This document shows, in pieces, positions 1-46,132 of a DNA stretch of 46,132 nt; position 1 is the stretch's first letter; each line of letters begins with the position of its first letter. The stretch is from Galbibacter kalidii (GTDB lineage Bacteria > Bacteroidota > Bacteroidia > Flavobacteriales > Flavobacteriaceae), in contig NZ_JAPFGA010000003.1 of NCBI RefSeq assembly GCF_026241135.1, forward strand, positions 284,956-331,087, written 5' to 3'. The notes under the pieces were generated by a model, which searched no databases, had not been told where the DNA came from, and saw only the letters and a program-made list of their open reading frames with translations. The position numbers and the translations under genes were made by a program.

Positions 1-96
1 ATTTTCTCTTTATAAGCTTATTTTTGTCCTTTTATTACATCGAAAGTACACCTTTATTTAAAATAACCTTTATAGGTGTACCAAAATACACCTCTT

Positions 97-430
97 ATGA
101 GAATAAGCCTAAAGAAGAAAAAACTAAAAAGCGGGAAGTACAGTCTTTACTTAGAGTACTACAAAGGTTTATACATTGACCCCAATGGAACCAAAAAGCA
201 AAACCAATTTTCTTGAATATTACAATCAGTTAAAAGAGGAACGCTACGAGAGTAAGGGAAACTATGACAATTGGGATGCAGCTCAAAAGCATTTAGAAAA
301 ATACTGCTCCTCTACTCTAAGGTGTAATGAAATTGATGAAAACTTCATTAAAGGATTTAAAAAGTATTTAGACACAAAAGCCAAAATCAAAAGTGGCACT
401 GAAAAAAAAGGAAAAAATACCATACTACAA
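97..430 (+). pseudogene. Tyrosine recombinase (integrase) N-terminal remnant, internally deleted
   Basis: An ATG at 97 opens a reading frame beginning MRISLKKKKLKSGKYSLYLE and continuing to a YYKGLYIDPNGTKK motif, which is the arm-binding start typical of Bacteroidota tyrosine recombinases. It hits a stop near 213. From about 205 the family sequence resumes in another frame with NFLEYYNQLKEERYESKGNY and GFKKYLDTKAKIKSG, the SAM-like core-binding domain. The residues that normally lie between these two blocks are missing, so an internal deletion has joined them out of frame. The catalytic domain (R..HxxR..Y) is absent. This is the dead end of an integrated element; transposition or excision activity is not possible from it. 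Confidence 0.75.
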
Positions 431-593
431 GATCGGTCGTTCAGTGTTCTATAGCAAGGCTGAATTACTAGATATCACACAAAAACCCTCAATTAGTAAG
501 GTCAAGCAGAAGGTAATGAAGAGATTTAAGATAGCATATTATGCTTTCATACCTGAAAGAGTGATTGATCGAAAGAATACCTACATTTGGTAA
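393..593 (+). pseudogene. Excisionase-type HTH C-terminal remnant fused to the integrase scar
   Basis: The frame starting at GTG 393 carries KIPYYKIGRSVFYSKAELL, the second half of the winged-helix fold of excisionase/HTH_17 proteins found next to Bacteroidota integrases. The first half of the domain, including the recognition helix, is missing. It lies directly on the end of the integrase core-binding fragment, so the two are joined by a deletion that removed the integrase catalytic domain and the start of this gene. The tail runs convergently into the 3' end of hipT. A functional product is unlikely. Confidence 0.55.
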
Positions 594-1540
594 TGTTTAC
601 CAAGAATATTATTGTATCTTTCGTTAAGTACTCCTAAATAGGCTTCCTTCATTTCATCAGACAAAAAAGAATGATTGATCCAATCAAGTGCTTTGATCTT
701 ATTTTTTTTCATACGGGTATAAACTCCCCTGATTTGTTTGGGCGTGAGTTCAAGTCCCTCTGCCAACCTATCAAAATGTTTCCGTTTTAGCTTTTTCTTT
801 TTTCCCTCTATGGTCAATGCCAACTCTTCTGTATCATCGGGATTAACAATAGTAACATTCAACAAATCATATGCTGGGACCAACACCCAACCTGTATCAG
901 TTGATATCATAGAAAAATTCTTCAAATGCATATCGTTATTTCCGGTCAAATAACAAAATAACGTGAGTTCAAAGAAAATAAGCTTGTCTAATAGGGTATT
1001 GCTGGAATATTCATTTAGTGCTTTCCCTATCTTTTCCATAGAGCCCCGGTACTTGTCAAAAGCTTCTGTTATTTGAAACATATCAAGCATATGAATTTTA
1101 CCTCCTTTTTCAGTCCTATCAATTCTTTTGGTGATATATGAAAGTTCCCCAGACTGCAATCGTATCAAAGCTGATGGCACCACCTGAATACCATAAGCTT
1201 CAGCTATTCGCATGGTCAGGTGTTCGTTGGCGGGCATTTCCTCAAAATCTTCTGAAGGCGGTTTAAAAATGTAGTTTCCTCCTAAAGCCCCAACTACGGT
1301 CAACCTCCTGTTTGTTTTTTCTTGGGCCTCTTTTACTAACGACATAGACAGCTTTGCTTGTACCCCCGGAACTGCGATACTTCTTTCCACCACATTTTTA
1401 GCCAATTCAGCCATTTGTCCCATGTTATATGGCAACTCAGGAACATGCGAAGTGCCAAAAAACTCCATTGCACATTTTTCATGAAACTCATTTTCATTAG
1501 TGGTTTCTTCGTAACAGTACAAACATTTTTTACGCTTCAT
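581..1540 (-). CDS. hipT: HipT-like serine/threonine kinase toxin (HipA C-terminal domain)
   Basis: Toxin kinase of a three-part HipBST module. In characterised members the toxin phosphorylates a cytosolic target (TrpS in the E. coli system; the target here is unknown). From the ATG at 1540 it has 319 residues. It shows the nucleotide-loop segment SIAVPGVQAKLS (54-65), a lysine in YIFKPP (93), the catalytic block GNNDMHLKNFS with Asp203 and Asn208, and the metal-binding AYDLLN (Asp225). The HipA N-subdomain is absent because it is encoded separately as hipS. An N-terminal C-x2-C...H-x2-C cluster (Cys6, Cys9, His20, Cys23) looks like a small zinc site. The start at 1540 is preferred over an in-frame ATG at 1564 because it gives an 11-base overlap with hipS and begins at the conserved zinc cluster. 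Confidence 0.88.
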   Translation of the reverse strand: MKRKKCLYCYEETTNENEFHEKCAMEFFGTSHVPELPYNMGQMAELAKNVVERSIAVPGVQAKLSMSLVKEAQEKTNRRLTVVGALGGNYIFKPPSEDFEEMPANEHLTMRIAEAYGIQVVPSALIRLQSGELSYITKRIDRTEKGGKIHMLDMFQITEAFDKYRGSMEKIGKALNEYSSNTLLDKLIFFELTLFCYLTGNNDMHLKNFSMISTDTGWVLVPAYDLLNVTIVNPDDTEELALTIEGKKKKLKRKHFDRLAEGLELTPKQIRGVYTRMKKNKIKALDWINHSFLSDEMKEAYLGVLNERYNNILGKHYQM

Positions 1541-1865
1541 CGTCTCCGGTTTTTGGTACAACACTCACCGCTCCAATACAGTTTTGACAACAGGCCAATA
1601 AGAGTCCCATTCTATCATTACGGTTAATTTTCCAATTTTTACTCGCAATATCCAACAGCCATCCTTCTGGTATCAATCCTTCAAAAAAAGGGAACAACCT
1701 TTTTTCTTTATATGGTTCCCTTCGTACCGGCATGGTAAAAGTGATAAACTGCCCTGGATGATCTTTTACATAAGCTTTATCATAGGTAAACTCATATTCC
1801 CCGTCATTGGTTTCCACCAATACCCCGGCTAAATATTTACCATAAAATATATTAGCGCTCCTCAT
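1530..1865 (-). CDS. hipS: HipS-like small protein (HipA N-terminal subdomain)
   Basis: 111 residues matching the N-subdomain 1 of HipA (couple_hipA type): the VLVETNDGEYEFTYD strand pair, PFFEGLIPEGWLLD and NDRMGLLLACCQNCIGAV are the family landmarks. In full-length HipA this module is fused to the kinase; here it is a separate gene between hipB and hipT. By analogy with the characterised HipBST system the stand-alone N-subdomain, not the DNA-binding protein, is the likely antitoxin that blocks HipT; that is an inference from gene order and size. It overlaps hipB by 14 bases and hipT by 11, implying tight translational coupling. Confidence 0.85.
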   Translation of the reverse strand: MRSANIFYGKYLAGVLVETNDGEYEFTYDKAYVKDHPGQFITFTMPVRREPYKEKRLFPFFEGLIPEGWLLDIASKNWKINRNDRMGLLLACCQNCIGAVSVVPKTGDDEA

Positions 1866-2088
1866 TTTGTTCTGATAAATAGTTAGTAAACTCCTTTGAA
1901 TCGACTACGGCCAACTGATGCCCAAACATTTTCAGGACAAGGTTGACCTTCTCCATATTCAAATTGGTCTTCCCCTGTTCTATTTTACGGACTACGGTTA
2001 GGGCAACACCAGCCCTTTCTGCAAATTCTTCTTGGGTAAGGTTTACAGACTTCCTTCTGGTTTTTACGAAACTTGCTAATTCTTTCAT
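1852..2088 (-). CDS. hipB: HipB-like XRE-family DNA-binding autorepressor
   Basis: 78-residue helix-turn-helix protein with the Cro/C1 (HTH_3) pattern LTQEEFAERAGVALTVVRKI followed by EQGKTNLNMEKVNLVLKMFG. First gene of the hipBST operon. It probably dimerises and represses its own promoter through the two TATATG-N6-CATATA palindromes lying 9 and 89 bases upstream. The C-terminal tail after the HTH is short, as in HipB partners of split HipA systems. The start is set by the ATG at 2088, just downstream of the first operator. Confidence 0.88.
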   Translation of the reverse strand: MKELASFVKTRRKSVNLTQEEFAERAGVALTVVRKIEQGKTNLNMEKVNLVLKMFGHQLAVVDSKEFTNYLSEQNEER

Positions 2089-2096
2089 AATACAAG

Positions 2097-2114
2097 TATA
2101 TGCTTTTACATATA
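2097..2114. promoter_or_regulatory. Putative HipB operator 1
   Basis: Perfect inverted repeat TATATG-N6-CATATA ending 9 bases before the hipB start codon. It sits immediately downstream of the presumed -7 box (2123-2130), over the expected transcription start, which suits a repressor site. A second copy with identical half-sites and the same 6-base spacer lies at 2177-2194. Confidence 0.65.
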
Positions 2115-2122
2115 ATTTAAAT

Positions 2123-2130
2123 CAAATATA
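2123..2130 (-). promoter_or_regulatory. Putative hipBST promoter -7 box
   Basis: On the minus strand this reads TATATTTG, a match to the Bacteroidota -7 consensus TAnnTTTG. It lies about 35 bases from the hipB start codon. No clear -33 TTG is visible at the expected distance, so the promoter may be weak or activated differently. Confidence 0.45.
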
Positions 2131-2176
2131 CATAATTATATTTAATTACATATAATTTTGTTATAAATGTATATAT

Positions 2177-2194
2177 TATATGTTTTTGCATATA
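2177..2194. promoter_or_regulatory. Putative HipB operator 2
   Basis: Second TATATG-N6-CATATA palindrome, 80 bases (start to start) from operator 1. Half-sites are identical to operator 1 while the spacer differs (tttttg versus ctttta), which is the pattern expected of a protein-binding site. An imperfect dyad of TACAT/ATGTA halves lies between the two. Confidence 0.6.
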
Positions 2195-2451
2195 AATTAG
2201 CTATTGTACTTTAAATTCGATTTCTTCAACAGATTCGTAAAGATTAACTGAATTTGGGGCAACTATAAAGAATTCTATAAACGAATAGAAGTTTTAAAAA
2301 ATAAATTATTATAATCGAAGAAAACAAATCCAAATATTACAACAAAAGCTACAGGTGAAACCAAGAGATACAAAACGAACCTTTGTCCAGGCATTCCACC
2401 TGCCTGAATCGGCACAGACAGGTGTAGAATCCCTAAACTATTGAGGTTAAT
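2195..2451. other. Intergenic region with a hairpin at 2393-2430
   Basis: No gene seen. Near the end of the carbonic anhydrase gene there is an imperfect inverted repeat, ATTCCACCTGCCTG paired with CAGACAGGTGTAGAAT, around a loop holding ATCGGCA. It has no T-run on either side, so it is not a classic intrinsic terminator; it resembles the small palindromic units scattered in flavobacterial genomes. A related loop sequence (CTATCGGCAGG) occurs inside the inverted repeat at 3306-3389. Confidence 0.45.
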
Positions 2452-3279
2452 TTAGTCTGTAAAGAAAGATCTTTTTACTACCCTTCCATTAAGGGGTTGT
2501 ATATCCCTATAATTGTTGACAGGCATAACCTCTTGTAGTTCTTTTATCATTTCTAAAGAAACATCAACAGGGTTTTTAAATATAAACCATTGCACACCTT
2601 CAGTACACGGAGGCGTAGTTAAAGAACCCTCATATGTATAGTATTGTTTCTTTTCGGGAAGAACACTATTCATATTAAATGACTTCCCGATATCCTTTGT
2701 TTCTTTTACGGAAAGAGGTAAATAACTCTCCAGGAAATCAAAAGATTCACTATTGACCCTACTTTCTTCAGCCATTACCGCCAATACAGCATATTTACCA
2801 TTTTTGTTTACATGAACCAGGTGTATTACCATGGGGTATCGCACTCCTTTAATGGTATGTTCGGCTGATTCGTGAAAATGAAATTGCTTTAATTCGTATT
2901 TCTCGCCATTGAGGACAATATAGTCTCCCGGATCAAAATTGAACTGAATGGAATGTCCGTTATTGGTCACATTATGAATTTTTGTTTTACTGCTATAATG
3001 AATATCTAACGGAAGCAAGTTACTATCAGACTGTGCCCCAACAATATCTATGGGCGACTGATATTTGCCACCACATTCTGTGTTCTTCTCAATTTTAGCC
3101 CAGTGTTCAGGCCCTGTTTCTCCCTGGTAACTCCAGTGTTTGTCTTCTTTCTTTTTCGCCTCTTGCTTCACTTCTTTACTTACCTCTGGTTGTTTCTTCT
3201 GAACATTCTGACATGAGGTCATAAAATTCAAGCCCAATATTAACGAAATATAAAAAATATGATGTTTCATCTGTTTCAT
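2452..3279 (-). CDS. Alpha-class carbonic anhydrase, lipoprotein
   Basis: 275-residue zinc enzyme interconverting CO2 and bicarbonate, exported to the cell envelope. The N-terminus is a lipoprotein signal with lipobox FMTSC (acylated Cys23), followed by a charged Lys/Glu linker to about residue 47. The alpha-CA fold then begins with HWSYQGETGPEHW and QSPIDI. The zinc ligands are His134 and His136 in QFHFHESAEH, and His153 in HLVHV; the substrate-gating SLTTPPCTEGV motif is present near the C-terminus. Cys69 and the Cys of TPPC are placed to form the conserved disulfide. It stands alone between two palindromic repeats and is not obviously part of the toxin island. Confidence 0.95.
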   Translation of the reverse strand: MKQMKHHIFYISLILGLNFMTSCQNVQKKQPEVSKEVKQEAKKKEDKHWSYQGETGPEHWAKIEKNTECGGKYQSPIDIVGAQSDSNLLPLDIHYSSKTKIHNVTNNGHSIQFNFDPGDYIVLNGEKYELKQFHFHESAEHTIKGVRYPMVIHLVHVNKNGKYAVLAVMAEESRVNSESFDFLESYLPLSVKETKDIGKSFNMNSVLPEKKQYYTYEGSLTTPPCTEGVQWFIFKNPVDVSLEMIKELQEVMPVNNYRDIQPLNGRVVKRSFFTD

Positions 3280-3305
3280 TTTATTTATTTTTAATAAATT
3301 ATATC

Positions 3306-3389
3306 AGCTATGATATACCCAGACAATAATACCTGTCCTATCGGCAGGTCAGTTGGTATAACAATATTGTCTGGGTATTTCATAGCACT
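3306..3389. repeat. 83-bp element with 22-bp inverted arms
   Basis: The arms AGCTATGATATACCCAGACA (continuing to 3328) and TATTGTCTGGGTATTTCATA (from 3365) are near-perfect reverse complements around a loop that contains a second small palindrome, CCTG-TCCTATCGG-CAGG. The hairpin lies between the DUF2490 gene and the carbonic anhydrase start. It could end DUF2490 transcription, but there is no adjoining T-run; a miniature palindromic repeat is equally possible. Confidence 0.6.
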
Positions 3390-3406
3390 TTTTGTTTTTA
3401 TGGATT

Positions 3407-4132
3407 TTAAAAATGGTACACTAAAGTGGTTTGTAATATATTATTGTCTTCAAAGTCATCTCCCTTCAAGGCCAAATAATCGTTGAGATAGCCGATCCCT
3501 ACAGAAGACTTGGGGCTAAGATCAAATGCCAAGCCAGCATAAAACCAGTTCTGGTTAAGCCCCTTAGGCAAGATCCCGTTTTTATTCTGATTAAGCCAAA
3601 TTTCATCAAAAAACTGAGCGGACAAAGCATGTTTCTCAGCTATGTTCAACAACGGGAAAAAAGTTGTAAACCGATAACGGAAACGGTTGGCGTACGTATT
3701 CCCCTTTAATGCATACCCGCCATCTTTTTCGACGACCTTATCGATAAACCGCTCTTCATACCTGAACCGGTGTTTGAACTTCACTTTATTGCTTTTGTGA
3801 CTTAGCGTTATTTGTTGCCAAATATTATTTTCATTTTTATCGATAGGTGCAGTATAAGGAGCATAAGTATGGTTTCTTATATAGGTATATCCTACAGCAA
3901 AATCGACCGTTGGGTTTAATTTATAATGCACAGAGGGCCTGAGTAAGAATTGTTGCCAGTCCGAAAGGAAATGGGTTCTTCTTATATGCATCTCCGTTTT
4001 GCCATAGAAGTTGTTGTGTATGGGAGCATCCGCAATTATTGAAAACCATGCACTGGATTGATCGTATGTGTGTTCTTGTGAAAACGTTAAGCCACATACC
4101 AGTAAAAAAAGAATTCCGATATATAATCTCAT
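3407..4132 (-). CDS. DUF2490 outer-membrane beta-barrel protein
   Basis: 241 residues with a signal peptide (MRLYIGILFLLVCGLTFS, cleavage near residue 18) and a series of alternating aromatic/polar strands such as WQQITLSHKSNKVKFKHRFRYEERF, ending in a terminal LVYHF with C-terminal Phe, the outer-membrane assembly signal. Length and motifs (WQQFLLRPSVHYKL, FRYRFTTFFPL) fit DUF2490. The family's function is unknown; a porin-like or structural barrel is the usual reading. It is separated from carbonic anhydrase by the 83-bp inverted repeat. Confidence 0.85.
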   Translation of the reverse strand: MRLYIGILFLLVCGLTFSQEHTYDQSSAWFSIIADAPIHNNFYGKTEMHIRRTHFLSDWQQFLLRPSVHYKLNPTVDFAVGYTYIRNHTYAPYTAPIDKNENNIWQQITLSHKSNKVKFKHRFRYEERFIDKVVEKDGGYALKGNTYANRFRYRFTTFFPLLNIAEKHALSAQFFDEIWLNQNKNGILPKGLNQNWFYAGLAFDLSPKSSVGIGYLNDYLALKGDDFEDNNILQTTLVYHF

Positions 4133-4228
4133 TGTATTGATTGTTTAATACAGTTAACCGATGTCAACTGTGTTATTCTTGAATGGATAAAATAAAACCG
4201 CCGATCAGGCAAGATCAGCATTGAATAC

Positions 4229-4639
4229 TTATGATACCAAGAGATGTATCTTTAAACAACAATACAAGATGTAATATTCAGTATGAGAGTAAAAGCTATT
4301 TAATTGTTTCGGAAAATGAGAGTTAAAAAAGGGCGTCTTTTTGTTACGAAAAGACCGAAGACAAATACCATAATCATTTTCATTGTCATTTTCTTCGTTT
4401 TCTATACCCAAAGATTCTTCTATAAAATGTAAAGAAGTCAATACATCGCCTGCTATATGGCTACCTGATGTTTTATAATAATGGGAGGTATGCAAATCCT
4501 GTCCTTCATAACCGGTATCTGCAGAAGCAAAAGAGACGAGCAGGACAAAAGCGATTAACAGCGATATAACCGACAGTCCCTTACGATCATTATATCTGTT
4601 AAAAAAAAGCAGTCCCAATATGTTGTTTACACCTTTCAT
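4229..4639 (-). CDS. Small secreted or membrane-anchored protein of unknown function
   Basis: 136 residues from the ATG at 4639. A single hydrophobic segment (LSVISLLIAFVLLVSFASA, about residues 22-40) looks like a signal peptide or anchor, followed by a polar, Asp/Glu/Asn-rich stretch (ESLGIENEENDNENDYG) and a Tyr/Cys-rich tail (YYILYCCLKIHLLVS). No family recognised. An in-frame ATG at 4666 gives a longer form, but a TACCTTTG promoter box at 4654-4661 lies between the two starts, which favours 4639. Next gene in the same direction is the DUF2490 gene 97 bases away. Confidence 0.55.
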   Translation of the reverse strand: MKGVNNILGLLFFNRYNDRKGLSVISLLIAFVLLVSFASADTGYEGQDLHTSHYYKTSGSHIAGDVLTSLHFIEESLGIENEENDNENDYGICLRSFRNKKTPFFNSHFPKQLNSFYSHTEYYILYCCLKIHLLVS

Positions 4640-4653
4640 AAAAAAATCGGTCG

Positions 4654-4661
4654 CAAAGGTA
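4654..4661 (-). promoter_or_regulatory. Putative promoter -7 box for the 4229-4639 gene
   Basis: Reads TACCTTTG on the minus strand, an exact TAnnTTTG match, about 15 bases upstream of the ATG at 4639. It falls inside the longer ORF and therefore argues for the downstream start. No clear -33 TTG seen. Confidence 0.45.
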
Positions 4662-4666
4662 AACAA

Positions 4667-5078
4667 TGTTAATTTCCCTTTGCTATTATTTATTATTTTA
4701 TGATTCTTTTAACGGACAGGGAAGTCTTCTGAGGTCTAACCAAGATGTAGACAAGTAGAATTCAACACCTCTTTCATGTTCCTATTTGCTTTGGTAATCA
4801 CTTTTTGTGCCGATGGAATTGAACTGAATGGGGATGCCATTGTCCCATTTCCATTTTTTGGTGCTGCAGGCGATACATGGAAAACCTTATGAGCGTGAGT
4901 TGAAAAAATTGATAGACATTACCATTGAGCCCTTCGCATGGTTAAAGAACTGTAACTGGTTGTTTTTTACAAGATAAGACCACAACTTTTTTACTGGTTG
5001 TGGTTTTGTTGCTTTTATTATCCTATAACCGGCAGATAAATAAATATGTAAAGTCGTAGTTAGAATGAGCTGTGAAAT
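4667..5078. other. Gene-poor stretch with an Rhs core scar (4927-4964) and short coding remnants
   Basis: No intact gene is visible. On the minus strand 4927-4964 translates to NNQLQFFNHAKG, nearly the NNQLQFFSHAEG of the Rhs core at 34.06 kb, and is followed by unrelated sequence. On the plus strand short open stretches such as HGKPYERELKKLID suggest a decayed gene that I cannot identify. The Rhs scar abuts the hairpin at 4976-5007. Confidence 0.5.
4976..5007. terminator. Bidirectional hairpin terminator downstream of the operon A immunity gene
   Basis: Stem AAGACCACAAC / GTTGTGGTTTT with a T-rich loop; on the plus strand it is followed by a TTTTGTTGCTTTT tract. It lies 72 bases beyond the stop of the 5079-5558 lipoprotein gene. 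Near-identical hairpins occur at 24899-24936 and 32557-32587. Confidence 0.65.
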
Positions 5079-5558
5079 CTATTCATTAAACTTATATTTT
5101 TCAAAAAATATTTCTCTCCTTCTTATGCTGTCATAAACCTTTAAAGTTTCAAATTTAGATAGTTTATCAAGAGGAAAATATCCTTTAGGGCCAAAATAAA
5201 GTAATAAATCAATTTTCTTTATAGCTGTTATGCTGTCATATCCCTCAAAGTAATTCACCTTTATGACAAGTTGTCCCATCTCATTTAATGTATCAACAAT
5301 GACATATGGTATATTTTCACTATCATGAAATAAAGAACTACCATATAACCTGTGCAATAGACCGAATTCATTATCCTCTGGCATAAAGGAACTTTTGTGC
5401 ATAATCAAATTATCAAATTCAACACTATCATTACGTGAAAGATACTCTTTCATTTGATAAGTTACATAATCCACTCCACCTCCTTCTACTTTATTACAGC
5501 AAGTTAGAAAAGAAATGATGATTAGTGAGTATAATCCGTTTTGAATAAAATTTTCCAT
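5079..5558 (-). CDS. Lipoprotein, candidate immunity protein for Rhs A
   Basis: 159 residues with a hydrophobic signal ending in a lipobox (SFLTCC, Cys20 or 21), so it is probably anchored in the envelope. The rest (for example MPEDNEFGLLHRLYGSSLFH and YEGYDSITAIKKIDLLLYFG-like strands near 110-130) matches no family I recognise. Its ATG is 4 bases after the stop of the rhs A gene and no other gene intervenes before the terminator. That is the standard position of an immunity gene behind a polymorphic toxin tip. Being a lipoprotein, it would protect against a toxin acting in the periplasm or at the membrane; this is inference. Confidence 0.65.
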   Translation of the reverse strand: MENFIQNGLYSLIIISFLTCCNKVEGGGVDYVTYQMKEYLSRNDSVEFDNLIMHKSSFMPEDNEFGLLHRLYGSSLFHDSENIPYVIVDTLNEMGQLVIKVNYFEGYDSITAIKKIDLLLYFGPKGYFPLDKLSKFETLKVYDSIRRREIFFEKYKFNE

Positions 5559-5562
5559 AAAA

Positions 5563-8500
5563 TTAATCTTTTATTATTGTATTACGGTCACTATAATCAT
5601 ACCATTTGTTATAAAATTGATATAAATTATAAGTTTCTTTACTTATTGACAAACCATTGTCATTTAATATTTTCATTCCTGCTTCTAAAACTTCAAACTG
5701 ATTTATAGATGGCATTTCAATTCCGTATTTATTAACATCCCCTATAGGTAAACTTCCATCATAAACAAAATTAATGACATCAAATTTAAATTTGACACTT
5801 TCATTTAAACTTGAATTATTAACTAATCCAATTGCTTTATCAAATCCTGTTAAATTACTTTTAAGTTGATCATAGGCCTTCCATATAGGAACCTTATTAT
5901 CATAAGTATCATACAAGTTAAACAAGAACAATAGTCCCTCTATTTTCCCTCCTGTTCTATTCCTGTTATGTATTTGATAACCATAACCTAGCTCATCTGA
6001 AACAACATTATCATAACCTCCCATGGTCCATTCCGGAATATTCGGTAAATCATTTGATGGTAATATAGTTGGTTCTGAAGTATTATTATTTAATCCTGAA
6101 CCATTCAACCCAACAGAAGCTGCCGAAAACAAAGGTTGATTATAATTATTTTTAAAAACTGAGGGGACATTATTATTCCTTAATGAAACATTATTATTTG
6201 CTCCAAACATTAACTCTATTTTAAACCATCCTGTATTATTTCTCAAAATTTCCGCACCTTCAAGTTCTCTTCCCATTCCAATTTTATTCTCTTGAAATGC
6301 ATAGGTAGAGTTATATGCATAATCCTGAGCTAATGGGTCTAGCTGCCAAAACCTACCAATCGTAGGATCACTATATCTGTATTTCCATTCATGGGTGTTC
6401 AGTTCTAAATCTTCCGTAAATTCCTGTCCTTGAAAAGTTTTAAGATTATTCTTAACCCCATATATCCCACCATTATATCCTTTATGTTCCAATCCAAAAG
6501 GGTAGTAATTTTGCTCCCTTCTAATTTCTGAAGTTCCAACTACACCATCTCCATTGTCATCAGCATATGTAACCCGATGATTACCCCAGATATCTATATA
6601 TTTATACACATACTGGTATCCTCCCCCTGATTTCGGTTCAAAATATCCTTCTGAATGAGTGCCTTGTTTCAACTCATTATTTTCATATACATAATTACCA
6701 AGATAATCCGTTATTTTTGTCACAGCTCCTCCTTTAATTACCTTTTTCTTTTGTTTTGTTCCATCAGCTCCATAAATATAATCAATTCTATCATTTCCAA
6801 ACTCAACCCGTGTGGGTAAATTTAAATGGTTGTAGGCTATGCCCGTTATTCCTTTATTCTCATCACTGGTCATATTGCCATTGGCATCATACACATAGTC
6901 ATTTGCAGTATCTGCCATTGTGTTTACAGCATCATCCTTAAAACCAAACTGGTCTATAGACACATTATCTACTACTTTAAGGAGTTTATTTCCAATGTTA
7001 TAACTATAGGTCAATTTATCCATAATCCCAAAATGACTCTCATTGCTGGCAACGGGATCCTCCACTTTATGTCCCCTACGTGTTAATGTATTGATGTTCC
7101 CGTTCTTATCATAGCTAATATCACTTACACTATAACGGTCCCACCAACCTCCGCCTGCAAATTGTCCATCCGTAATCCGGTTCAAGGCATCGTAATGATA
7201 TATGTACCAAAACTTAGATGAGTTGTCAGATTGGGTTTTCCAGTTCACCTGTGAGATATTCCCATTGAACAACGCATCGGCACTATTGTGGGTCGGTGTG
7301 TTATAATGTAATTGAAAAGCAAATAGGTCATTCCCTATATTGTCTACATTGTTGACCCCTTTCAACCAACCTCTTATATTATAGGTGTAATTCACTATTT
7401 GCAATTCATTATTGTCTTTTCCTCCTACTTTTTTATAGTCTAATTGACCAAGTTCATCATAATGATTCTGTGCAATAAGCTCCCCATTGTGTTTAATTTT
7501 AGCAGAAAAACTTTTACCACTCCCGGCTATAAAATGAAATGTGTTTCCCAATGTAATGCTTTTCCCTGCAACTACATTCATTGTGGAGCTTTTAGCACCT
7601 GTTATCGTTTTTTCATCATCAATACTTGAATTTGGGCAATTATTAGACAGCGAGCTATCACCTACACATTGATAGTGTTTTTTTTGCCTATTCTGATGGT
7701 CATACTCATAAGCATCTACTGTAACAATGGTTTTACTTCCTTTTGTGTGTATTGTTCTTGTTTTTAATATATTTCCAGAAAAATCATATTTGGTCTTTAC
7801 AATATTTATTGTATTTAAATATTCATTTTTACTTGCTACATAAACTGCTCTTCCCTTAGTATCATATGCCGTTATTGTGGTAATCCATTTAGCAGAACTC
7901 ACCCCCAGAACCCTTACCTTAGTTCCGGTTGCCAAACCTTTAACATTTGCAGCAATAACCTGACCAAAAATACTTCCTGTAGGAACGCTCAATCCTGCAC
8001 GGTCAAAAGTATAATCATCATAATAGTTTATGGTATGAACTTCATCAAAACTCCTAGGGTATGCATCTTTAGAATAATAAACCGTGGTATTAGCATATGT
8101 TTGTGCAGTATTTGATTTTGTAACCACCTGTTTGGTAGTTGCATCAGCTGCTGATTGTAAGACAGAACGGGAAGTACTATTTCCCGAATCAATACCGGTA
8201 TATGCTACTCTGCCAAAAGCATCGTAAAGGGTAAACAACCATTTGTTTTCTTCTTTTAGTTTCGGGTCACGTGTTAAGATAGGTTGATCATTTCCATTAT
8301 ACACAATTTCTTCCCAGTTGTTACTGTCCCCTTTCCCAGGTATCTTCTTTGCTATTATCCGGTTCTTTTCATCATACCTATACTGATAGCATAATTCATT
8401 CAGTTCAGTTTGAGAAATACCATCAGCTGTGTTCACTTTAGGCGGTATCATATACGTGAGATTTCCATAAACATCATATACATAATAGGTATCATGTTTC

Positions 8501-9870
8501 ACTTCACTTTCCAATATTCCATCATTATTGATATCAGTACTTGTGTATGTTCGTTTTAGGACTGTTTGCCCTAATAAATTTGCGAATTCCTCAACCGTAT
8601 TGTTCTTTCCTGAAGTCCAGTTTTCATTTTTTACTACCTTTTTATATAATTCACCGGGACTATAATATGAACCTTGTACCAGACTAGGCAATTGAGTGTT
8701 ATTATTGACAAAATCCACCTCAAAGAGCCTTACTTCCTGTAAATCATTTACCTTATACTCATATTTTTCCGTGTGATCTGTATTACTACTTTTATTGACA
8801 ACCCAAGCAGCTCCAGGAGCCCCTTTTTCTTTTACTCGATTAAGTGGAGAGGATTCAAAGTAGGTCTCTGTATATGGGTTAAGTGTATTTTCATACTTTT
8901 GAGAGTTATAAAAGCCCTCAACACCGCTAATAGGATCATTAAATATTTTACCACCATTAGTACTGGTAGCATAAGGCAAATATTCTAGAGATTGTCTTCC
9001 CAAATTATCATAAACAATAGGGGTAATGATATCTTCATGATTACCACCAGCTCTAATGGATATATTTTGTTTTGGCCTTCCAAGCCCATCAAAATATGAT
9101 ACATTTTCAATCATTTCATCATCACCAAGTTCAGAAATGTCTTGTGTCCGAACACGAGGTTTTCTAGTATAAACAAGATTATCATTGGCAAGACCATGTT
9201 TTACTGTATTATTATATGCATATTGAGTTATTTGTGAACCAATCGTGACACTTTGCCCCCCTATAGTGGTAGTACCCAAAATTGTTGTCCCTCTTGTTGC
9301 ACTTGTTGTATTAGGATCACATGTAACTGAAATAGAGGTGCCTGTTTGCGAAATATTTATCCATGATGGTACAGGCTGATTATCATATGTTCTAAAATTA
9401 AAATATGCAGAACTTGCACTACAATCAGAAAATGTTAATGGGAAATTCTTTGTCTCACCAAGACGGTCAAAATTCCCTCCACTAAAACCAGTTATACTGC
9501 ACGAAGCTGGTGGGGAAGTTGGCTCAGTCCCTTGCTTTACTTTAAAACCGTTGACATAGCTTCCATTTGCCTTCACAGGGATACTGATTTCTCGGTACCC
9601 ACTGGAAAAACTTTGACAAGTAACTTGTATTGTATAGTTAGATATATTTACCGTTAGCCATGTGGGAACGTTCCCGACACTAATAGTTGGGCTATAACAA
9701 CCAGAAGGGAGACTTATGGTCGTTGTTTGGTATCCGCCACTTAATGAGAAGTTCAATTCACTTTTGCTTAGTGATAAACCATAACAACTCTGAGCTTGTA
9801 TTGTTGTTAACCCAGAAAAGCCTATAAAAACAAGTGTTATATATATTGATTTTAGCAAATAATTTTTCAT
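5563..9870 (-). CDS. Rhs/YD-repeat polymorphic toxin A with BACON and DUF6443 domains
   Basis: 1435 residues. Signal peptide MKNYLLKSIYITLVFIGF to about residue 27; BACON-like beta-sandwich (30-115, VPTWLTVNISNYTIQV); second BACON-like module (124-216, VPSWINISQTGTSISV); DUF6443 from about 228 (YFDGLGRPKQNISIRAGG); then YD repeats such as YDALNRITDG, YDANGNMTSD and YNHLNLPTRVEFG; Rhs core end YYPFGLEHKGYNGG...DPTIGRFWQLDPLAQDYAYN. The core normally forms a shell that holds the tip. From about residue 1208 comes a non-conserved, Asn-rich 228-residue tip that I cannot assign. It follows the SpvB-like gene by 5 bases and precedes a lipoprotein by 4. Compared with rhs B it lacks the calcium-binding repeat array, and its core DNA is visibly more AT-rich. 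Confidence 0.9.
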   Translation of the reverse strand: MKNYLLKSIYITLVFIGFSGLTTIQAQSCYGLSLSKSELNFSLSGGYQTTTISLPSGCYSPTISVGNVPTWLTVNISNYTIQVTCQSFSSGYREISIPVKANGSYVNGFKVKQGTEPTSPPASCSITGFSGGNFDRLGETKNFPLTFSDCSASSAYFNFRTYDNQPVPSWINISQTGTSISVTCDPNTTSATRGTTILGTTTIGGQSVTIGSQITQYAYNNTVKHGLANDNLVYTRKPRVRTQDISELGDDEMIENVSYFDGLGRPKQNISIRAGGNHEDIITPIVYDNLGRQSLEYLPYATSTNGGKIFNDPISGVEGFYNSQKYENTLNPYTETYFESSPLNRVKEKGAPGAAWVVNKSSNTDHTEKYEYKVNDLQEVRLFEVDFVNNNTQLPSLVQGSYYSPGELYKKVVKNENWTSGKNNTVEEFANLLGQTVLKRTYTSTDINNDGILESEVKHDTYYVYDVYGNLTYMIPPKVNTADGISQTELNELCYQYRYDEKNRIIAKKIPGKGDSNNWEEIVYNGNDQPILTRDPKLKEENKWLFTLYDAFGRVAYTGIDSGNSTSRSVLQSAADATTKQVVTKSNTAQTYANTTVYYSKDAYPRSFDEVHTINYYDDYTFDRAGLSVPTGSIFGQVIAANVKGLATGTKVRVLGVSSAKWITTITAYDTKGRAVYVASKNEYLNTINIVKTKYDFSGNILKTRTIHTKGSKTIVTVDAYEYDHQNRQKKHYQCVGDSSLSNNCPNSSIDDEKTITGAKSSTMNVVAGKSITLGNTFHFIAGSGKSFSAKIKHNGELIAQNHYDELGQLDYKKVGGKDNNELQIVNYTYNIRGWLKGVNNVDNIGNDLFAFQLHYNTPTHNSADALFNGNISQVNWKTQSDNSSKFWYIYHYDALNRITDGQFAGGGWWDRYSVSDISYDKNGNINTLTRRGHKVEDPVASNESHFGIMDKLTYSYNIGNKLLKVVDNVSIDQFGFKDDAVNTMADTANDYVYDANGNMTSDENKGITGIAYNHLNLPTRVEFGNDRIDYIYGADGTKQKKKVIKGGAVTKITDYLGNYVYENNELKQGTHSEGYFEPKSGGGYQYVYKYIDIWGNHRVTYADDNGDGVVGTSEIRREQNYYPFGLEHKGYNGGIYGVKNNLKTFQGQEFTEDLELNTHEWKYRYSDPTIGRFWQLDPLAQDYAYNSTYAFQENKIGMGRELEGAEILRNNTGWFKIELMFGANNNVSLRNNNVPSVFKNNYNQPLFSAASVGLNGSGLNNNTSEPTILPSNDLPNIPEWTMGGYDNVVSDELGYGYQIHNRNRTGGKIEGLLFLFNLYDTYDNKVPIWKAYDQLKSNLTGFDKAIGLVNNSSLNESVKFKFDVINFVYDGSLPIGDVNKYGIEMPSINQFEVLEAGMKILNDNGLSISKETYNLYQFYNKWYDYSDRNTIIKD

Positions 9871-9875
9871 TGGTC

Positions 9876-12737
9876 TTAGTTTTTGTAGTGGTAATAATTA
9901 TCAGATAGTATATTAAGGTTCTTATCTTTAATCTGCTTCACACGATTAAAGTCATCATATTCAAAATAAGTCGTATTACCTTTTGGATCTGTTGTACTGG
10001 TCATCCCAATTAAAGGTCTGTAAGTATAGGTAGTGACCAAAGTGTTTTTCATGGAAGAATGCGTTCTCAATTTATTCAATTCGTCTCTCATTGCCGTATC
10101 ACTTGTCAAAGTACTGTTAATAACATTCATGTTTAATCCAATCGTACCATGATAAATCTGAGAATAGTCTGCATTTTCAATTTTTGCTACAGGATATTTA
10201 TCTCCATAACCCCATATTACAGTTACAGGGACACCATCTCCTTTATGGTATTGGATAATGTTTCCATCCATATTGTACTTATCAATAGTTAAATTGAAAT
10301 ATTGTTTATCGCCTTTTGTGTATTCAACCGTTTTAAGTAGGGGAGCATTTCCTGTATTCATATAATTTGCCGTATTATATTCAAAGATGTTTTCTTCAAT
10401 GAAGATGTCAGAATTACTATAATGTGTTTCCTTAATTACAGGATTTGCAATCATATTTTTATTTACTAACACATTATTAATCGTGGAGCTAATATCAAAA
10501 GGATACTTAAGTACTTTTCTCTTTAATTCAGAATTTTCTGTACTTAGGGTTTCCTCAGTCACTAAAGTTGGATGATTGTTAGAGTATTTGTAATTTATTT
10601 TTTTTGTAACAAAATCACTTCCATTATAAGTTTTCTCGATAGATTCTATTAGTTGGTAATTTTTATTGCTCTCTGTGTATTTTCCAATATTAAATGTTAA
10701 ATAAACAGCATAATAACCAGGTTGAGCATATACCATATTTATAAGTGTGTAAAACCTCAATCCCTTAGTTGACAAACTATTATTGCTACTTTCTTCATAA
10801 TTGTTAGTAAGTTTATAAACTTCTATACCATTTGCATCCTTAATACTTTTTTCTAGTAATTTACTCCGCTGATAAGAATTATTAATTGATGGAGGAGCAT
10901 ATGGGCTTTCATAAGGATTTATATTTTTCAATCTCTCAACACTATTATTATTTGTGGTTTCCTTAACTAATACTTGAAAATAATCTGAATTAATTCTTTG
11001 ATCTGGATTTGTAGTCAATGTTGTATACTTATTTATTTCTTTACTACCATCAGCTCGTATTTTTTTAACTTCTCCATATCCAATATGAGAACCATTAAGA
11101 TCAAATAATTCATTAAAAGAAGACGATCTTATAAAATATCCATCACAATATTCAATTACAGTTTGCCCTCCATTGTTTAAAGGGTAAGTCAATGTTTTTT
11201 CGGAATTATAATCGGGTGTAGTGTATTGAATACCGCTACTGTTTCCAGAGGAACCCATTGTGTAATTATAGTGAGTAATGGTATTACCGTTATTAGCATC
11301 ATTATTTTCAACAGAGCTTATTCTTAATCCCCCACTTACTTTATTGCCATTATTATAAAAACTATTTAATCCATAATTGAATTTCGTATAGCCTCCAGTT
11401 GGATAGATTATTTTTTTAAGAATACCGGCTTTAGCGCCAATTATGTCAGAAGTTCTATATTGATTTATCAATAACGGATTGCCCCTTGGTATAAGTTCTG
11501 TTTGGTTGTTTACATTGTAATATCCCCAATGGTCAATCTCCGATGATCCTCTTTTTGGTAGTCGAGTGCTATTATATTTAAATTGATATTTTTTTGTGAA
11601 ATTATGATCAGGGTAAAGCTCATCAATAAAGTCCAGTTTTAATCGTTTACAATCAGGTTCTGAGCAATTTTCTTTGGAAGGAAAATAGCTATACCCAAAG
11701 CGGATGGTTTTAATTGGATTATCATTATAATCGTAAAGCTTCAATTCTGAAATTCTTTTTGCAGCTATAAGATCCTGACGGCTTAAAGTTGATATCATTA
11801 TATACCCATAATCGGAACTTATTTTTTTTAAATAGCTACTAGTTATGGAAGCTTCAACTTTCGTTTTTGCAAAATATTCATGACTTTGGCCTGTCACTGT
11901 ACAATCTAAATCACTATACTCTTCAATCGTTGTATTAAATGAAACTTGATTTCCATGGTTATATTCATAATCGAATTTTTCACCCTTTGCGGTCGTTATA
12001 TTTGATAAATACCAACTTGATATGAAGGGATCTTTTATATCAGGATCTCCTCCATTATATATAGTGGTCACTTCCGATTCTTCCCTAGAATTGCTGGTCA
12101 CTCCAAATTTATATGTTGTCCCATTAGTGTCAATAACAACCCAATGGCTCCCCGTTCCATTCGGACCAAAACCTTCCGGAGGGATAATCTTAAAGTCCTG
12201 TTCTGGCATCATAACCACATTGCCATAGGCATCAAATGTAAAACGACCTGATTTTCCTAAAACATTAAAATAATATATATCAGGTTCTGAGTCATAAGAC
12301 CCTGTTCCAAATCCTGCTACATAAGTACTGCTTAGAGCACTAAATGGCTGATCTGTTATTATTTTACCAATTTCATTTGTTCCTATATAACCATACTCAT
12401 GATCATCAGGCTTTCCACGAACCACTCTTGTAATAACTCCTCCAGTATTTAATGTCCACCCAAGTCCTACATTACTCGCAATTTCATCAACCTTAATTCC
12501 TGCCGAATGGTAACTAAGGGTTATCGGTATATTTAAATCATTTCCTCTTAAACTCAAAACAGGTAATTTAATATCAGCTACCCCTGTATACATATCAACG
12601 GGGATTTTAGCATATTCTGCTAATGCACTTGCTTCAGGAGAAGGCGGAAAAATGTTTTCTACCCGCTCATTAAATTGGGCATTCACCACTATAGTACTTA
12701 CTAATAATCCTAATAAAATAATTTTTTTCAACATCAT
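9876..12737 (-). CDS. SpvB-like/YD-repeat secreted partner of Rhs A
   Basis: 953 residues with a signal peptide (MMLKKIILLGLLVSTIVVNA). The N-terminal part carries the SpvB/TcaC-like pattern IPVDMYTGVADIKLPVLSL, ITLSYHSAGIKVDEIASNVG and LGWTLNTGGVITR (about residues 45-105). The C-terminus returns to YD-repeat sequence (TYTYRPLIGMTSTTDPKGNT, YFEYDDFNRVKQIKD). In Bacteroidota this type is regularly encoded just before a DUF6443 Rhs protein, and the two together look like one split Rhs shell; a physical complex is inferred. Its ATG directly follows the TAA of the last fibre gene, and the paralogue at 38553-41384 has the same position and ending (SENKYHYKD versus SDNYYHYKN). Confidence 0.85.
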   Translation of the reverse strand: MMLKKIILLGLLVSTIVVNAQFNERVENIFPPSPEASALAEYAKIPVDMYTGVADIKLPVLSLRGNDLNIPITLSYHSAGIKVDEIASNVGLGWTLNTGGVITRVVRGKPDDHEYGYIGTNEIGKIITDQPFSALSSTYVAGFGTGSYDSEPDIYYFNVLGKSGRFTFDAYGNVVMMPEQDFKIIPPEGFGPNGTGSHWVVIDTNGTTYKFGVTSNSREESEVTTIYNGGDPDIKDPFISSWYLSNITTAKGEKFDYEYNHGNQVSFNTTIEEYSDLDCTVTGQSHEYFAKTKVEASITSSYLKKISSDYGYIMISTLSRQDLIAAKRISELKLYDYNDNPIKTIRFGYSYFPSKENCSEPDCKRLKLDFIDELYPDHNFTKKYQFKYNSTRLPKRGSSEIDHWGYYNVNNQTELIPRGNPLLINQYRTSDIIGAKAGILKKIIYPTGGYTKFNYGLNSFYNNGNKVSGGLRISSVENNDANNGNTITHYNYTMGSSGNSSGIQYTTPDYNSEKTLTYPLNNGGQTVIEYCDGYFIRSSSFNELFDLNGSHIGYGEVKKIRADGSKEINKYTTLTTNPDQRINSDYFQVLVKETTNNNSVERLKNINPYESPYAPPSINNSYQRSKLLEKSIKDANGIEVYKLTNNYEESSNNSLSTKGLRFYTLINMVYAQPGYYAVYLTFNIGKYTESNKNYQLIESIEKTYNGSDFVTKKINYKYSNNHPTLVTEETLSTENSELKRKVLKYPFDISSTINNVLVNKNMIANPVIKETHYSNSDIFIEENIFEYNTANYMNTGNAPLLKTVEYTKGDKQYFNLTIDKYNMDGNIIQYHKGDGVPVTVIWGYGDKYPVAKIENADYSQIYHGTIGLNMNVINSTLTSDTAMRDELNKLRTHSSMKNTLVTTYTYRPLIGMTSTTDPKGNTTYFEYDDFNRVKQIKDKNLNILSDNYYHYKN

Positions 12738-13676
12738 TTAATTTCTTATAATTAACTTTTCTAGATTATCTAATCTCAATTCCAACTCTTTATTCTTTTC
12801 TTTAAGCTTTTTAATTTCATTTTTCTGCTCTAGTCTTTTTGCATCAAGATTTTTGTTTATGCTTTGTTGCTGCATTATCTGTCTTTCCTGCTCAATAATA
12901 TAAAGCGTCAACTCCTCAATCTTCTGCAGCAGCTTAGCATCCATCTCTCCAAGGTAAACCCCGTTTTCTTCTACTTCTTTGGCAGAGGGGATATCTTTTA
13001 GGTGACCTTTTTCTTTAATATGCTGTTCTACTTCTTCGAGGGTTGGGAGATCATAATCTTTTTCGAAGACGAAGTCGCTCCAACCAACGACATCTACTTT
13101 TACTTCTTTAGCATGAACTTTACCGTTTACAGCCAATTTTGAATCAGGGTTCCATGTTCCTATCCCCACATTACCGGATATAAATGAAAAATTACCCGAC
13201 TTGGGAACATCTTCATAGGTTTCAGGGTTAGCTATAAGTGTCGTTGAAGAAGGAACATCTACAATCATTAACTGTTCTTTTGTCACAGACATTTCGATAG
13301 AAAGATGACCAAAACCACCACCTGAAGATTTAGCATACAATTCAAATACAGAAGGGGATATTTTTTTAAACTTAACCGCGTCATCCATTTGGGTTCCCAT
13401 TAAAGTATAATTCCAACGCCCATTTAAACTGGTTGGACCTTCCCTCATAATCAATTGCACTTTGGCCGTATATCCTCTTTCCTGAGTCCTTACAAAGTTT
13501 ATTTCGGCATTTACGTTTACTGAATTGTAGGTGCTATTATCTGTAAAGTCGAAAACAGCCAACTTATACCACTGGTTGGTGGATTCCTGACCTAAACGAA
13601 ATTTTCCTTCATAATGATCCTGTGCTGTTACATTTAACAAAAACAGAAATACAAAAGTTGAAATTATCCTTTTCAT
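12738..13676 (-). CDS. Fibre-like secreted protein A4
   Basis: 312 residues: signal peptide (MKRIISTFVFLFLLNVTA), a variable beta-rich head to about residue 170, then the shared tail of this family. The tail begins with NVGIGTWNPDSKLAVNGKV, continues with WSDFVFEKDYDLPTLEEVEQ, GHLKDIPSAKEVEENGVYLG and EMDAKLLQKIEELTLYIIEQ, and ends in a Lys/Glu-rich coiled coil (about 240-310). Such proteins are usually annotated tail-fibre-domain or hypothetical. The head resembles that of the next gene (13673-14587), with similar WYKLAVFDFTD and VQLIMREGP-type strands. The start overlaps the preceding gene's stop by 4 bases. Last of four tandem fibres before the SpvB-like gene. Confidence 0.8.
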   Translation of the reverse strand: MKRIISTFVFLFLLNVTAQDHYEGKFRLGQESTNQWYKLAVFDFTDNSTYNSVNVNAEINFVRTQERGYTAKVQLIMREGPTSLNGRWNYTLMGTQMDDAVKFKKISPSVFELYAKSSGGGFGHLSIEMSVTKEQLMIVDVPSSTTLIANPETYEDVPKSGNFSFISGNVGIGTWNPDSKLAVNGKVHAKEVKVDVVGWSDFVFEKDYDLPTLEEVEQHIKEKGHLKDIPSAKEVEENGVYLGEMDAKLLQKIEELTLYIIEQERQIMQQQSINKNLDAKRLEQKNEIKKLKEKNKELELRLDNLEKLIIRN

Positions 13677-14587
13677 TTTTCTATTGTATTTAAAAGTTGG
13701 TTGATTTGATCTTCGAGTTGGTCTATTCTTTTATTTTGTTTCTTTAGTTGTTTAATTTCACGTTGCTGTTCCAGTAATTTTTCTTCCTGCTTCTTTATTT
13801 TTTCCTCCTGTTCAATGGTGTAAAGTGTCAATTCTTCTATCTTTTGCAATAGTTTTGCATCCATCTCTCCTAAATAGATTCCGTTTTCTTCTACTTCTCT
13901 AGCACTTGGAATATCTTTAAGGTGGCCTTTTTCTTTGATGTGTTGTTCAACTTCTTTAAGAGTTGGAAGGTTATAGTCATTATCAAAAACGAAATCGCTC
14001 CAGCCAGAGGCTTGGATCTTTACCTCGCGGGCTCCTATGGAGCCTTCTACGGCTAGTTTATGAGGGCCTGTAGATGTAGTGCCTAGCCCCAGATTCCCAT
14101 TATATGCAAGATAAAAGTCATCCTCACTAAAATTGACCCTGCCAAATTTTGCTTGTGTAATGATCTCTCCCCCACCTGTCGGCAGTGTGCCTTCTATTAT
14201 TGCTCCGGAATTCCAAGCAGATTGATCATGAAGGACCTTTAAGTGTAAGATCTGGGTCGTGAAATTAATTTCCAAATAAGCATAAGTCCCGTCGAAAGTA
14301 ATCCGGGCATCAGACCAATATCCATTTCTGCTAACAGAAACGATATTCAAGCCGCCATAATTAGACCAACCCTTAAACCAACTTATTTTAGCGACATGAG
14401 GGGCATTTGCTCCGCCTGTTGTCAATAAGGTAAGTTCGTTGTAACCTCGGCCATAAGCTCCATTTAATAAAGCAACCCGCTTCCATCCGGCATCGTCTAC
14501 GGTAACAGTTTTTACTGTTTGATTTTGTGAATGTCCTAACTGTACCACAATACATAAAAGGAGTAATAATGAAAAGGATTTTTTCAT
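13673..14587 (-). CDS. Fibre-like secreted protein A3
   Basis: 304 residues. Signal peptide MKKSFSLLLLLCIVVQLGHS; variable head (about 22-160, GWKRVALLNGAYGRGYNELT and NVVSVSRNGYWSDARI-type strands, with a Gly/Trp-rich look of a receptor-binding sandwich); then NLGLGTTSTGPHKLAVEGSI, GWSDFVFDNDYNLPTLKEVE, the GHLKDIPSAREVEENGIYLG segment and a Gln/Glu/Lys coiled coil. The GPHKLAVEGSIGAREVKIQA block is almost the same as in the operon B fibre 43346-44635, pointing to exchange or recent duplication between operons. Overlaps the A4 gene by 4 bases and is 2 bases from A2. Confidence 0.8.
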   Translation of the reverse strand: MKKSFSLLLLLCIVVQLGHSQNQTVKTVTVDDAGWKRVALLNGAYGRGYNELTLLTTGGANAPHVAKISWFKGWSNYGGLNIVSVSRNGYWSDARITFDGTYAYLEINFTTQILHLKVLHDQSAWNSGAIIEGTLPTGGGEIITQAKFGRVNFSEDDFYLAYNGNLGLGTTSTGPHKLAVEGSIGAREVKIQASGWSDFVFDNDYNLPTLKEVEQHIKEKGHLKDIPSAREVEENGIYLGEMDAKLLQKIEELTLYTIEQEEKIKKQEEKLLEQQREIKQLKKQNKRIDQLEDQINQLLNTIEK

Positions 14588-14589
14588 AC

Positions 14590-15351
14590 CTATTTTGTTT
14601 TTAGTTTTTCAATTTCTTCTCTTTGGGCTTTATTCTCCTTCTTTAATAATTCTATTTCTTTTTGCTGCTCAATGGTATAAAGTGTGAGTTCTTCAATTTT
14701 CTGAAGGAGTTTTGCATCCATCTCTCCAAGGTAAACCCCGTTTTCTTCTACTTCTTTGGCAGAAGGGATATTTTGTAAATGACCTTTTTCCAGAATATGC
14801 TGTTCGACTTCTTCAAGAGTTGGGAGTGTATAGTTATCTTCAAAAACGAAGTCGCTCCAGCTGGTCTCTACTTTGATTTCTTTAGCTCGGATTTTTCCGT
14901 TGACCGCCAGCTTCCAACTTCCAGGAGCCCTAGTTCCTATTCCAACATTCCCACCATCGAACCAAGTTGGATGGAAATTACTTGTTGAAAGCCTTATTCG
15001 CTTATCATAATTATCTATCCCTATGGCCTGATACATTTCCAAAGATGAGATTAGCTCTCCTGTGTTAGAGCCACCGGGTTTTAATTCTATCCTATTGTGT
15101 GCATACCTTCCTTTTGGAGTTCCCATTATTAAAGAATGCCTATTCCAATAAAAATGCGTTTTTCCCCAACCACTTTCATAGGCATCATTACTGTATAAAT
15201 AAAAATCCCCATTCACTTGAAGTTTTGCTATTGGATTCGTAGTACCAATCCCTACATTATCACTTGTAGTCAAAGAACTTCCGTTATCTGCCCACTGTGC
15301 GTGTGACTTCATCATAATGATTACCAATATGAAAAATAATATTCTTCTCAT
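14590..15351 (-). CDS. Fibre-like secreted protein A2
   Basis: 253 residues, the shortest fibre of operon A. Signal peptide MRRILFFILVIIMMKSHA; two NVGIGT motifs (about residues 32 and 136), the repeated beta-turn marking fibre shaft segments; conserved tail with WSDFVFEDNYTLPTLEEVEQ, GHLQNIPSAKEVEENGVYLG and EMDAKLLQKIEELTLYTIEQ; C-terminal coiled coil QQKEIELLKKENKAQREEIE. The tail after VNGKI is nearly identical to that of 15348-16529 and 41407-42234, while the head is unrelated. Overlaps the A1 gene by 4 bases. Confidence 0.8.
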   Translation of the reverse strand: MRRILFFILVIIMMKSHAQWADNGSSLTTSDNVGIGTTNPIAKLQVNGDFYLYSNDAYESGWGKTHFYWNRHSLIMGTPKGRYAHNRIELKPGGSNTGELISSLEMYQAIGIDNYDKRIRLSTSNFHPTWFDGGNVGIGTRAPGSWKLAVNGKIRAKEIKVETSWSDFVFEDNYTLPTLEEVEQHILEKGHLQNIPSAKEVEENGVYLGEMDAKLLQKIEELTLYTIEQQKEIELLKKENKAQREEIEKLKTK

Positions 15352-16529
15352 CTTTTACTTTTTTGTTCCTTTTTATTCGTTTTTAACTCCAATACTAATT
15401 CTTCCAGTTTTTCTATCCGCTTTTGTTGCTCTATGGTATAAAGCATTAACTCTTCGATCTTCTGCAACAGTTTAGCATCCATCTCTCCAAGGTAAACCCC
15501 ATTCTCTTCTACTTCTTTAGCGGAAGGGATATCTTTTAGGTGACCTTTTTCCAGAATATGCTGTTCGACTTCTTCAAGGGTTGGGAGTGTGTAGTTATCT
15601 TCAAAAACGAAATCGCTCCAACCGGTCTGTACTTTTATTTCTTTGGCTAGAATTTTTCCATTGACGGCCAACTTCCAATTCCCGGGATTTTTTGTGCCAA
15701 TCCCTATATTACTTTTAAAATAATTGTTGAAATCCCCTCCAAACCAAGCGGAGTTATGCGTAGCTCCAGTGTAACCATCATGTTCCACAAAAAACCGTAC
15801 TGCCTGTCCTTGACTTCTTACCTGAAAAATAGGATCCCCCGATGCCGTATTTTGAGCTAGTCTATATACCAATCCGGTAGCATTTTGTGTACCGTTACCC
15901 CTATGATTTACTGAAGAAGGAGCTTCCATGATGATATTCCGTTCTCCTGATGCATTATGGGTGGCCTTAAAAGCTCCGTTTACATCCAACTTTGCCGAAG
16001 GAGTTGTTGTTCCAACACCTATATTCCCCGAATTTACAATGGTAAATAAGTTGGTAGCATCAACATTTGTCCCTTGGGATATCGTCAACCTATTGTTCAA
16101 ATTATGGGCAATATGAAAAATTGAATTGCCATTATTGGGTCTGAAGGTTATGGACGGGGTGTCATTTTTATTAAACCTTACTGAATTGTTATTTGAACTC
16201 TTGACCTCCAACAATGCTCCCGGGGCTGCGGTTCCTATCCCTACCTTGTTATTGAATATCCCACCGTAAAAAGTGGGCGTAAGCCAACGCATATTGTTTG
16301 TGGAAAATATGGCTCCCCAGCCATCTTCGGGGGTATAGATACTCAACCCCCCTCCATCTCCATTAAATTCCGGGTATTCCGGGTGAAAGTTTGCATCGTA
16401 ATACACCAAACCGTCAGTGTTTCCATGGGTACTCCGCTCCGTGTTTTGATAATCTGTGTAGGGGACTTCTTGAGCAAGAAGAAAATAAGGTACGACAAAA
16501 AGTAATAGTAGTATAGGTAGTTTTTTCAT
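15348..16529 (-). CDS. Fibre-like secreted protein A1, first gene of operon A
   Basis: 393 residues. Signal peptide MKKLPILLLLFVVPYFLLA; long head with at least three VGIGT-type repeats (KVGIGTAAPGALLEVKSS, NIGVGTTTPSAKLDVNG, NIGIGTKNPGNWKLAVNGK), each a short beta turn preceding a strand, then the standard tail (GWSDFVFEDNYTLPTLEEVE, GHLKDIPSAKEVEENGVYLG, coiled coil to KKEQKSKR). It opens a run of seven tightly packed minus-strand genes ending with the immunity lipoprotein. Its start faces the pseudopilin gene across a 364-base divergent region. Confidence 0.8.
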   Translation of the reverse strand: MKKLPILLLLFVVPYFLLAQEVPYTDYQNTERSTHGNTDGLVYYDANFHPEYPEFNGDGGGLSIYTPEDGWGAIFSTNNMRWLTPTFYGGIFNNKVGIGTAAPGALLEVKSSNNNSVRFNKNDTPSITFRPNNGNSIFHIAHNLNNRLTISQGTNVDATNLFTIVNSGNIGVGTTTPSAKLDVNGAFKATHNASGERNIIMEAPSSVNHRGNGTQNATGLVYRLAQNTASGDPIFQVRSQGQAVRFFVEHDGYTGATHNSAWFGGDFNNYFKSNIGIGTKNPGNWKLAVNGKILAKEIKVQTGWSDFVFEDNYTLPTLEEVEQHILEKGHLKDIPSAKEVEENGVYLGEMDAKLLQKIEELMLYTIEQQKRIEKLEELVLELKTNKKEQKSKR

Positions 16530-16893
16530 TAAGATTAGTAGTTTGTTATTAGGTTAGGGAAATCATAGCGTTAACCGGAAGAGGCATAGAAATGCGAGCA
16601 ATCCCTGAAAAAGCAATAATTTGTCATTAAAAAAGGCATTATTCAATATTTTTTTATCTTGACCATATTGTCGGACAAGCTAATATTATTATATTGTGCC
16701 CTCTGTAGATCATAGTTTATAACTGAATCTGTTTTATGAAAGATTATCATTACTAATATATAGTATCCAATTAATTATTTTTAAGGTATTTACTCTGCTA
16801 ACTTATATGATTATTTGAACAAATCAAAATAAAATTAACATTTTTTTAGTATATACACCTATTATTTTCCTATTTTTACATAAAACCTACTCC
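16530..16893. promoter_or_regulatory. Divergent control region between toxin operon A and the secretion operon
   Basis: 364 bases, very AT-rich, with no gene seen. It must hold the promoters for the seven-gene minus-strand toxin operon and the six-gene plus-strand export operon. I cannot find an exact TAnnTTTG on either strand; the best plus-strand candidate is TATTTTTA about 20 bases before the pseudopilin ATG. Shared control of machine and cargo is possible from this arrangement but not shown. Confidence 0.45.
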
Positions 16894-17307
16894 ATGAAAA
16901 TAAAGAACAGCATAAAGAAAATCCCCGCTTTTAATTTGCAGGAAATGCTGATTGTTTTGGCCATTATAGGTATTCTTTTACTTATAGCACTTCCCAATCT
17001 TATGCCCTTGATCTCCAAGGCCAAGAGTGTGGAGGCCCAAACACAGTTGAAAGCCATTTACAATGCACAAACCACCTACAGGTACATGCATTCCAAATAC
17101 ACTAACGATTTAAACGAATTGGATTATGAGCCACCGGTAACGGTGAAAAACAATGGTAATGCCAACTATCAATACCAGATCATCGAGGCAGACAATGCCC
17201 TATTTAAAGCCCGTGCTGAAGCGATTACCGATTTTGACGGGGATGGGGTGTTCAATGTATGGGAAATCGACCAGTCGGGTAATCCAAAACAAATCGTAAA
17301 GGATTGA
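16894..17307 (+). CDS. gspG: Type II secretion/type IV pilus-like major pseudopilin (GspG-like)
   Basis: 137 residues with a class III (type IV pilin) signal: short basic leader MKIKNSIKKIPAF, then NLQEMLIVLAIIGILLLIAL with the Glu at +5, and PNLMPLISKAKSVEAQTQLK following as in GspG. The residue before cleavage is Phe-Asn rather than the usual Gly-Phe, so the processing site is unusual. After the hydrophobic helix it has the GspG-like layout with a Tyr-rich segment (AQTTYRYMHSKYTNDLNELD) and a C-terminal DFDGDGVFNVWEID, a DxDGDG calcium-binding loop typical of T2SS major pseudopilins. First gene of the plus-strand export operon; the next gene begins 5 bases after its stop. Confidence 0.85.
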   Translation: MKIKNSIKKIPAFNLQEMLIVLAIIGILLLIALPNLMPLISKAKSVEAQTQLKAIYNAQTTYRYMHSKYTNDLNELDYEPPVTVKNNGNANYQYQIIEADNALFKARAEAITDFDGDGVFNVWEIDQSGNPKQIVKD

Positions 17308-17312
17308 TATTA

Positions 17313-17795
17313 ATGGTCACTAAAATATTATTGATCATTGTCCTGTTAGTTGTGTTTTATCGGGATTATAAACATCAACTGGTTGAATGGTTTTTATTCC
17401 CTTTGGCAGGATTGCTGTTTGGTGTAACGTTTTATATTATGAGTCTTAGTCCTGAATACTTTTTTTATTCTATCTGCCTTAACCTGATGATCGTTTTGGC
17501 AATCCTACTTGTTTTGTACTTATATAGCAGGTTGAAATTAAAAACGGGGTTTATCAACAAAACCTTCGGTCTGGGGGATGCCTTTATCCTTATGGCTGTT
17601 GCCTTTGGATTTCCGACCATTACGTTTATCCTGTTACTGGCATTGGCAATGATCTTTACATTATTGATTTCATTACTGCTAAAAAAACAATATGCATATA
17701 AAACGGTTCCTTTTGCAGGTTATGTTTCCCTGTTTTTTGCTATCATAACCCTAGCCAGCTATGCTCCTTTTTTCCCTTCTACCTATTTAATTTAA
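17313..17795 (+). CDS. Prepilin peptidase-like A24 protein, no methylase domain
   Basis: 160 residues, about six membrane helices. The two catalytic aspartates of type IV prepilin peptidases are recognisable: one in FYRDYKHQLVEWF near the N-terminus and the second in the G-x-G-D motif of KTFGLGDAFILM. The cysteine-rich N-terminal methyltransferase domain of full-length PilD/GspO is missing, as in TadV/FlaK-like minimal enzymes. It would process the pseudopilin encoded just upstream. An ATG at 17313 is preferred; a TTG at 17304 that overlaps the pseudopilin stop is possible. Confidence 0.75.
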   Translation: MVTKILLIIVLLVVFYRDYKHQLVEWFLFPLAGLLFGVTFYIMSLSPEYFFYSICLNLMIVLAILLVLYLYSRLKLKTGFINKTFGLGDAFILMAVAFGFPTITFILLLALAMIFTLLISLLLKKQYAYKTVPFAGYVSLFFAIITLASYAPFFPSTYLI

Positions 17796-17798
17796 CTG

Positions 17799-19211
17799 AT
17801 GAAAGACCAAAACTACCACATAAACCCCGACCTCTTGCAACTGATCTCTGCGGAACAGGCCTTTCACTATCAAATAGTGCCCGTGGAAAAATCGGCAGAA
17901 CAGGTAACTTTCCTTTCCTTGGATTCGGTTTCTGATTCCATTGTAAGCGAATTGGAAATTATCCTGGGCTACAAGGTCAAGCTAAAAAAACTGAAAGAAG
18001 AAGAATTCTTTCCATACCTGAGCAGTAACTACCGAAAGAACAAAAAGGACCAAAACCAAACCCTGACCTATACCGCCGATTTTTTGGAGCGTATATTGAT
18101 CACCGCAAAAGAAACAGGCAGTAGTGATATCCATTTTGAGCCTTATGAAACCAAATGCAGGATCCGGTTCCGCCTGGATGGGAAGCTCACCGAGCAATAC
18201 AGTATCCCCATTGAGGAATACCCTATTATAGTCAACAAAATAAAGATAAAGGCCAATCTTGATATCAGTGAAAAGCGATTGCCACAGGACGGTAGGATCA
18301 CGGTCACTACCGATACCGACGAATTTGATATCCGTGTCTCTTCCCTACCTACCCTACACGGCGAAAAAATCGTGTTGCGGATATTGAGCAAGGACAGCAG
18401 TAAATTTGATTTGACGGATTTAGGGTTTACTGAGCACGAACTTAAAATATACCGGGAAAGCATTAAAAAGCCCAACGGTATTATTCTTATATCAGGGCCT
18501 ACAGGATCGGGGAAAACCACGACCATGTATGCCACCCTTAAGATATTGAACAACAAACAAACCAATATCCTGACCATTGAAGATCCCATTGAATATACAC
18601 TGGAAGGTGTGAATCAAGTGCAACTGAAAGAGAATATCGGACTTGATTTCGCTTCTGCCCTGCGCACTTTTTTAAGACAGGATCCCGATGTGATCATGGT
18701 CGGGGAGATCAGGGATGTTAAGACAGCCAATATGGCGATCAGGGCTGCCCTTACCGGACATTTGGTGCTTTCCACCATACATACCAATTCGGCTTGGGGG
18801 ACTATTTCCAGGCTTATCGACATGGGAGTCCCTTCTTTTCTGATTGCAAGTACGTTAAATGTGAGTATCGCCCAAAGGCTGGTCAGAAAATTATGTCCGC
18901 TTTGTAAAAAGCAACAGGAAATCGATCGTTCTTTATTGCCATCGAACTTTAGCATTCCTGAAGAATTAACGACACATTATGTCGCACAGGGTTGCAACGA
19001 ATGCTTCCACACCGGATATAAAGGCAGAAAAGCCCTTTACGAGATTATTCCGGTGAACAGCGACCTGATCCCCCATATAAAGAACAACGAGCTCCAGATC
19101 GATGCTTTCTTAAAAGAAAAAAACATAAAAACCTTAAAATATAACGCCATTAATTTAATAAAAAGCGGTATCACTTCCGTAGAAGAAGTATATTCGCTCT
19201 TAAGTGATTGA
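17799..19211 (+). CDS. gspE: GspE/PilB-family secretion ATPase
   Basis: 470-residue cytoplasmic hexameric motor that powers pseudopilus assembly. N-terminal GspE-N-like domain (about 1-90), then the ATPase core: TGSSDIHFEPYE, IRFRLDGKL, Walker A GPTGSGKTTTMYATL, Asp box ILTIEDPIEYTLEGVNQVQ, Walker B DPDVIMVGEIRD, His box TGHLVLSTIHTNSAWGTISR. The tetracysteine zinc knob is present (CPLC...CNEC-FHTGYKGR). All catalytic elements are intact and the length is typical. It follows the peptidase by 3 bases and runs into gspD; the two starts and stops nearly touch. Confidence 0.95.
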   Translation: MKDQNYHINPDLLQLISAEQAFHYQIVPVEKSAEQVTFLSLDSVSDSIVSELEIILGYKVKLKKLKEEEFFPYLSSNYRKNKKDQNQTLTYTADFLERILITAKETGSSDIHFEPYETKCRIRFRLDGKLTEQYSIPIEEYPIIVNKIKIKANLDISEKRLPQDGRITVTTDTDEFDIRVSSLPTLHGEKIVLRILSKDSSKFDLTDLGFTEHELKIYRESIKKPNGIILISGPTGSGKTTTMYATLKILNNKQTNILTIEDPIEYTLEGVNQVQLKENIGLDFASALRTFLRQDPDVIMVGEIRDVKTANMAIRAALTGHLVLSTIHTNSAWGTISRLIDMGVPSFLIASTLNVSIAQRLVRKLCPLCKKQQEIDRSLLPSNFSIPEELTTHYVAQGCNECFHTGYKGRKALYEIIPVNSDLIPHIKNNELQIDAFLKEKNIKTLKYNAINLIKSGITSVEEVYSLLSD

Positions 19212-19213
19212 AC

Positions 19214-21475
19214 ATGATGAAAAGAATTACCCTAACGCTACTGATATGTTTTATATGTTTCACCGCTGTTGCCCAGCAACGGCAACAGCATATTGAAAAT
19301 ATAAAGAACCAACTTGAATTACTGGCTGTTGAAGATACGGGACTGACAGAGAATTTAAAACTGGACATTAATGTAAACAATGTGACCATCGCTAATTTCT
19401 TGATGGCAGTGTCCAAAGTCCACCAAGTGAACATTGCCGTTTCCCCGGAGTTGAACAATATTACCATTATCAATAATTTTTCTGATGTTACCGTAGCCGA
19501 CCTGTTGGTATTTCTCTGCAAGGAATACAATCTCGATATCGATTTTACCGGAAACATCCTTTCCGTTAAGCCTTATGAGCCCCCCGTAAAACCTGAGGTT
19601 CAAAAAGAGATCTACGTTTCTTATGACCCGGAAAACCAATTGATCTCCCTGGACCTTAAAAATGATCCCCTAGGAGATAGCTTTAGAAAAATAATGGACC
19701 TGTCTGGTCATAATTTACTCTTTGCCACGGGTATGGAAAGTATCCCCTTGACCATTTACCTCAAGGATGTTCCCGTTGAAACCGCTATGAAAAACCTAGC
19801 ACTAACCAATGGCCTGACGTTGAACAAGTCCAGAGACGGATTCTTCCTTTTTAGCAGCAATCAACTTCAAAACCCATCAGAAAACAATGTTCAAGGCGAT
19901 ACCCCTGTGGTTCAAAGCAGGCCTGTAAGGACACTAAAATCCAATAATTTTTATTACGAAGTATTGGATACCCTAAGGCAAGAAATCGCTGTCAATTTTA
20001 AAAATGCATCCATAGCCAATGTGATCAATGAAATTGCTTATGACCTTAAATTAAACATCTACACGGCTACCCCTCTGGAACAAGCGGGTAACATTACATT
20101 TAAAACCGATAGGATCACTTTCGACAAGCTTTTGGATAAAACATTTGAAAGCAACAACGTGGAAACCAATTCTGCCAATACCACTTACACCAACAATTCA
20201 AATCCGAATCAAGGGAATAACAATCAAGCGACTAACCGAAACAACCAGAACACTACACCTCATTTTACCTATAAAAAAGAAGGAAATATCTACTTTTTCG
20301 GTACTTCAAACCAGTTAAGTGTACGCAAAGTTGAAGTGGTACATTTAATGCACCGTTCGGTAGAACTACTGGGAGACCCCACTACCATGTCCGGCACCTC
20401 CAGAAGTAGTGGCCGAACCGTAACTGGCACCACCAATTATATGGGAATGGGGGGGAATTATTCAAACCAATACGGCAACAATTACAGCAGCGGTATGAAT
20501 AATAATTTAAACAACAGGCAAAACACAAGTAGCAGACAAAGCCTTAGCACCAATAGAAGCACATTGAGTTCCAGTGACAATAAGGCCGAGGCCTTGGTCA
20601 ATATTCTTCCTGATGAGATAAAGAACGATCTGGATATTAAGATCGATTATGAGCTAAACAGTTTTTTGGTAAGCGGTCCGGCATCAAATATCAATCGTTT
20701 TAAGGCTTTTATCAAACAAATAGACAAACCTGTGCCGGTAATCCTTATCGAAGTGATGCTATTGGAAGTTAACAGATCAGCAACCATAGAAGCCGGATTC
20801 AGAATGGGTATCGGGGAAGAGCCCACCGAGACACAGGGGAATATGTTTCCCGATGCCAACGTCAGTTATGGTGCTGAAACCATAAACCGTGTCATTGGTG
20901 GTTTTGGCAGTTTTGGTTCCCTTAACTTTGGGCAGGTGGTTCCAAACTTTTATGCCTCTATCAAAGCACTGGAATCCAATGGCAACATAAAAATAAAATC
21001 GACACCTCGTTTGTCCACCTTAAACGGCCACAGGGCCAACCTGTCCATTGGCGAAACCACCTATTATGTGGTGACCAACCAAAATTATTACGGTTCCCAA
21101 ATCCCACAGTCTTCGGAAATACGGAATTACCTGCCCATCGATGCCGAATTGGCCGTAAGCATAAAACCGCTGGTTTCCGGGGACGGACAGATCACCCTTG
21201 ACATCAATGTGATACAATCCAGCTTCAGCGGGGAAAGAATCGAGGAGGATGCCCCTCCGGGATTGACTTCCAGGGAATTCAGTTCCATTATCAGGGTTCG
21301 CGACCAGGATCTGGTTATCCTTGGCGGGTTGGAAGAAAAAGCAAAGAACGACTCCGGTACCGGTGTGCCCCTATTGTCAAGGATTCCGATCATCAAATGG
21401 TTGTTCAGTTCAAGAAAAAGGGAAGATTCCAAAAAGAAACTCACCATACTTATCAAACCTACAGTCATTTATTAA
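19214..21475 (+). CDS. gspD: Secretin, outer-membrane channel (GspD/PilQ family)
   Basis: 753 residues from ATG 19214 (a TTG at 19208 is an alternative). Signal peptide MMKRITLTLLICFICFTAVA; an STN/N0-like domain (about 40-115), a second secretin-type N domain near 160-200 and a third near 245-300; a low-complexity Asn/Ser/Gly-rich linker (about 310-345 and 385-455) ; then the secretin pore domain with VPVILIEVMLLEVNRSATIE, STPRLSTLNGHRANLSIGET, REFSSIIRVRDQDLVILGGL and the closing PLLSRIPIIKWLFSSRKRED. No C-terminal S-domain for a pilotin is visible. It would form the outer-membrane gate of the machine. The gspL-like gene starts within its TAA (TAATG). Confidence 0.93.
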   Translation: MMKRITLTLLICFICFTAVAQQRQQHIENIKNQLELLAVEDTGLTENLKLDINVNNVTIANFLMAVSKVHQVNIAVSPELNNITIINNFSDVTVADLLVFLCKEYNLDIDFTGNILSVKPYEPPVKPEVQKEIYVSYDPENQLISLDLKNDPLGDSFRKIMDLSGHNLLFATGMESIPLTIYLKDVPVETAMKNLALTNGLTLNKSRDGFFLFSSNQLQNPSENNVQGDTPVVQSRPVRTLKSNNFYYEVLDTLRQEIAVNFKNASIANVINEIAYDLKLNIYTATPLEQAGNITFKTDRITFDKLLDKTFESNNVETNSANTTYTNNSNPNQGNNNQATNRNNQNTTPHFTYKKEGNIYFFGTSNQLSVRKVEVVHLMHRSVELLGDPTTMSGTSRSSGRTVTGTTNYMGMGGNYSNQYGNNYSSGMNNNLNNRQNTSSRQSLSTNRSTLSSSDNKAEALVNILPDEIKNDLDIKIDYELNSFLVSGPASNINRFKAFIKQIDKPVPVILIEVMLLEVNRSATIEAGFRMGIGEEPTETQGNMFPDANVSYGAETINRVIGGFGSFGSLNFGQVVPNFYASIKALESNGNIKIKSTPRLSTLNGHRANLSIGETTYYVVTNQNYYGSQIPQSSEIRNYLPIDAELAVSIKPLVSGDGQITLDINVIQSSFSGERIEEDAPPGLTSREFSSIIRVRDQDLVILGGLEEKAKNDSGTGVPLLSRIPIIKWLFSSRKREDSKKKLTILIKPTVIY

Positions 21476-22683
21476 TGTATAATCGGTTAATTTCATATAT
21501 CAAAGAAGGCAGTGTTTACAACACCCTAGAAGTCTTTTCATCGGAAGGCAAGGAAAAGGCTATCCTATGTAATTTTAAAAAGCTGAAGTCTGCCATCGAA
21601 TTGGAGCAATCCCATACCATTGAAGATATAGCTGGTCCCAATGGTTTAAAATCGGGGGGTAAAGACTCATTTTTAATCATCAATACCGATCATGTCATCA
21701 CCAAAATTGTAGATACTACAAACATGAATGACCTATCTTTATTGAACTCAGCCTTTCCCAATTTAAAGATCGATGATTTTTATTATGAGATAGCACGTAA
21801 TCAAAAGCAGAGTGTCATTGCCATTTGTAGAAAAAAGGATGTCGGTAAATACCTTGAACTGTTCAGTAAAAACAACATTGAATGTACAGGATTCTCTTTG
21901 GGGATTTCCAATTTAAATACAGTCACCCCTTACCTTGATACAAATACTGTCCGTTTGAATAATAAGATAGTGGCTTTGGAAGATAACAGCATCTCCAATA
22001 TCACCCCTGAAACCAATAGTACTTCACAAGAGTACGACTTGAACGGTCTGACTATAAACAATGAACAATTGTTGGGTTTTGCCAACGTATTGGCTTATTT
22101 ACAGGCAGGAAGCATCACGGCATCCAATTTTGATGAGATCAACAAAAGCTTAAAAGAAGAACATCAACACAGGCGTATCTTTTCCCTTGGTCTAAAAGCG
22201 TCTCTTGGACTTATCCTCTTTATCTTGCTGATAAACTATATTGCCTACAGCCATTATTTCAATAAAAATGAAGGTTTGCAGCAAACCCGACAGGTGAATA
22301 TCCAAAACAAGCAAAAGATATTGGAACTGGATAAAACCGTAAAGGCCAAGGAAAAAATGATCAATGACATGATCTCTTCCTCTTCTTCCAAGGTTTCCCT
22401 ATATCTCAATGATATAGTTAACAGCCTTCCTTCATCTGTATTGCTCAACAAACTCATCTATCAACCTATTGAAAAGCAAATCAGGCCCGATAAAGAAATC
22501 TTGATGCAAAAAAAACACATTAATATCGAAGGGCTTTCCTCTGACAGCAAGACTTTCTCCAAATGGGTGGAGAAGCTGGAGGATCACGAATGGATCGACA
22601 ATGTTGAAATAACCTCTTATGAATACTCAAAAAACAAGGCCTCCCTATTTTCAATAACCATTACTATCGACCATGAAGAATAA
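21475..22683 (+). CDS. GspL/PilM-PilN-like assembly protein
   Basis: 402 residues from ATG 21475, which overlaps the gspD stop by one base; a longer ORF from 21397 is out-of-frame read-through of gspD and is rejected. The cytoplasmic half (1 to about 235) has the two-lobed look of PilM/GspL actin-like domains but no clear nucleotide motif. A single membrane helix follows (ASLGLILFILLINYIAYSHY), then a coiled coil and a C-terminal ferredoxin-like PilN domain ending ITSYEYSKNKASLFSITITI. This is the inner-membrane bridge between ATPase and periplasmic parts. Assigned mainly by gene order and architecture. Confidence 0.75.
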   Translation: MYNRLISYIKEGSVYNTLEVFSSEGKEKAILCNFKKLKSAIELEQSHTIEDIAGPNGLKSGGKDSFLIINTDHVITKIVDTTNMNDLSLLNSAFPNLKIDDFYYEIARNQKQSVIAICRKKDVGKYLELFSKNNIECTGFSLGISNLNTVTPYLDTNTVRLNNKIVALEDNSISNITPETNSTSQEYDLNGLTINNEQLLGFANVLAYLQAGSITASNFDEINKSLKEEHQHRRIFSLGLKASLGLILFILLINYIAYSHYFNKNEGLQQTRQVNIQNKQKILELDKTVKAKEKMINDMISSSSSKVSLYLNDIVNSLPSSVLLNKLIYQPIEKQIRPDKEILMQKKHINIEGLSSDSKTFSKWVEKLEDHEWIDNVEITSYEYSKNKASLFSITITIDHEE

Positions 22684-23185
22684 AACAAAAAATATCATTT
22701 TGGCAATAGGCTTGGTGCTCGTGCTTTTTATTTCATATCAATATGCGATCTCCAAAACCATTGCCCTCCGAAACACTTACAAGGAATTAAGCAAGGAAAA
22801 CGTGCTTTTCCAGAATATCCCCAGACAACAATATATGCTCAACAAGCAAAACCAACATTTGGATTCCCTGCTTAACAAATACCAGATTGGGGGCACTTCC
22901 CTACAGAACAACCTCCTGAAAAGCCTGAACCAAAATGTGGACTCTTTGAATTTAAAGCTTGTTGAATTTAACGATGCCCATATCTTTAAAAGAAATGACC
23001 TTACCGTCAATTCCCATCAATTTGTGGTTGAAGGCGGTTTTAATTCCATTCTCAAGTTAGTGTACAACCTTGAACAAAAAACCAAGTTCGGGGAGGTCTC
23101 CCATATCAACTTTGAAAAAAAGAAAAATTTTAGGACCAGAAAAGAGTTTTTACAGGCTTTTGTTATTGTTCAGAATTATAAATAA
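22673..23185 (+). CDS. GspM/PilO-like inner-membrane protein
   Basis: 170 residues: one N-terminal membrane helix (NIILAIGLVLVLFISYQYAI), a periplasmic coiled coil rich in Gln/Asn/Leu (about 30-90) and a small C-terminal alpha/beta domain ending FLQAFVIVQNYK. This matches GspM/PilO in size and layout. It overlaps the gspL-like gene by 11 bases and is the last gene of the export operon. The last 119 bases are duplicated at 24734-24852, on the far side of a minus-strand fibre gene pair. Confidence 0.75.
   Translation: MKNKTKNIILAIGLVLVLFISYQYAISKTIALRNTYKELSKENVLFQNIPRQQYMLNKQNQHLDSLLNKYQIGGTSLQNNLLKSLNQNVDSLNLKLVEFNDAHIFKRNDLTVNSHQFVVEGGFNSILKLVYNLEQKTKFGEVSHINFEKKKNFRTRKEFLQAFVIVQNYK
23067..23185 (+). 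repeat. gspM 3' end, copy 1 of a 119-bp direct repeat
   Basis: This stretch, ending in the gspM-like stop codon, recurs at 24734-24852 with about 12 mismatches in 119 bases and no gap. The two copies flank the minus-strand genes 23215-23616 and 23624-24568. Confidence 0.85.
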
Positions 23186-23214
23186 TGCTAAAACACGAAT
23201 AGGCTAATACAATT

Positions 23215-23616
23215 TTAGTTATCTTTATATGGTTTCACCCCAATATAGCTACCATCATTTGGATCTATTTTTAATTTCTCTTTATTTTTTAACTTCTTAA
23301 GTTTTTCCCTCTTTTCACTAGACTTCATTTTCTTGATTTCGGTCATTTTGTTTACCCCAACATAATTTCCATGCTGAATAAAGCCTCTTTTTGATTTTTT
23401 ATTTTGCTTGATAGATGACTTGTCTAATTTACTTTTTCTTTTCTCCTTTTCAGGGGCGACACCAACATAACTCCCTCCATTTCCCAATTTCAAATCCTTC
23501 AATTTCTCTTTACGGATTGAGTCAACTTTTCTTAAGCCGTCTCTGTTATTCTGACCATAAGCAAGCCCACAATAAAAAATAGAGGTCACAATAAAAAATA
23601 CCTTACCTAAATTCAT
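23215..23616 (-). CDS. Lysine-rich secreted protein with three GSYVGV repeats
   Basis: 133 residues with a signal peptide (MNLGKVFFIVTSIFYCGLAYG) and a strongly basic body. Three copies of the motif G-[SN]-Y-[VI]-G-V occur at regular intervals (GGSYVGVAPEKEKRKSK, HGNYVGVNKMTEIKK, DGSYIGVKPYKDN), separated by Lys/Glu-rich helical linkers. No family recognised. It follows the fibre gene 23624-24568 by 7 bases and is probably cotranscribed with it. Possible roles are a nucleic-acid- or surface-polymer-binding partner of the fibre; this is a guess from charge and context only. Confidence 0.6.
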   Translation of the reverse strand: MNLGKVFFIVTSIFYCGLAYGQNNRDGLRKVDSIRKEKLKDLKLGNGGSYVGVAPEKEKRKSKLDKSSIKQNKKSKRGFIQHGNYVGVNKMTEIKKMKSSEKREKLKKLKNKEKLKIDPNDGSYIGVKPYKDN

Positions 23617-23623
23617 TTTACGC

Positions 23624-24568
23624 TTATTTATCTTTTAATTCATCTATTTCCTGTTGCATTTTTTCTAGCTTTTTATTTTGATCAATAATATACAACGTAA
23701 GCTCTTCAACCTTTTCGAGAAGTAATTTATTAGTCTCCCCTGTTGCTATCCCATGTTTCTTCACTTCATCTGCCGTAGGCATTTTTGGAAGTTTTTTATG
23801 TTTTTTTATATAATCTTCAAGTTCTCCTAACGATCGTAGCTCATAATCCGCTCCAAAAACATAATCCGGCCAGTTATTCTGGAGTTTTACTATTACCTCT
23901 TCCGATATTATTTTACCTGCAACTGCTAGTTTATACCCCTGAGAGTTTTGAGTTCCTATAGATAAATCTCCATAAAAATAACTGCTTTTGTCCGGATTCA
24001 TTGTAAAGACCGGGTAAGTTTCATTACCATCACTATATTCAAAATGGAAGGGTTTATATACACCTACCCCTCTTTTTTGCATACGAATACCAAACGAATG
24101 GTTTGACGGATAACTCATATTGTATAAATCTAAAATTTCTTCTTCCCCATCACCATTTACTAAGGCTAATGTTGATTCATAAGCATTATCAGAATTTCTC
24201 GGACTCCAAATCTTGAATATAGTATGATCATTCCCTATTCTTCTCATATATGGAATTCCAGAATTAGGGTATACAAACATCAATGATGTAGGAGTTCCAT
24301 CAATGGCATCATTATCAATATCAAACCGAATAGCAGCATTATCCATAGCTAAACCCAAATAGTCCAAATTTCGTCTTATCACTAACGGATCCTTATAATT
24401 CATAGTCAATCCATCAACAACCAGGTTATTATATGCTACAGATCCTCCTGCATAAAAACCCAGGCGCCTATCGGTAACACTTCCTCGTTCAGTTACCGTT
24501 TGAAATGTCTCTTGAGAAAAAAGTGAAACAGATTGAAAAATAACAAATACAAAAATTAACCCTCTCAT
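23624..24568 (-). CDS. Fibre-like secreted protein C (isolated copy)
   Basis: 314 residues. Signal peptide MRGLIFVFVIFQSVSLFS; head with VTERGSVTDRRLGFYAGGSV, typical of fibre heads in this phylum; one shaft turn DLSIGTQNSQGYKLAVAGKI; diverged tail NWPDYVFGADYELRSLGELE, KLPKMPTADEVKKHGIATGE and NKLLLEKVEELTLYIIDQNK with a coiled-coil end. It is the ninth member of the fibre family in this window and the most diverged in its tail. It has its own promoter (24601-24631) and sits, with the small basic gene behind it, between two copies of the gspM 3' end. Confidence 0.8.
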   Translation of the reverse strand: MRGLIFVFVIFQSVSLFSQETFQTVTERGSVTDRRLGFYAGGSVAYNNLVVDGLTMNYKDPLVIRRNLDYLGLAMDNAAIRFDIDNDAIDGTPTSLMFVYPNSGIPYMRRIGNDHTIFKIWSPRNSDNAYESTLALVNGDGEEEILDLYNMSYPSNHSFGIRMQKRGVGVYKPFHFEYSDGNETYPVFTMNPDKSSYFYGDLSIGTQNSQGYKLAVAGKIISEEVIVKLQNNWPDYVFGADYELRSLGELEDYIKKHKKLPKMPTADEVKKHGIATGETNKLLLEKVEELTLYIIDQNKKLEKMQQEIDELKDK

Positions 24569-24600
24569 AATATATTTTAATTAAACATAAATTTTACACG

Positions 24601-24631
24601 CAAATATATTGAGATTAATCCCATTAAACAA
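24601..24631 (-). promoter_or_regulatory. Putative promoter of the fibre C gene
   Basis: Minus-strand -7 box TATATTTG at 24601-24608 and a TTG at 24629-24631 spaced 20 bases upstream, a good fit to the Bacteroidota TTG-N19to21-TAnnTTTG promoter. The expected transcript start is about 26 bases before the ATG at 24568. Confidence 0.6.
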
Positions 24632-24733
24632 TTAAAATTTTCTGCTTTCAAATAGTAATCGACATGCATATCTAATTATTTTCCTCCAAACATATACAAA
24701 ACTTTGTCACATGACAACAACACTAAGATTCTT

Positions 24734-24852
24734 ACCTTGAACAAAAAACCAAGTTCGGGGAAGTTTTCCTTATCAACTTTGAAAAAAAGAAAAATTTTAG
24801 AGCCTGGAAAGGGTTTTTGGAGGCTTTTGTTATTGTTCAGAATTATAAATAG
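24734..24852 (+). pseudogene. Duplicated gspM 3' fragment (copy 2)
   Basis: About 90% identical to 23067-23185 and still open in the same frame (LEQKTKFGEVFLINFEKKK onward to VIVQNYK and a TAG stop), but without any upstream part of the gene. The differences are clustered in two patches. Together with copy 1 it brackets the fibre C cassette, so either the cassette was inserted by recombination that duplicated the gspM end, or a second gspM copy was overwritten. Confidence 0.85.
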
Positions 24853-24898
24853 GGAATAGCTCTAAAAATAAGACTGTCGTTTTCTATAAATTAATAGA

Positions 24899-24936
24899 CA
24901 ACAAAACCACAACTTTTTACGGTTGTGGCTTTGTTG
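24899..24936. terminator. Bidirectional terminator hairpin
   Basis: Stem CAACAAAACCACAAC / GTTGTGGCTTTGTTG with a TTTTTACG loop, near-perfect over 15 pairs. It lies just after the gspM fragment on the plus strand, so it is probably the original end of the export operon. It also lies at the far end of the minus-strand orphan array. Confidence 0.75.
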
Positions 24937-25015
24937 CTGTTATTGTATTGAAGATCCTATTTTTCAACGCTTCCCCGTCAATTCCTTTATTCAAAAAAAC
25001 TAATTCTTTTTTTCT

Positions 25016-25023
25016 TACCTTTG
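25016..25023 (+). promoter_or_regulatory. Putative -7 box for the 25073-25279 gene
   Basis: TACCTTTG, an exact TAnnTTTG match, 50 bases before the ATG at 25073. A -33 TTG is not obvious. Confidence 0.45.
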
Positions 25024-25072
25024 AGAAGAAGCCTTGATACATTGATCCGGAAAAAAGCATATATTTAAAGTT

Positions 25073-25279
25073 ATGAGTGACCTAAAACCTACAAAAGAAG
25101 CTATTATAGAGGCATTGAAAAACCCTAATGGCTGGGTTTATGTGATTGATGAGTCTTTTAAACATACTCAAGAAGTACCTAAAGAAGCTATAAAAGGTGC
25201 TTGGAAAGTTAATGATAAAGGAATCATAACAGGTGAATTTATTGAAAATCCAAACTATAAAAACCTAAAAAGTTTATAA
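25073..25279 (+). CDS. Small hypothetical cytoplasmic protein
   Basis: 68 residues, no signal peptide. Composition and pattern (TKEAIIEALKNPNGWVYVID, PKEAIKGAWKVNDKGIITGE, FIENPNYKNLKSL) look like a real folded small domain. No family recognised. It is the only plus-strand gene in the orphan toxin region, has its own TACCTTTG box, and converges with the immunity gene 25274-25693, overlapping it by 6 bases. An antitoxin or immunity role is possible but nothing in the sequence shows it. Confidence 0.6.
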   Translation: MSDLKPTKEAIIEALKNPNGWVYVIDESFKHTQEVPKEAIKGAWKVNDKGIITGEFIENPNYKNLKSL

Positions 25280-25693
25280 GCTTTTTATCCATTTCTTAAA
25301 ATATTCTGTCTGTTGTTCTGACGTTGACAATTTGATTATTTCATCTTCTCTAATTGGTTCAAATATATCAACAATATCATTCATCTCGGCTTGCTTTCCT
25401 AAAGTTAAATAATATGCCTTCATACCATTCGACATTTGCCTACTCATTCTTGATGGATATACATTTATTAATGCTCCTTTACACATAGGAAAAAGCTGCC
25501 CCTTCTTATAAACCCAATTGCGCAATTTACAAAAAGAAGCAAAAAAGTCGTCTCCGGAAAAAGTAGTTTCATTTTCAAATACCTTATGGAGATTGATTAA
25601 ACAATTATTTTTTTTGTCCTTATACAAATATATTGATGCCTTCAACTTTTTAGAGGCATCAATATTAACAAACATTAATTTCTTTTCTTTCAA
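25274..25693 (-). CDS. Candidate immunity protein for the ADP-ribosyltransferase Rhs tip
   Basis: 139 residues, cytoplasmic (no signal peptide), with recognisable blocks KGALINVYPSRMSRQMSNGM, KAYYLTLGKQA and NDIVDIFEPI. I do not recognise a named family with certainty. The ATG lies 3 bases downstream of the stop of the orphan Rhs-ART gene. Position, size and lack of a leader fit a cytosolic immunity protein that blocks an ADP-ribosyltransferase. It is the last gene of the orphan array before the terminator at 24899. Confidence 0.65.
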   Translation of the reverse strand: MKEKKLMFVNIDASKKLKASIYLYKDKKNNCLINLHKVFENETTFSGDDFFASFCKLRNWVYKKGQLFPMCKGALINVYPSRMSRQMSNGMKAYYLTLGKQAEMNDIVDIFEPIREDEIIKLSTSEQQTEYFKKWIKSL

Positions 25694-25696
25694 TTG

Positions 25697-28096
25697 TTAA
25701 GGTTTTTTAATATATGGCCCTATAAATTTCCCATCAGAACCAACCTGTCTCGCCCCTTGAATATTTGATGAAGGTATTTCAAGAGGAAAGGCAATTTCTG
25801 ATTCAAGGGGGAACGGGCTTTGATCCCCAAGCTTTACATTAACACCTATTCCATTTGCAGGAGCTTCAATTGTATACACAAACCCCTTTTTTCCTGCAAA
25901 TTTTCTCGCAATATTTGAAGATGTTGATGTTGATATAAATCCACTATCATCAATGAGTCCTGTTGCATGGTCTAATAAATTAAAGTTGACCCCTTTAGAG
26001 GTAAGCCCTTCTTCAAAGATTTGTGAAGGATTTCTTGTATCTCCCCTAAAAACAAAATTGCTTGTTTTTACTGTCGATTTAGTTGTAGCACCTGTAGCAA
26101 CATCATCTCCAATCCCTCTACCTCCAGGTACCAAAGCAACTTCTGCCCCTGCTATTACCCGAAATTGAGCTTTTGCATCGCCAGCCAGTGCTTTGGATAT
26201 GGTTTCTCCTCCAGCTAATTTATAAGCAGCATCTCCAAAATAATTCCCCGTGATATTCTTTGTAGGGCCCAACCTGTCAGGTGTTCCATAAACAGCCGCT
26301 CTTTCCGCTTGCCTTCGATTCGTGTTTTTTACCGGTTCGACAAACAATCTATTTAAGCCATCAACTGCTTGATTGAACCATTTTTTTAGCTCTTTCCCTT
26401 CAAGTTCTGTGCCCATTCCCAACTTGTTCTCCTGGAAGGCATAGGTAGAGTTATAAACATAATCCTCAGCCAGTGGGTCAACTTGCCAGAACCTACCTAT
26501 TGCAGGGTCGCTAACGCGGTATTTCCATTCGTGGGTGTTCAGTCCTAAATCTTCGGTAAATTCCTGCCCTTGATAGGTTTTCAGGTTGTTCTTCACCCCG
26601 TACATCCCGATATTATACCCTTTATGTTCAAGTCCAAAAGGATAATAATTCTGCTCCCTTCTTATTTCAGAAGTCCCTACACTACCATCGCCATTATCAT
26701 CAGCATAAGTAAGTCTCGTATTGCCCCAGATATCCACATAGCGGTATACATATTGCCAACCACTGCCATCTGGTTCTATATATCCTTCAGGTTGGGTAAT
26801 CTGTTTCAAAGAACTGTTTTCATAAACATAATTCCCGGCATATTCCGTTACCTTACCCGTGCTTACCGTTTTCTTTAACTTGACACCCGTCGCATCGTAA
26901 ATATAAGAAATATTTCCGCTACCAATGGTAACGCTCGTGGGTAAATTCAAATGGTTGTACGTGATACCATCCGTTGGTATCCCTTTGTTCAGGTCCTGGG
27001 TCATGTTTCCATTGGCGTCATAAGCATAATCTGTCCCAGTGTTCCCGTCCTTGAATTCCACTTCCGAGGTCACTCCCGTGACCTGATCGGATACTCCTAA
27101 AAGCTGGTTGCCGGTATCATAGGTATACGAGAGCTGATCTATTGCCCCAAAGTCTGTTGGGCTGTTCGGGTCTTGTGTCAAGGCTCCCTTCCGTTCCAAG
27201 ACCGTGATGTTCCCGTTCTGGTCATAGGCAATACCACTTACATTGTAGTTGCCGGTATTGTCTATGGCGTCAGTGATCCGGTTTAGCGCATCATAGGTAT
27301 AGGTATACTGGCCACTTACCGGGTTGTCCGGTGGGTTTGGGTTTACGCTCTTACTGTTCCATAGGGTCTGGCTGATATTTCCATTGAATAACTTTTTATC
27401 GGTATCAGCGATGTCATTGTACTTGATCTCAAAACCGAACAAGCTTGTTCCCAAACTCGATGGGTTATTGATCTTCTTGAGCCAGCCCCTGATGTTATAA
27501 TCATAGCTGACCGTCTGTAAAGGGGCGTTTTCGGTGTTCCCCACCTTCTTGGTCTTAAGCTGCCCCAGGTTATCATAGACATTATGGGCGATCAGTTCCC
27601 CTTTTTGGGCTATTGATAAATGAAGGGTCTTACCGCTCGAAGCCACAAAATGAAAGCCCGGCTGTAAGGTAAAAGACCCACTGGCCTCTTTTATAGTTGT
27701 CTCGCTTAACGGAGCCGAATAGGACTTGTTTACATAATCTGCCGTGTCGTCACAGCCTTCAAAACTGCTTCCCTCTCCTATACACTCATAGTGGTCCACA
27801 AGCCTGCCCCTATGGTCATAGGTGTAATTGTCGATCGTCACTATCCAGGTGCCTGTCCCTTTCCGGTGCTTGGTCTTGCTCACCAAGACCTTTCCGGTAA
27901 AGTCCAGGTCGCTCTCGTTGATGGTCGTAGTGTTCAGGTAATTGTTCTGCTCGGCCGTATAGATCACCCTTCCTTTTTTGTCATAGCCTGTAATGGTGGT
28001 GGTCCAGCTGTTCGGACTGTCTTCGTCGAGCACCTTTACCTTGCTCACCGTGGCCAGGCCTTGGGTACGGGAGAACGAATAGATTAAACTTATCAA
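25697..28096 (-). CDS. Orphan Rhs fragment with ADP-ribosyltransferase toxin tip
   Basis: 799-residue ORF, but Rhs homology starts only at about residue 10 (TQGLATVSKVKVLDEDSPN), matching rhs B from its middle. The first residues come from junction DNA and there is no signal peptide, so this is a 5'-truncated silent module rather than a full toxin. It keeps YD repeats and the core end DPAIGRFWQVDPLAEDYVYN. The tip from about residue 620 ends in an R-S-E ADP-ribosyltransferase: FRGDTRNPSQIFEEGL (Arg684), STSTS (722-726) and LESEIAFPLE (Glu765-x-Glu767), the order and spacing of cholera-toxin/scabin-like enzymes. It is followed at 3 bases by its immunity candidate. The tip could become active after recombination into rhs B. 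Confidence 0.85.
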   Translation of the reverse strand: MISLIYSFSRTQGLATVSKVKVLDEDSPNSWTTTITGYDKKGRVIYTAEQNNYLNTTTINESDLDFTGKVLVSKTKHRKGTGTWIVTIDNYTYDHRGRLVDHYECIGEGSSFEGCDDTADYVNKSYSAPLSETTIKEASGSFTLQPGFHFVASSGKTLHLSIAQKGELIAHNVYDNLGQLKTKKVGNTENAPLQTVSYDYNIRGWLKKINNPSSLGTSLFGFEIKYNDIADTDKKLFNGNISQTLWNSKSVNPNPPDNPVSGQYTYTYDALNRITDAIDNTGNYNVSGIAYDQNGNITVLERKGALTQDPNSPTDFGAIDQLSYTYDTGNQLLGVSDQVTGVTSEVEFKDGNTGTDYAYDANGNMTQDLNKGIPTDGITYNHLNLPTSVTIGSGNISYIYDATGVKLKKTVSTGKVTEYAGNYVYENSSLKQITQPEGYIEPDGSGWQYVYRYVDIWGNTRLTYADDNGDGSVGTSEIRREQNYYPFGLEHKGYNIGMYGVKNNLKTYQGQEFTEDLGLNTHEWKYRVSDPAIGRFWQVDPLAEDYVYNSTYAFQENKLGMGTELEGKELKKWFNQAVDGLNRLFVEPVKNTNRRQAERAAVYGTPDRLGPTKNITGNYFGDAAYKLAGGETISKALAGDAKAQFRVIAGAEVALVPGGRGIGDDVATGATTKSTVKTSNFVFRGDTRNPSQIFEEGLTSKGVNFNLLDHATGLIDDSGFISTSTSSNIARKFAGKKGFVYTIEAPANGIGVNVKLGDQSPFPLESEIAFPLEIPSSNIQGARQVGSDGKFIGPYIKKP
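26830..28066 (-). repeat. Rhs core direct repeat shared with rhs B (34.10-35.33 kb)
   Basis: About 1.2 kb of Rhs core DNA is shared with rhs B at roughly 34096-35327. Conservation is very high from about 27400 to 28040, with long identical runs, and there is a replaced patch at about 27040-27240. This is enough for homologous recombination that would swap the rhs B tip for the ADP-ribosyltransferase tip. Confidence 0.8.
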
Positions 28097-28202
28097 TCAG
28101 CTTGACGAGGAAGATAAATCCACTATCCTTAAAATCATCGATACGATGCTGACCAAAAAGAAGTTCAAGAATTTCTTTTCCAAAAATGTTACTTCGCTCT
28201 AA
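28083..28202 (+). pseudogene. C-terminal remnant of an XRE-type regulator
   Basis: On the plus strand, after an in-frame TAG, the sequence reads IKLINQLDEEDKSTILKIID, TMLTKKKFKNFFSKNVTSL and stop. This is the C-terminal helical tail commonly seen in small flavobacterial XRE-family regulators. The DNA-binding part is missing; the upstream side is instead Rhs core DNA running in the opposite direction. It marks the exact recombination junction where the orphan Rhs module was joined to an unrelated locus. Confidence 0.6.
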
Positions 28203-28207
28203 AGCAT

Positions 28208-28231
28208 AAAAAAAACCACCCCGAAGGGTGG
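28208..28231 (-). terminator. Intrinsic terminator with TTCG tetraloop
   Basis: On the minus strand, ACCACCC-TTCG-GGGTGGT followed by a run of seven Ts. It lies 31 bases beyond the stop of the lipoprotein gene 28262-28783 and is the strongest intrinsic terminator in the array. It isolates the 28.3-30.0 kb module from the ADP-ribosyltransferase module. Confidence 0.85.
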
Positions 28232-28261
28232 TAAATTTTAAGAGTAATAATAATTTATAGT

Positions 28262-28783
28262 TTACTTATCTTCAAAAATTCTAAATTTCTTTATGTGGTC
28301 TCTAGAAAACTTCATTTTACTTTGATATGATTTTTCTATATCTAAAAGATTTCCGATATAAAATTCACGAGAGTGAGGCAAAGTGAATTTTCCTTCATTA
28401 GGTTCAAAACCTGTTCCTTTTCCAGGAGCAGACTCTCCAAAAGCATACACTTTAGTTCTATCTTTAACTTTTAACAAAGAATCTTGCTCTTGAACAATGA
28501 CAAAAGGTATTTCCTCTCTATTACCTAATGAATCTACATAAAAAAACTGATGCTTCTGAATACCATAATTGGGTTCAAATTGGGTTTCTAAAATACCATT
28601 TTCAGGAATTCTATAAACTCGTTTCCCATCCTCATATTCTTTGGGTTCTCCTTTAGATTGATTAAAAACTATTAAAACAGGACCTTCATAACCTTTAGGA
28701 ATTAATCGTATAGAATCTTCTCCCTCTTCAGCACAACTTAAAAAAATACACCCTAATATTAAAGTTAAAATCAAGTTTCTCAT
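28262..28783 (-). CDS. Lipoprotein, candidate immunity for the 28.8-kb orphan tip
   Basis: 173 residues with a lipoprotein leader (MRNLILTLILGCIFLSCAEE, acylated Cys17). The body contains LIPKGYEGPVLIVFNQSKGE, RVYRIPENGILETQFEPNYG and FFYVDSLGNREEIPFVI; this pattern recalls the DUF6843 family of Bacteroidota, a tentative match from memory. Its ATG is 5 bases after the stop of the orphan Rhs gene and a strong terminator follows. As with the operon A lipoprotein, envelope anchoring suggests protection against a toxin acting outside the cytoplasm; that is inferred. Confidence 0.6.
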   Translation of the reverse strand: MRNLILTLILGCIFLSCAEEGEDSIRLIPKGYEGPVLIVFNQSKGEPKEYEDGKRVYRIPENGILETQFEPNYGIQKHQFFYVDSLGNREEIPFVIVQEQDSLLKVKDRTKVYAFGESAPGKGTGFEPNEGKFTLPHSREFYIGNLLDIEKSYQSKMKFSRDHIKKFRIFEDK

Positions 28784-28788
28784 ATCAT

Positions 28789-30009
28789 CTAATTTTGATT
28801 CCCAAATAACTGATTATAATAATCTCCATACTTTTCTCTAAACTCATCAATACTCATACTTTCAAAATTCTTGTTCCATTCATCAATAGATATGGTTTTG
28901 TCTCCAGCTTGTATTCCTTTAAAGATACCGTCGCCATCTGTTAGAATCGAAAGATTAATATTCATCATCATAGGACTATCACCATTTCCCGGTAAATGAG
29001 TAAACATTCCTGTTTGCACACTAGTTGCCGTTGCAAATGCTCCTAGAAAAATAGTATTCCCATTAACATCTTCTACATAAGCTTCTGCATTTGGAAAAGC
29101 ATCTCCAGTTATGTTACCGCTAATATTAAGCAGTTGGTCGCCTCCATCTAATTGAGAGACTTCAACATTTAATCCTGAATGAATATCAATGTCTGGTGTC
29201 ATAAAGCTTGAATCAATTGAATGTGGTGGCCCAACTGGACTAGGAGCTACTAATAAAGCTGCATTACTACCATAAAGGTGCGAGTTTACATTTCCAAAGG
29301 AAGACCCTGAATCATCTACATATGCCCTTGAATAGCCCATAGCGCCATAATAACTATAACTAAATGTCCCTGTTGCTCTGTGAGTATAAGCTCCAGTATC
29401 AGTTTCATAACTTGTTTGTTGATGTAATCTAGATTTCGAACTATTATTTGCACTAAACCCTCTATCGTCTCCAGCGAATTGATTCCCTAAAACGAAGCTC
29501 TTTGTTGGAACAAAACTTCTAACGTGGATGATGATTGGGAACATTCCATCTGGGTCTACAAATAACATAGGATTATTAAATGCATAGTTGTAAGTGGATT
29601 GTGAATACATTTTCTCTGCCAACGGGTCAATATTCATCCAACGTCCAATGGCGGGGTCATAGTTCCTCGCCCCAAAGTCATAGGTGTTTATGTCAAGGCT
29701 CTCATCAAACTCTTTCCCGTTGTACTTCCAACGTTGGGCTACATCGTTTCCAAGCGATGAAATCCCCGGGCCATAACCTTTGTGCTGTAAACCATAAGGG
29801 TAATAATTGCTCTCCTCTATAACCTCAGCAGTCGTTACACTGCCATTGTTATTGGCATCCATATAGCTCAAGCGTATGTTGCCCAAGTGGTCCTTGTACT
29901 GGTACACATAATCATAGCCTCCACTACCACTCGGGGTCACATAGCCCTCAGCATGGCTAAAGAACTGTAATTGGTTTCTCATAGATGTAATTCCCGGCAT
30001 AGTCTCCAC
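28789..30009 (-). pseudogene. Orphan Rhs fragment with unrecognised tip
   Basis: The open frame codes from about residue 12 for Rhs core (NQLQFFSHAEGYVTPSGSGG, YYPYGLQHKGYGPGISSLGN, DPAIGRWMNIDPLAEKMYSQ), then a 250-residue tip starting PIIIHVRSFVPTKSFVLGNQ that matches no toxin I know. The tip has Ser/Tyr-rich beta-strand patterns and a helical end (DEFREKYGDYYNQLFGNQN). The first residues are a frame artefact: relative to rhs B there is a 2-base deletion near 29978 (GAGAAACCAATTACAG versus GAGAACAACCAGTTACAG). There is no start or leader of its own, so it is probably silent. A lipoprotein immunity candidate follows at 5 bases. Confidence 0.75.
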
Positions 30010-30133
30010 CGCGCTGCCTGGCCTGATCGCTAAAAATGCCTGCTAGGCATTTTTTAACGCTCCATCCTGTCACAGAACCTCCTTCGGTCACCTCTTTTCT
30101 CAGTTTGGTGCCCAAAGCGTTGTAAATATAGTT
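29978..30133 (-). pseudogene. Frame-broken upstream Rhs core piece with an inserted hairpin
   Basis: In another minus-strand frame this stretch reads RINYIYNALGTKLRKEVTEG, then an insertion, then DYAGNYIYE, the same order as the orphan at 32.5 kb. It is disconnected from the downstream frame by the 2-base deletion near 29978 and ends at an abrupt junction near 30133, next to a partial copy of the CCACAAC hairpin (30161-30175). Confidence 0.7.
30032..30055. terminator. Palindrome AAAAATGCC-GGCATTTTT within Rhs core
   Basis: A 9-bp stem with a 5-base loop (TGCTA) flanked by A- and T-runs, so it looks like an intrinsic terminator in either direction. It is part of a roughly 50-base insertion (about 30010-30063) that the homologous Rhs orphan at 32.45 kb lacks. 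Confidence 0.5.
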
Positions 30134-30236
30134 AATTCGTTAGTTGTTTTTCTCAAGAAAAAACCACAACTTTTTAACATGTACTTTTTTTGAATTTTTC
30201 ATTGTGCGAGATAAGAACACCTCACATCTAGGTCAT

Positions 30237-30689
30237 TTATGTGTTTTCTATTTTATAGTTTTTTAAAATCATTTTTAAATCTCTATAATTAATTTTTAAA
30301 CTTTCTATTTCTTCGTCGTTCCAACCAAATTCATCGATCTTCCTAATAAGCGAGTTTATCTCCCTAAGATAATTGTTTGAAAAATCCTTAATAGGAACTT
30401 CGTAATTTGCTTCCAACTCATCACTAGACAAAAAGATTAGATTGAATACCTCTTCTTTAAGGTAAGTGACCCTAACCGTAAAAGGTCCATCCATAAATAA
30501 AAATTCATCTTGTAATCTTTCATTTAACAACAATCCCTTTAGAGCAGAACACCACCAATTCAAAATGATGATCACAAAATCATTCCAACCTTTTTCCGGG
30601 AAGGAAAATTCTTGGTCGGTAAAATAAATGTTTCCAAAAACTCTCCCCCCTTCTTTGGTAATAGTTAATGTGTCAATTTGTATTCTCAT
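30237..30689 (-). CDS. Orphan immunity-like protein
   Basis: 150 residues, cytoplasmic. Landmarks are TDQEFSFPEKGWNDFVIIIL, NWWCSALKGLLL and FLFMDGPFTVRVTYLKEE, followed by a helical C-terminus. This pattern (a W-rich helix after a conserved W-N-D/D-F segment, then a M-D-G-P-F strand) resembles small immunity proteins of polymorphic toxin loci, but I cannot name the family. Its ATG is 1 base after the stop of the frameshifted toxin-tip remnant at 30691-30856, so it was the cognate immunity gene of that toxin and has stayed intact after the toxin broke. Confidence 0.65.
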   Translation of the reverse strand: MRIQIDTLTITKEGGRVFGNIYFTDQEFSFPEKGWNDFVIIILNWWCSALKGLLLNERLQDEFLFMDGPFTVRVTYLKEEVFNLIFLSSDELEANYEVPIKDFSNNYLREINSLIRKIDEFGWNDEEIESLKINYRDLKMILKNYKIENT

Positions 30690-30690
30690 A

Positions 30691-30856
30691 TTATTTTAAT
30701 GGATATGCTGTTTCTATGATTTTTATTTTAGTGTTTATCCACATTTCAATTGTATATCCATTATCTGCTGCACCTCTAACTTTAATGCGGTTACCCTGTG
30801 TCTAAATTTTTTTGATATTTTTCCACTAATGCTCCCATTAAAGAATCGGGGATATT
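30691..30856 (-). pseudogene. Frameshifted toxin-tip remnant, EndoU-like ending
   Basis: Minus-strand reading from 30856 gives NIPDSLMGALVEKYQKNLDT and G then a stop. Removing one G from the GGG at 30794-30796 lets it continue as NRIKVRGAADNGYTIEMWIN, TKIKIIETAYPLK, stop. The ending (IKVRG...NG..IEMWI...I.TAYP) resembles the last strands of EndoU-type or related bacterial RNase toxins. Only about 55 residues remain, without an Rhs part. It abuts the immunity gene 30237-30689 (1 base) and the end of 30855-31325 (2-base overlap). Confidence 0.6.
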
Positions 30857-31325
30857 AATTTATAATCTTATTATCATTAGAAGAATATCGAATAGGATAA
30901 TCATCTATCATTTTCTTTAACGATTTTAAGACCTTATGGATATTGACATCGTATAGCTCAAACTTCATTTGATATTCTACATCCTTTGTATAATCATAAT
31001 TTTTGCCTTTAGGGTGTAAATTAAAATCTAGGTTTATTGATAACTTCAAATTCCTTTTATCATAACTGAATGATAATTCATGCTCTAAAAAACTAATTCT
31101 ATCATCGACTTCCCTCGACTTTTCAATATCTGAAAGCCAAGAATATAGTTTAGATAAATCTGTTGAGGTTAAATATGCACCGTTAGCCTTCCATTGATAA
31201 TTCTTATCAGAAGCATATACTTCGATATTTAACCAGTTTAAATCTTCTAGTATATCGGAATCCAGAAATTCATAGCCTAATATCCCTAGCCTAAAGTGTT
31301 TATTTTTATCTCTAATAGAAAGCAT
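30855..31325 (-). CDS. WapI-like immunity protein candidate
   Basis: 156 residues, no leader. The opening FRLGILGYEFLDSDILEDLN, WLNIEVYASDKNYQWKANGA and YLTSTDLSKLYSWLSDIEKS follows the pattern of the WapI-type immunity family (a GYEFP-like turn, NWL strand, W-x-A/T strand and a helix with WL). That assignment is from pattern memory and is tentative. Its ATG overlaps the stop of the orphan Rhs gene 31325-32506 by one base, so it should neutralise that tip. Confidence 0.65.
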   Translation of the reverse strand: MLSIRDKNKHFRLGILGYEFLDSDILEDLNWLNIEVYASDKNYQWKANGAYLTSTDLSKLYSWLSDIEKSREVDDRISFLEHELSFSYDKRNLKLSINLDFNLHPKGKNYDYTKDVEYQMKFELYDVNIHKVLKSLKKMIDDYPIRYSSNDNKIIN

Positions 31326-32506
31326 TACCTTATATTTTTTACTGGCCTAATGGTTACAATTACTTTGGTTTGAGGGTTGATTATAACTTCTACTCTTTTA
31401 TGTGAAAAGCCTATTGCTCCTCCTCCTGCGTCAAACTTGGAACCTTTGTTTATGATTTGTTTAAAGTCATTCAAGGTTCTAACCCCTAAATTTTGAAGTC
31501 TTATATCTTTCAATCTAGTTATCGCATGCCCCGATAAACTTAATCCAGTTCCTTTAAAAGCTTTAACCAATTGATGATGAGTCAAAGACCTTAAAGATAA
31601 ATTTTGCACTAATCCTTTAAATTTTAATAGGTTGCCACTAGATCCGAGTCCTCCTAGTAAGCCCATTGCCCCAAGTCCTCCTAAAGGTTTTATTCCAGTA
31701 ACTGTACCTTCGGCATCGACATTATAAGTAATCCCGTTTATGGTGACTGACCTAGGTTCCAAGTTAGCATAAGCCTTGCCGAGTAGTGTACGTTTTCTGG
31801 GTAGAGCTTGAGTACCTATTGGAGCATTTATGTCCACGTATTCTTCTTCATTGGAAGAGTCAGAACTGGCAACCTCTACTTCATCCAACAGGGTTATATG
31901 GTTTTTGTCACTGTCCCTGTAATCGTCATACATTTCATCATCAGGGCAAACCACTTCATTCCCGTTGGCATCAAAACACTTCCCGCCATCTGGGTCAAAA
32001 GCCACTACAGGGTTATTACCCATCGCAATATAAGGAGACCTAAACTGTTTATATGGGTCTATGGCAACAAACCTTCCAGTGGCTGGGTCGTAATGCCTTA
32101 ATTCAAACTCGTACATTTCATAACCCAAACTCTTAGTGAGTTCCTGCCCCTGATATTTAAATTTCTTCGCTACATCATTTCCAAGCGATGAAATCCCTGG
32201 TCCATAACCCTTGTGCTGTAACCCAAAAGGGTAATAATTGCTCTCCTCGATAATCTCATCGGTCGTCACACTACCATTGTTATTGGCATCCATATAACTT
32301 AATCGTATGTTACCCAAGTAATCCTTGTACTGGTAGACATAATCATAGCCCCCACTACTCTTCGGGGTCACATAGCCCTCTGCATGCCTGAAGAACTCGA
32401 GTTCTGGCCCCTCTCCTGTATGGTCATCTTCATAGATATATTTCCCGGCATAGTCCGTCGTCTTTGTCATAGAACCTCCTTCGGTCACCTCTTTTCTCAG
32501 TTTCAT
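31325..32506 (-). CDS. Orphan Rhs fragment with putative small RNase tip
   Basis: 393 residues. Rhs core starts at a junction near 32533 (INYIYDTSGMKLRKEVTEGG); the ATG at 32506 is an internal Met, and no signal peptide exists, so this is a silent module. The core closes with DPATGRFVAIDPYKQFRSPY and FDPDGGKCFDANGNEVVCPD, like rhs B. A Gly-rich linker (GLGAMGLLGGLGSSGN) leads to the tip LSGHAITRLKDIRLQNLGVR...GGGAIGFSHKRVEVIINPQT and KVIVTIRPVKNIR. The H-A-I-T-R helix and the final VEVIINPQTKVIVTIRP strands resemble DUF4258/BECR-fold RNase toxins; this is a resemblance, not a firm call. The WapI-like gene follows. Confidence 0.75.
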   Translation of the reverse strand: MKLRKEVTEGGSMTKTTDYAGKYIYEDDHTGEGPELEFFRHAEGYVTPKSSGGYDYVYQYKDYLGNIRLSYMDANNNGSVTTDEIIEESNYYPFGLQHKGYGPGISSLGNDVAKKFKYQGQELTKSLGYEMYEFELRHYDPATGRFVAIDPYKQFRSPYIAMGNNPVVAFDPDGGKCFDANGNEVVCPDDEMYDDYRDSDKNHITLLDEVEVASSDSSNEEEYVDINAPIGTQALPRKRTLLGKAYANLEPRSVTINGITYNVDAEGTVTGIKPLGGLGAMGLLGGLGSSGNLLKFKGLVQNLSLRSLTHHQLVKAFKGTGLSLSGHAITRLKDIRLQNLGVRTLNDFKQIINKGSKFDAGGGAIGFSHKRVEVIINPQTKVIVTIRPVKNIR

Positions 32507-32556
32507 GCCCGAAGTGTCATAAATATAATTAATTTTCTAGTTGCTTTTTACAAGAT

Positions 32557-32587
32557 AAAACCACAACTTTTTTACGGTTGTGGTTTT
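32557..32587. terminator. Hairpin terminator between rhs B immunity and the orphan array
   Basis: Stem AAAACCACAAC / GTTGTGGTTTT around TTTTTTACG, perfect over 11 pairs, T-rich afterwards on the plus strand. It follows the rhs B immunity gene by about 145 bases that hold no recognisable gene. Only 20 bases further on, Rhs core DNA of the orphan module begins. Confidence 0.7.
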
Positions 32588-32732
32588 GTTGTTGTTGTTA
32601 TACTTCTACCTACAGCAGATGAATGTGCGAAGTAAGGGGGCGTTCGCTCAGTACTCACACTATTTTTATTCATTATACTTTTCGGAGAGCGAGGCTTTCA
32701 ACACTTTCTCTTTTGTTATGCACCTCAACCAT

Positions 32733-33035
32733 TCAACAATCTTTTAATCTAATTCCATTTCCTGTTTTCTTATTAGCATCAACACTAAACGTTTCTAAAA
32801 AATAATCATACTTATCAAAATTAAAAGTAAAATCTATTTTATCACTTAACATACTAGCTATTTCATTATTTATATCATATTGTTCGTAAAGTAATGAATC
32901 TTTCTCTGAATAACCGAAAATTTCCTTCAATTCTCTTAACGAGACTTCTTCTTCAGATAAAATTCTATCTCCGATGAAAGTATCTCCCTTTTTTTCGTAA
33001 AAGGTTATACATCTTTGTATTTTAAAATCTTTCAT
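32733..33035 (-). CDS. Immunity protein for the colicin E3-like Rhs B tip
   Basis: 100 residues from ATG 33035, 7 bases after the rhs B stop. A longer frame from 33215 only reads through the toxin gene and is rejected. Sequence landmarks are CITFYEKKGDTFIGDRILSE, LRELKEIFGYSEKDSLLYEQ and FNFDKYDYFLETFSVD. The pattern recalls DUF7683-type proteins that accompany colicin E3-like tips in many bacteria (tentative). It is acidic overall (many Asp/Glu), as expected for a protein that covers a basic RNase domain. No signal peptide, matching a cytosolic ribosome-targeting toxin. Confidence 0.75.
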   Translation of the reverse strand: MKDFKIQRCITFYEKKGDTFIGDRILSEEEVSLRELKEIFGYSEKDSLLYEQYDINNEIASMLSDKIDFTFNFDKYDYFLETFSVDANKKTGNGIRLKDC

Positions 33036-33042
33036 TATTTCA

Positions 33043-36000
33043 CTATTTTTTATCTGTTTTCCTTTTTGGATCACCATCTTTTTTCTTTTCCCCTGTATCA
33101 GGATCATACGCTCCTTTATGTTTCTTACCTGTTTTGTCATATACTTCCAATTCTCCATGTTGAGAATCCCATTCGCCAATGTCACCATTAGGCAAATGCC
33201 ATCTAGCTCTCTCATTTTTACGTTTAACTTTGGTAGCCCCCGGGAATCCCGGAAGAGTTTTTGGAGGTGGTATATAATTAAGGGATTGGGTTATTAAAGC
33301 ATGGTTTTCATTAACAAAATCTTCTGACTGTATAAGTAAAGATATCAGCATTGCTCCAGTCAAAAGCTCTCCTACTGCTGCTACATCAGCTGGCCCGGGT
33401 TCTGGGCCATCTAATTGAGAGGTTGTGGTAGCCATTAATACTACTCCCATAGCTATTTCATCTACATGGACATTCATAAACTTTTCTACCTGAACGTCTT
33501 CGCTTCTTAAAAACTCTCTTTTGCCTTTATCAAAATTAGAATCTGAATTCGAAACTTCTACTTCCCCTAAAACAGTTATATGTTTTTCATCACTTTCCCT
33601 ATAATCGTCATAGATTTCAGAATCAGGGCATGCTACTACATTTCCATTACCATCATAACATTTTCCACCGTCTGGATCAAAAGAAACTACAGGGTTATTA
33701 CCCATTGCCATATATGGAGAATGAAATTGTTCATATGGATCGGTAGTGATAAACCTTCCTATTGCCGCATCATAATGCCTTAATTCAAACTCGTACATTT
33801 CATAACCCAAACTCTTAGTGAGTTCCTGCCCCTGATATTTAAATTTCTTCGCTACATCATTTCCTAGCGATGAAATCCCTGGTCCATAACCCTTGTGCTG
33901 TAACCCAAAAGGGTAATAATTGCTCTCCTCAATGATCTCATCGCCCGTTATACTACCATTACTATTGGCATCCATATAGCTCAAACGTACGTTCCCCAAA
34001 TGATCCTTATATTGATAAACATAATCATACCCATTGCTATTGGGAGTCACATAGCCCTCTGCATGGCTGAAGAACTGTAACTGGTTGTTCTCATAGATGT
34101 AATTCCCGGCATATTCCGTTACCTTACCCGTGCTTACCGTTTTCTTTAACTTGACACCCGTCGCATCGTAAATATAAGAAATATTTCCACCTCCTATGGT
34201 GATACTGGCAGGTAAATTCAGGTGATTATAGGTGATACCATCCGTTGGTATCCCTTTGTTCAAGTCCTGGGTAAGGTTGCCATTGGCATCATAATCATAA
34301 TCCGTCCCCGTGTTCCCATCCTTAAATCCATAGGTATCATTACCGTCGTCCAATACTTTGGTCAGTTTGTTGCCTACTCCATAAGTATAGGTAAGGGCAT
34401 CCATTTGGCCATAGGCAGTAATTTCCCCGTTACTCTCCATAGCTGTGTGCCCCTGCCTTTCCAAGGCGGTAATGTTCCCGTTCTGGTCATAGGCAATACC
34501 ACTTACATTGTAGTTGCCGGTATTGTCCGTTGCTCCCGTGATCCGGTTAAGCGCATCATAGCTGTAGGTATACTGATTACTTACAGGATTACTGGTCGAA
34601 TTCTCACTTTGGGTATTCCATAGGGTTTGGCTGATGTTCCCGTTGAACAGCTTTTTATCGGTATCAGCGATGTCATTGTACCTGATCTCAAAACCGAACA
34701 AACTTGTTCCCAAACTCGATGGGGCATTGATCTTCTTGAGCCAGCCCCTGATGTTATAATCATAGCTGACCGTTTGTAAAGGGGTGCTTTCGGTGTTCCC
34801 TACCTTTTTGGTCTTGAGCTGTCCCAGATTGTCGTAGACATTATGGGCGATCAGTTCCCCTTTTTGGGCTATTGATAAATGAAGGGTCTTACCGCTCGAA
34901 GCCACAAAATGAAAGCCCGGCTGCAAGGTAAAGGACCCACTGGCCTCTTTTATAGTTGTCTCGCTTAACGGAGCCGAATAGGACTTGTTTACATAATCTG
35001 CCGTGTCGTCACAGCCTTCAAAACTGCTTCCCTCTCCTATACACTGATAATGGTCCACAAGCCTGCCCCTATGGTCATAGGTGTAATTGTCGATCGTCAC
35101 TATCCAGGTGCCTGTCCCTTTCCGGTGCTTGGTCTTGCTCACCAAGACCTTTCCGGTAAAGTCCAGGTCGCTTTCGTTGATGGTCGTGGTGTTCAGGTAA
35201 TCGTTCTGCTCGGCCGTATAGATCGCCCTTCCTTTTTTGTCATAGCCCGTTATGGTGGTGGTCCACGTGTTCGGGCTGTCATCATCGAGCACCTTTACCT
35301 TGCTCACCGTTGGCAAGCCTTTGGTTTCTATACCAGTGGCCTTTGGCTCACCATACACTTGGGAAGGTACCGTTAGGCCGTCCGTGTCCACATAGGTGTC
35401 GTAATAGTTCACCGTCAGGACTTCACTGAAACTGTCCGGAAAAGCCTGTTTGGTATAATGTACGGGCGTTCCCGCATAGGTACTTGCCGTAGCTGTCTGG
35501 GTTTCAAACTGTGTGCTGAATGCGTCTGCCGAGGCTTGCATAGCTGTCCTGTCATCAATGCTCTGGACAATGCCCGTATAGGCCACCCGGCCAAAGGCAT
35601 CGTATTTGGTGAACAGCCATTCGTTGTTGTCCCTCTGGTTGGCATCCTGGGCCAGCACCGGTTGGTCGAGTCTGTTGTACACAATGTGTTCCCAGCCCTT
35701 GCCCGGTATCTTTTTCTTCACCAAGCGGTTCTGCTCATCATACTTATATTGATATCCTAAAGCATTCAAATTTGACCTTAGAGTAGCTATATTCGCTGTT
35801 GTCGCATTAATCTTTGGAGGCAATACATAAGTCAAGTTTCCAAAAAGGTCATACACATAATAGGTGTCGTGTTGCACCTCCGATTCCCCTGCCGAGATGC
35901 TCCCGTCCATATTTATGTCCGATGGGCCATAAGTGCGTTTCAGGACCGCCCGGCCCTGCTTGTCCTTGAACTCTTCCGTGGTATGGAGGTTCCCGTCACC

Positions 36001-38541
36001 CGGTTGCCAGTTCTCGTCCTTGGTCACGGTCTTGTACAGTTCACCGGCCAGGTAATGGCCTACGGTATCTATTTCAAGTTCCGGGGCCTCTGTATCCCCA
36101 TTTACAAAACCTACTTGGAACAGCCGTACTTCATTAACGACATTTATATCATAAGAAAACTCGATCTCATGCCCGCCGTCTTTTTTCCAGGATTCTCCTG
36201 GGGCTGCCTGTTTTAACACCCTGTTGAGTGGTGAAGGTTCGAACACTTTTTCTGAATAAGGGTTCGCACTCCCTTGTACCACATCGTCTGGATAATGCGA
36301 TTCATAATACGTTTGGGTTTTTCCGTCAGGGTCCATTCCCCGGTAATTCCCTATGGTACCCCCCGCCATATATGGGAGCCATTCCTTGTCCTGCCTCCCA
36401 TAGTCGTCATAACCGATATGGGTCACGATGTCCTGTGACCCCGGAGAGGCTTTGATGCCCACCTGCTGCATCGGACGGCCAAGGCCGTCGAAATAGGTGA
36501 CCTGTTCGATCACATCGCTGTTCTCATTGATACCCCCGGGGGCAGTCATAGGGCTTTGGTAGGTACGGGTGTAGATATAGTTCTCGTTGCTCAAGGTCGC
36601 TTCTTCGTAAGGACAGCCATTGTTGTCCCCGTATTCGTCCGGGCACTGGTCGTTGTTGTTGGTCACATAGCCGGAAGGCTTAACACTTTGGTACACCGTA
36701 TCGCCAGGTTCCCCAAAACCGTCACCGTCGGCATCCCTGTAAAAGTTCTGTGGGGGGATGTTGGTGATCAGCTCGGTCGAATCATCGTGATCATCATCAT
36801 TGCTTACATAACCGGTAGGCCGGTCACATGCCGATTGTGCCGCATTAGGATCTCCATAGCCGTCACCATCGGTATCGGCATACCATGTAGCATCAGGGTT
36901 TAATGAAGGATTACCGTCATTACAATCCCCTAATGGTTTTGTAGTAGTACCATATCCTGCTCCGGGGCTCGTACATTGTGTTTTTGTTGAAACTGCATAC
37001 CCGTCACCATCAGCATCCAAATACCAAGTAGTATCAGGATTTAACGAAGCATTGTTGTCATTGCAATCCCCCGTGGGCTTTACGGTTCTTGTATAACCGG
37101 ATCCAGGGCTTACACATTGTGTTTTTACCGTAGCTGCAAAACCGTCACCATCGGCATCTTTGTACCATTTGGTGTCCGGGTTGATCGCCACATTGGAATC
37201 ATTACAGTCACCCAATGGCTTTACGGTTCTTGTATATCCCGTTCCCGGGCTCATACATTGTGTCTTTACCGTCGCTGCAAATCCATCCCCATCGGCATCC
37301 TTGTACCACTTGGTGTCCGGGTTGATCGCCGCACTGGAATCGTTACAGTCACCCAATGGCTTTACACTCCTTGTATATCCTGATCCAGGACTTGCACATT
37401 GTGTCTTTACCGTGGCTGCAAATCCATCCCCATCGGCATCCTTGTACCACTTGGTGTCCGGGTTGATCGCCGCACTGGAATCATTACAGTCACCCAATGG
37501 CTTTACGGTTCTTGTATATCCCGTTCCCGGGCTCGTACATTGTGTCTTTACCGTCGCTGCAAAACCGTCACCATCGGCATCCTTGTACCATTTGGTATCC
37601 GGATTGATCGATGCATTGGAATCGTTACAGTCCCCCAACGGTTTTACTGTCCTTGTATATCCTGATCCAGGACTTGCACATTGTGTCTTTACCGTTGCTG
37701 CAAAACCGTCACCATCGGCATCCTTGTACCATTTGGTATCCGGATTGATCGATGCATTGGAGTCATTACAGTCCCCCAATGGCTTTACCGTAGTGGAGTA
37801 GCCTGAACCCGGGCTTGCACATTCTACACGGGTAAGTTCGGCATAACCGTCATTATCTACATCTTTGTACCAGGTTTTGGAACAAGAGAGCTGACTTATT
37901 TGTTCACCAATAGCGACATCATCACCTCCAACATTCGCCCTGCCTACGAGAATAACTGTGCGAGTATTACCAGTATTGTTTTCATTACAAGTCACAGAAA
38001 TAGAAGTGCCCGTCTGGGAAATGGAGATCCAACTAGGGATCGACTGCCCACTTGAAGTGGTAAAAGAAAATGTAGCAGTACTCGAACTACAATTGGAGAA
38101 ACTAAGGTTATAGTTTTTGGTTTCACCAAAAGGATTAAAAGTACCCCCGCTAAAACCACTTACCGAGCAAGGTTCCGGTGGGGGTGGGGGTGGCTCGGTC
38201 CCTTGTTTTACTATAAAACCGTTGACCGTGTTGCCGTTGGCCCTCACCGGGATACTGGCTTCCCTGTACCCGCTCGACAAACTTTGGGCGGTAACCTGTA
38301 TCGTATAACCGGATACATTTACCGTCAGCCAACTGGGCACGTTATAGACACTGATCGTTGGGTTATCACAGCCCCCGGAAGGAAAACTTACGGTTGTTGT
38401 CTGGTAGCCCCCGTTTAACGGAAATTCCAACGGGTTTTTGCTTAGTGATGAGCTATAGCACTGGGCCTCTATTGTTGTTAGCCCGGTAAAGCATATAAAA
38501 AGGAGTGTCGTATATATCGTTTTTAAGAGGTAGGTTTTCAT
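33043..38541 (-). CDS. Rhs/YD-repeat toxin B with MopE-like repeats and colicin E3-type RNase tip
   Basis: 1832 residues from the Met that matches the rhs A start (MKTYLLKTIYTTLLFICF signal peptide); an ATG 12 bases upstream (38553, overlapping the SpvB-like stop) is also possible. Order: BACON-like module (about 25-115), second BACON-like module (to about 222), nine MopE/DxDxDG repeats (about 222-650), DUF6443 (YFDGLGRPMQQVGI), YD repeats, core end DAAIGRFITTDPYEQFHSPY. The tip closes with WHLPNGDIGEWDSQHGELEV, then YDPDTGEKKKDGDPKRKTDKK-type basic tail (21 residues split here as YDPDTGE and KKKDGDPKRKTDKK). Compared with colicin E3 (D510, H513, E517, R545) the equivalents D1792, H1795, E1799 and R1827 are all present at identical spacing, so 16S rRNA cleavage is expected. 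Immunity gene follows at 7 bases. Confidence 0.92.
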   Translation of the reverse strand: MKTYLLKTIYTTLLFICFTGLTTIEAQCYSSSLSKNPLEFPLNGGYQTTTVSFPSGGCDNPTISVYNVPSWLTVNVSGYTIQVTAQSLSSGYREASIPVRANGNTVNGFIVKQGTEPPPPPPEPCSVSGFSGGTFNPFGETKNYNLSFSNCSSSTATFSFTTSSGQSIPSWISISQTGTSISVTCNENNTGNTRTVILVGRANVGGDDVAIGEQISQLSCSKTWYKDVDNDGYAELTRVECASPGSGYSTTVKPLGDCNDSNASINPDTKWYKDADGDGFAATVKTQCASPGSGYTRTVKPLGDCNDSNASINPDTKWYKDADGDGFAATVKTQCTSPGTGYTRTVKPLGDCNDSSAAINPDTKWYKDADGDGFAATVKTQCASPGSGYTRSVKPLGDCNDSSAAINPDTKWYKDADGDGFAATVKTQCMSPGTGYTRTVKPLGDCNDSNVAINPDTKWYKDADGDGFAATVKTQCVSPGSGYTRTVKPTGDCNDNNASLNPDTTWYLDADGDGYAVSTKTQCTSPGAGYGTTTKPLGDCNDGNPSLNPDATWYADTDGDGYGDPNAAQSACDRPTGYVSNDDDHDDSTELITNIPPQNFYRDADGDGFGEPGDTVYQSVKPSGYVTNNNDQCPDEYGDNNGCPYEEATLSNENYIYTRTYQSPMTAPGGINENSDVIEQVTYFDGLGRPMQQVGIKASPGSQDIVTHIGYDDYGRQDKEWLPYMAGGTIGNYRGMDPDGKTQTYYESHYPDDVVQGSANPYSEKVFEPSPLNRVLKQAAPGESWKKDGGHEIEFSYDINVVNEVRLFQVGFVNGDTEAPELEIDTVGHYLAGELYKTVTKDENWQPGDGNLHTTEEFKDKQGRAVLKRTYGPSDINMDGSISAGESEVQHDTYYVYDLFGNLTYVLPPKINATTANIATLRSNLNALGYQYKYDEQNRLVKKKIPGKGWEHIVYNRLDQPVLAQDANQRDNNEWLFTKYDAFGRVAYTGIVQSIDDRTAMQASADAFSTQFETQTATASTYAGTPVHYTKQAFPDSFSEVLTVNYYDTYVDTDGLTVPSQVYGEPKATGIETKGLPTVSKVKVLDDDSPNTWTTTITGYDKKGRAIYTAEQNDYLNTTTINESDLDFTGKVLVSKTKHRKGTGTWIVTIDNYTYDHRGRLVDHYQCIGEGSSFEGCDDTADYVNKSYSAPLSETTIKEASGSFTLQPGFHFVASSGKTLHLSIAQKGELIAHNVYDNLGQLKTKKVGNTESTPLQTVSYDYNIRGWLKKINAPSSLGTSLFGFEIRYNDIADTDKKLFNGNISQTLWNTQSENSTSNPVSNQYTYSYDALNRITGATDNTGNYNVSGIAYDQNGNITALERQGHTAMESNGEITAYGQMDALTYTYGVGNKLTKVLDDGNDTYGFKDGNTGTDYDYDANGNLTQDLNKGIPTDGITYNHLNLPASITIGGGNISYIYDATGVKLKKTVSTGKVTEYAGNYIYENNQLQFFSHAEGYVTPNSNGYDYVYQYKDHLGNVRLSYMDANSNGSITGDEIIEESNYYPFGLQHKGYGPGISSLGNDVAKKFKYQGQELTKSLGYEMYEFELRHYDAAIGRFITTDPYEQFHSPYMAMGNNPVVSFDPDGGKCYDGNGNVVACPDSEIYDDYRESDEKHITVLGEVEVSNSDSNFDKGKREFLRSEDVQVEKFMNVHVDEIAMGVVLMATTTSQLDGPEPGPADVAAVGELLTGAMLISLLIQSEDFVNENHALITQSLNYIPPPKTLPGFPGATKVKRKNERARWHLPNGDIGEWDSQHGELEVYDKTGKKHKGAYDPDTGEKKKDGDPKRKTDKK
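34096..35327 (-). repeat. Rhs core direct repeat, rhs B copy
   Basis: Partner of the orphan copy at about 26830-28066. Homology in the orphan ends at its 28066 junction, corresponding to about 35327 here (TKGLPTVSKVKVLDDDSPN versus TQGLATVSKVKVLDEDSPN). Shorter high-identity blocks of the core end (about 33780-34090) are shared with the orphans at 29.74-29.97 and 32.10-32.35 kb. Confidence 0.8.
36620..37875 (-). repeat. 141-bp tandem repeats encoding MopE-like calcium-binding motifs
   Basis: Within rhs B, seven repeats of 47 residues (KWYKDADGDGFAATVKTQC, then SPGSGYTRTVKPLGDCNDSN, then ASINPD) are followed by two degenerate copies (WYADTDGDGYGDP and FYRDADGDGFGEP). Each has a D-x-D-x-D-G loop, and the first seven also have a paired Cys (TQC...DCND), the putative metal-binding motif of the MopE type. 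DNA identity between the middle copies is very high, so copy number is likely to vary. rhs A has no such array at the same point. Confidence 0.9.
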
Positions 38542-38552
38542 AGGTATTGGCA

Positions 38553-41384
38553 TTAGTTTTGGTCTTTATAGTGGTACTTGTTTTCGGAAAGCAGCTCTCC
38601 CGCATCGTTTTTTACAAACTCCAAGCGGTTGAAATCGTCGTATTCATAATAGGTCGTGTAACCTTTGGAATCAGTGATCGTGCTCACCCCTACCAAGGGG
38701 TCGTAGGTGTAGGTCGTTACTTGGGCATTGGGCATCGCATCCCGGATATCCTCCAGTGCACTGGTCAGACTACTCTCACTTCCGGTGTTCGAGGCGTTCT
38801 TGGCAGCTGTGATCAGGGAAGATGGAATACTCCCATAAGAGGTTACGTTCGCGATCTTAGCTATGGGATATTGACCATTATACCCCCACAGGTACACTAC
38901 CGAAGAGCCGTTCGCCTGTTGCATTTCCTCTGGGTTCCCGTAACTGTCATAGCGTTTGTACTCGATCCGTGGCTCTATAGGACCACTCCCCTTCGAGGTT
39001 AACACCTTCTCTGGCAAAATCCTATTACTGCCCCAATCCTTATAGATGGTTTTTGATAATTCTAAAAGAACTTCATTCGATTCCCCGTTCTCGATATTAT
39101 AATTTTTCTTTTCAATTACCGGAGACAAAATATTTCTCGAAACCATTGCTGTATAAGGAGCTGTTGAATAATCTTCAGGATAGAAGTAATCCTCTCTCAA
39201 ATGCTCCCCGAGACTAGTTTGGATTTGTTTCTTTTTCAAAAATAAATGGTTATTATACTCGTACTGTCCCCTAGTTATCAAATTACCGCTATCATAATAG
39301 GACACTACTTTAGTGCTATCTAATCTTTGATGAAGTTGGTTAAATTCAATATTATAAAAAGTAAAGAAATATGCTTTCAATTTCACGTTGGCGTTATTCT
39401 TCACAACTTTAGAAACATCTAGCCCACGAGCAACCATGTTGGCATTATGAGAATAGTAATTGTTTACGATTTTTAGTGTATCTAAATCAGTATTCAAGTA
39501 AACCGTTTTATTCTCGAATGTACTTCCAAAGGTTTTATCATAATAGAATTTAGGTAAAAATTGAATCTCACTATGTTGCCATGGATATCCTTTACTTATA
39601 CTCCACTGATCCGATCTTCTCCTATCTATAAAAGAGGTATCAAAATAGTGTTCTATTATACCATTACTGCTTGTTTCATCTCCAATAAACTCTGTTACCT
39701 TTCCATATATAATAGGAGAACCATTAATGCCCACATCACAATTCGAGGAGGAAGAAGCTGTCATTGTATTGGAAACAGGGTCTGTTGTCCTGTCATATGC
39801 ATTCATAAAATGACTTTGATAGTATACATCTGAGTTTAGCCTATAATACGGATCTGAATATTGATAAGTTCTTTTTAGATCATTATTTCCTGTCCTGTTA
39901 ATAATAGATTTTACTCGAATTCCTGCAGTATAATCATCATTACCTTCATATTCATAAATGCGTTCTCCCCCAGATGGAAATACAATTTTATTTAACACCC
40001 CTAGCTTCGCATAATTATAATTAGGAGACCTGTCGGCGTCTCCAAAAATATTAGCTACATAAGGCGCCCAAAAAAAATCTGGAAGTAAATCTTCATTCCA
40101 TTCTCCATTATAATATCCCCAAAAATCTATTTCAAAACTATTTTGGGCATTACTATTAAAAGGTTCATTTTCAATATATGGAAATCGTCCATTTTCATAT
40201 TCAAAACTATATTTGGAGATTTCCTTGTTCTTGGAGTCTAAAAAACTAAGTTCATCTAATTTATACCAGTTCTTACGATTAGCCTCAACATTTGCAAATT
40301 TTGAAAGGTCAAATTTGATTGTCCGAATAGGATTGGCATTGCTTTTTTGATATATTTTTATGTCCTTTAATAAACATTCCGGATAGTCATATAAATAATT
40401 GAATTGAATATGACCTGATTTAAACTCTATACTTCTAATTCTCTTTTTGGTATAATAATAAACATTATGATTTACCGTGCTACTTATAGTATGAGCTCCA
40501 CCTACTGATGTTATGGACTTACTGAATTGAACATTATGCTTTTTAAAATATTTTAATCCATCGGCACGGACAATGACATCTTCATATTTAAAATGAATAG
40601 TGTCCCTTTTGTTTTTGGATATTATTTCCATTAGTAACCAGGAGGTCCTTCCTAAAGGAAATGTTGAGGTAGAAATATTTGAATAATCTTCATATGCTGT
40701 ATCAATTCCGTTAAAAGACTTTCCAAACCTGTACAACGTCCCCGATTCATCCAGAATATCAAAATACTGAAACTTATTATCGCTAAAAGTGGGAATAATT
40801 TTGACAGGTTGATAAGGCAGTAATTTTGGCTTTAAAAACTCACTTAACTGCTGGTTTCTTCCAAAAACAAACTTACCCGACTTTCCGTTCGGCAGGACAA
40901 AAGAAAACAAATCAAGAGATGAATCCTTATGCCCCAATGCTATTTGATCGAGAACTAAGGCATCATCATCCTGTTCTAAATTATTGTTATTACTCGAAAT
41001 TTCAGCTTCCAAAGGAATATTAAAGTTCCAAAATTTCTCATCGGCTTCATCATTTATTGATCTCGCAATAAGACCAAAAGCGTTTAACGACCATCCCAGA
41101 CCAACAAATCCGCTAACATCCTCATTGGGCTTAAGGCCAGAATAACTATATGATAAAGAAATAGGGAAGCTTATGTCTTTATACTCAATATTATAAATAG
41201 GAATATTCATGCTGGGAATACCTAAAGACAATTGATTAGGAAAATCAATAAACTCAATAAATTTTTGAGACTCTGGTGAGGGAGGAATAATTTTAGGTAA
41301 TTCGTAAGACTGTCCTAAAACGACATTAAAAGTCATTAATACACAGATATATAGATATTTAGCTTTTTTCATGTTCATATTCAT
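38553..41384 (-). CDS. SpvB-like/YD-repeat secreted partner of Rhs B
   Basis: 943 residues (939 if the Met at 41372 is used, which starts the signal peptide MKKAKYLYICVLMTFNVVLG). N-terminal SpvB-like pattern: LPKIIPPSPESQKFIEFIDF, FPISLSYSYSGLKPNEDVSG and FVGLGWSLNAFGLIARSIND. Middle part diverged from the operon A paralogue. C-terminal YD-repeat ending TYTYDPLVGVSTITDSKGYT, YYEYDDFNRLEFVKND. Same place and same closing sequence as 9876-12737, so each Rhs toxin has a dedicated partner. Stop and rhs B start region are contiguous (TAATG), suggesting coupled synthesis of the two. Confidence 0.85.
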   Translation of the reverse strand: MNMNMKKAKYLYICVLMTFNVVLGQSYELPKIIPPSPESQKFIEFIDFPNQLSLGIPSMNIPIYNIEYKDISFPISLSYSYSGLKPNEDVSGFVGLGWSLNAFGLIARSINDEADEKFWNFNIPLEAEISSNNNNLEQDDDALVLDQIALGHKDSSLDLFSFVLPNGKSGKFVFGRNQQLSEFLKPKLLPYQPVKIIPTFSDNKFQYFDILDESGTLYRFGKSFNGIDTAYEDYSNISTSTFPLGRTSWLLMEIISKNKRDTIHFKYEDVIVRADGLKYFKKHNVQFSKSITSVGGAHTISSTVNHNVYYYTKKRIRSIEFKSGHIQFNYLYDYPECLLKDIKIYQKSNANPIRTIKFDLSKFANVEANRKNWYKLDELSFLDSKNKEISKYSFEYENGRFPYIENEPFNSNAQNSFEIDFWGYYNGEWNEDLLPDFFWAPYVANIFGDADRSPNYNYAKLGVLNKIVFPSGGERIYEYEGNDDYTAGIRVKSIINRTGNNDLKRTYQYSDPYYRLNSDVYYQSHFMNAYDRTTDPVSNTMTASSSSNCDVGINGSPIIYGKVTEFIGDETSSNGIIEHYFDTSFIDRRRSDQWSISKGYPWQHSEIQFLPKFYYDKTFGSTFENKTVYLNTDLDTLKIVNNYYSHNANMVARGLDVSKVVKNNANVKLKAYFFTFYNIEFNQLHQRLDSTKVVSYYDSGNLITRGQYEYNNHLFLKKKQIQTSLGEHLREDYFYPEDYSTAPYTAMVSRNILSPVIEKKNYNIENGESNEVLLELSKTIYKDWGSNRILPEKVLTSKGSGPIEPRIEYKRYDSYGNPEEMQQANGSSVVYLWGYNGQYPIAKIANVTSYGSIPSSLITAAKNASNTGSESSLTSALEDIRDAMPNAQVTTYTYDPLVGVSTITDSKGYTTYYEYDDFNRLEFVKNDAGELLSENKYHYKDQN

Positions 41385-41406
41385 TAAATATTTTAGTAAA
41401 TTTCGT

Positions 41407-42234
41407 TTAGTCGTGGTTAACTTCTAGTTTTTTGATAACTTTCTGTTGTTTAACTACAATCTCCTTCAATTGTTTTAAAGTTTCTTCGTACTTATTAATT
41501 CTTTTCTGCTGCTCAATAGTATAAAGCATCAACTCCTCGATCTTCTGTAAAAGCTTTGCATTCATATCACCTAGATAAATCCCGTTTTCTTCCACTTCTA
41601 TAGCCGAGGGAATATCCTTAAGATGTCCGTTTTCTTTAATATGCTGTTCTACTTCTTCGAGGGTTGGGAGGTTGTAATCTTTTTCAAAAACAAAATCGCT
41701 CCAGCTGGTCTCTACTTTGATTTCTTTAGCTCGGATTTTTCCGTTGACAGCTAATTTCCAGTTCCCAGGATTGATTGTTCCGATTCCTAAGCTGCCCTTA
41801 AAATAAGACCGCTCCCCATTCCCCCTTAACATGGTAGAATCACCCAATTTAAAATACCCATATTCTCTCCCGTCATCAAACTTAGCCAAGTGCAATCTTA
41901 CCGACTGTGAATTGCCCTCTTCGGTTATCATCAATCCACTATGTCTGTTAATTTGGTTGATATGTAACAACGATTCCGGGGCAATTGTATTAACCCCTAC
42001 TTTTCCTCCGGAAAGTATAGAAACCCTTTCTTTAGAGCCGGTGGCGTCCTCGAACACACCCCATCGATCTCCATTAATCATTCCACTAGCCCAAATACCA
42101 TTGCTGGATGTACTTTGGAACAGACTTACGTTGTTGGGTGAATTCAGGATTATTTTACGATAATTCTGAGTTAAATCCTGAGCAGAAGCTTCTACAAAAA
42201 ATATAATGACAAAGATTATAACTAGTTTTTTCAC
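41407..42234 (-). CDS. Fibre-like secreted protein B4
   Basis: 275 residues. Signal peptide MKKLVIIFVIIFFVEASA; a short head containing KVGVNTIAPESLLHINQINR and GSLGIGTINPGNWKLAVNGK shaft turns; tail WSDFVFEKDYNLPTLEEVEQ, GHLKDIPSAIEVEENGIYLG, with DMNAKLLQKIEELMLYTIEQ and a coiled coil to the end (KQLKEIVVKQQKVIKKLEVN). The VNGKIRAKEIKVETSWSDFV part is the same as in operon A fibre A2. Four-base overlap with B3; the SpvB-like gene follows. Confidence 0.8.
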   Translation of the reverse strand: MKKLVIIFVIIFFVEASAQDLTQNYRKIILNSPNNVSLFQSTSSNGIWASGMINGDRWGVFEDATGSKERVSILSGGKVGVNTIAPESLLHINQINRHSGLMITEEGNSQSVRLHLAKFDDGREYGYFKLGDSTMLRGNGERSYFKGSLGIGTINPGNWKLAVNGKIRAKEIKVETSWSDFVFEKDYNLPTLEEVEQHIKENGHLKDIPSAIEVEENGIYLGDMNAKLLQKIEELMLYTIEQQKRINKYEETLKQLKEIVVKQQKVIKKLEVNHD

Positions 42235-43349
42235 TCTTCAAATTTTTTAAATAGTTGGTTGATAAGTTTCTGTTGTTCTTTTACAATTATTTTAAGTTTT
42301 TCCACTTCACTTTCCTCTTCTTTAAGTCTTTTCTCTTGCTCAATAGTATAAAGTGTGAGTTCTTCAATTTTTTGTAGCAATTTTATATTCATTTCACTTA
42401 GGTGAATCCCGCTCGTTTCCATGTCTTTGGCAGACGGGATTTCAGGGAGGTGTCCATTTTCCTGTATAAATTGCTGAACTTCTTCTAATGTGGGTAAGTT
42501 GTAGTTATCTTCAAAAACAAAATCGGCCCCGGCATTGACGGTTACTTTTACTTCTCTGGATTCAATTTTTCCGGCAACAATAATGTTTCCTGCACTACTA
42601 ACTCCCCATAACCATTGAGAATTATTATTTGTAGCTTTAACAGGAGTACTTAGTTGATTCTCTGCAGGTCCTTTAATTTGTTGATAGATATAACCGTTTT
42701 TTATAGGTGAGTCGGTCGGAAGTCCAGACATGGCACCATGATTTCCGGAAATAACTTCCATAAACATTCTAGGGTAATGCCCCTGACTATAGAAACCGGG
42801 GCCATTCCCATTGTAATTGGAATATCCTCCAAATATAGATCTGTATGAAATATATTTACCGATATTTCCACTGATACCATCGGTATATGTTGATCCAGAG
42901 AAGCTTCGGTAGATATTTGAAGTGACAAAATCACTATCTGATAAAGTTCCAAAGCTTATTATGCTTGCAGATTGGGACTCACTGGAACCGTTTACATGCA
43001 ATTTTGTTCTAGGAGTGCTAGTGCCAATACCTATATCCCCATTTTGATTAAGGACCAAAGCATTAGAATTATTTTGATAGTTGTATAAACTAAATTTACC
43101 CAATGTTGGATAATTTGACAGAAAACCCCAGGTTGTTTCACCTGCATCCTGAAACCTTATGATAGACGGATCTCCATCCGTAGTTGTATTAATATGGATC
43201 CTTGAATTCGTGTTGGCATCCGATTTAACTTCGAGTGTGGAAGAAGGAGTTATAGTACCGATCCCCACATTGCCTGAATCAGGAAAAGTATTGGTTTGGG
43301 ACCAACTAAGTATCGGTATCAAAAGATATAAAAAGTAAAGTTTTCTCAT
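42231..43349 (-). CDS. Fibre-like secreted protein B3
   Basis: 372 residues. Signal peptide MRKLYFLYLLIPILSWS; NVGIGTITPSSTLEVKSD and DIGIGTSTPRTKLHVNGS shaft turns; a long Tyr/Gly/Ser-rich variable head (about 125-255); a distinct tail version VTVNAGADFVFEDNYNLPTL, FIQENGHLPEIPSAKDMETS, GIHLSEMNIKLLQKIEELTL; coiled coil to FKKFEE. Overlaps both neighbours by 4 bases (ATGA). The tail differs more from the others than B2 or B4, so operon B fibres are not simple recent copies. Confidence 0.8.
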   Translation of the reverse strand: MRKLYFLYLLIPILSWSQTNTFPDSGNVGIGTITPSSTLEVKSDANTNSRIHINTTTDGDPSIIRFQDAGETTWGFLSNYPTLGKFSLYNYQNNSNALVLNQNGDIGIGTSTPRTKLHVNGSSESQSASIISFGTLSDSDFVTSNIYRSFSGSTYTDGISGNIGKYISYRSIFGGYSNYNGNGPGFYSQGHYPRMFMEVISGNHGAMSGLPTDSPIKNGYIYQQIKGPAENQLSTPVKATNNNSQWLWGVSSAGNIIVAGKIESREVKVTVNAGADFVFEDNYNLPTLEEVQQFIQENGHLPEIPSAKDMETSGIHLSEMNIKLLQKIEELTLYTIEQEKRLKEEESEVEKLKIIVKEQQKLINQLFKKFEE

Positions 43350-44635
43350 TCCTTATCCTTTATTGTTTCTATTTCTTTCTTTAGCCCTGCAACTATTTCT
43401 GTGAAATTTTCTTCTTGCTGCTTCAGGAGTTCTTGTTGCTGTTTCACGAGCTCTTGCTGTTCTTTTATCATTTTCTGTTGCTCAATAGTATAAAGCGTGA
43501 GTTCTTCTATTTTCTGCAATAGTTTAGCATCCATCTCTCCAAGGTAAATACCATTCTTTTCTACTTCTTTGGCAGAAGGGATATCTTTTAAATGACCTTT
43601 TTCCAGAATATGCTGTTCGACTTCTTCAAGGGTTGGGAGGTTATAATCTTTTTCAAAGACGAAATCACTCCAGCCAGAGGCTTGGATCTTTACCTCACGG
43701 GCCCCGATAGAACCTTCTACGGCTAGTTTGTGAGGGCCTGTATTTCCTGTTCCTATTCCGACACTTTTATTGTTGTATATACTCATAGCACTGCTGCCAT
43801 CTATCTGAAATCCAATTCTGCTACTGGAGTCTCCACCAGCAAAATTCATATAGGCATTACCATCCCCGCTAACAAAGAAACTGCTGTAATTGGTTGTTGT
43901 ATTGGAAGAAGAAGTAATCACTCCCTTGACCTCTAATTTACTCCTCGGGTTCATCGTGCCTACTCCTAATCTACCATCTGCATGCATCACCATAAGCCGT
44001 GTTGAATAATTTGCCCAACTGAACAATGGTCGTTCTGTAAGCATACCATTATACCTTCTTGCATTAAAACTAACCACTGGTGTTGAGCCTGTATCATTTT
44101 CCGGATTTACCTCTCCCATAAAGGTTATGGCGGTTCTATTGTCTGTAACATGCTTCCCTTTGATCAACGGAATAAATTGCCCCGGCTCTCCAGTGGTATT
44201 GGCAATTAACAGATGGTCTGATAGCGCATCTTGCGTCCGAAACCTTAAAAAACTTTCACTGGCGGTACTGTTTACAACATCTATATATGTTTGAGGATCT
44301 GTGACTCCAATTCCTATCCTTTTTGATGCCAGTATGTTTCCTGCAACTTGAAAATCTCCTTGTGTATTCAGTGCAGCTATAGGTGTAACTCCATCTACAC
44401 CCCATGTCCATCCCCTATTCGACACATCATTCATATTCATCTTTATGCTATAATCCGTAACAGGGCCGTAATGGTACTCAGCCGTATTCCCTATATGGAT
44501 TTTATAGGAATCATTACCACCCCAAAATCGGAATCCATACCCATCCCCGGCAGTTGCGTCATAATAAGTTTCTTGTGCTAACAGACTGCCACATGTCAAA
44601 CTGCTTATTATTAAAAATAGCTTTAGCTTTTTCAT
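43346..44635 (-). CDS. Fibre-like secreted protein B2
   Basis: 429 residues, the longest fibre here. Signal peptide MKKLKLFLIISSLTCGSLLA; several shaft turns (RIGIGVTDPQTYIDVVNS, RLGVGTMNPRSKLEVKGV, SVGIGTGNTGPHKLAVEGSI); variable segments between them; tail GWSDFVFEKDYNLPTLEEVE, GHLKDIPSAKEVEKNGIYLG; long Gln/Glu coiled coil (QQKMIKEQQELVKQQQELLK). The GPHKLAVEGSIGAREVKIQA tail start matches operon A fibre A3 closely. Confidence 0.8.
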   Translation of the reverse strand: MKKLKLFLIISSLTCGSLLAQETYYDATAGDGYGFRFWGGNDSYKIHIGNTAEYHYGPVTDYSIKMNMNDVSNRGWTWGVDGVTPIAALNTQGDFQVAGNILASKRIGIGVTDPQTYIDVVNSTASESFLRFRTQDALSDHLLIANTTGEPGQFIPLIKGKHVTDNRTAITFMGEVNPENDTGSTPVVSFNARRYNGMLTERPLFSWANYSTRLMVMHADGRLGVGTMNPRSKLEVKGVITSSSNTTTNYSSFFVSGDGNAYMNFAGGDSSSRIGFQIDGSSAMSIYNNKSVGIGTGNTGPHKLAVEGSIGAREVKIQASGWSDFVFEKDYNLPTLEEVEQHILEKGHLKDIPSAKEVEKNGIYLGEMDAKLLQKIEELTLYTIEQQKMIKEQQELVKQQQELLKQQEENFTEIVAGLKKEIETIKDKE

Positions 44636-44636
44636 C

Positions 44637-45680
44637 TTAATCTTCTTTATTGTTCTGTATTGACAACTTTTGTTCTATCTGCTCCAGTTTTTTGTACAAT
44701 TGTTTGTTTTGGGTTTGCAGGTTTGACATTTCTTCTTTAAGAATCTTATTCTCTTGCAGTATTTCTTGTTGTTGAATTGCACTGGAGGTCAGTGATTCTA
44801 TTTTCTCCTGAAGTTGAATCTGGTATAATGTCAGCTCTTCAATTTTCTTTAAGAGCTTCATGTTCATCACCCCCAAATCTACTCCATCCCGTTCCATTTC
44901 CTTTCCGGGATCGATCTCCGGCAAATGCTTGTTTTTTTTGATATATTCTTTTACTTCCTTTAAGGTCCTTAGGTGATATTCCTCTTCAAACACATAATCC
45001 GGTGCATTCACCACTTCCACTTTAACTTCTTCACTACGTATCTTTCCGTCTACCACCAATTTAGAACCAGGATTTGACACCCCAATGCCGACATTACCAT
45101 TAGCTCCATTGAAGATTATAAACTGGTTTTCGTCCTTGTCATAAAACTCTATGGCATCAGAACCTCCGCCACGCATCAATATCCGGGTCTGCAATTTTTC
45201 ATAAAGTGAACTATAGGTCTGGAATTCCATAGTATAGTATCCTCCCACATGATTTGATGTAATTTTCTTTGGAGCATTGGTGTTGCCTTTATTCAAATCT
45301 ATGGTCAGGGTAGGACCTACAATACTGTTACTTACAGCAATGTTCCCGTTTACATCCAATTTTTGGGTTGGGGTGGAAGTACCAATACCCAATCGATCGG
45401 TAAAATAGGAATACTTCGTATCTCCATCTATGGAGAAAATTCCTGATCCATTACTGTAATCTTCCACCCGTAATTGATTAGAGGACGTTCTGTAAAACAT
45501 CCCCAGCAAAGGAGTACCGCTGTCATCATCAAAGACGAACCCATGAGGACCTGAATCCCCGCCTGTCCCTAAAAATATTGTTGCCTGGTTCTTATCGAGG
45601 ATCTGGTCTTGGGTAACAGTTTGACCATAAGAGAAACAACAGGCCAATAGTAGTACGATAGAAAGTAGATTTTTAGTCAT
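44637..45680 (-). CDS. Fibre-like secreted protein B1, first gene of operon B
   Basis: 347 residues. Signal peptide MTKNLLSIVLLLACCFSYG; shaft turns RLGIGTSTPTQKLDVNGN and NVGIGVSNPGSKLVVDGK; diverged tail NAPDYVFEEEYHLRTLKEVK, KHLPEIDPGKEMERDGVDLG, VMNMKLLKKIEELTLYQIQL; the longest coiled coil of the set (about 265-345). Opens the minus-strand operon of seven genes ending with the E3-type immunity gene. Single-base spacing to B2. Confidence 0.8.
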   Translation of the reverse strand: MTKNLLSIVLLLACCFSYGQTVTQDQILDKNQATIFLGTGGDSGPHGFVFDDDSGTPLLGMFYRTSSNQLRVEDYSNGSGIFSIDGDTKYSYFTDRLGIGTSTPTQKLDVNGNIAVSNSIVGPTLTIDLNKGNTNAPKKITSNHVGGYYTMEFQTYSSLYEKLQTRILMRGGGSDAIEFYDKDENQFIIFNGANGNVGIGVSNPGSKLVVDGKIRSEEVKVEVVNAPDYVFEEEYHLRTLKEVKEYIKKNKHLPEIDPGKEMERDGVDLGVMNMKLLKKIEELTLYQIQLQEKIESLTSSAIQQQEILQENKILKEEMSNLQTQNKQLYKKLEQIEQKLSIQNNKED

Positions 45681-46050
45681 TTGTTAAGTTTTAAGATATT
45701 GTATATAGTGAAGTTTTCATTCTGTAAAATCCCTAATATAAAGGCAGTAATATCTTACTGAAACAATGGAATATTTTTAGAATCTTAGTAAATTGATATT
45801 GGAAATATCCGTTTAAGTATAATATCGGAGTAGAAAAGAATATAAGGATATCCTTTACATGAAGATGTGCAATCATAGTAGGTTGCCAGGTTTTTAGGTT
45901 ACAAAATTTAGAATGAGGGAATGCTAAATCATGCGTATAGCCTCAAAAATATAAAATTTTCTTAAATATCAATAGAAAATTAGAAGATTTTTTTGAAAAA
46001 TCTAGACGGTTCTTATCTTATTTCTCTTTACACATGGTAGCATCTCATAA

Positions 46051-46121
46051 ACTGTGTAAATAGAAAATATCGGGGGTCATGACCCCCGATATTTTTTTAT
46101 TAATTTTAAATTTTACACAGT
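46051..46121. repeat. 10-bp inverted repeat ACTGTGTAAA / TTTACACAGT around the terminator
   Basis: ACTGTGTAAA at 46051-46060 and its exact reverse complement TTTACACAGT at 46112-46121 enclose the GC-rich hairpin symmetrically; a further TTTACACA at 46027-46034 pairs with the same right-hand TGTGTAAA (46053-46060). This may be a nested RNA structure, an operator, or the ends of a small element. Confidence 0.5.
46064..46095 (+). terminator. Strong palindromic terminator
   Basis: Perfect palindrome with the core CGGGGGTCATGACCCCCG extended by ATAT arms, followed by TTTTTTTATT on the plus strand. It is a strong intrinsic terminator on the plus strand and, by symmetry, usable on the minus strand, and so insulates operon B from whatever lies to the right. 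Confidence 0.8.
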
Positions 46122-46132
46122 ATGAAGAAAGA

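What the first reader, a model, noticed from the sequence alone, without database searches (positions are those of the whole stretch)
5079..45680. Two paralogous seven-gene Rhs toxin operons flanking a secretin/pseudopilus export operon
Operon A (16529 to 5079) and operon B (45680 to 32733) have exactly the same order: four fibre-like secreted proteins, an SpvB-like protein, an Rhs protein, an immunity candidate. Between them, divergently from operon A, lies a plus-strand gspG-peptidase-gspE-gspD-gspL-gspM operon. Known Rhs delivery uses T6SS, or in Gram-positives Sec/ESX; a T2SS-like machine dedicated to SpvB-Rhs toxins with decorating fibres would be a new delivery system. The Rhs, SpvB-like and fibre proteins all carry Sec signal peptides and none shows a T9SS C-terminal domain, so an outer-membrane exit is needed and the neighbouring secretin supplies one. 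The link is inferred from position only.
Basis: partly seen in the sequence, partly recalled or inferred. Interest (0 to 1): 0.88.

Follow-up and report, generated by a model that had tools for sequence, protein, structure and literature searches.

The report
Pilus-like export island for fibre-armed toxins
In this flavobacterium, and in many relatives, the genes for a pilus-like secretion machine sit mixed in with genes for large shell-forming toxins and adhesive fibres, which suggests one dedicated bacterial weapon whose delivery route has not been shown.

Summary
Both seven-gene operons and the gsp operon are at the stated coordinates. The missing machine half (GspC-like, GspK-like, two pseudopilins, GspF) lies on contig C92, inside a fibre-SpvB-Rhs run. 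The genome shows one secretin, one ATPase over cut-off, and no T6SS sheath hit.

In family f1 the genomes with a secretin and those with an SpvB-like gene are the same 20. Of 80 named gsp loci, 62 have SpvB or Rhs and 72 have SpvB, Rhs or fibre within 10 kb (random windows: 0 and 1 of 40). Fibre genes sit between gspE and gspD in 5 of 80. Linkage recurs outside the class and on a Persicobacter plasmid. The SpvB-like protein models as an Rhs/TcB-type shell; in distant lineages it is fused to Rhs. The fibre family resembles Bdellovibrio adhesive trimers.

Best reading: a type IV filament machine (the known "putative Bacteroidetes T2SS") exporting fibres and SpvB-Rhs toxins. Against: outside f1, most DUF6443 genomes of the same order and class lack a secretin, some with a T9SS-tagged partner gene; some gsp loci lack toxins. 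Export is untested.

The parts
5079..5558 (-). Operon A: lipoprotein-like ORF after Rhs A, immunity candidate
   Evidence: ORF; lipobox-like LTCC read from the sequence; no Pfam hit
5563..9870 (-). Operon A: Rhs protein, DUF6443 + BACON; Rhs core hit below its cut-off
9876..12737 (-). Operon A: SpvB/TcB-like shell protein
   Evidence: SpvB 1e-5; AF2 model pTM 0.75 matches Rhs and TcB shells
12738..13676 (-). Operon A: fibre protein
   Evidence: shared C-terminal domain and coiled coil
13673..14587 (-). Operon A: fibre protein
14590..15351 (-). Operon A: fibre protein (modelled)
15348..16529 (-). Operon A: fibre protein
16894..17307 (+). gspG/pilA-like major pseudopilin
   Evidence: TIGR02532 above cut-off; GspG 3.1e-9 below its cut-off
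17304..17795 (+). prepilin peptidase (A24)
   Evidence: Pfam 1.7e-4, below the curated cut-off
17799..19211 (+). gspE/pilB-like assembly ATPase with MshEN
   Evidence: the only T2SSE over cut-off in the genome
19208..21475 (+). secretin gspD/pilQ-like
   Evidence: the only PF00263 match in the genome
21397..22683 (+). gspL/pilN-like (real start probably later; the ORF overlaps gspD)
   Evidence: PilN 2.2e-7
22673..23185 (+). gspM/pilO-like
   Evidence: position and conservation; no Pfam hit
23624..24568 (-). extra fibre gene after the gsp operon
25697..28096 (-). orphan Rhs end with an ADP-ribosyltransferase-type tip (Scabin-like)
28789..30009 (-). orphan Rhs end
   Evidence: HMM hit
31325..32506 (-). 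orphan Rhs end
   Evidence: HMM hit
32733..33035 (-). Operon B: immunity candidate, DUF7683/cloacin-immunity-like, from its likely start
33043..38553 (-). Operon B: Rhs protein, DUF6443, MopE-like Cys repeats, Rhs core, colicin-E3-type Cytotoxic end
38553..41384 (-). Operon B: SpvB/TcB-like protein
   Evidence: no Pfam hit; aligned with A in A3, 28% identity
41407..42234 (-). Operon B: fibre protein
42231..43349 (-). Operon B: fibre protein
43346..44635 (-). Operon B: fibre protein
44637..45680 (-). Operon B: fibre protein, first gene seen before the contig end

Best explanation
This is one functional island. A type IV filament machine (prepilin peptidase, major and minor pseudopilins, GspK-like tip protein, ATPase, GspF platform, GspC/L/M-like periplasmic parts, one secretin) is encoded in two operons interleaved with its cargo: fibre proteins, an SpvB/TcB-like shell half, an Rhs shell half carrying a variable toxin end, and immunity genes. 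Proposed steps: (1) fibres, SpvB-like and Rhs proteins enter the periplasm by Sec; (2) SpvB and Rhs close into one Tc-like cocoon around the toxin end, in some lineages helped by a neighbouring OmpH/Skp-type chaperone, while fibres trimerise; (3) the pseudopilus pushes fibres and cocoons through the single secretin to the cell surface; (4) variable adhesive fibres choose the target and the toxin end is released there, while immunity protein protects siblings. Shown by computation: gene content, linkage, co-occurrence, fusion, folds. Inferred: every transport, assembly and killing step.
Against: Cargo without machine is common outside f1: in the phylum draw 5 of 5 f5 genomes and 14 of 15 'same class' genomes with DUF6443 have no secretin match, and so have three f1 genomes (G204, G231, G388); among relatives, six f5 genomes, G091 and G092 likewise. 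In 4 of 9 such secretin-less loci fetched, chosen because they had a 480-570-aa ORF upstream, that ORF is a T9SS type A beta-propeller. Machine without cargo exists: 8 of 80 named loci show none in 10 kb; four are cut by contig ends, but L135, L137 and the two Aquimarina loci (L163, L172) are not; G101 and G089 had none in the 20 kb fetched; a Pontibacter plasmid carries machine genes and no recognised cargo in 31 kb. Phylum-wide, secretin and DUF6443 genomes overlap at the chance level (26 of 53 against 139 of 296). In C. hutchinsonii, mutants of the related machine had reduced cellulose adhesion and hardly any change in medium proteins (PMC5553014, passages), so its cargo may differ there. 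Some secretin-bearing genomes have further SpvB-Rhs loci far from gsp. A Tc-like cocoon is large for a secretin (inference).
Confidence: 0.68

Rival explanations
1. The machine builds a surface filament, and fibres and SpvB-Rhs shells ride on its tip or shaft, as tips do on the Myxococcus Kil pilus, so that delivery is by contact and not by release. This overlaps with the best explanation.
For: Machine scores as close to T4P as to T2SS; the fibre profile matches a Bdellovibrio adhesive trimer (8ond, E 6.8e-15); the GspK-like protein is encoded with the pseudopilins and has a weak bactofilin-like stretch (0.0071, below cut-off); Kil is a precedent for a type IV filament pilus with variable tips that kills by contact (PMC12075869, passages).
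Against: No second T2SSE ATPase over cut-off, so no PilT. This does not exclude it.
Confidence: 0.35
2. The toxins leave by T9SS or another route; the gsp machine serves something else and sits in a toxin-rich island by shared transfer or chance.
For: 15 T9SS type A domain hits in this genome, 14 over cut-off; many SpvB-Rhs/DUF6443 genomes have no secretin and four of their loci carry a T9SS-tagged propeller gene; plasmid copies exist, though the records are typed non-mobilizable.
Against: No T9SS domain found on the window's Rhs, SpvB-like or fibre proteins; none of the 15 T9SS hits is on C37, C92 or on the C13 contig end; linkage holds for both operon halves and through rearrangement, with fibres even inside the gsp operon.
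Confidence: 0.22
3. The machine exports only the fibres (adhesins), and SpvB-Rhs is released otherwise.
For: Fibre genes are the cargo genes found inside the gsp operon; C. hutchinsonii mutants adhere less to cellulose (PMC5553014).
Against: In 21 of 80 named loci the nearest gene to gspG is SpvB; 30 of the 62 loci with SpvB or Rhs have no recognised fibre in 10 kb (from the totals).
Confidence: 0.15

Closest known systems
Putative T2SS of Bacteroidetes (C. hutchinsonii chu_3191-3202; F. johnsoniae Fjoh_0611-0622; PMC5553014)
   Same: Same component set and G-O-E-D then inner-membrane parts, with F and minor pseudopilins beside it (section 19)
   Different: Described there with cellulose use; 'Rhs' has 0 occurrences in the text. 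Here the genes interleave with SpvB, Rhs and fibre genes, in the window's genome as two operons
Myxococcus Kil (Tad-like) killing pilus (PMC8460266, PMC12075869; passages)
   Same: Type IV filament machine coupled to antibacterial killing, parts split over two clusters, variable recognition tips
   Different: Tad-type parts; variable tips are minor pilins; no Rhs cargo in the passages read
Tc toxins (TcB-TcC)
   Same: SpvB-type half plus Rhs half as separate or fused chains; TcB-like fold
   Different: Signal peptides and a neighbouring secretin machine; TcA was not searched for
Bdellovibrio mosaic adhesive trimers (PMC10769870; passages)
   Same: Profile hit to Bd2133 6.8e-15 and to Bd1334 (8oml) 2.8e-6, over the repeated G-N-V-G-I-G-T region
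   Different: Here the C-terminus is the conserved part (two short helices plus coiled coil) and the N-terminal side varies; proteins of the window are 253-429 aa, not about 1000. A single fibre alone gives only E 0.32
TANFOR polymorphic toxins of Bacteroidetes (PMC7073777; passages)
   Same: Sec-dependent polymorphic toxins of the phylum with unproved outer-membrane route
   Different: Linked there to T9SS substrates, not to a secretin

Membership tests
Type II secretion system (T2SS) | Secretin, GspE ATPase, GspF platform, GspG pseudopilin, prepilin peptidase | tested here: met
   the peptidase hit is below its Pfam cut-off
Type II secretion system (T2SS) | Core parts closer to T2SS than to T4P families | tested here: inconclusive
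   ATPase: PilB 515 bits, GspE 493; secretin: PilQ 149.5, GspD 148.4; all below curated cut-offs. PDB best PilQ 6e-30, GspD 1e-28. PMC6668835 passage: clusters with T4aP
Type II secretion system (T2SS) | GspC, GspL, GspM and minor pseudopilins H-K | tested here: inconclusive
   GspL has PilN; GspM-, GspC- and GspK-like parts assigned by position and topology; no Pfam family for the GspC- and GspM-like proteins
Type II secretion system (T2SS) | Exports folded periplasmic proteins | not testable with these tools
   needs mutants
Type IVa pilus | PilT retraction ATPase | tested here: not met
   one T2SSE over cut-off in the genome, the window gene; two weak matches below cut-off. Genome listed as 99.97% complete but in 113 contigs
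Polymorphic toxin (Rhs) | Rhs core, toxic C-terminus, adjacent immunity gene | tested here: met
   Rhs B: core TIGR03696, colicin-E3-type end, DUF7683 immunity candidate. Rhs A: core below cut-off, end unassigned
Tc toxin (TcB-TcC) | SpvB/TcB-like half and Rhs/TcC half | tested here: met
Tc toxin (TcB-TcC) | TcA translocation pore | not tested
   no search made
Mosaic adhesive trimer fibres | Repeated beta-prism motif forming a trimeric shaft | tested here: inconclusive
T9SS substrate | C-terminal sorting domain | tested here: not met
   no hit in the window's Rhs, SpvB-like and fibre proteins

The most novel reading that the evidence does not exclude
A widespread, sometimes plasmid-borne, contact-dependent weapon class: a type IV filament machine that loads Tc-like SpvB-Rhs toxin cocoons and sets of exchangeable adhesive trimers, the fibres choosing the target cell and the pseudopilus driving cocoons through the secretin, in effect a Tc toxin whose pore-forming A subunit is replaced by a pilus machine.
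Probability: 0.35. Interest if true: 0.92.

Novelty: new variant of a known kind. Interest (0 to 1): 0.82.

Why it matters
In the one study read, the Bacteroidetes 'T2SS' has no identified direct cargo (PMC5553014, passages), and polymorphic toxins with signal peptides were assigned to 'T2SS/Sec' or, with an SpvB domain, to a TcdB/TcaC-like route, from sequence features (PMC3482391, table passage). Tying the machine to SpvB-Rhs cargo makes both testable by single-gene removals in laboratory Flavobacterium, and would add a type IV filament machine to the delivery routes of Rhs toxins.

Tried and rejected
Rejected: T6SS delivery in this genome (no VipB match). Rejected: chance neighbourhood (0/40 random windows; the P values ignore shared descent). 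Not adopted: calling the system T2SS or T4P outright. Led nowhere: PDB sequence search with the SpvB-like protein or profile (no hits; the fold comparison later worked); phage search with a fibre (no match); DUF6443 in papers (none). In one search (36 chains compared) the fibre's coiled coil matched helical proteins of unrelated name; S74 chaperone folds were not listed. The GspE tree has long branches and its T4P outgroup is not one clade, so deep placement is not used; I use it only to say that the 8 loci scored unlinked (two of them cut by contig ends) are scattered among linked ones. Literature searches made; in the listings and passages seen, none linked this machine to Rhs toxins; the library is open-access and holds no preprints.

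The C. hutchinsonii and F. johnsoniae neighbourhoods were not read. Control regions: the 40 random windows come from ten genomes, and two of them overlap by 13 kb and two by 11 bases.
Full report
What is in the window. The seven-gene order fibre x4, SpvB-like, Rhs, small gene is present twice at the stated coordinates, and the six-gene gsp operon lies between them, divergent from operon A. Rhs B ends in a colicin-E3-type RNase domain (Pfam Cytotoxic 1.4e-16; PDB colicin E3 4.9e-9), followed by a DUF7683/cloacin-immunity-like gene. Between gsp and operon B lie one more fibre gene and three orphan Rhs ends with small ORFs, one matching an immunity family (WapI) and one DUF6843. The window ends at the end of contig C37.

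The other half of the machine. Searches find one secretin, one GspF protein (two domains) and one T2SSE ATPase over cut-off in the genome. GspF is not in the window. On contig C92 (L008, L009) the order on one strand is: lipoprotein-like 239 aa, Ig/FN3-like lipoprotein 312 aa, fibre, fibre, GspC-like about 156 aa, GspK-like 423 aa, two pseudopilins, GspF, fibre, fibre, SpvB-like 1081 aa, Rhs running to the contig end. A third run of ten fibres, SpvB, Rhs ends contig C13. In G004, of the same genus and in one contig, both machine operons and two fibre-SpvB-Rhs runs lie in about 60 kb. The GspC- and GspK-like names rest on position and topology.

Co-occurrence. Among 149 relatives secretins occur in 25, GspF in 24, DUF6443 in 28 and the SpvB profile in 31. 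Within family f1 the SpvB list and the secretin list are the same 20 genomes, 18 genera; DUF6443 is in 17 of them. Handles G000-G089 appear to be f1, but the family of unlisted genomes was not printed, so the size of 90 behind two P values is an estimate. In the window's genus three genomes have both and four have neither. Outside f1 the relation loosens: six f5 genomes, G091, G092, G108 (weak) and G127 have SpvB or DUF6443 and no secretin; G101, G113 and G138 have a secretin and no DUF6443 or SpvB match at the thresholds used.

Phylum draw of 296 genomes, which shares some genomes with the first set. In f1, 10 of 10 secretin genomes have DUF6443, and three of 13 DUF6443 genomes have no secretin, among 30. 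Phylum-wide the two lists overlap at the chance level (26 of 53 against 139 of 296), and many families carry secretins that I did not classify. Yet of the 16 non-f1 genomes with both, 10 have them within 14 kb (G149, G154, G161, G212, G224, G284, G288, G374, G398, G404). The list of secretin matches was cut by the tool, so further pairs may be missed. Two secretin loci of genomes with unlinked DUF6443 (G320, G335) had two further T2SSE-type and one GspF-type gene by profile, as in a pilus cluster, and no SpvB, Rhs or fibre in 20 kb.

Linkage with a control. With profiles built here, partly from these same loci, SpvB or Rhs lies within 10 kb in 62 of 80 and SpvB, Rhs or fibre in 72 of 80; 40 random 20-kb windows from ten secretin-bearing genomes give 0 and 1. 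With the earlier, smaller profile set the counts were 60 and 71. Of the 8 empty loci, L113, L117, L125 and L145 are cut by contig ends; L135, L137, L163 and L172 are not. The nearest gene before gspG is SpvB in 21, a fibre in 21, a response-regulator-like gene in 14, Skp in 6, other classes in 14, and the contig end in 4 of 80. Fibre genes lie between gspE and gspD in 5 of 80. An OmpH/Skp-type chaperone (Pfam 8.7e-24) and a lipoprotein family occur in 16 and 17 of 80 (random: Skp 1 of 40).

Plasmids. Four plasmid records with secretins covering at least 80% of the query were found, two of Persicobacter and two of Flavobacterium, typed non-mobilizable. By profile, Persicobacter sp. JZB09 plasmid 6 carries Rhs, four fibres, GspK-like, G-O-E-D-L-M, GspC-like, pseudopilins, GspF, fibre, SpvB and Rhs; plasmid 14 carries a 2421-aa Rhs, a fibre and the machine. 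The Flavobacterium jumunjinense record (11 kb, linear) has machine genes with Rhs ends; the N1861 record has machine genes, some in pieces, Rhs ends and two IS elements. A Pontibacter plasmid has machine genes and no recognised cargo in the stretch read.

Machine form mostly follows cargo form. In the 149-genome set, GspD frames of 636-655 aa (G002, G041, G064, G077, G089, G142) go with SpvB frames of 1906-2296 aa, and frames of 714-764 aa with SpvB of 953-1837 aa, fragments aside; the window's genus has both forms. Not clear-cut: G095 (680 aa, SpvB 2072 on another contig), G084 (633 aa, several sizes in a broken assembly), and the named locus L147 (GspD 738, SpvB frame 1920). G101, G113 and G138 have short GspD and no SpvB match.

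What the machine is. It belongs to the type IV filament superfamily and should work like a T2SS or pilus assembly machine. Membership in T2SS proper is open; T4aP fails on PilT. A published tree has the Bacteroidetes system clustering with T4aP (PMC6668835, passages), and the study of C. hutchinsonii names no direct substrate in what I read (PMC5553014, section 19 and passages).

The exception that informs. I fetched nine loci of secretin-less genomes. In the four whose upstream ORF I scanned (G093, G106, G147, G091), that ORF is a T9SS type A beta-propeller; the other five were not scanned this way. The same cargo may thus be served by two outer-membrane systems, one per lineage. This argues for a need of an outer-membrane route and against the gsp machine being the only one.

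Papers: PMC5553014 section 19 and passages; PMC6668835, PMC3482391, PMC7073777, PMC8460266, PMC10769870 and PMC12075869 passages only; all others search listings.

Noticed in passing
window:25697-28096: Orphan Rhs end whose last 110 residues or so match Scabin-like ADP-ribosyltransferases (3e-14), followed by a small ORF.
   Followed up: partly
L163:595-6614: An Aquimarina gsp locus has three pairs of a 418-424-aa protein (the one scanned has no Pfam hit) and a 145-159-aa protein upstream of gspG, where other genera have toxins: possibly different cargo of the same machine.
   Followed up: partly
L080, L081, L083, L085: SpvB-Rhs operons of secretin-less genomes with a T9SS type A sorted beta-propeller gene just upstream, a possible alternative export partner.
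   Followed up: partly
L009:324-1595: GspK-like 423-aa protein with pilin-like N-terminal helix and a weak bactofilin-like stretch, conserved beside the pseudopilins.
   Followed up: partly
L153 and others beside gspG: A roughly 225-aa response-regulator-like gene (named from its sequence) nearest to gspG in 14 of 80 named loci; the family also occurs in 3 of 40 random windows.
   Followed up: no
window:33043-38553, residues about 250-600: Rhs B carries a tandem run of Cys-containing repeats (Pfam MopE-like 4.9e-7) not seen in Rhs A.
   Followed up: no
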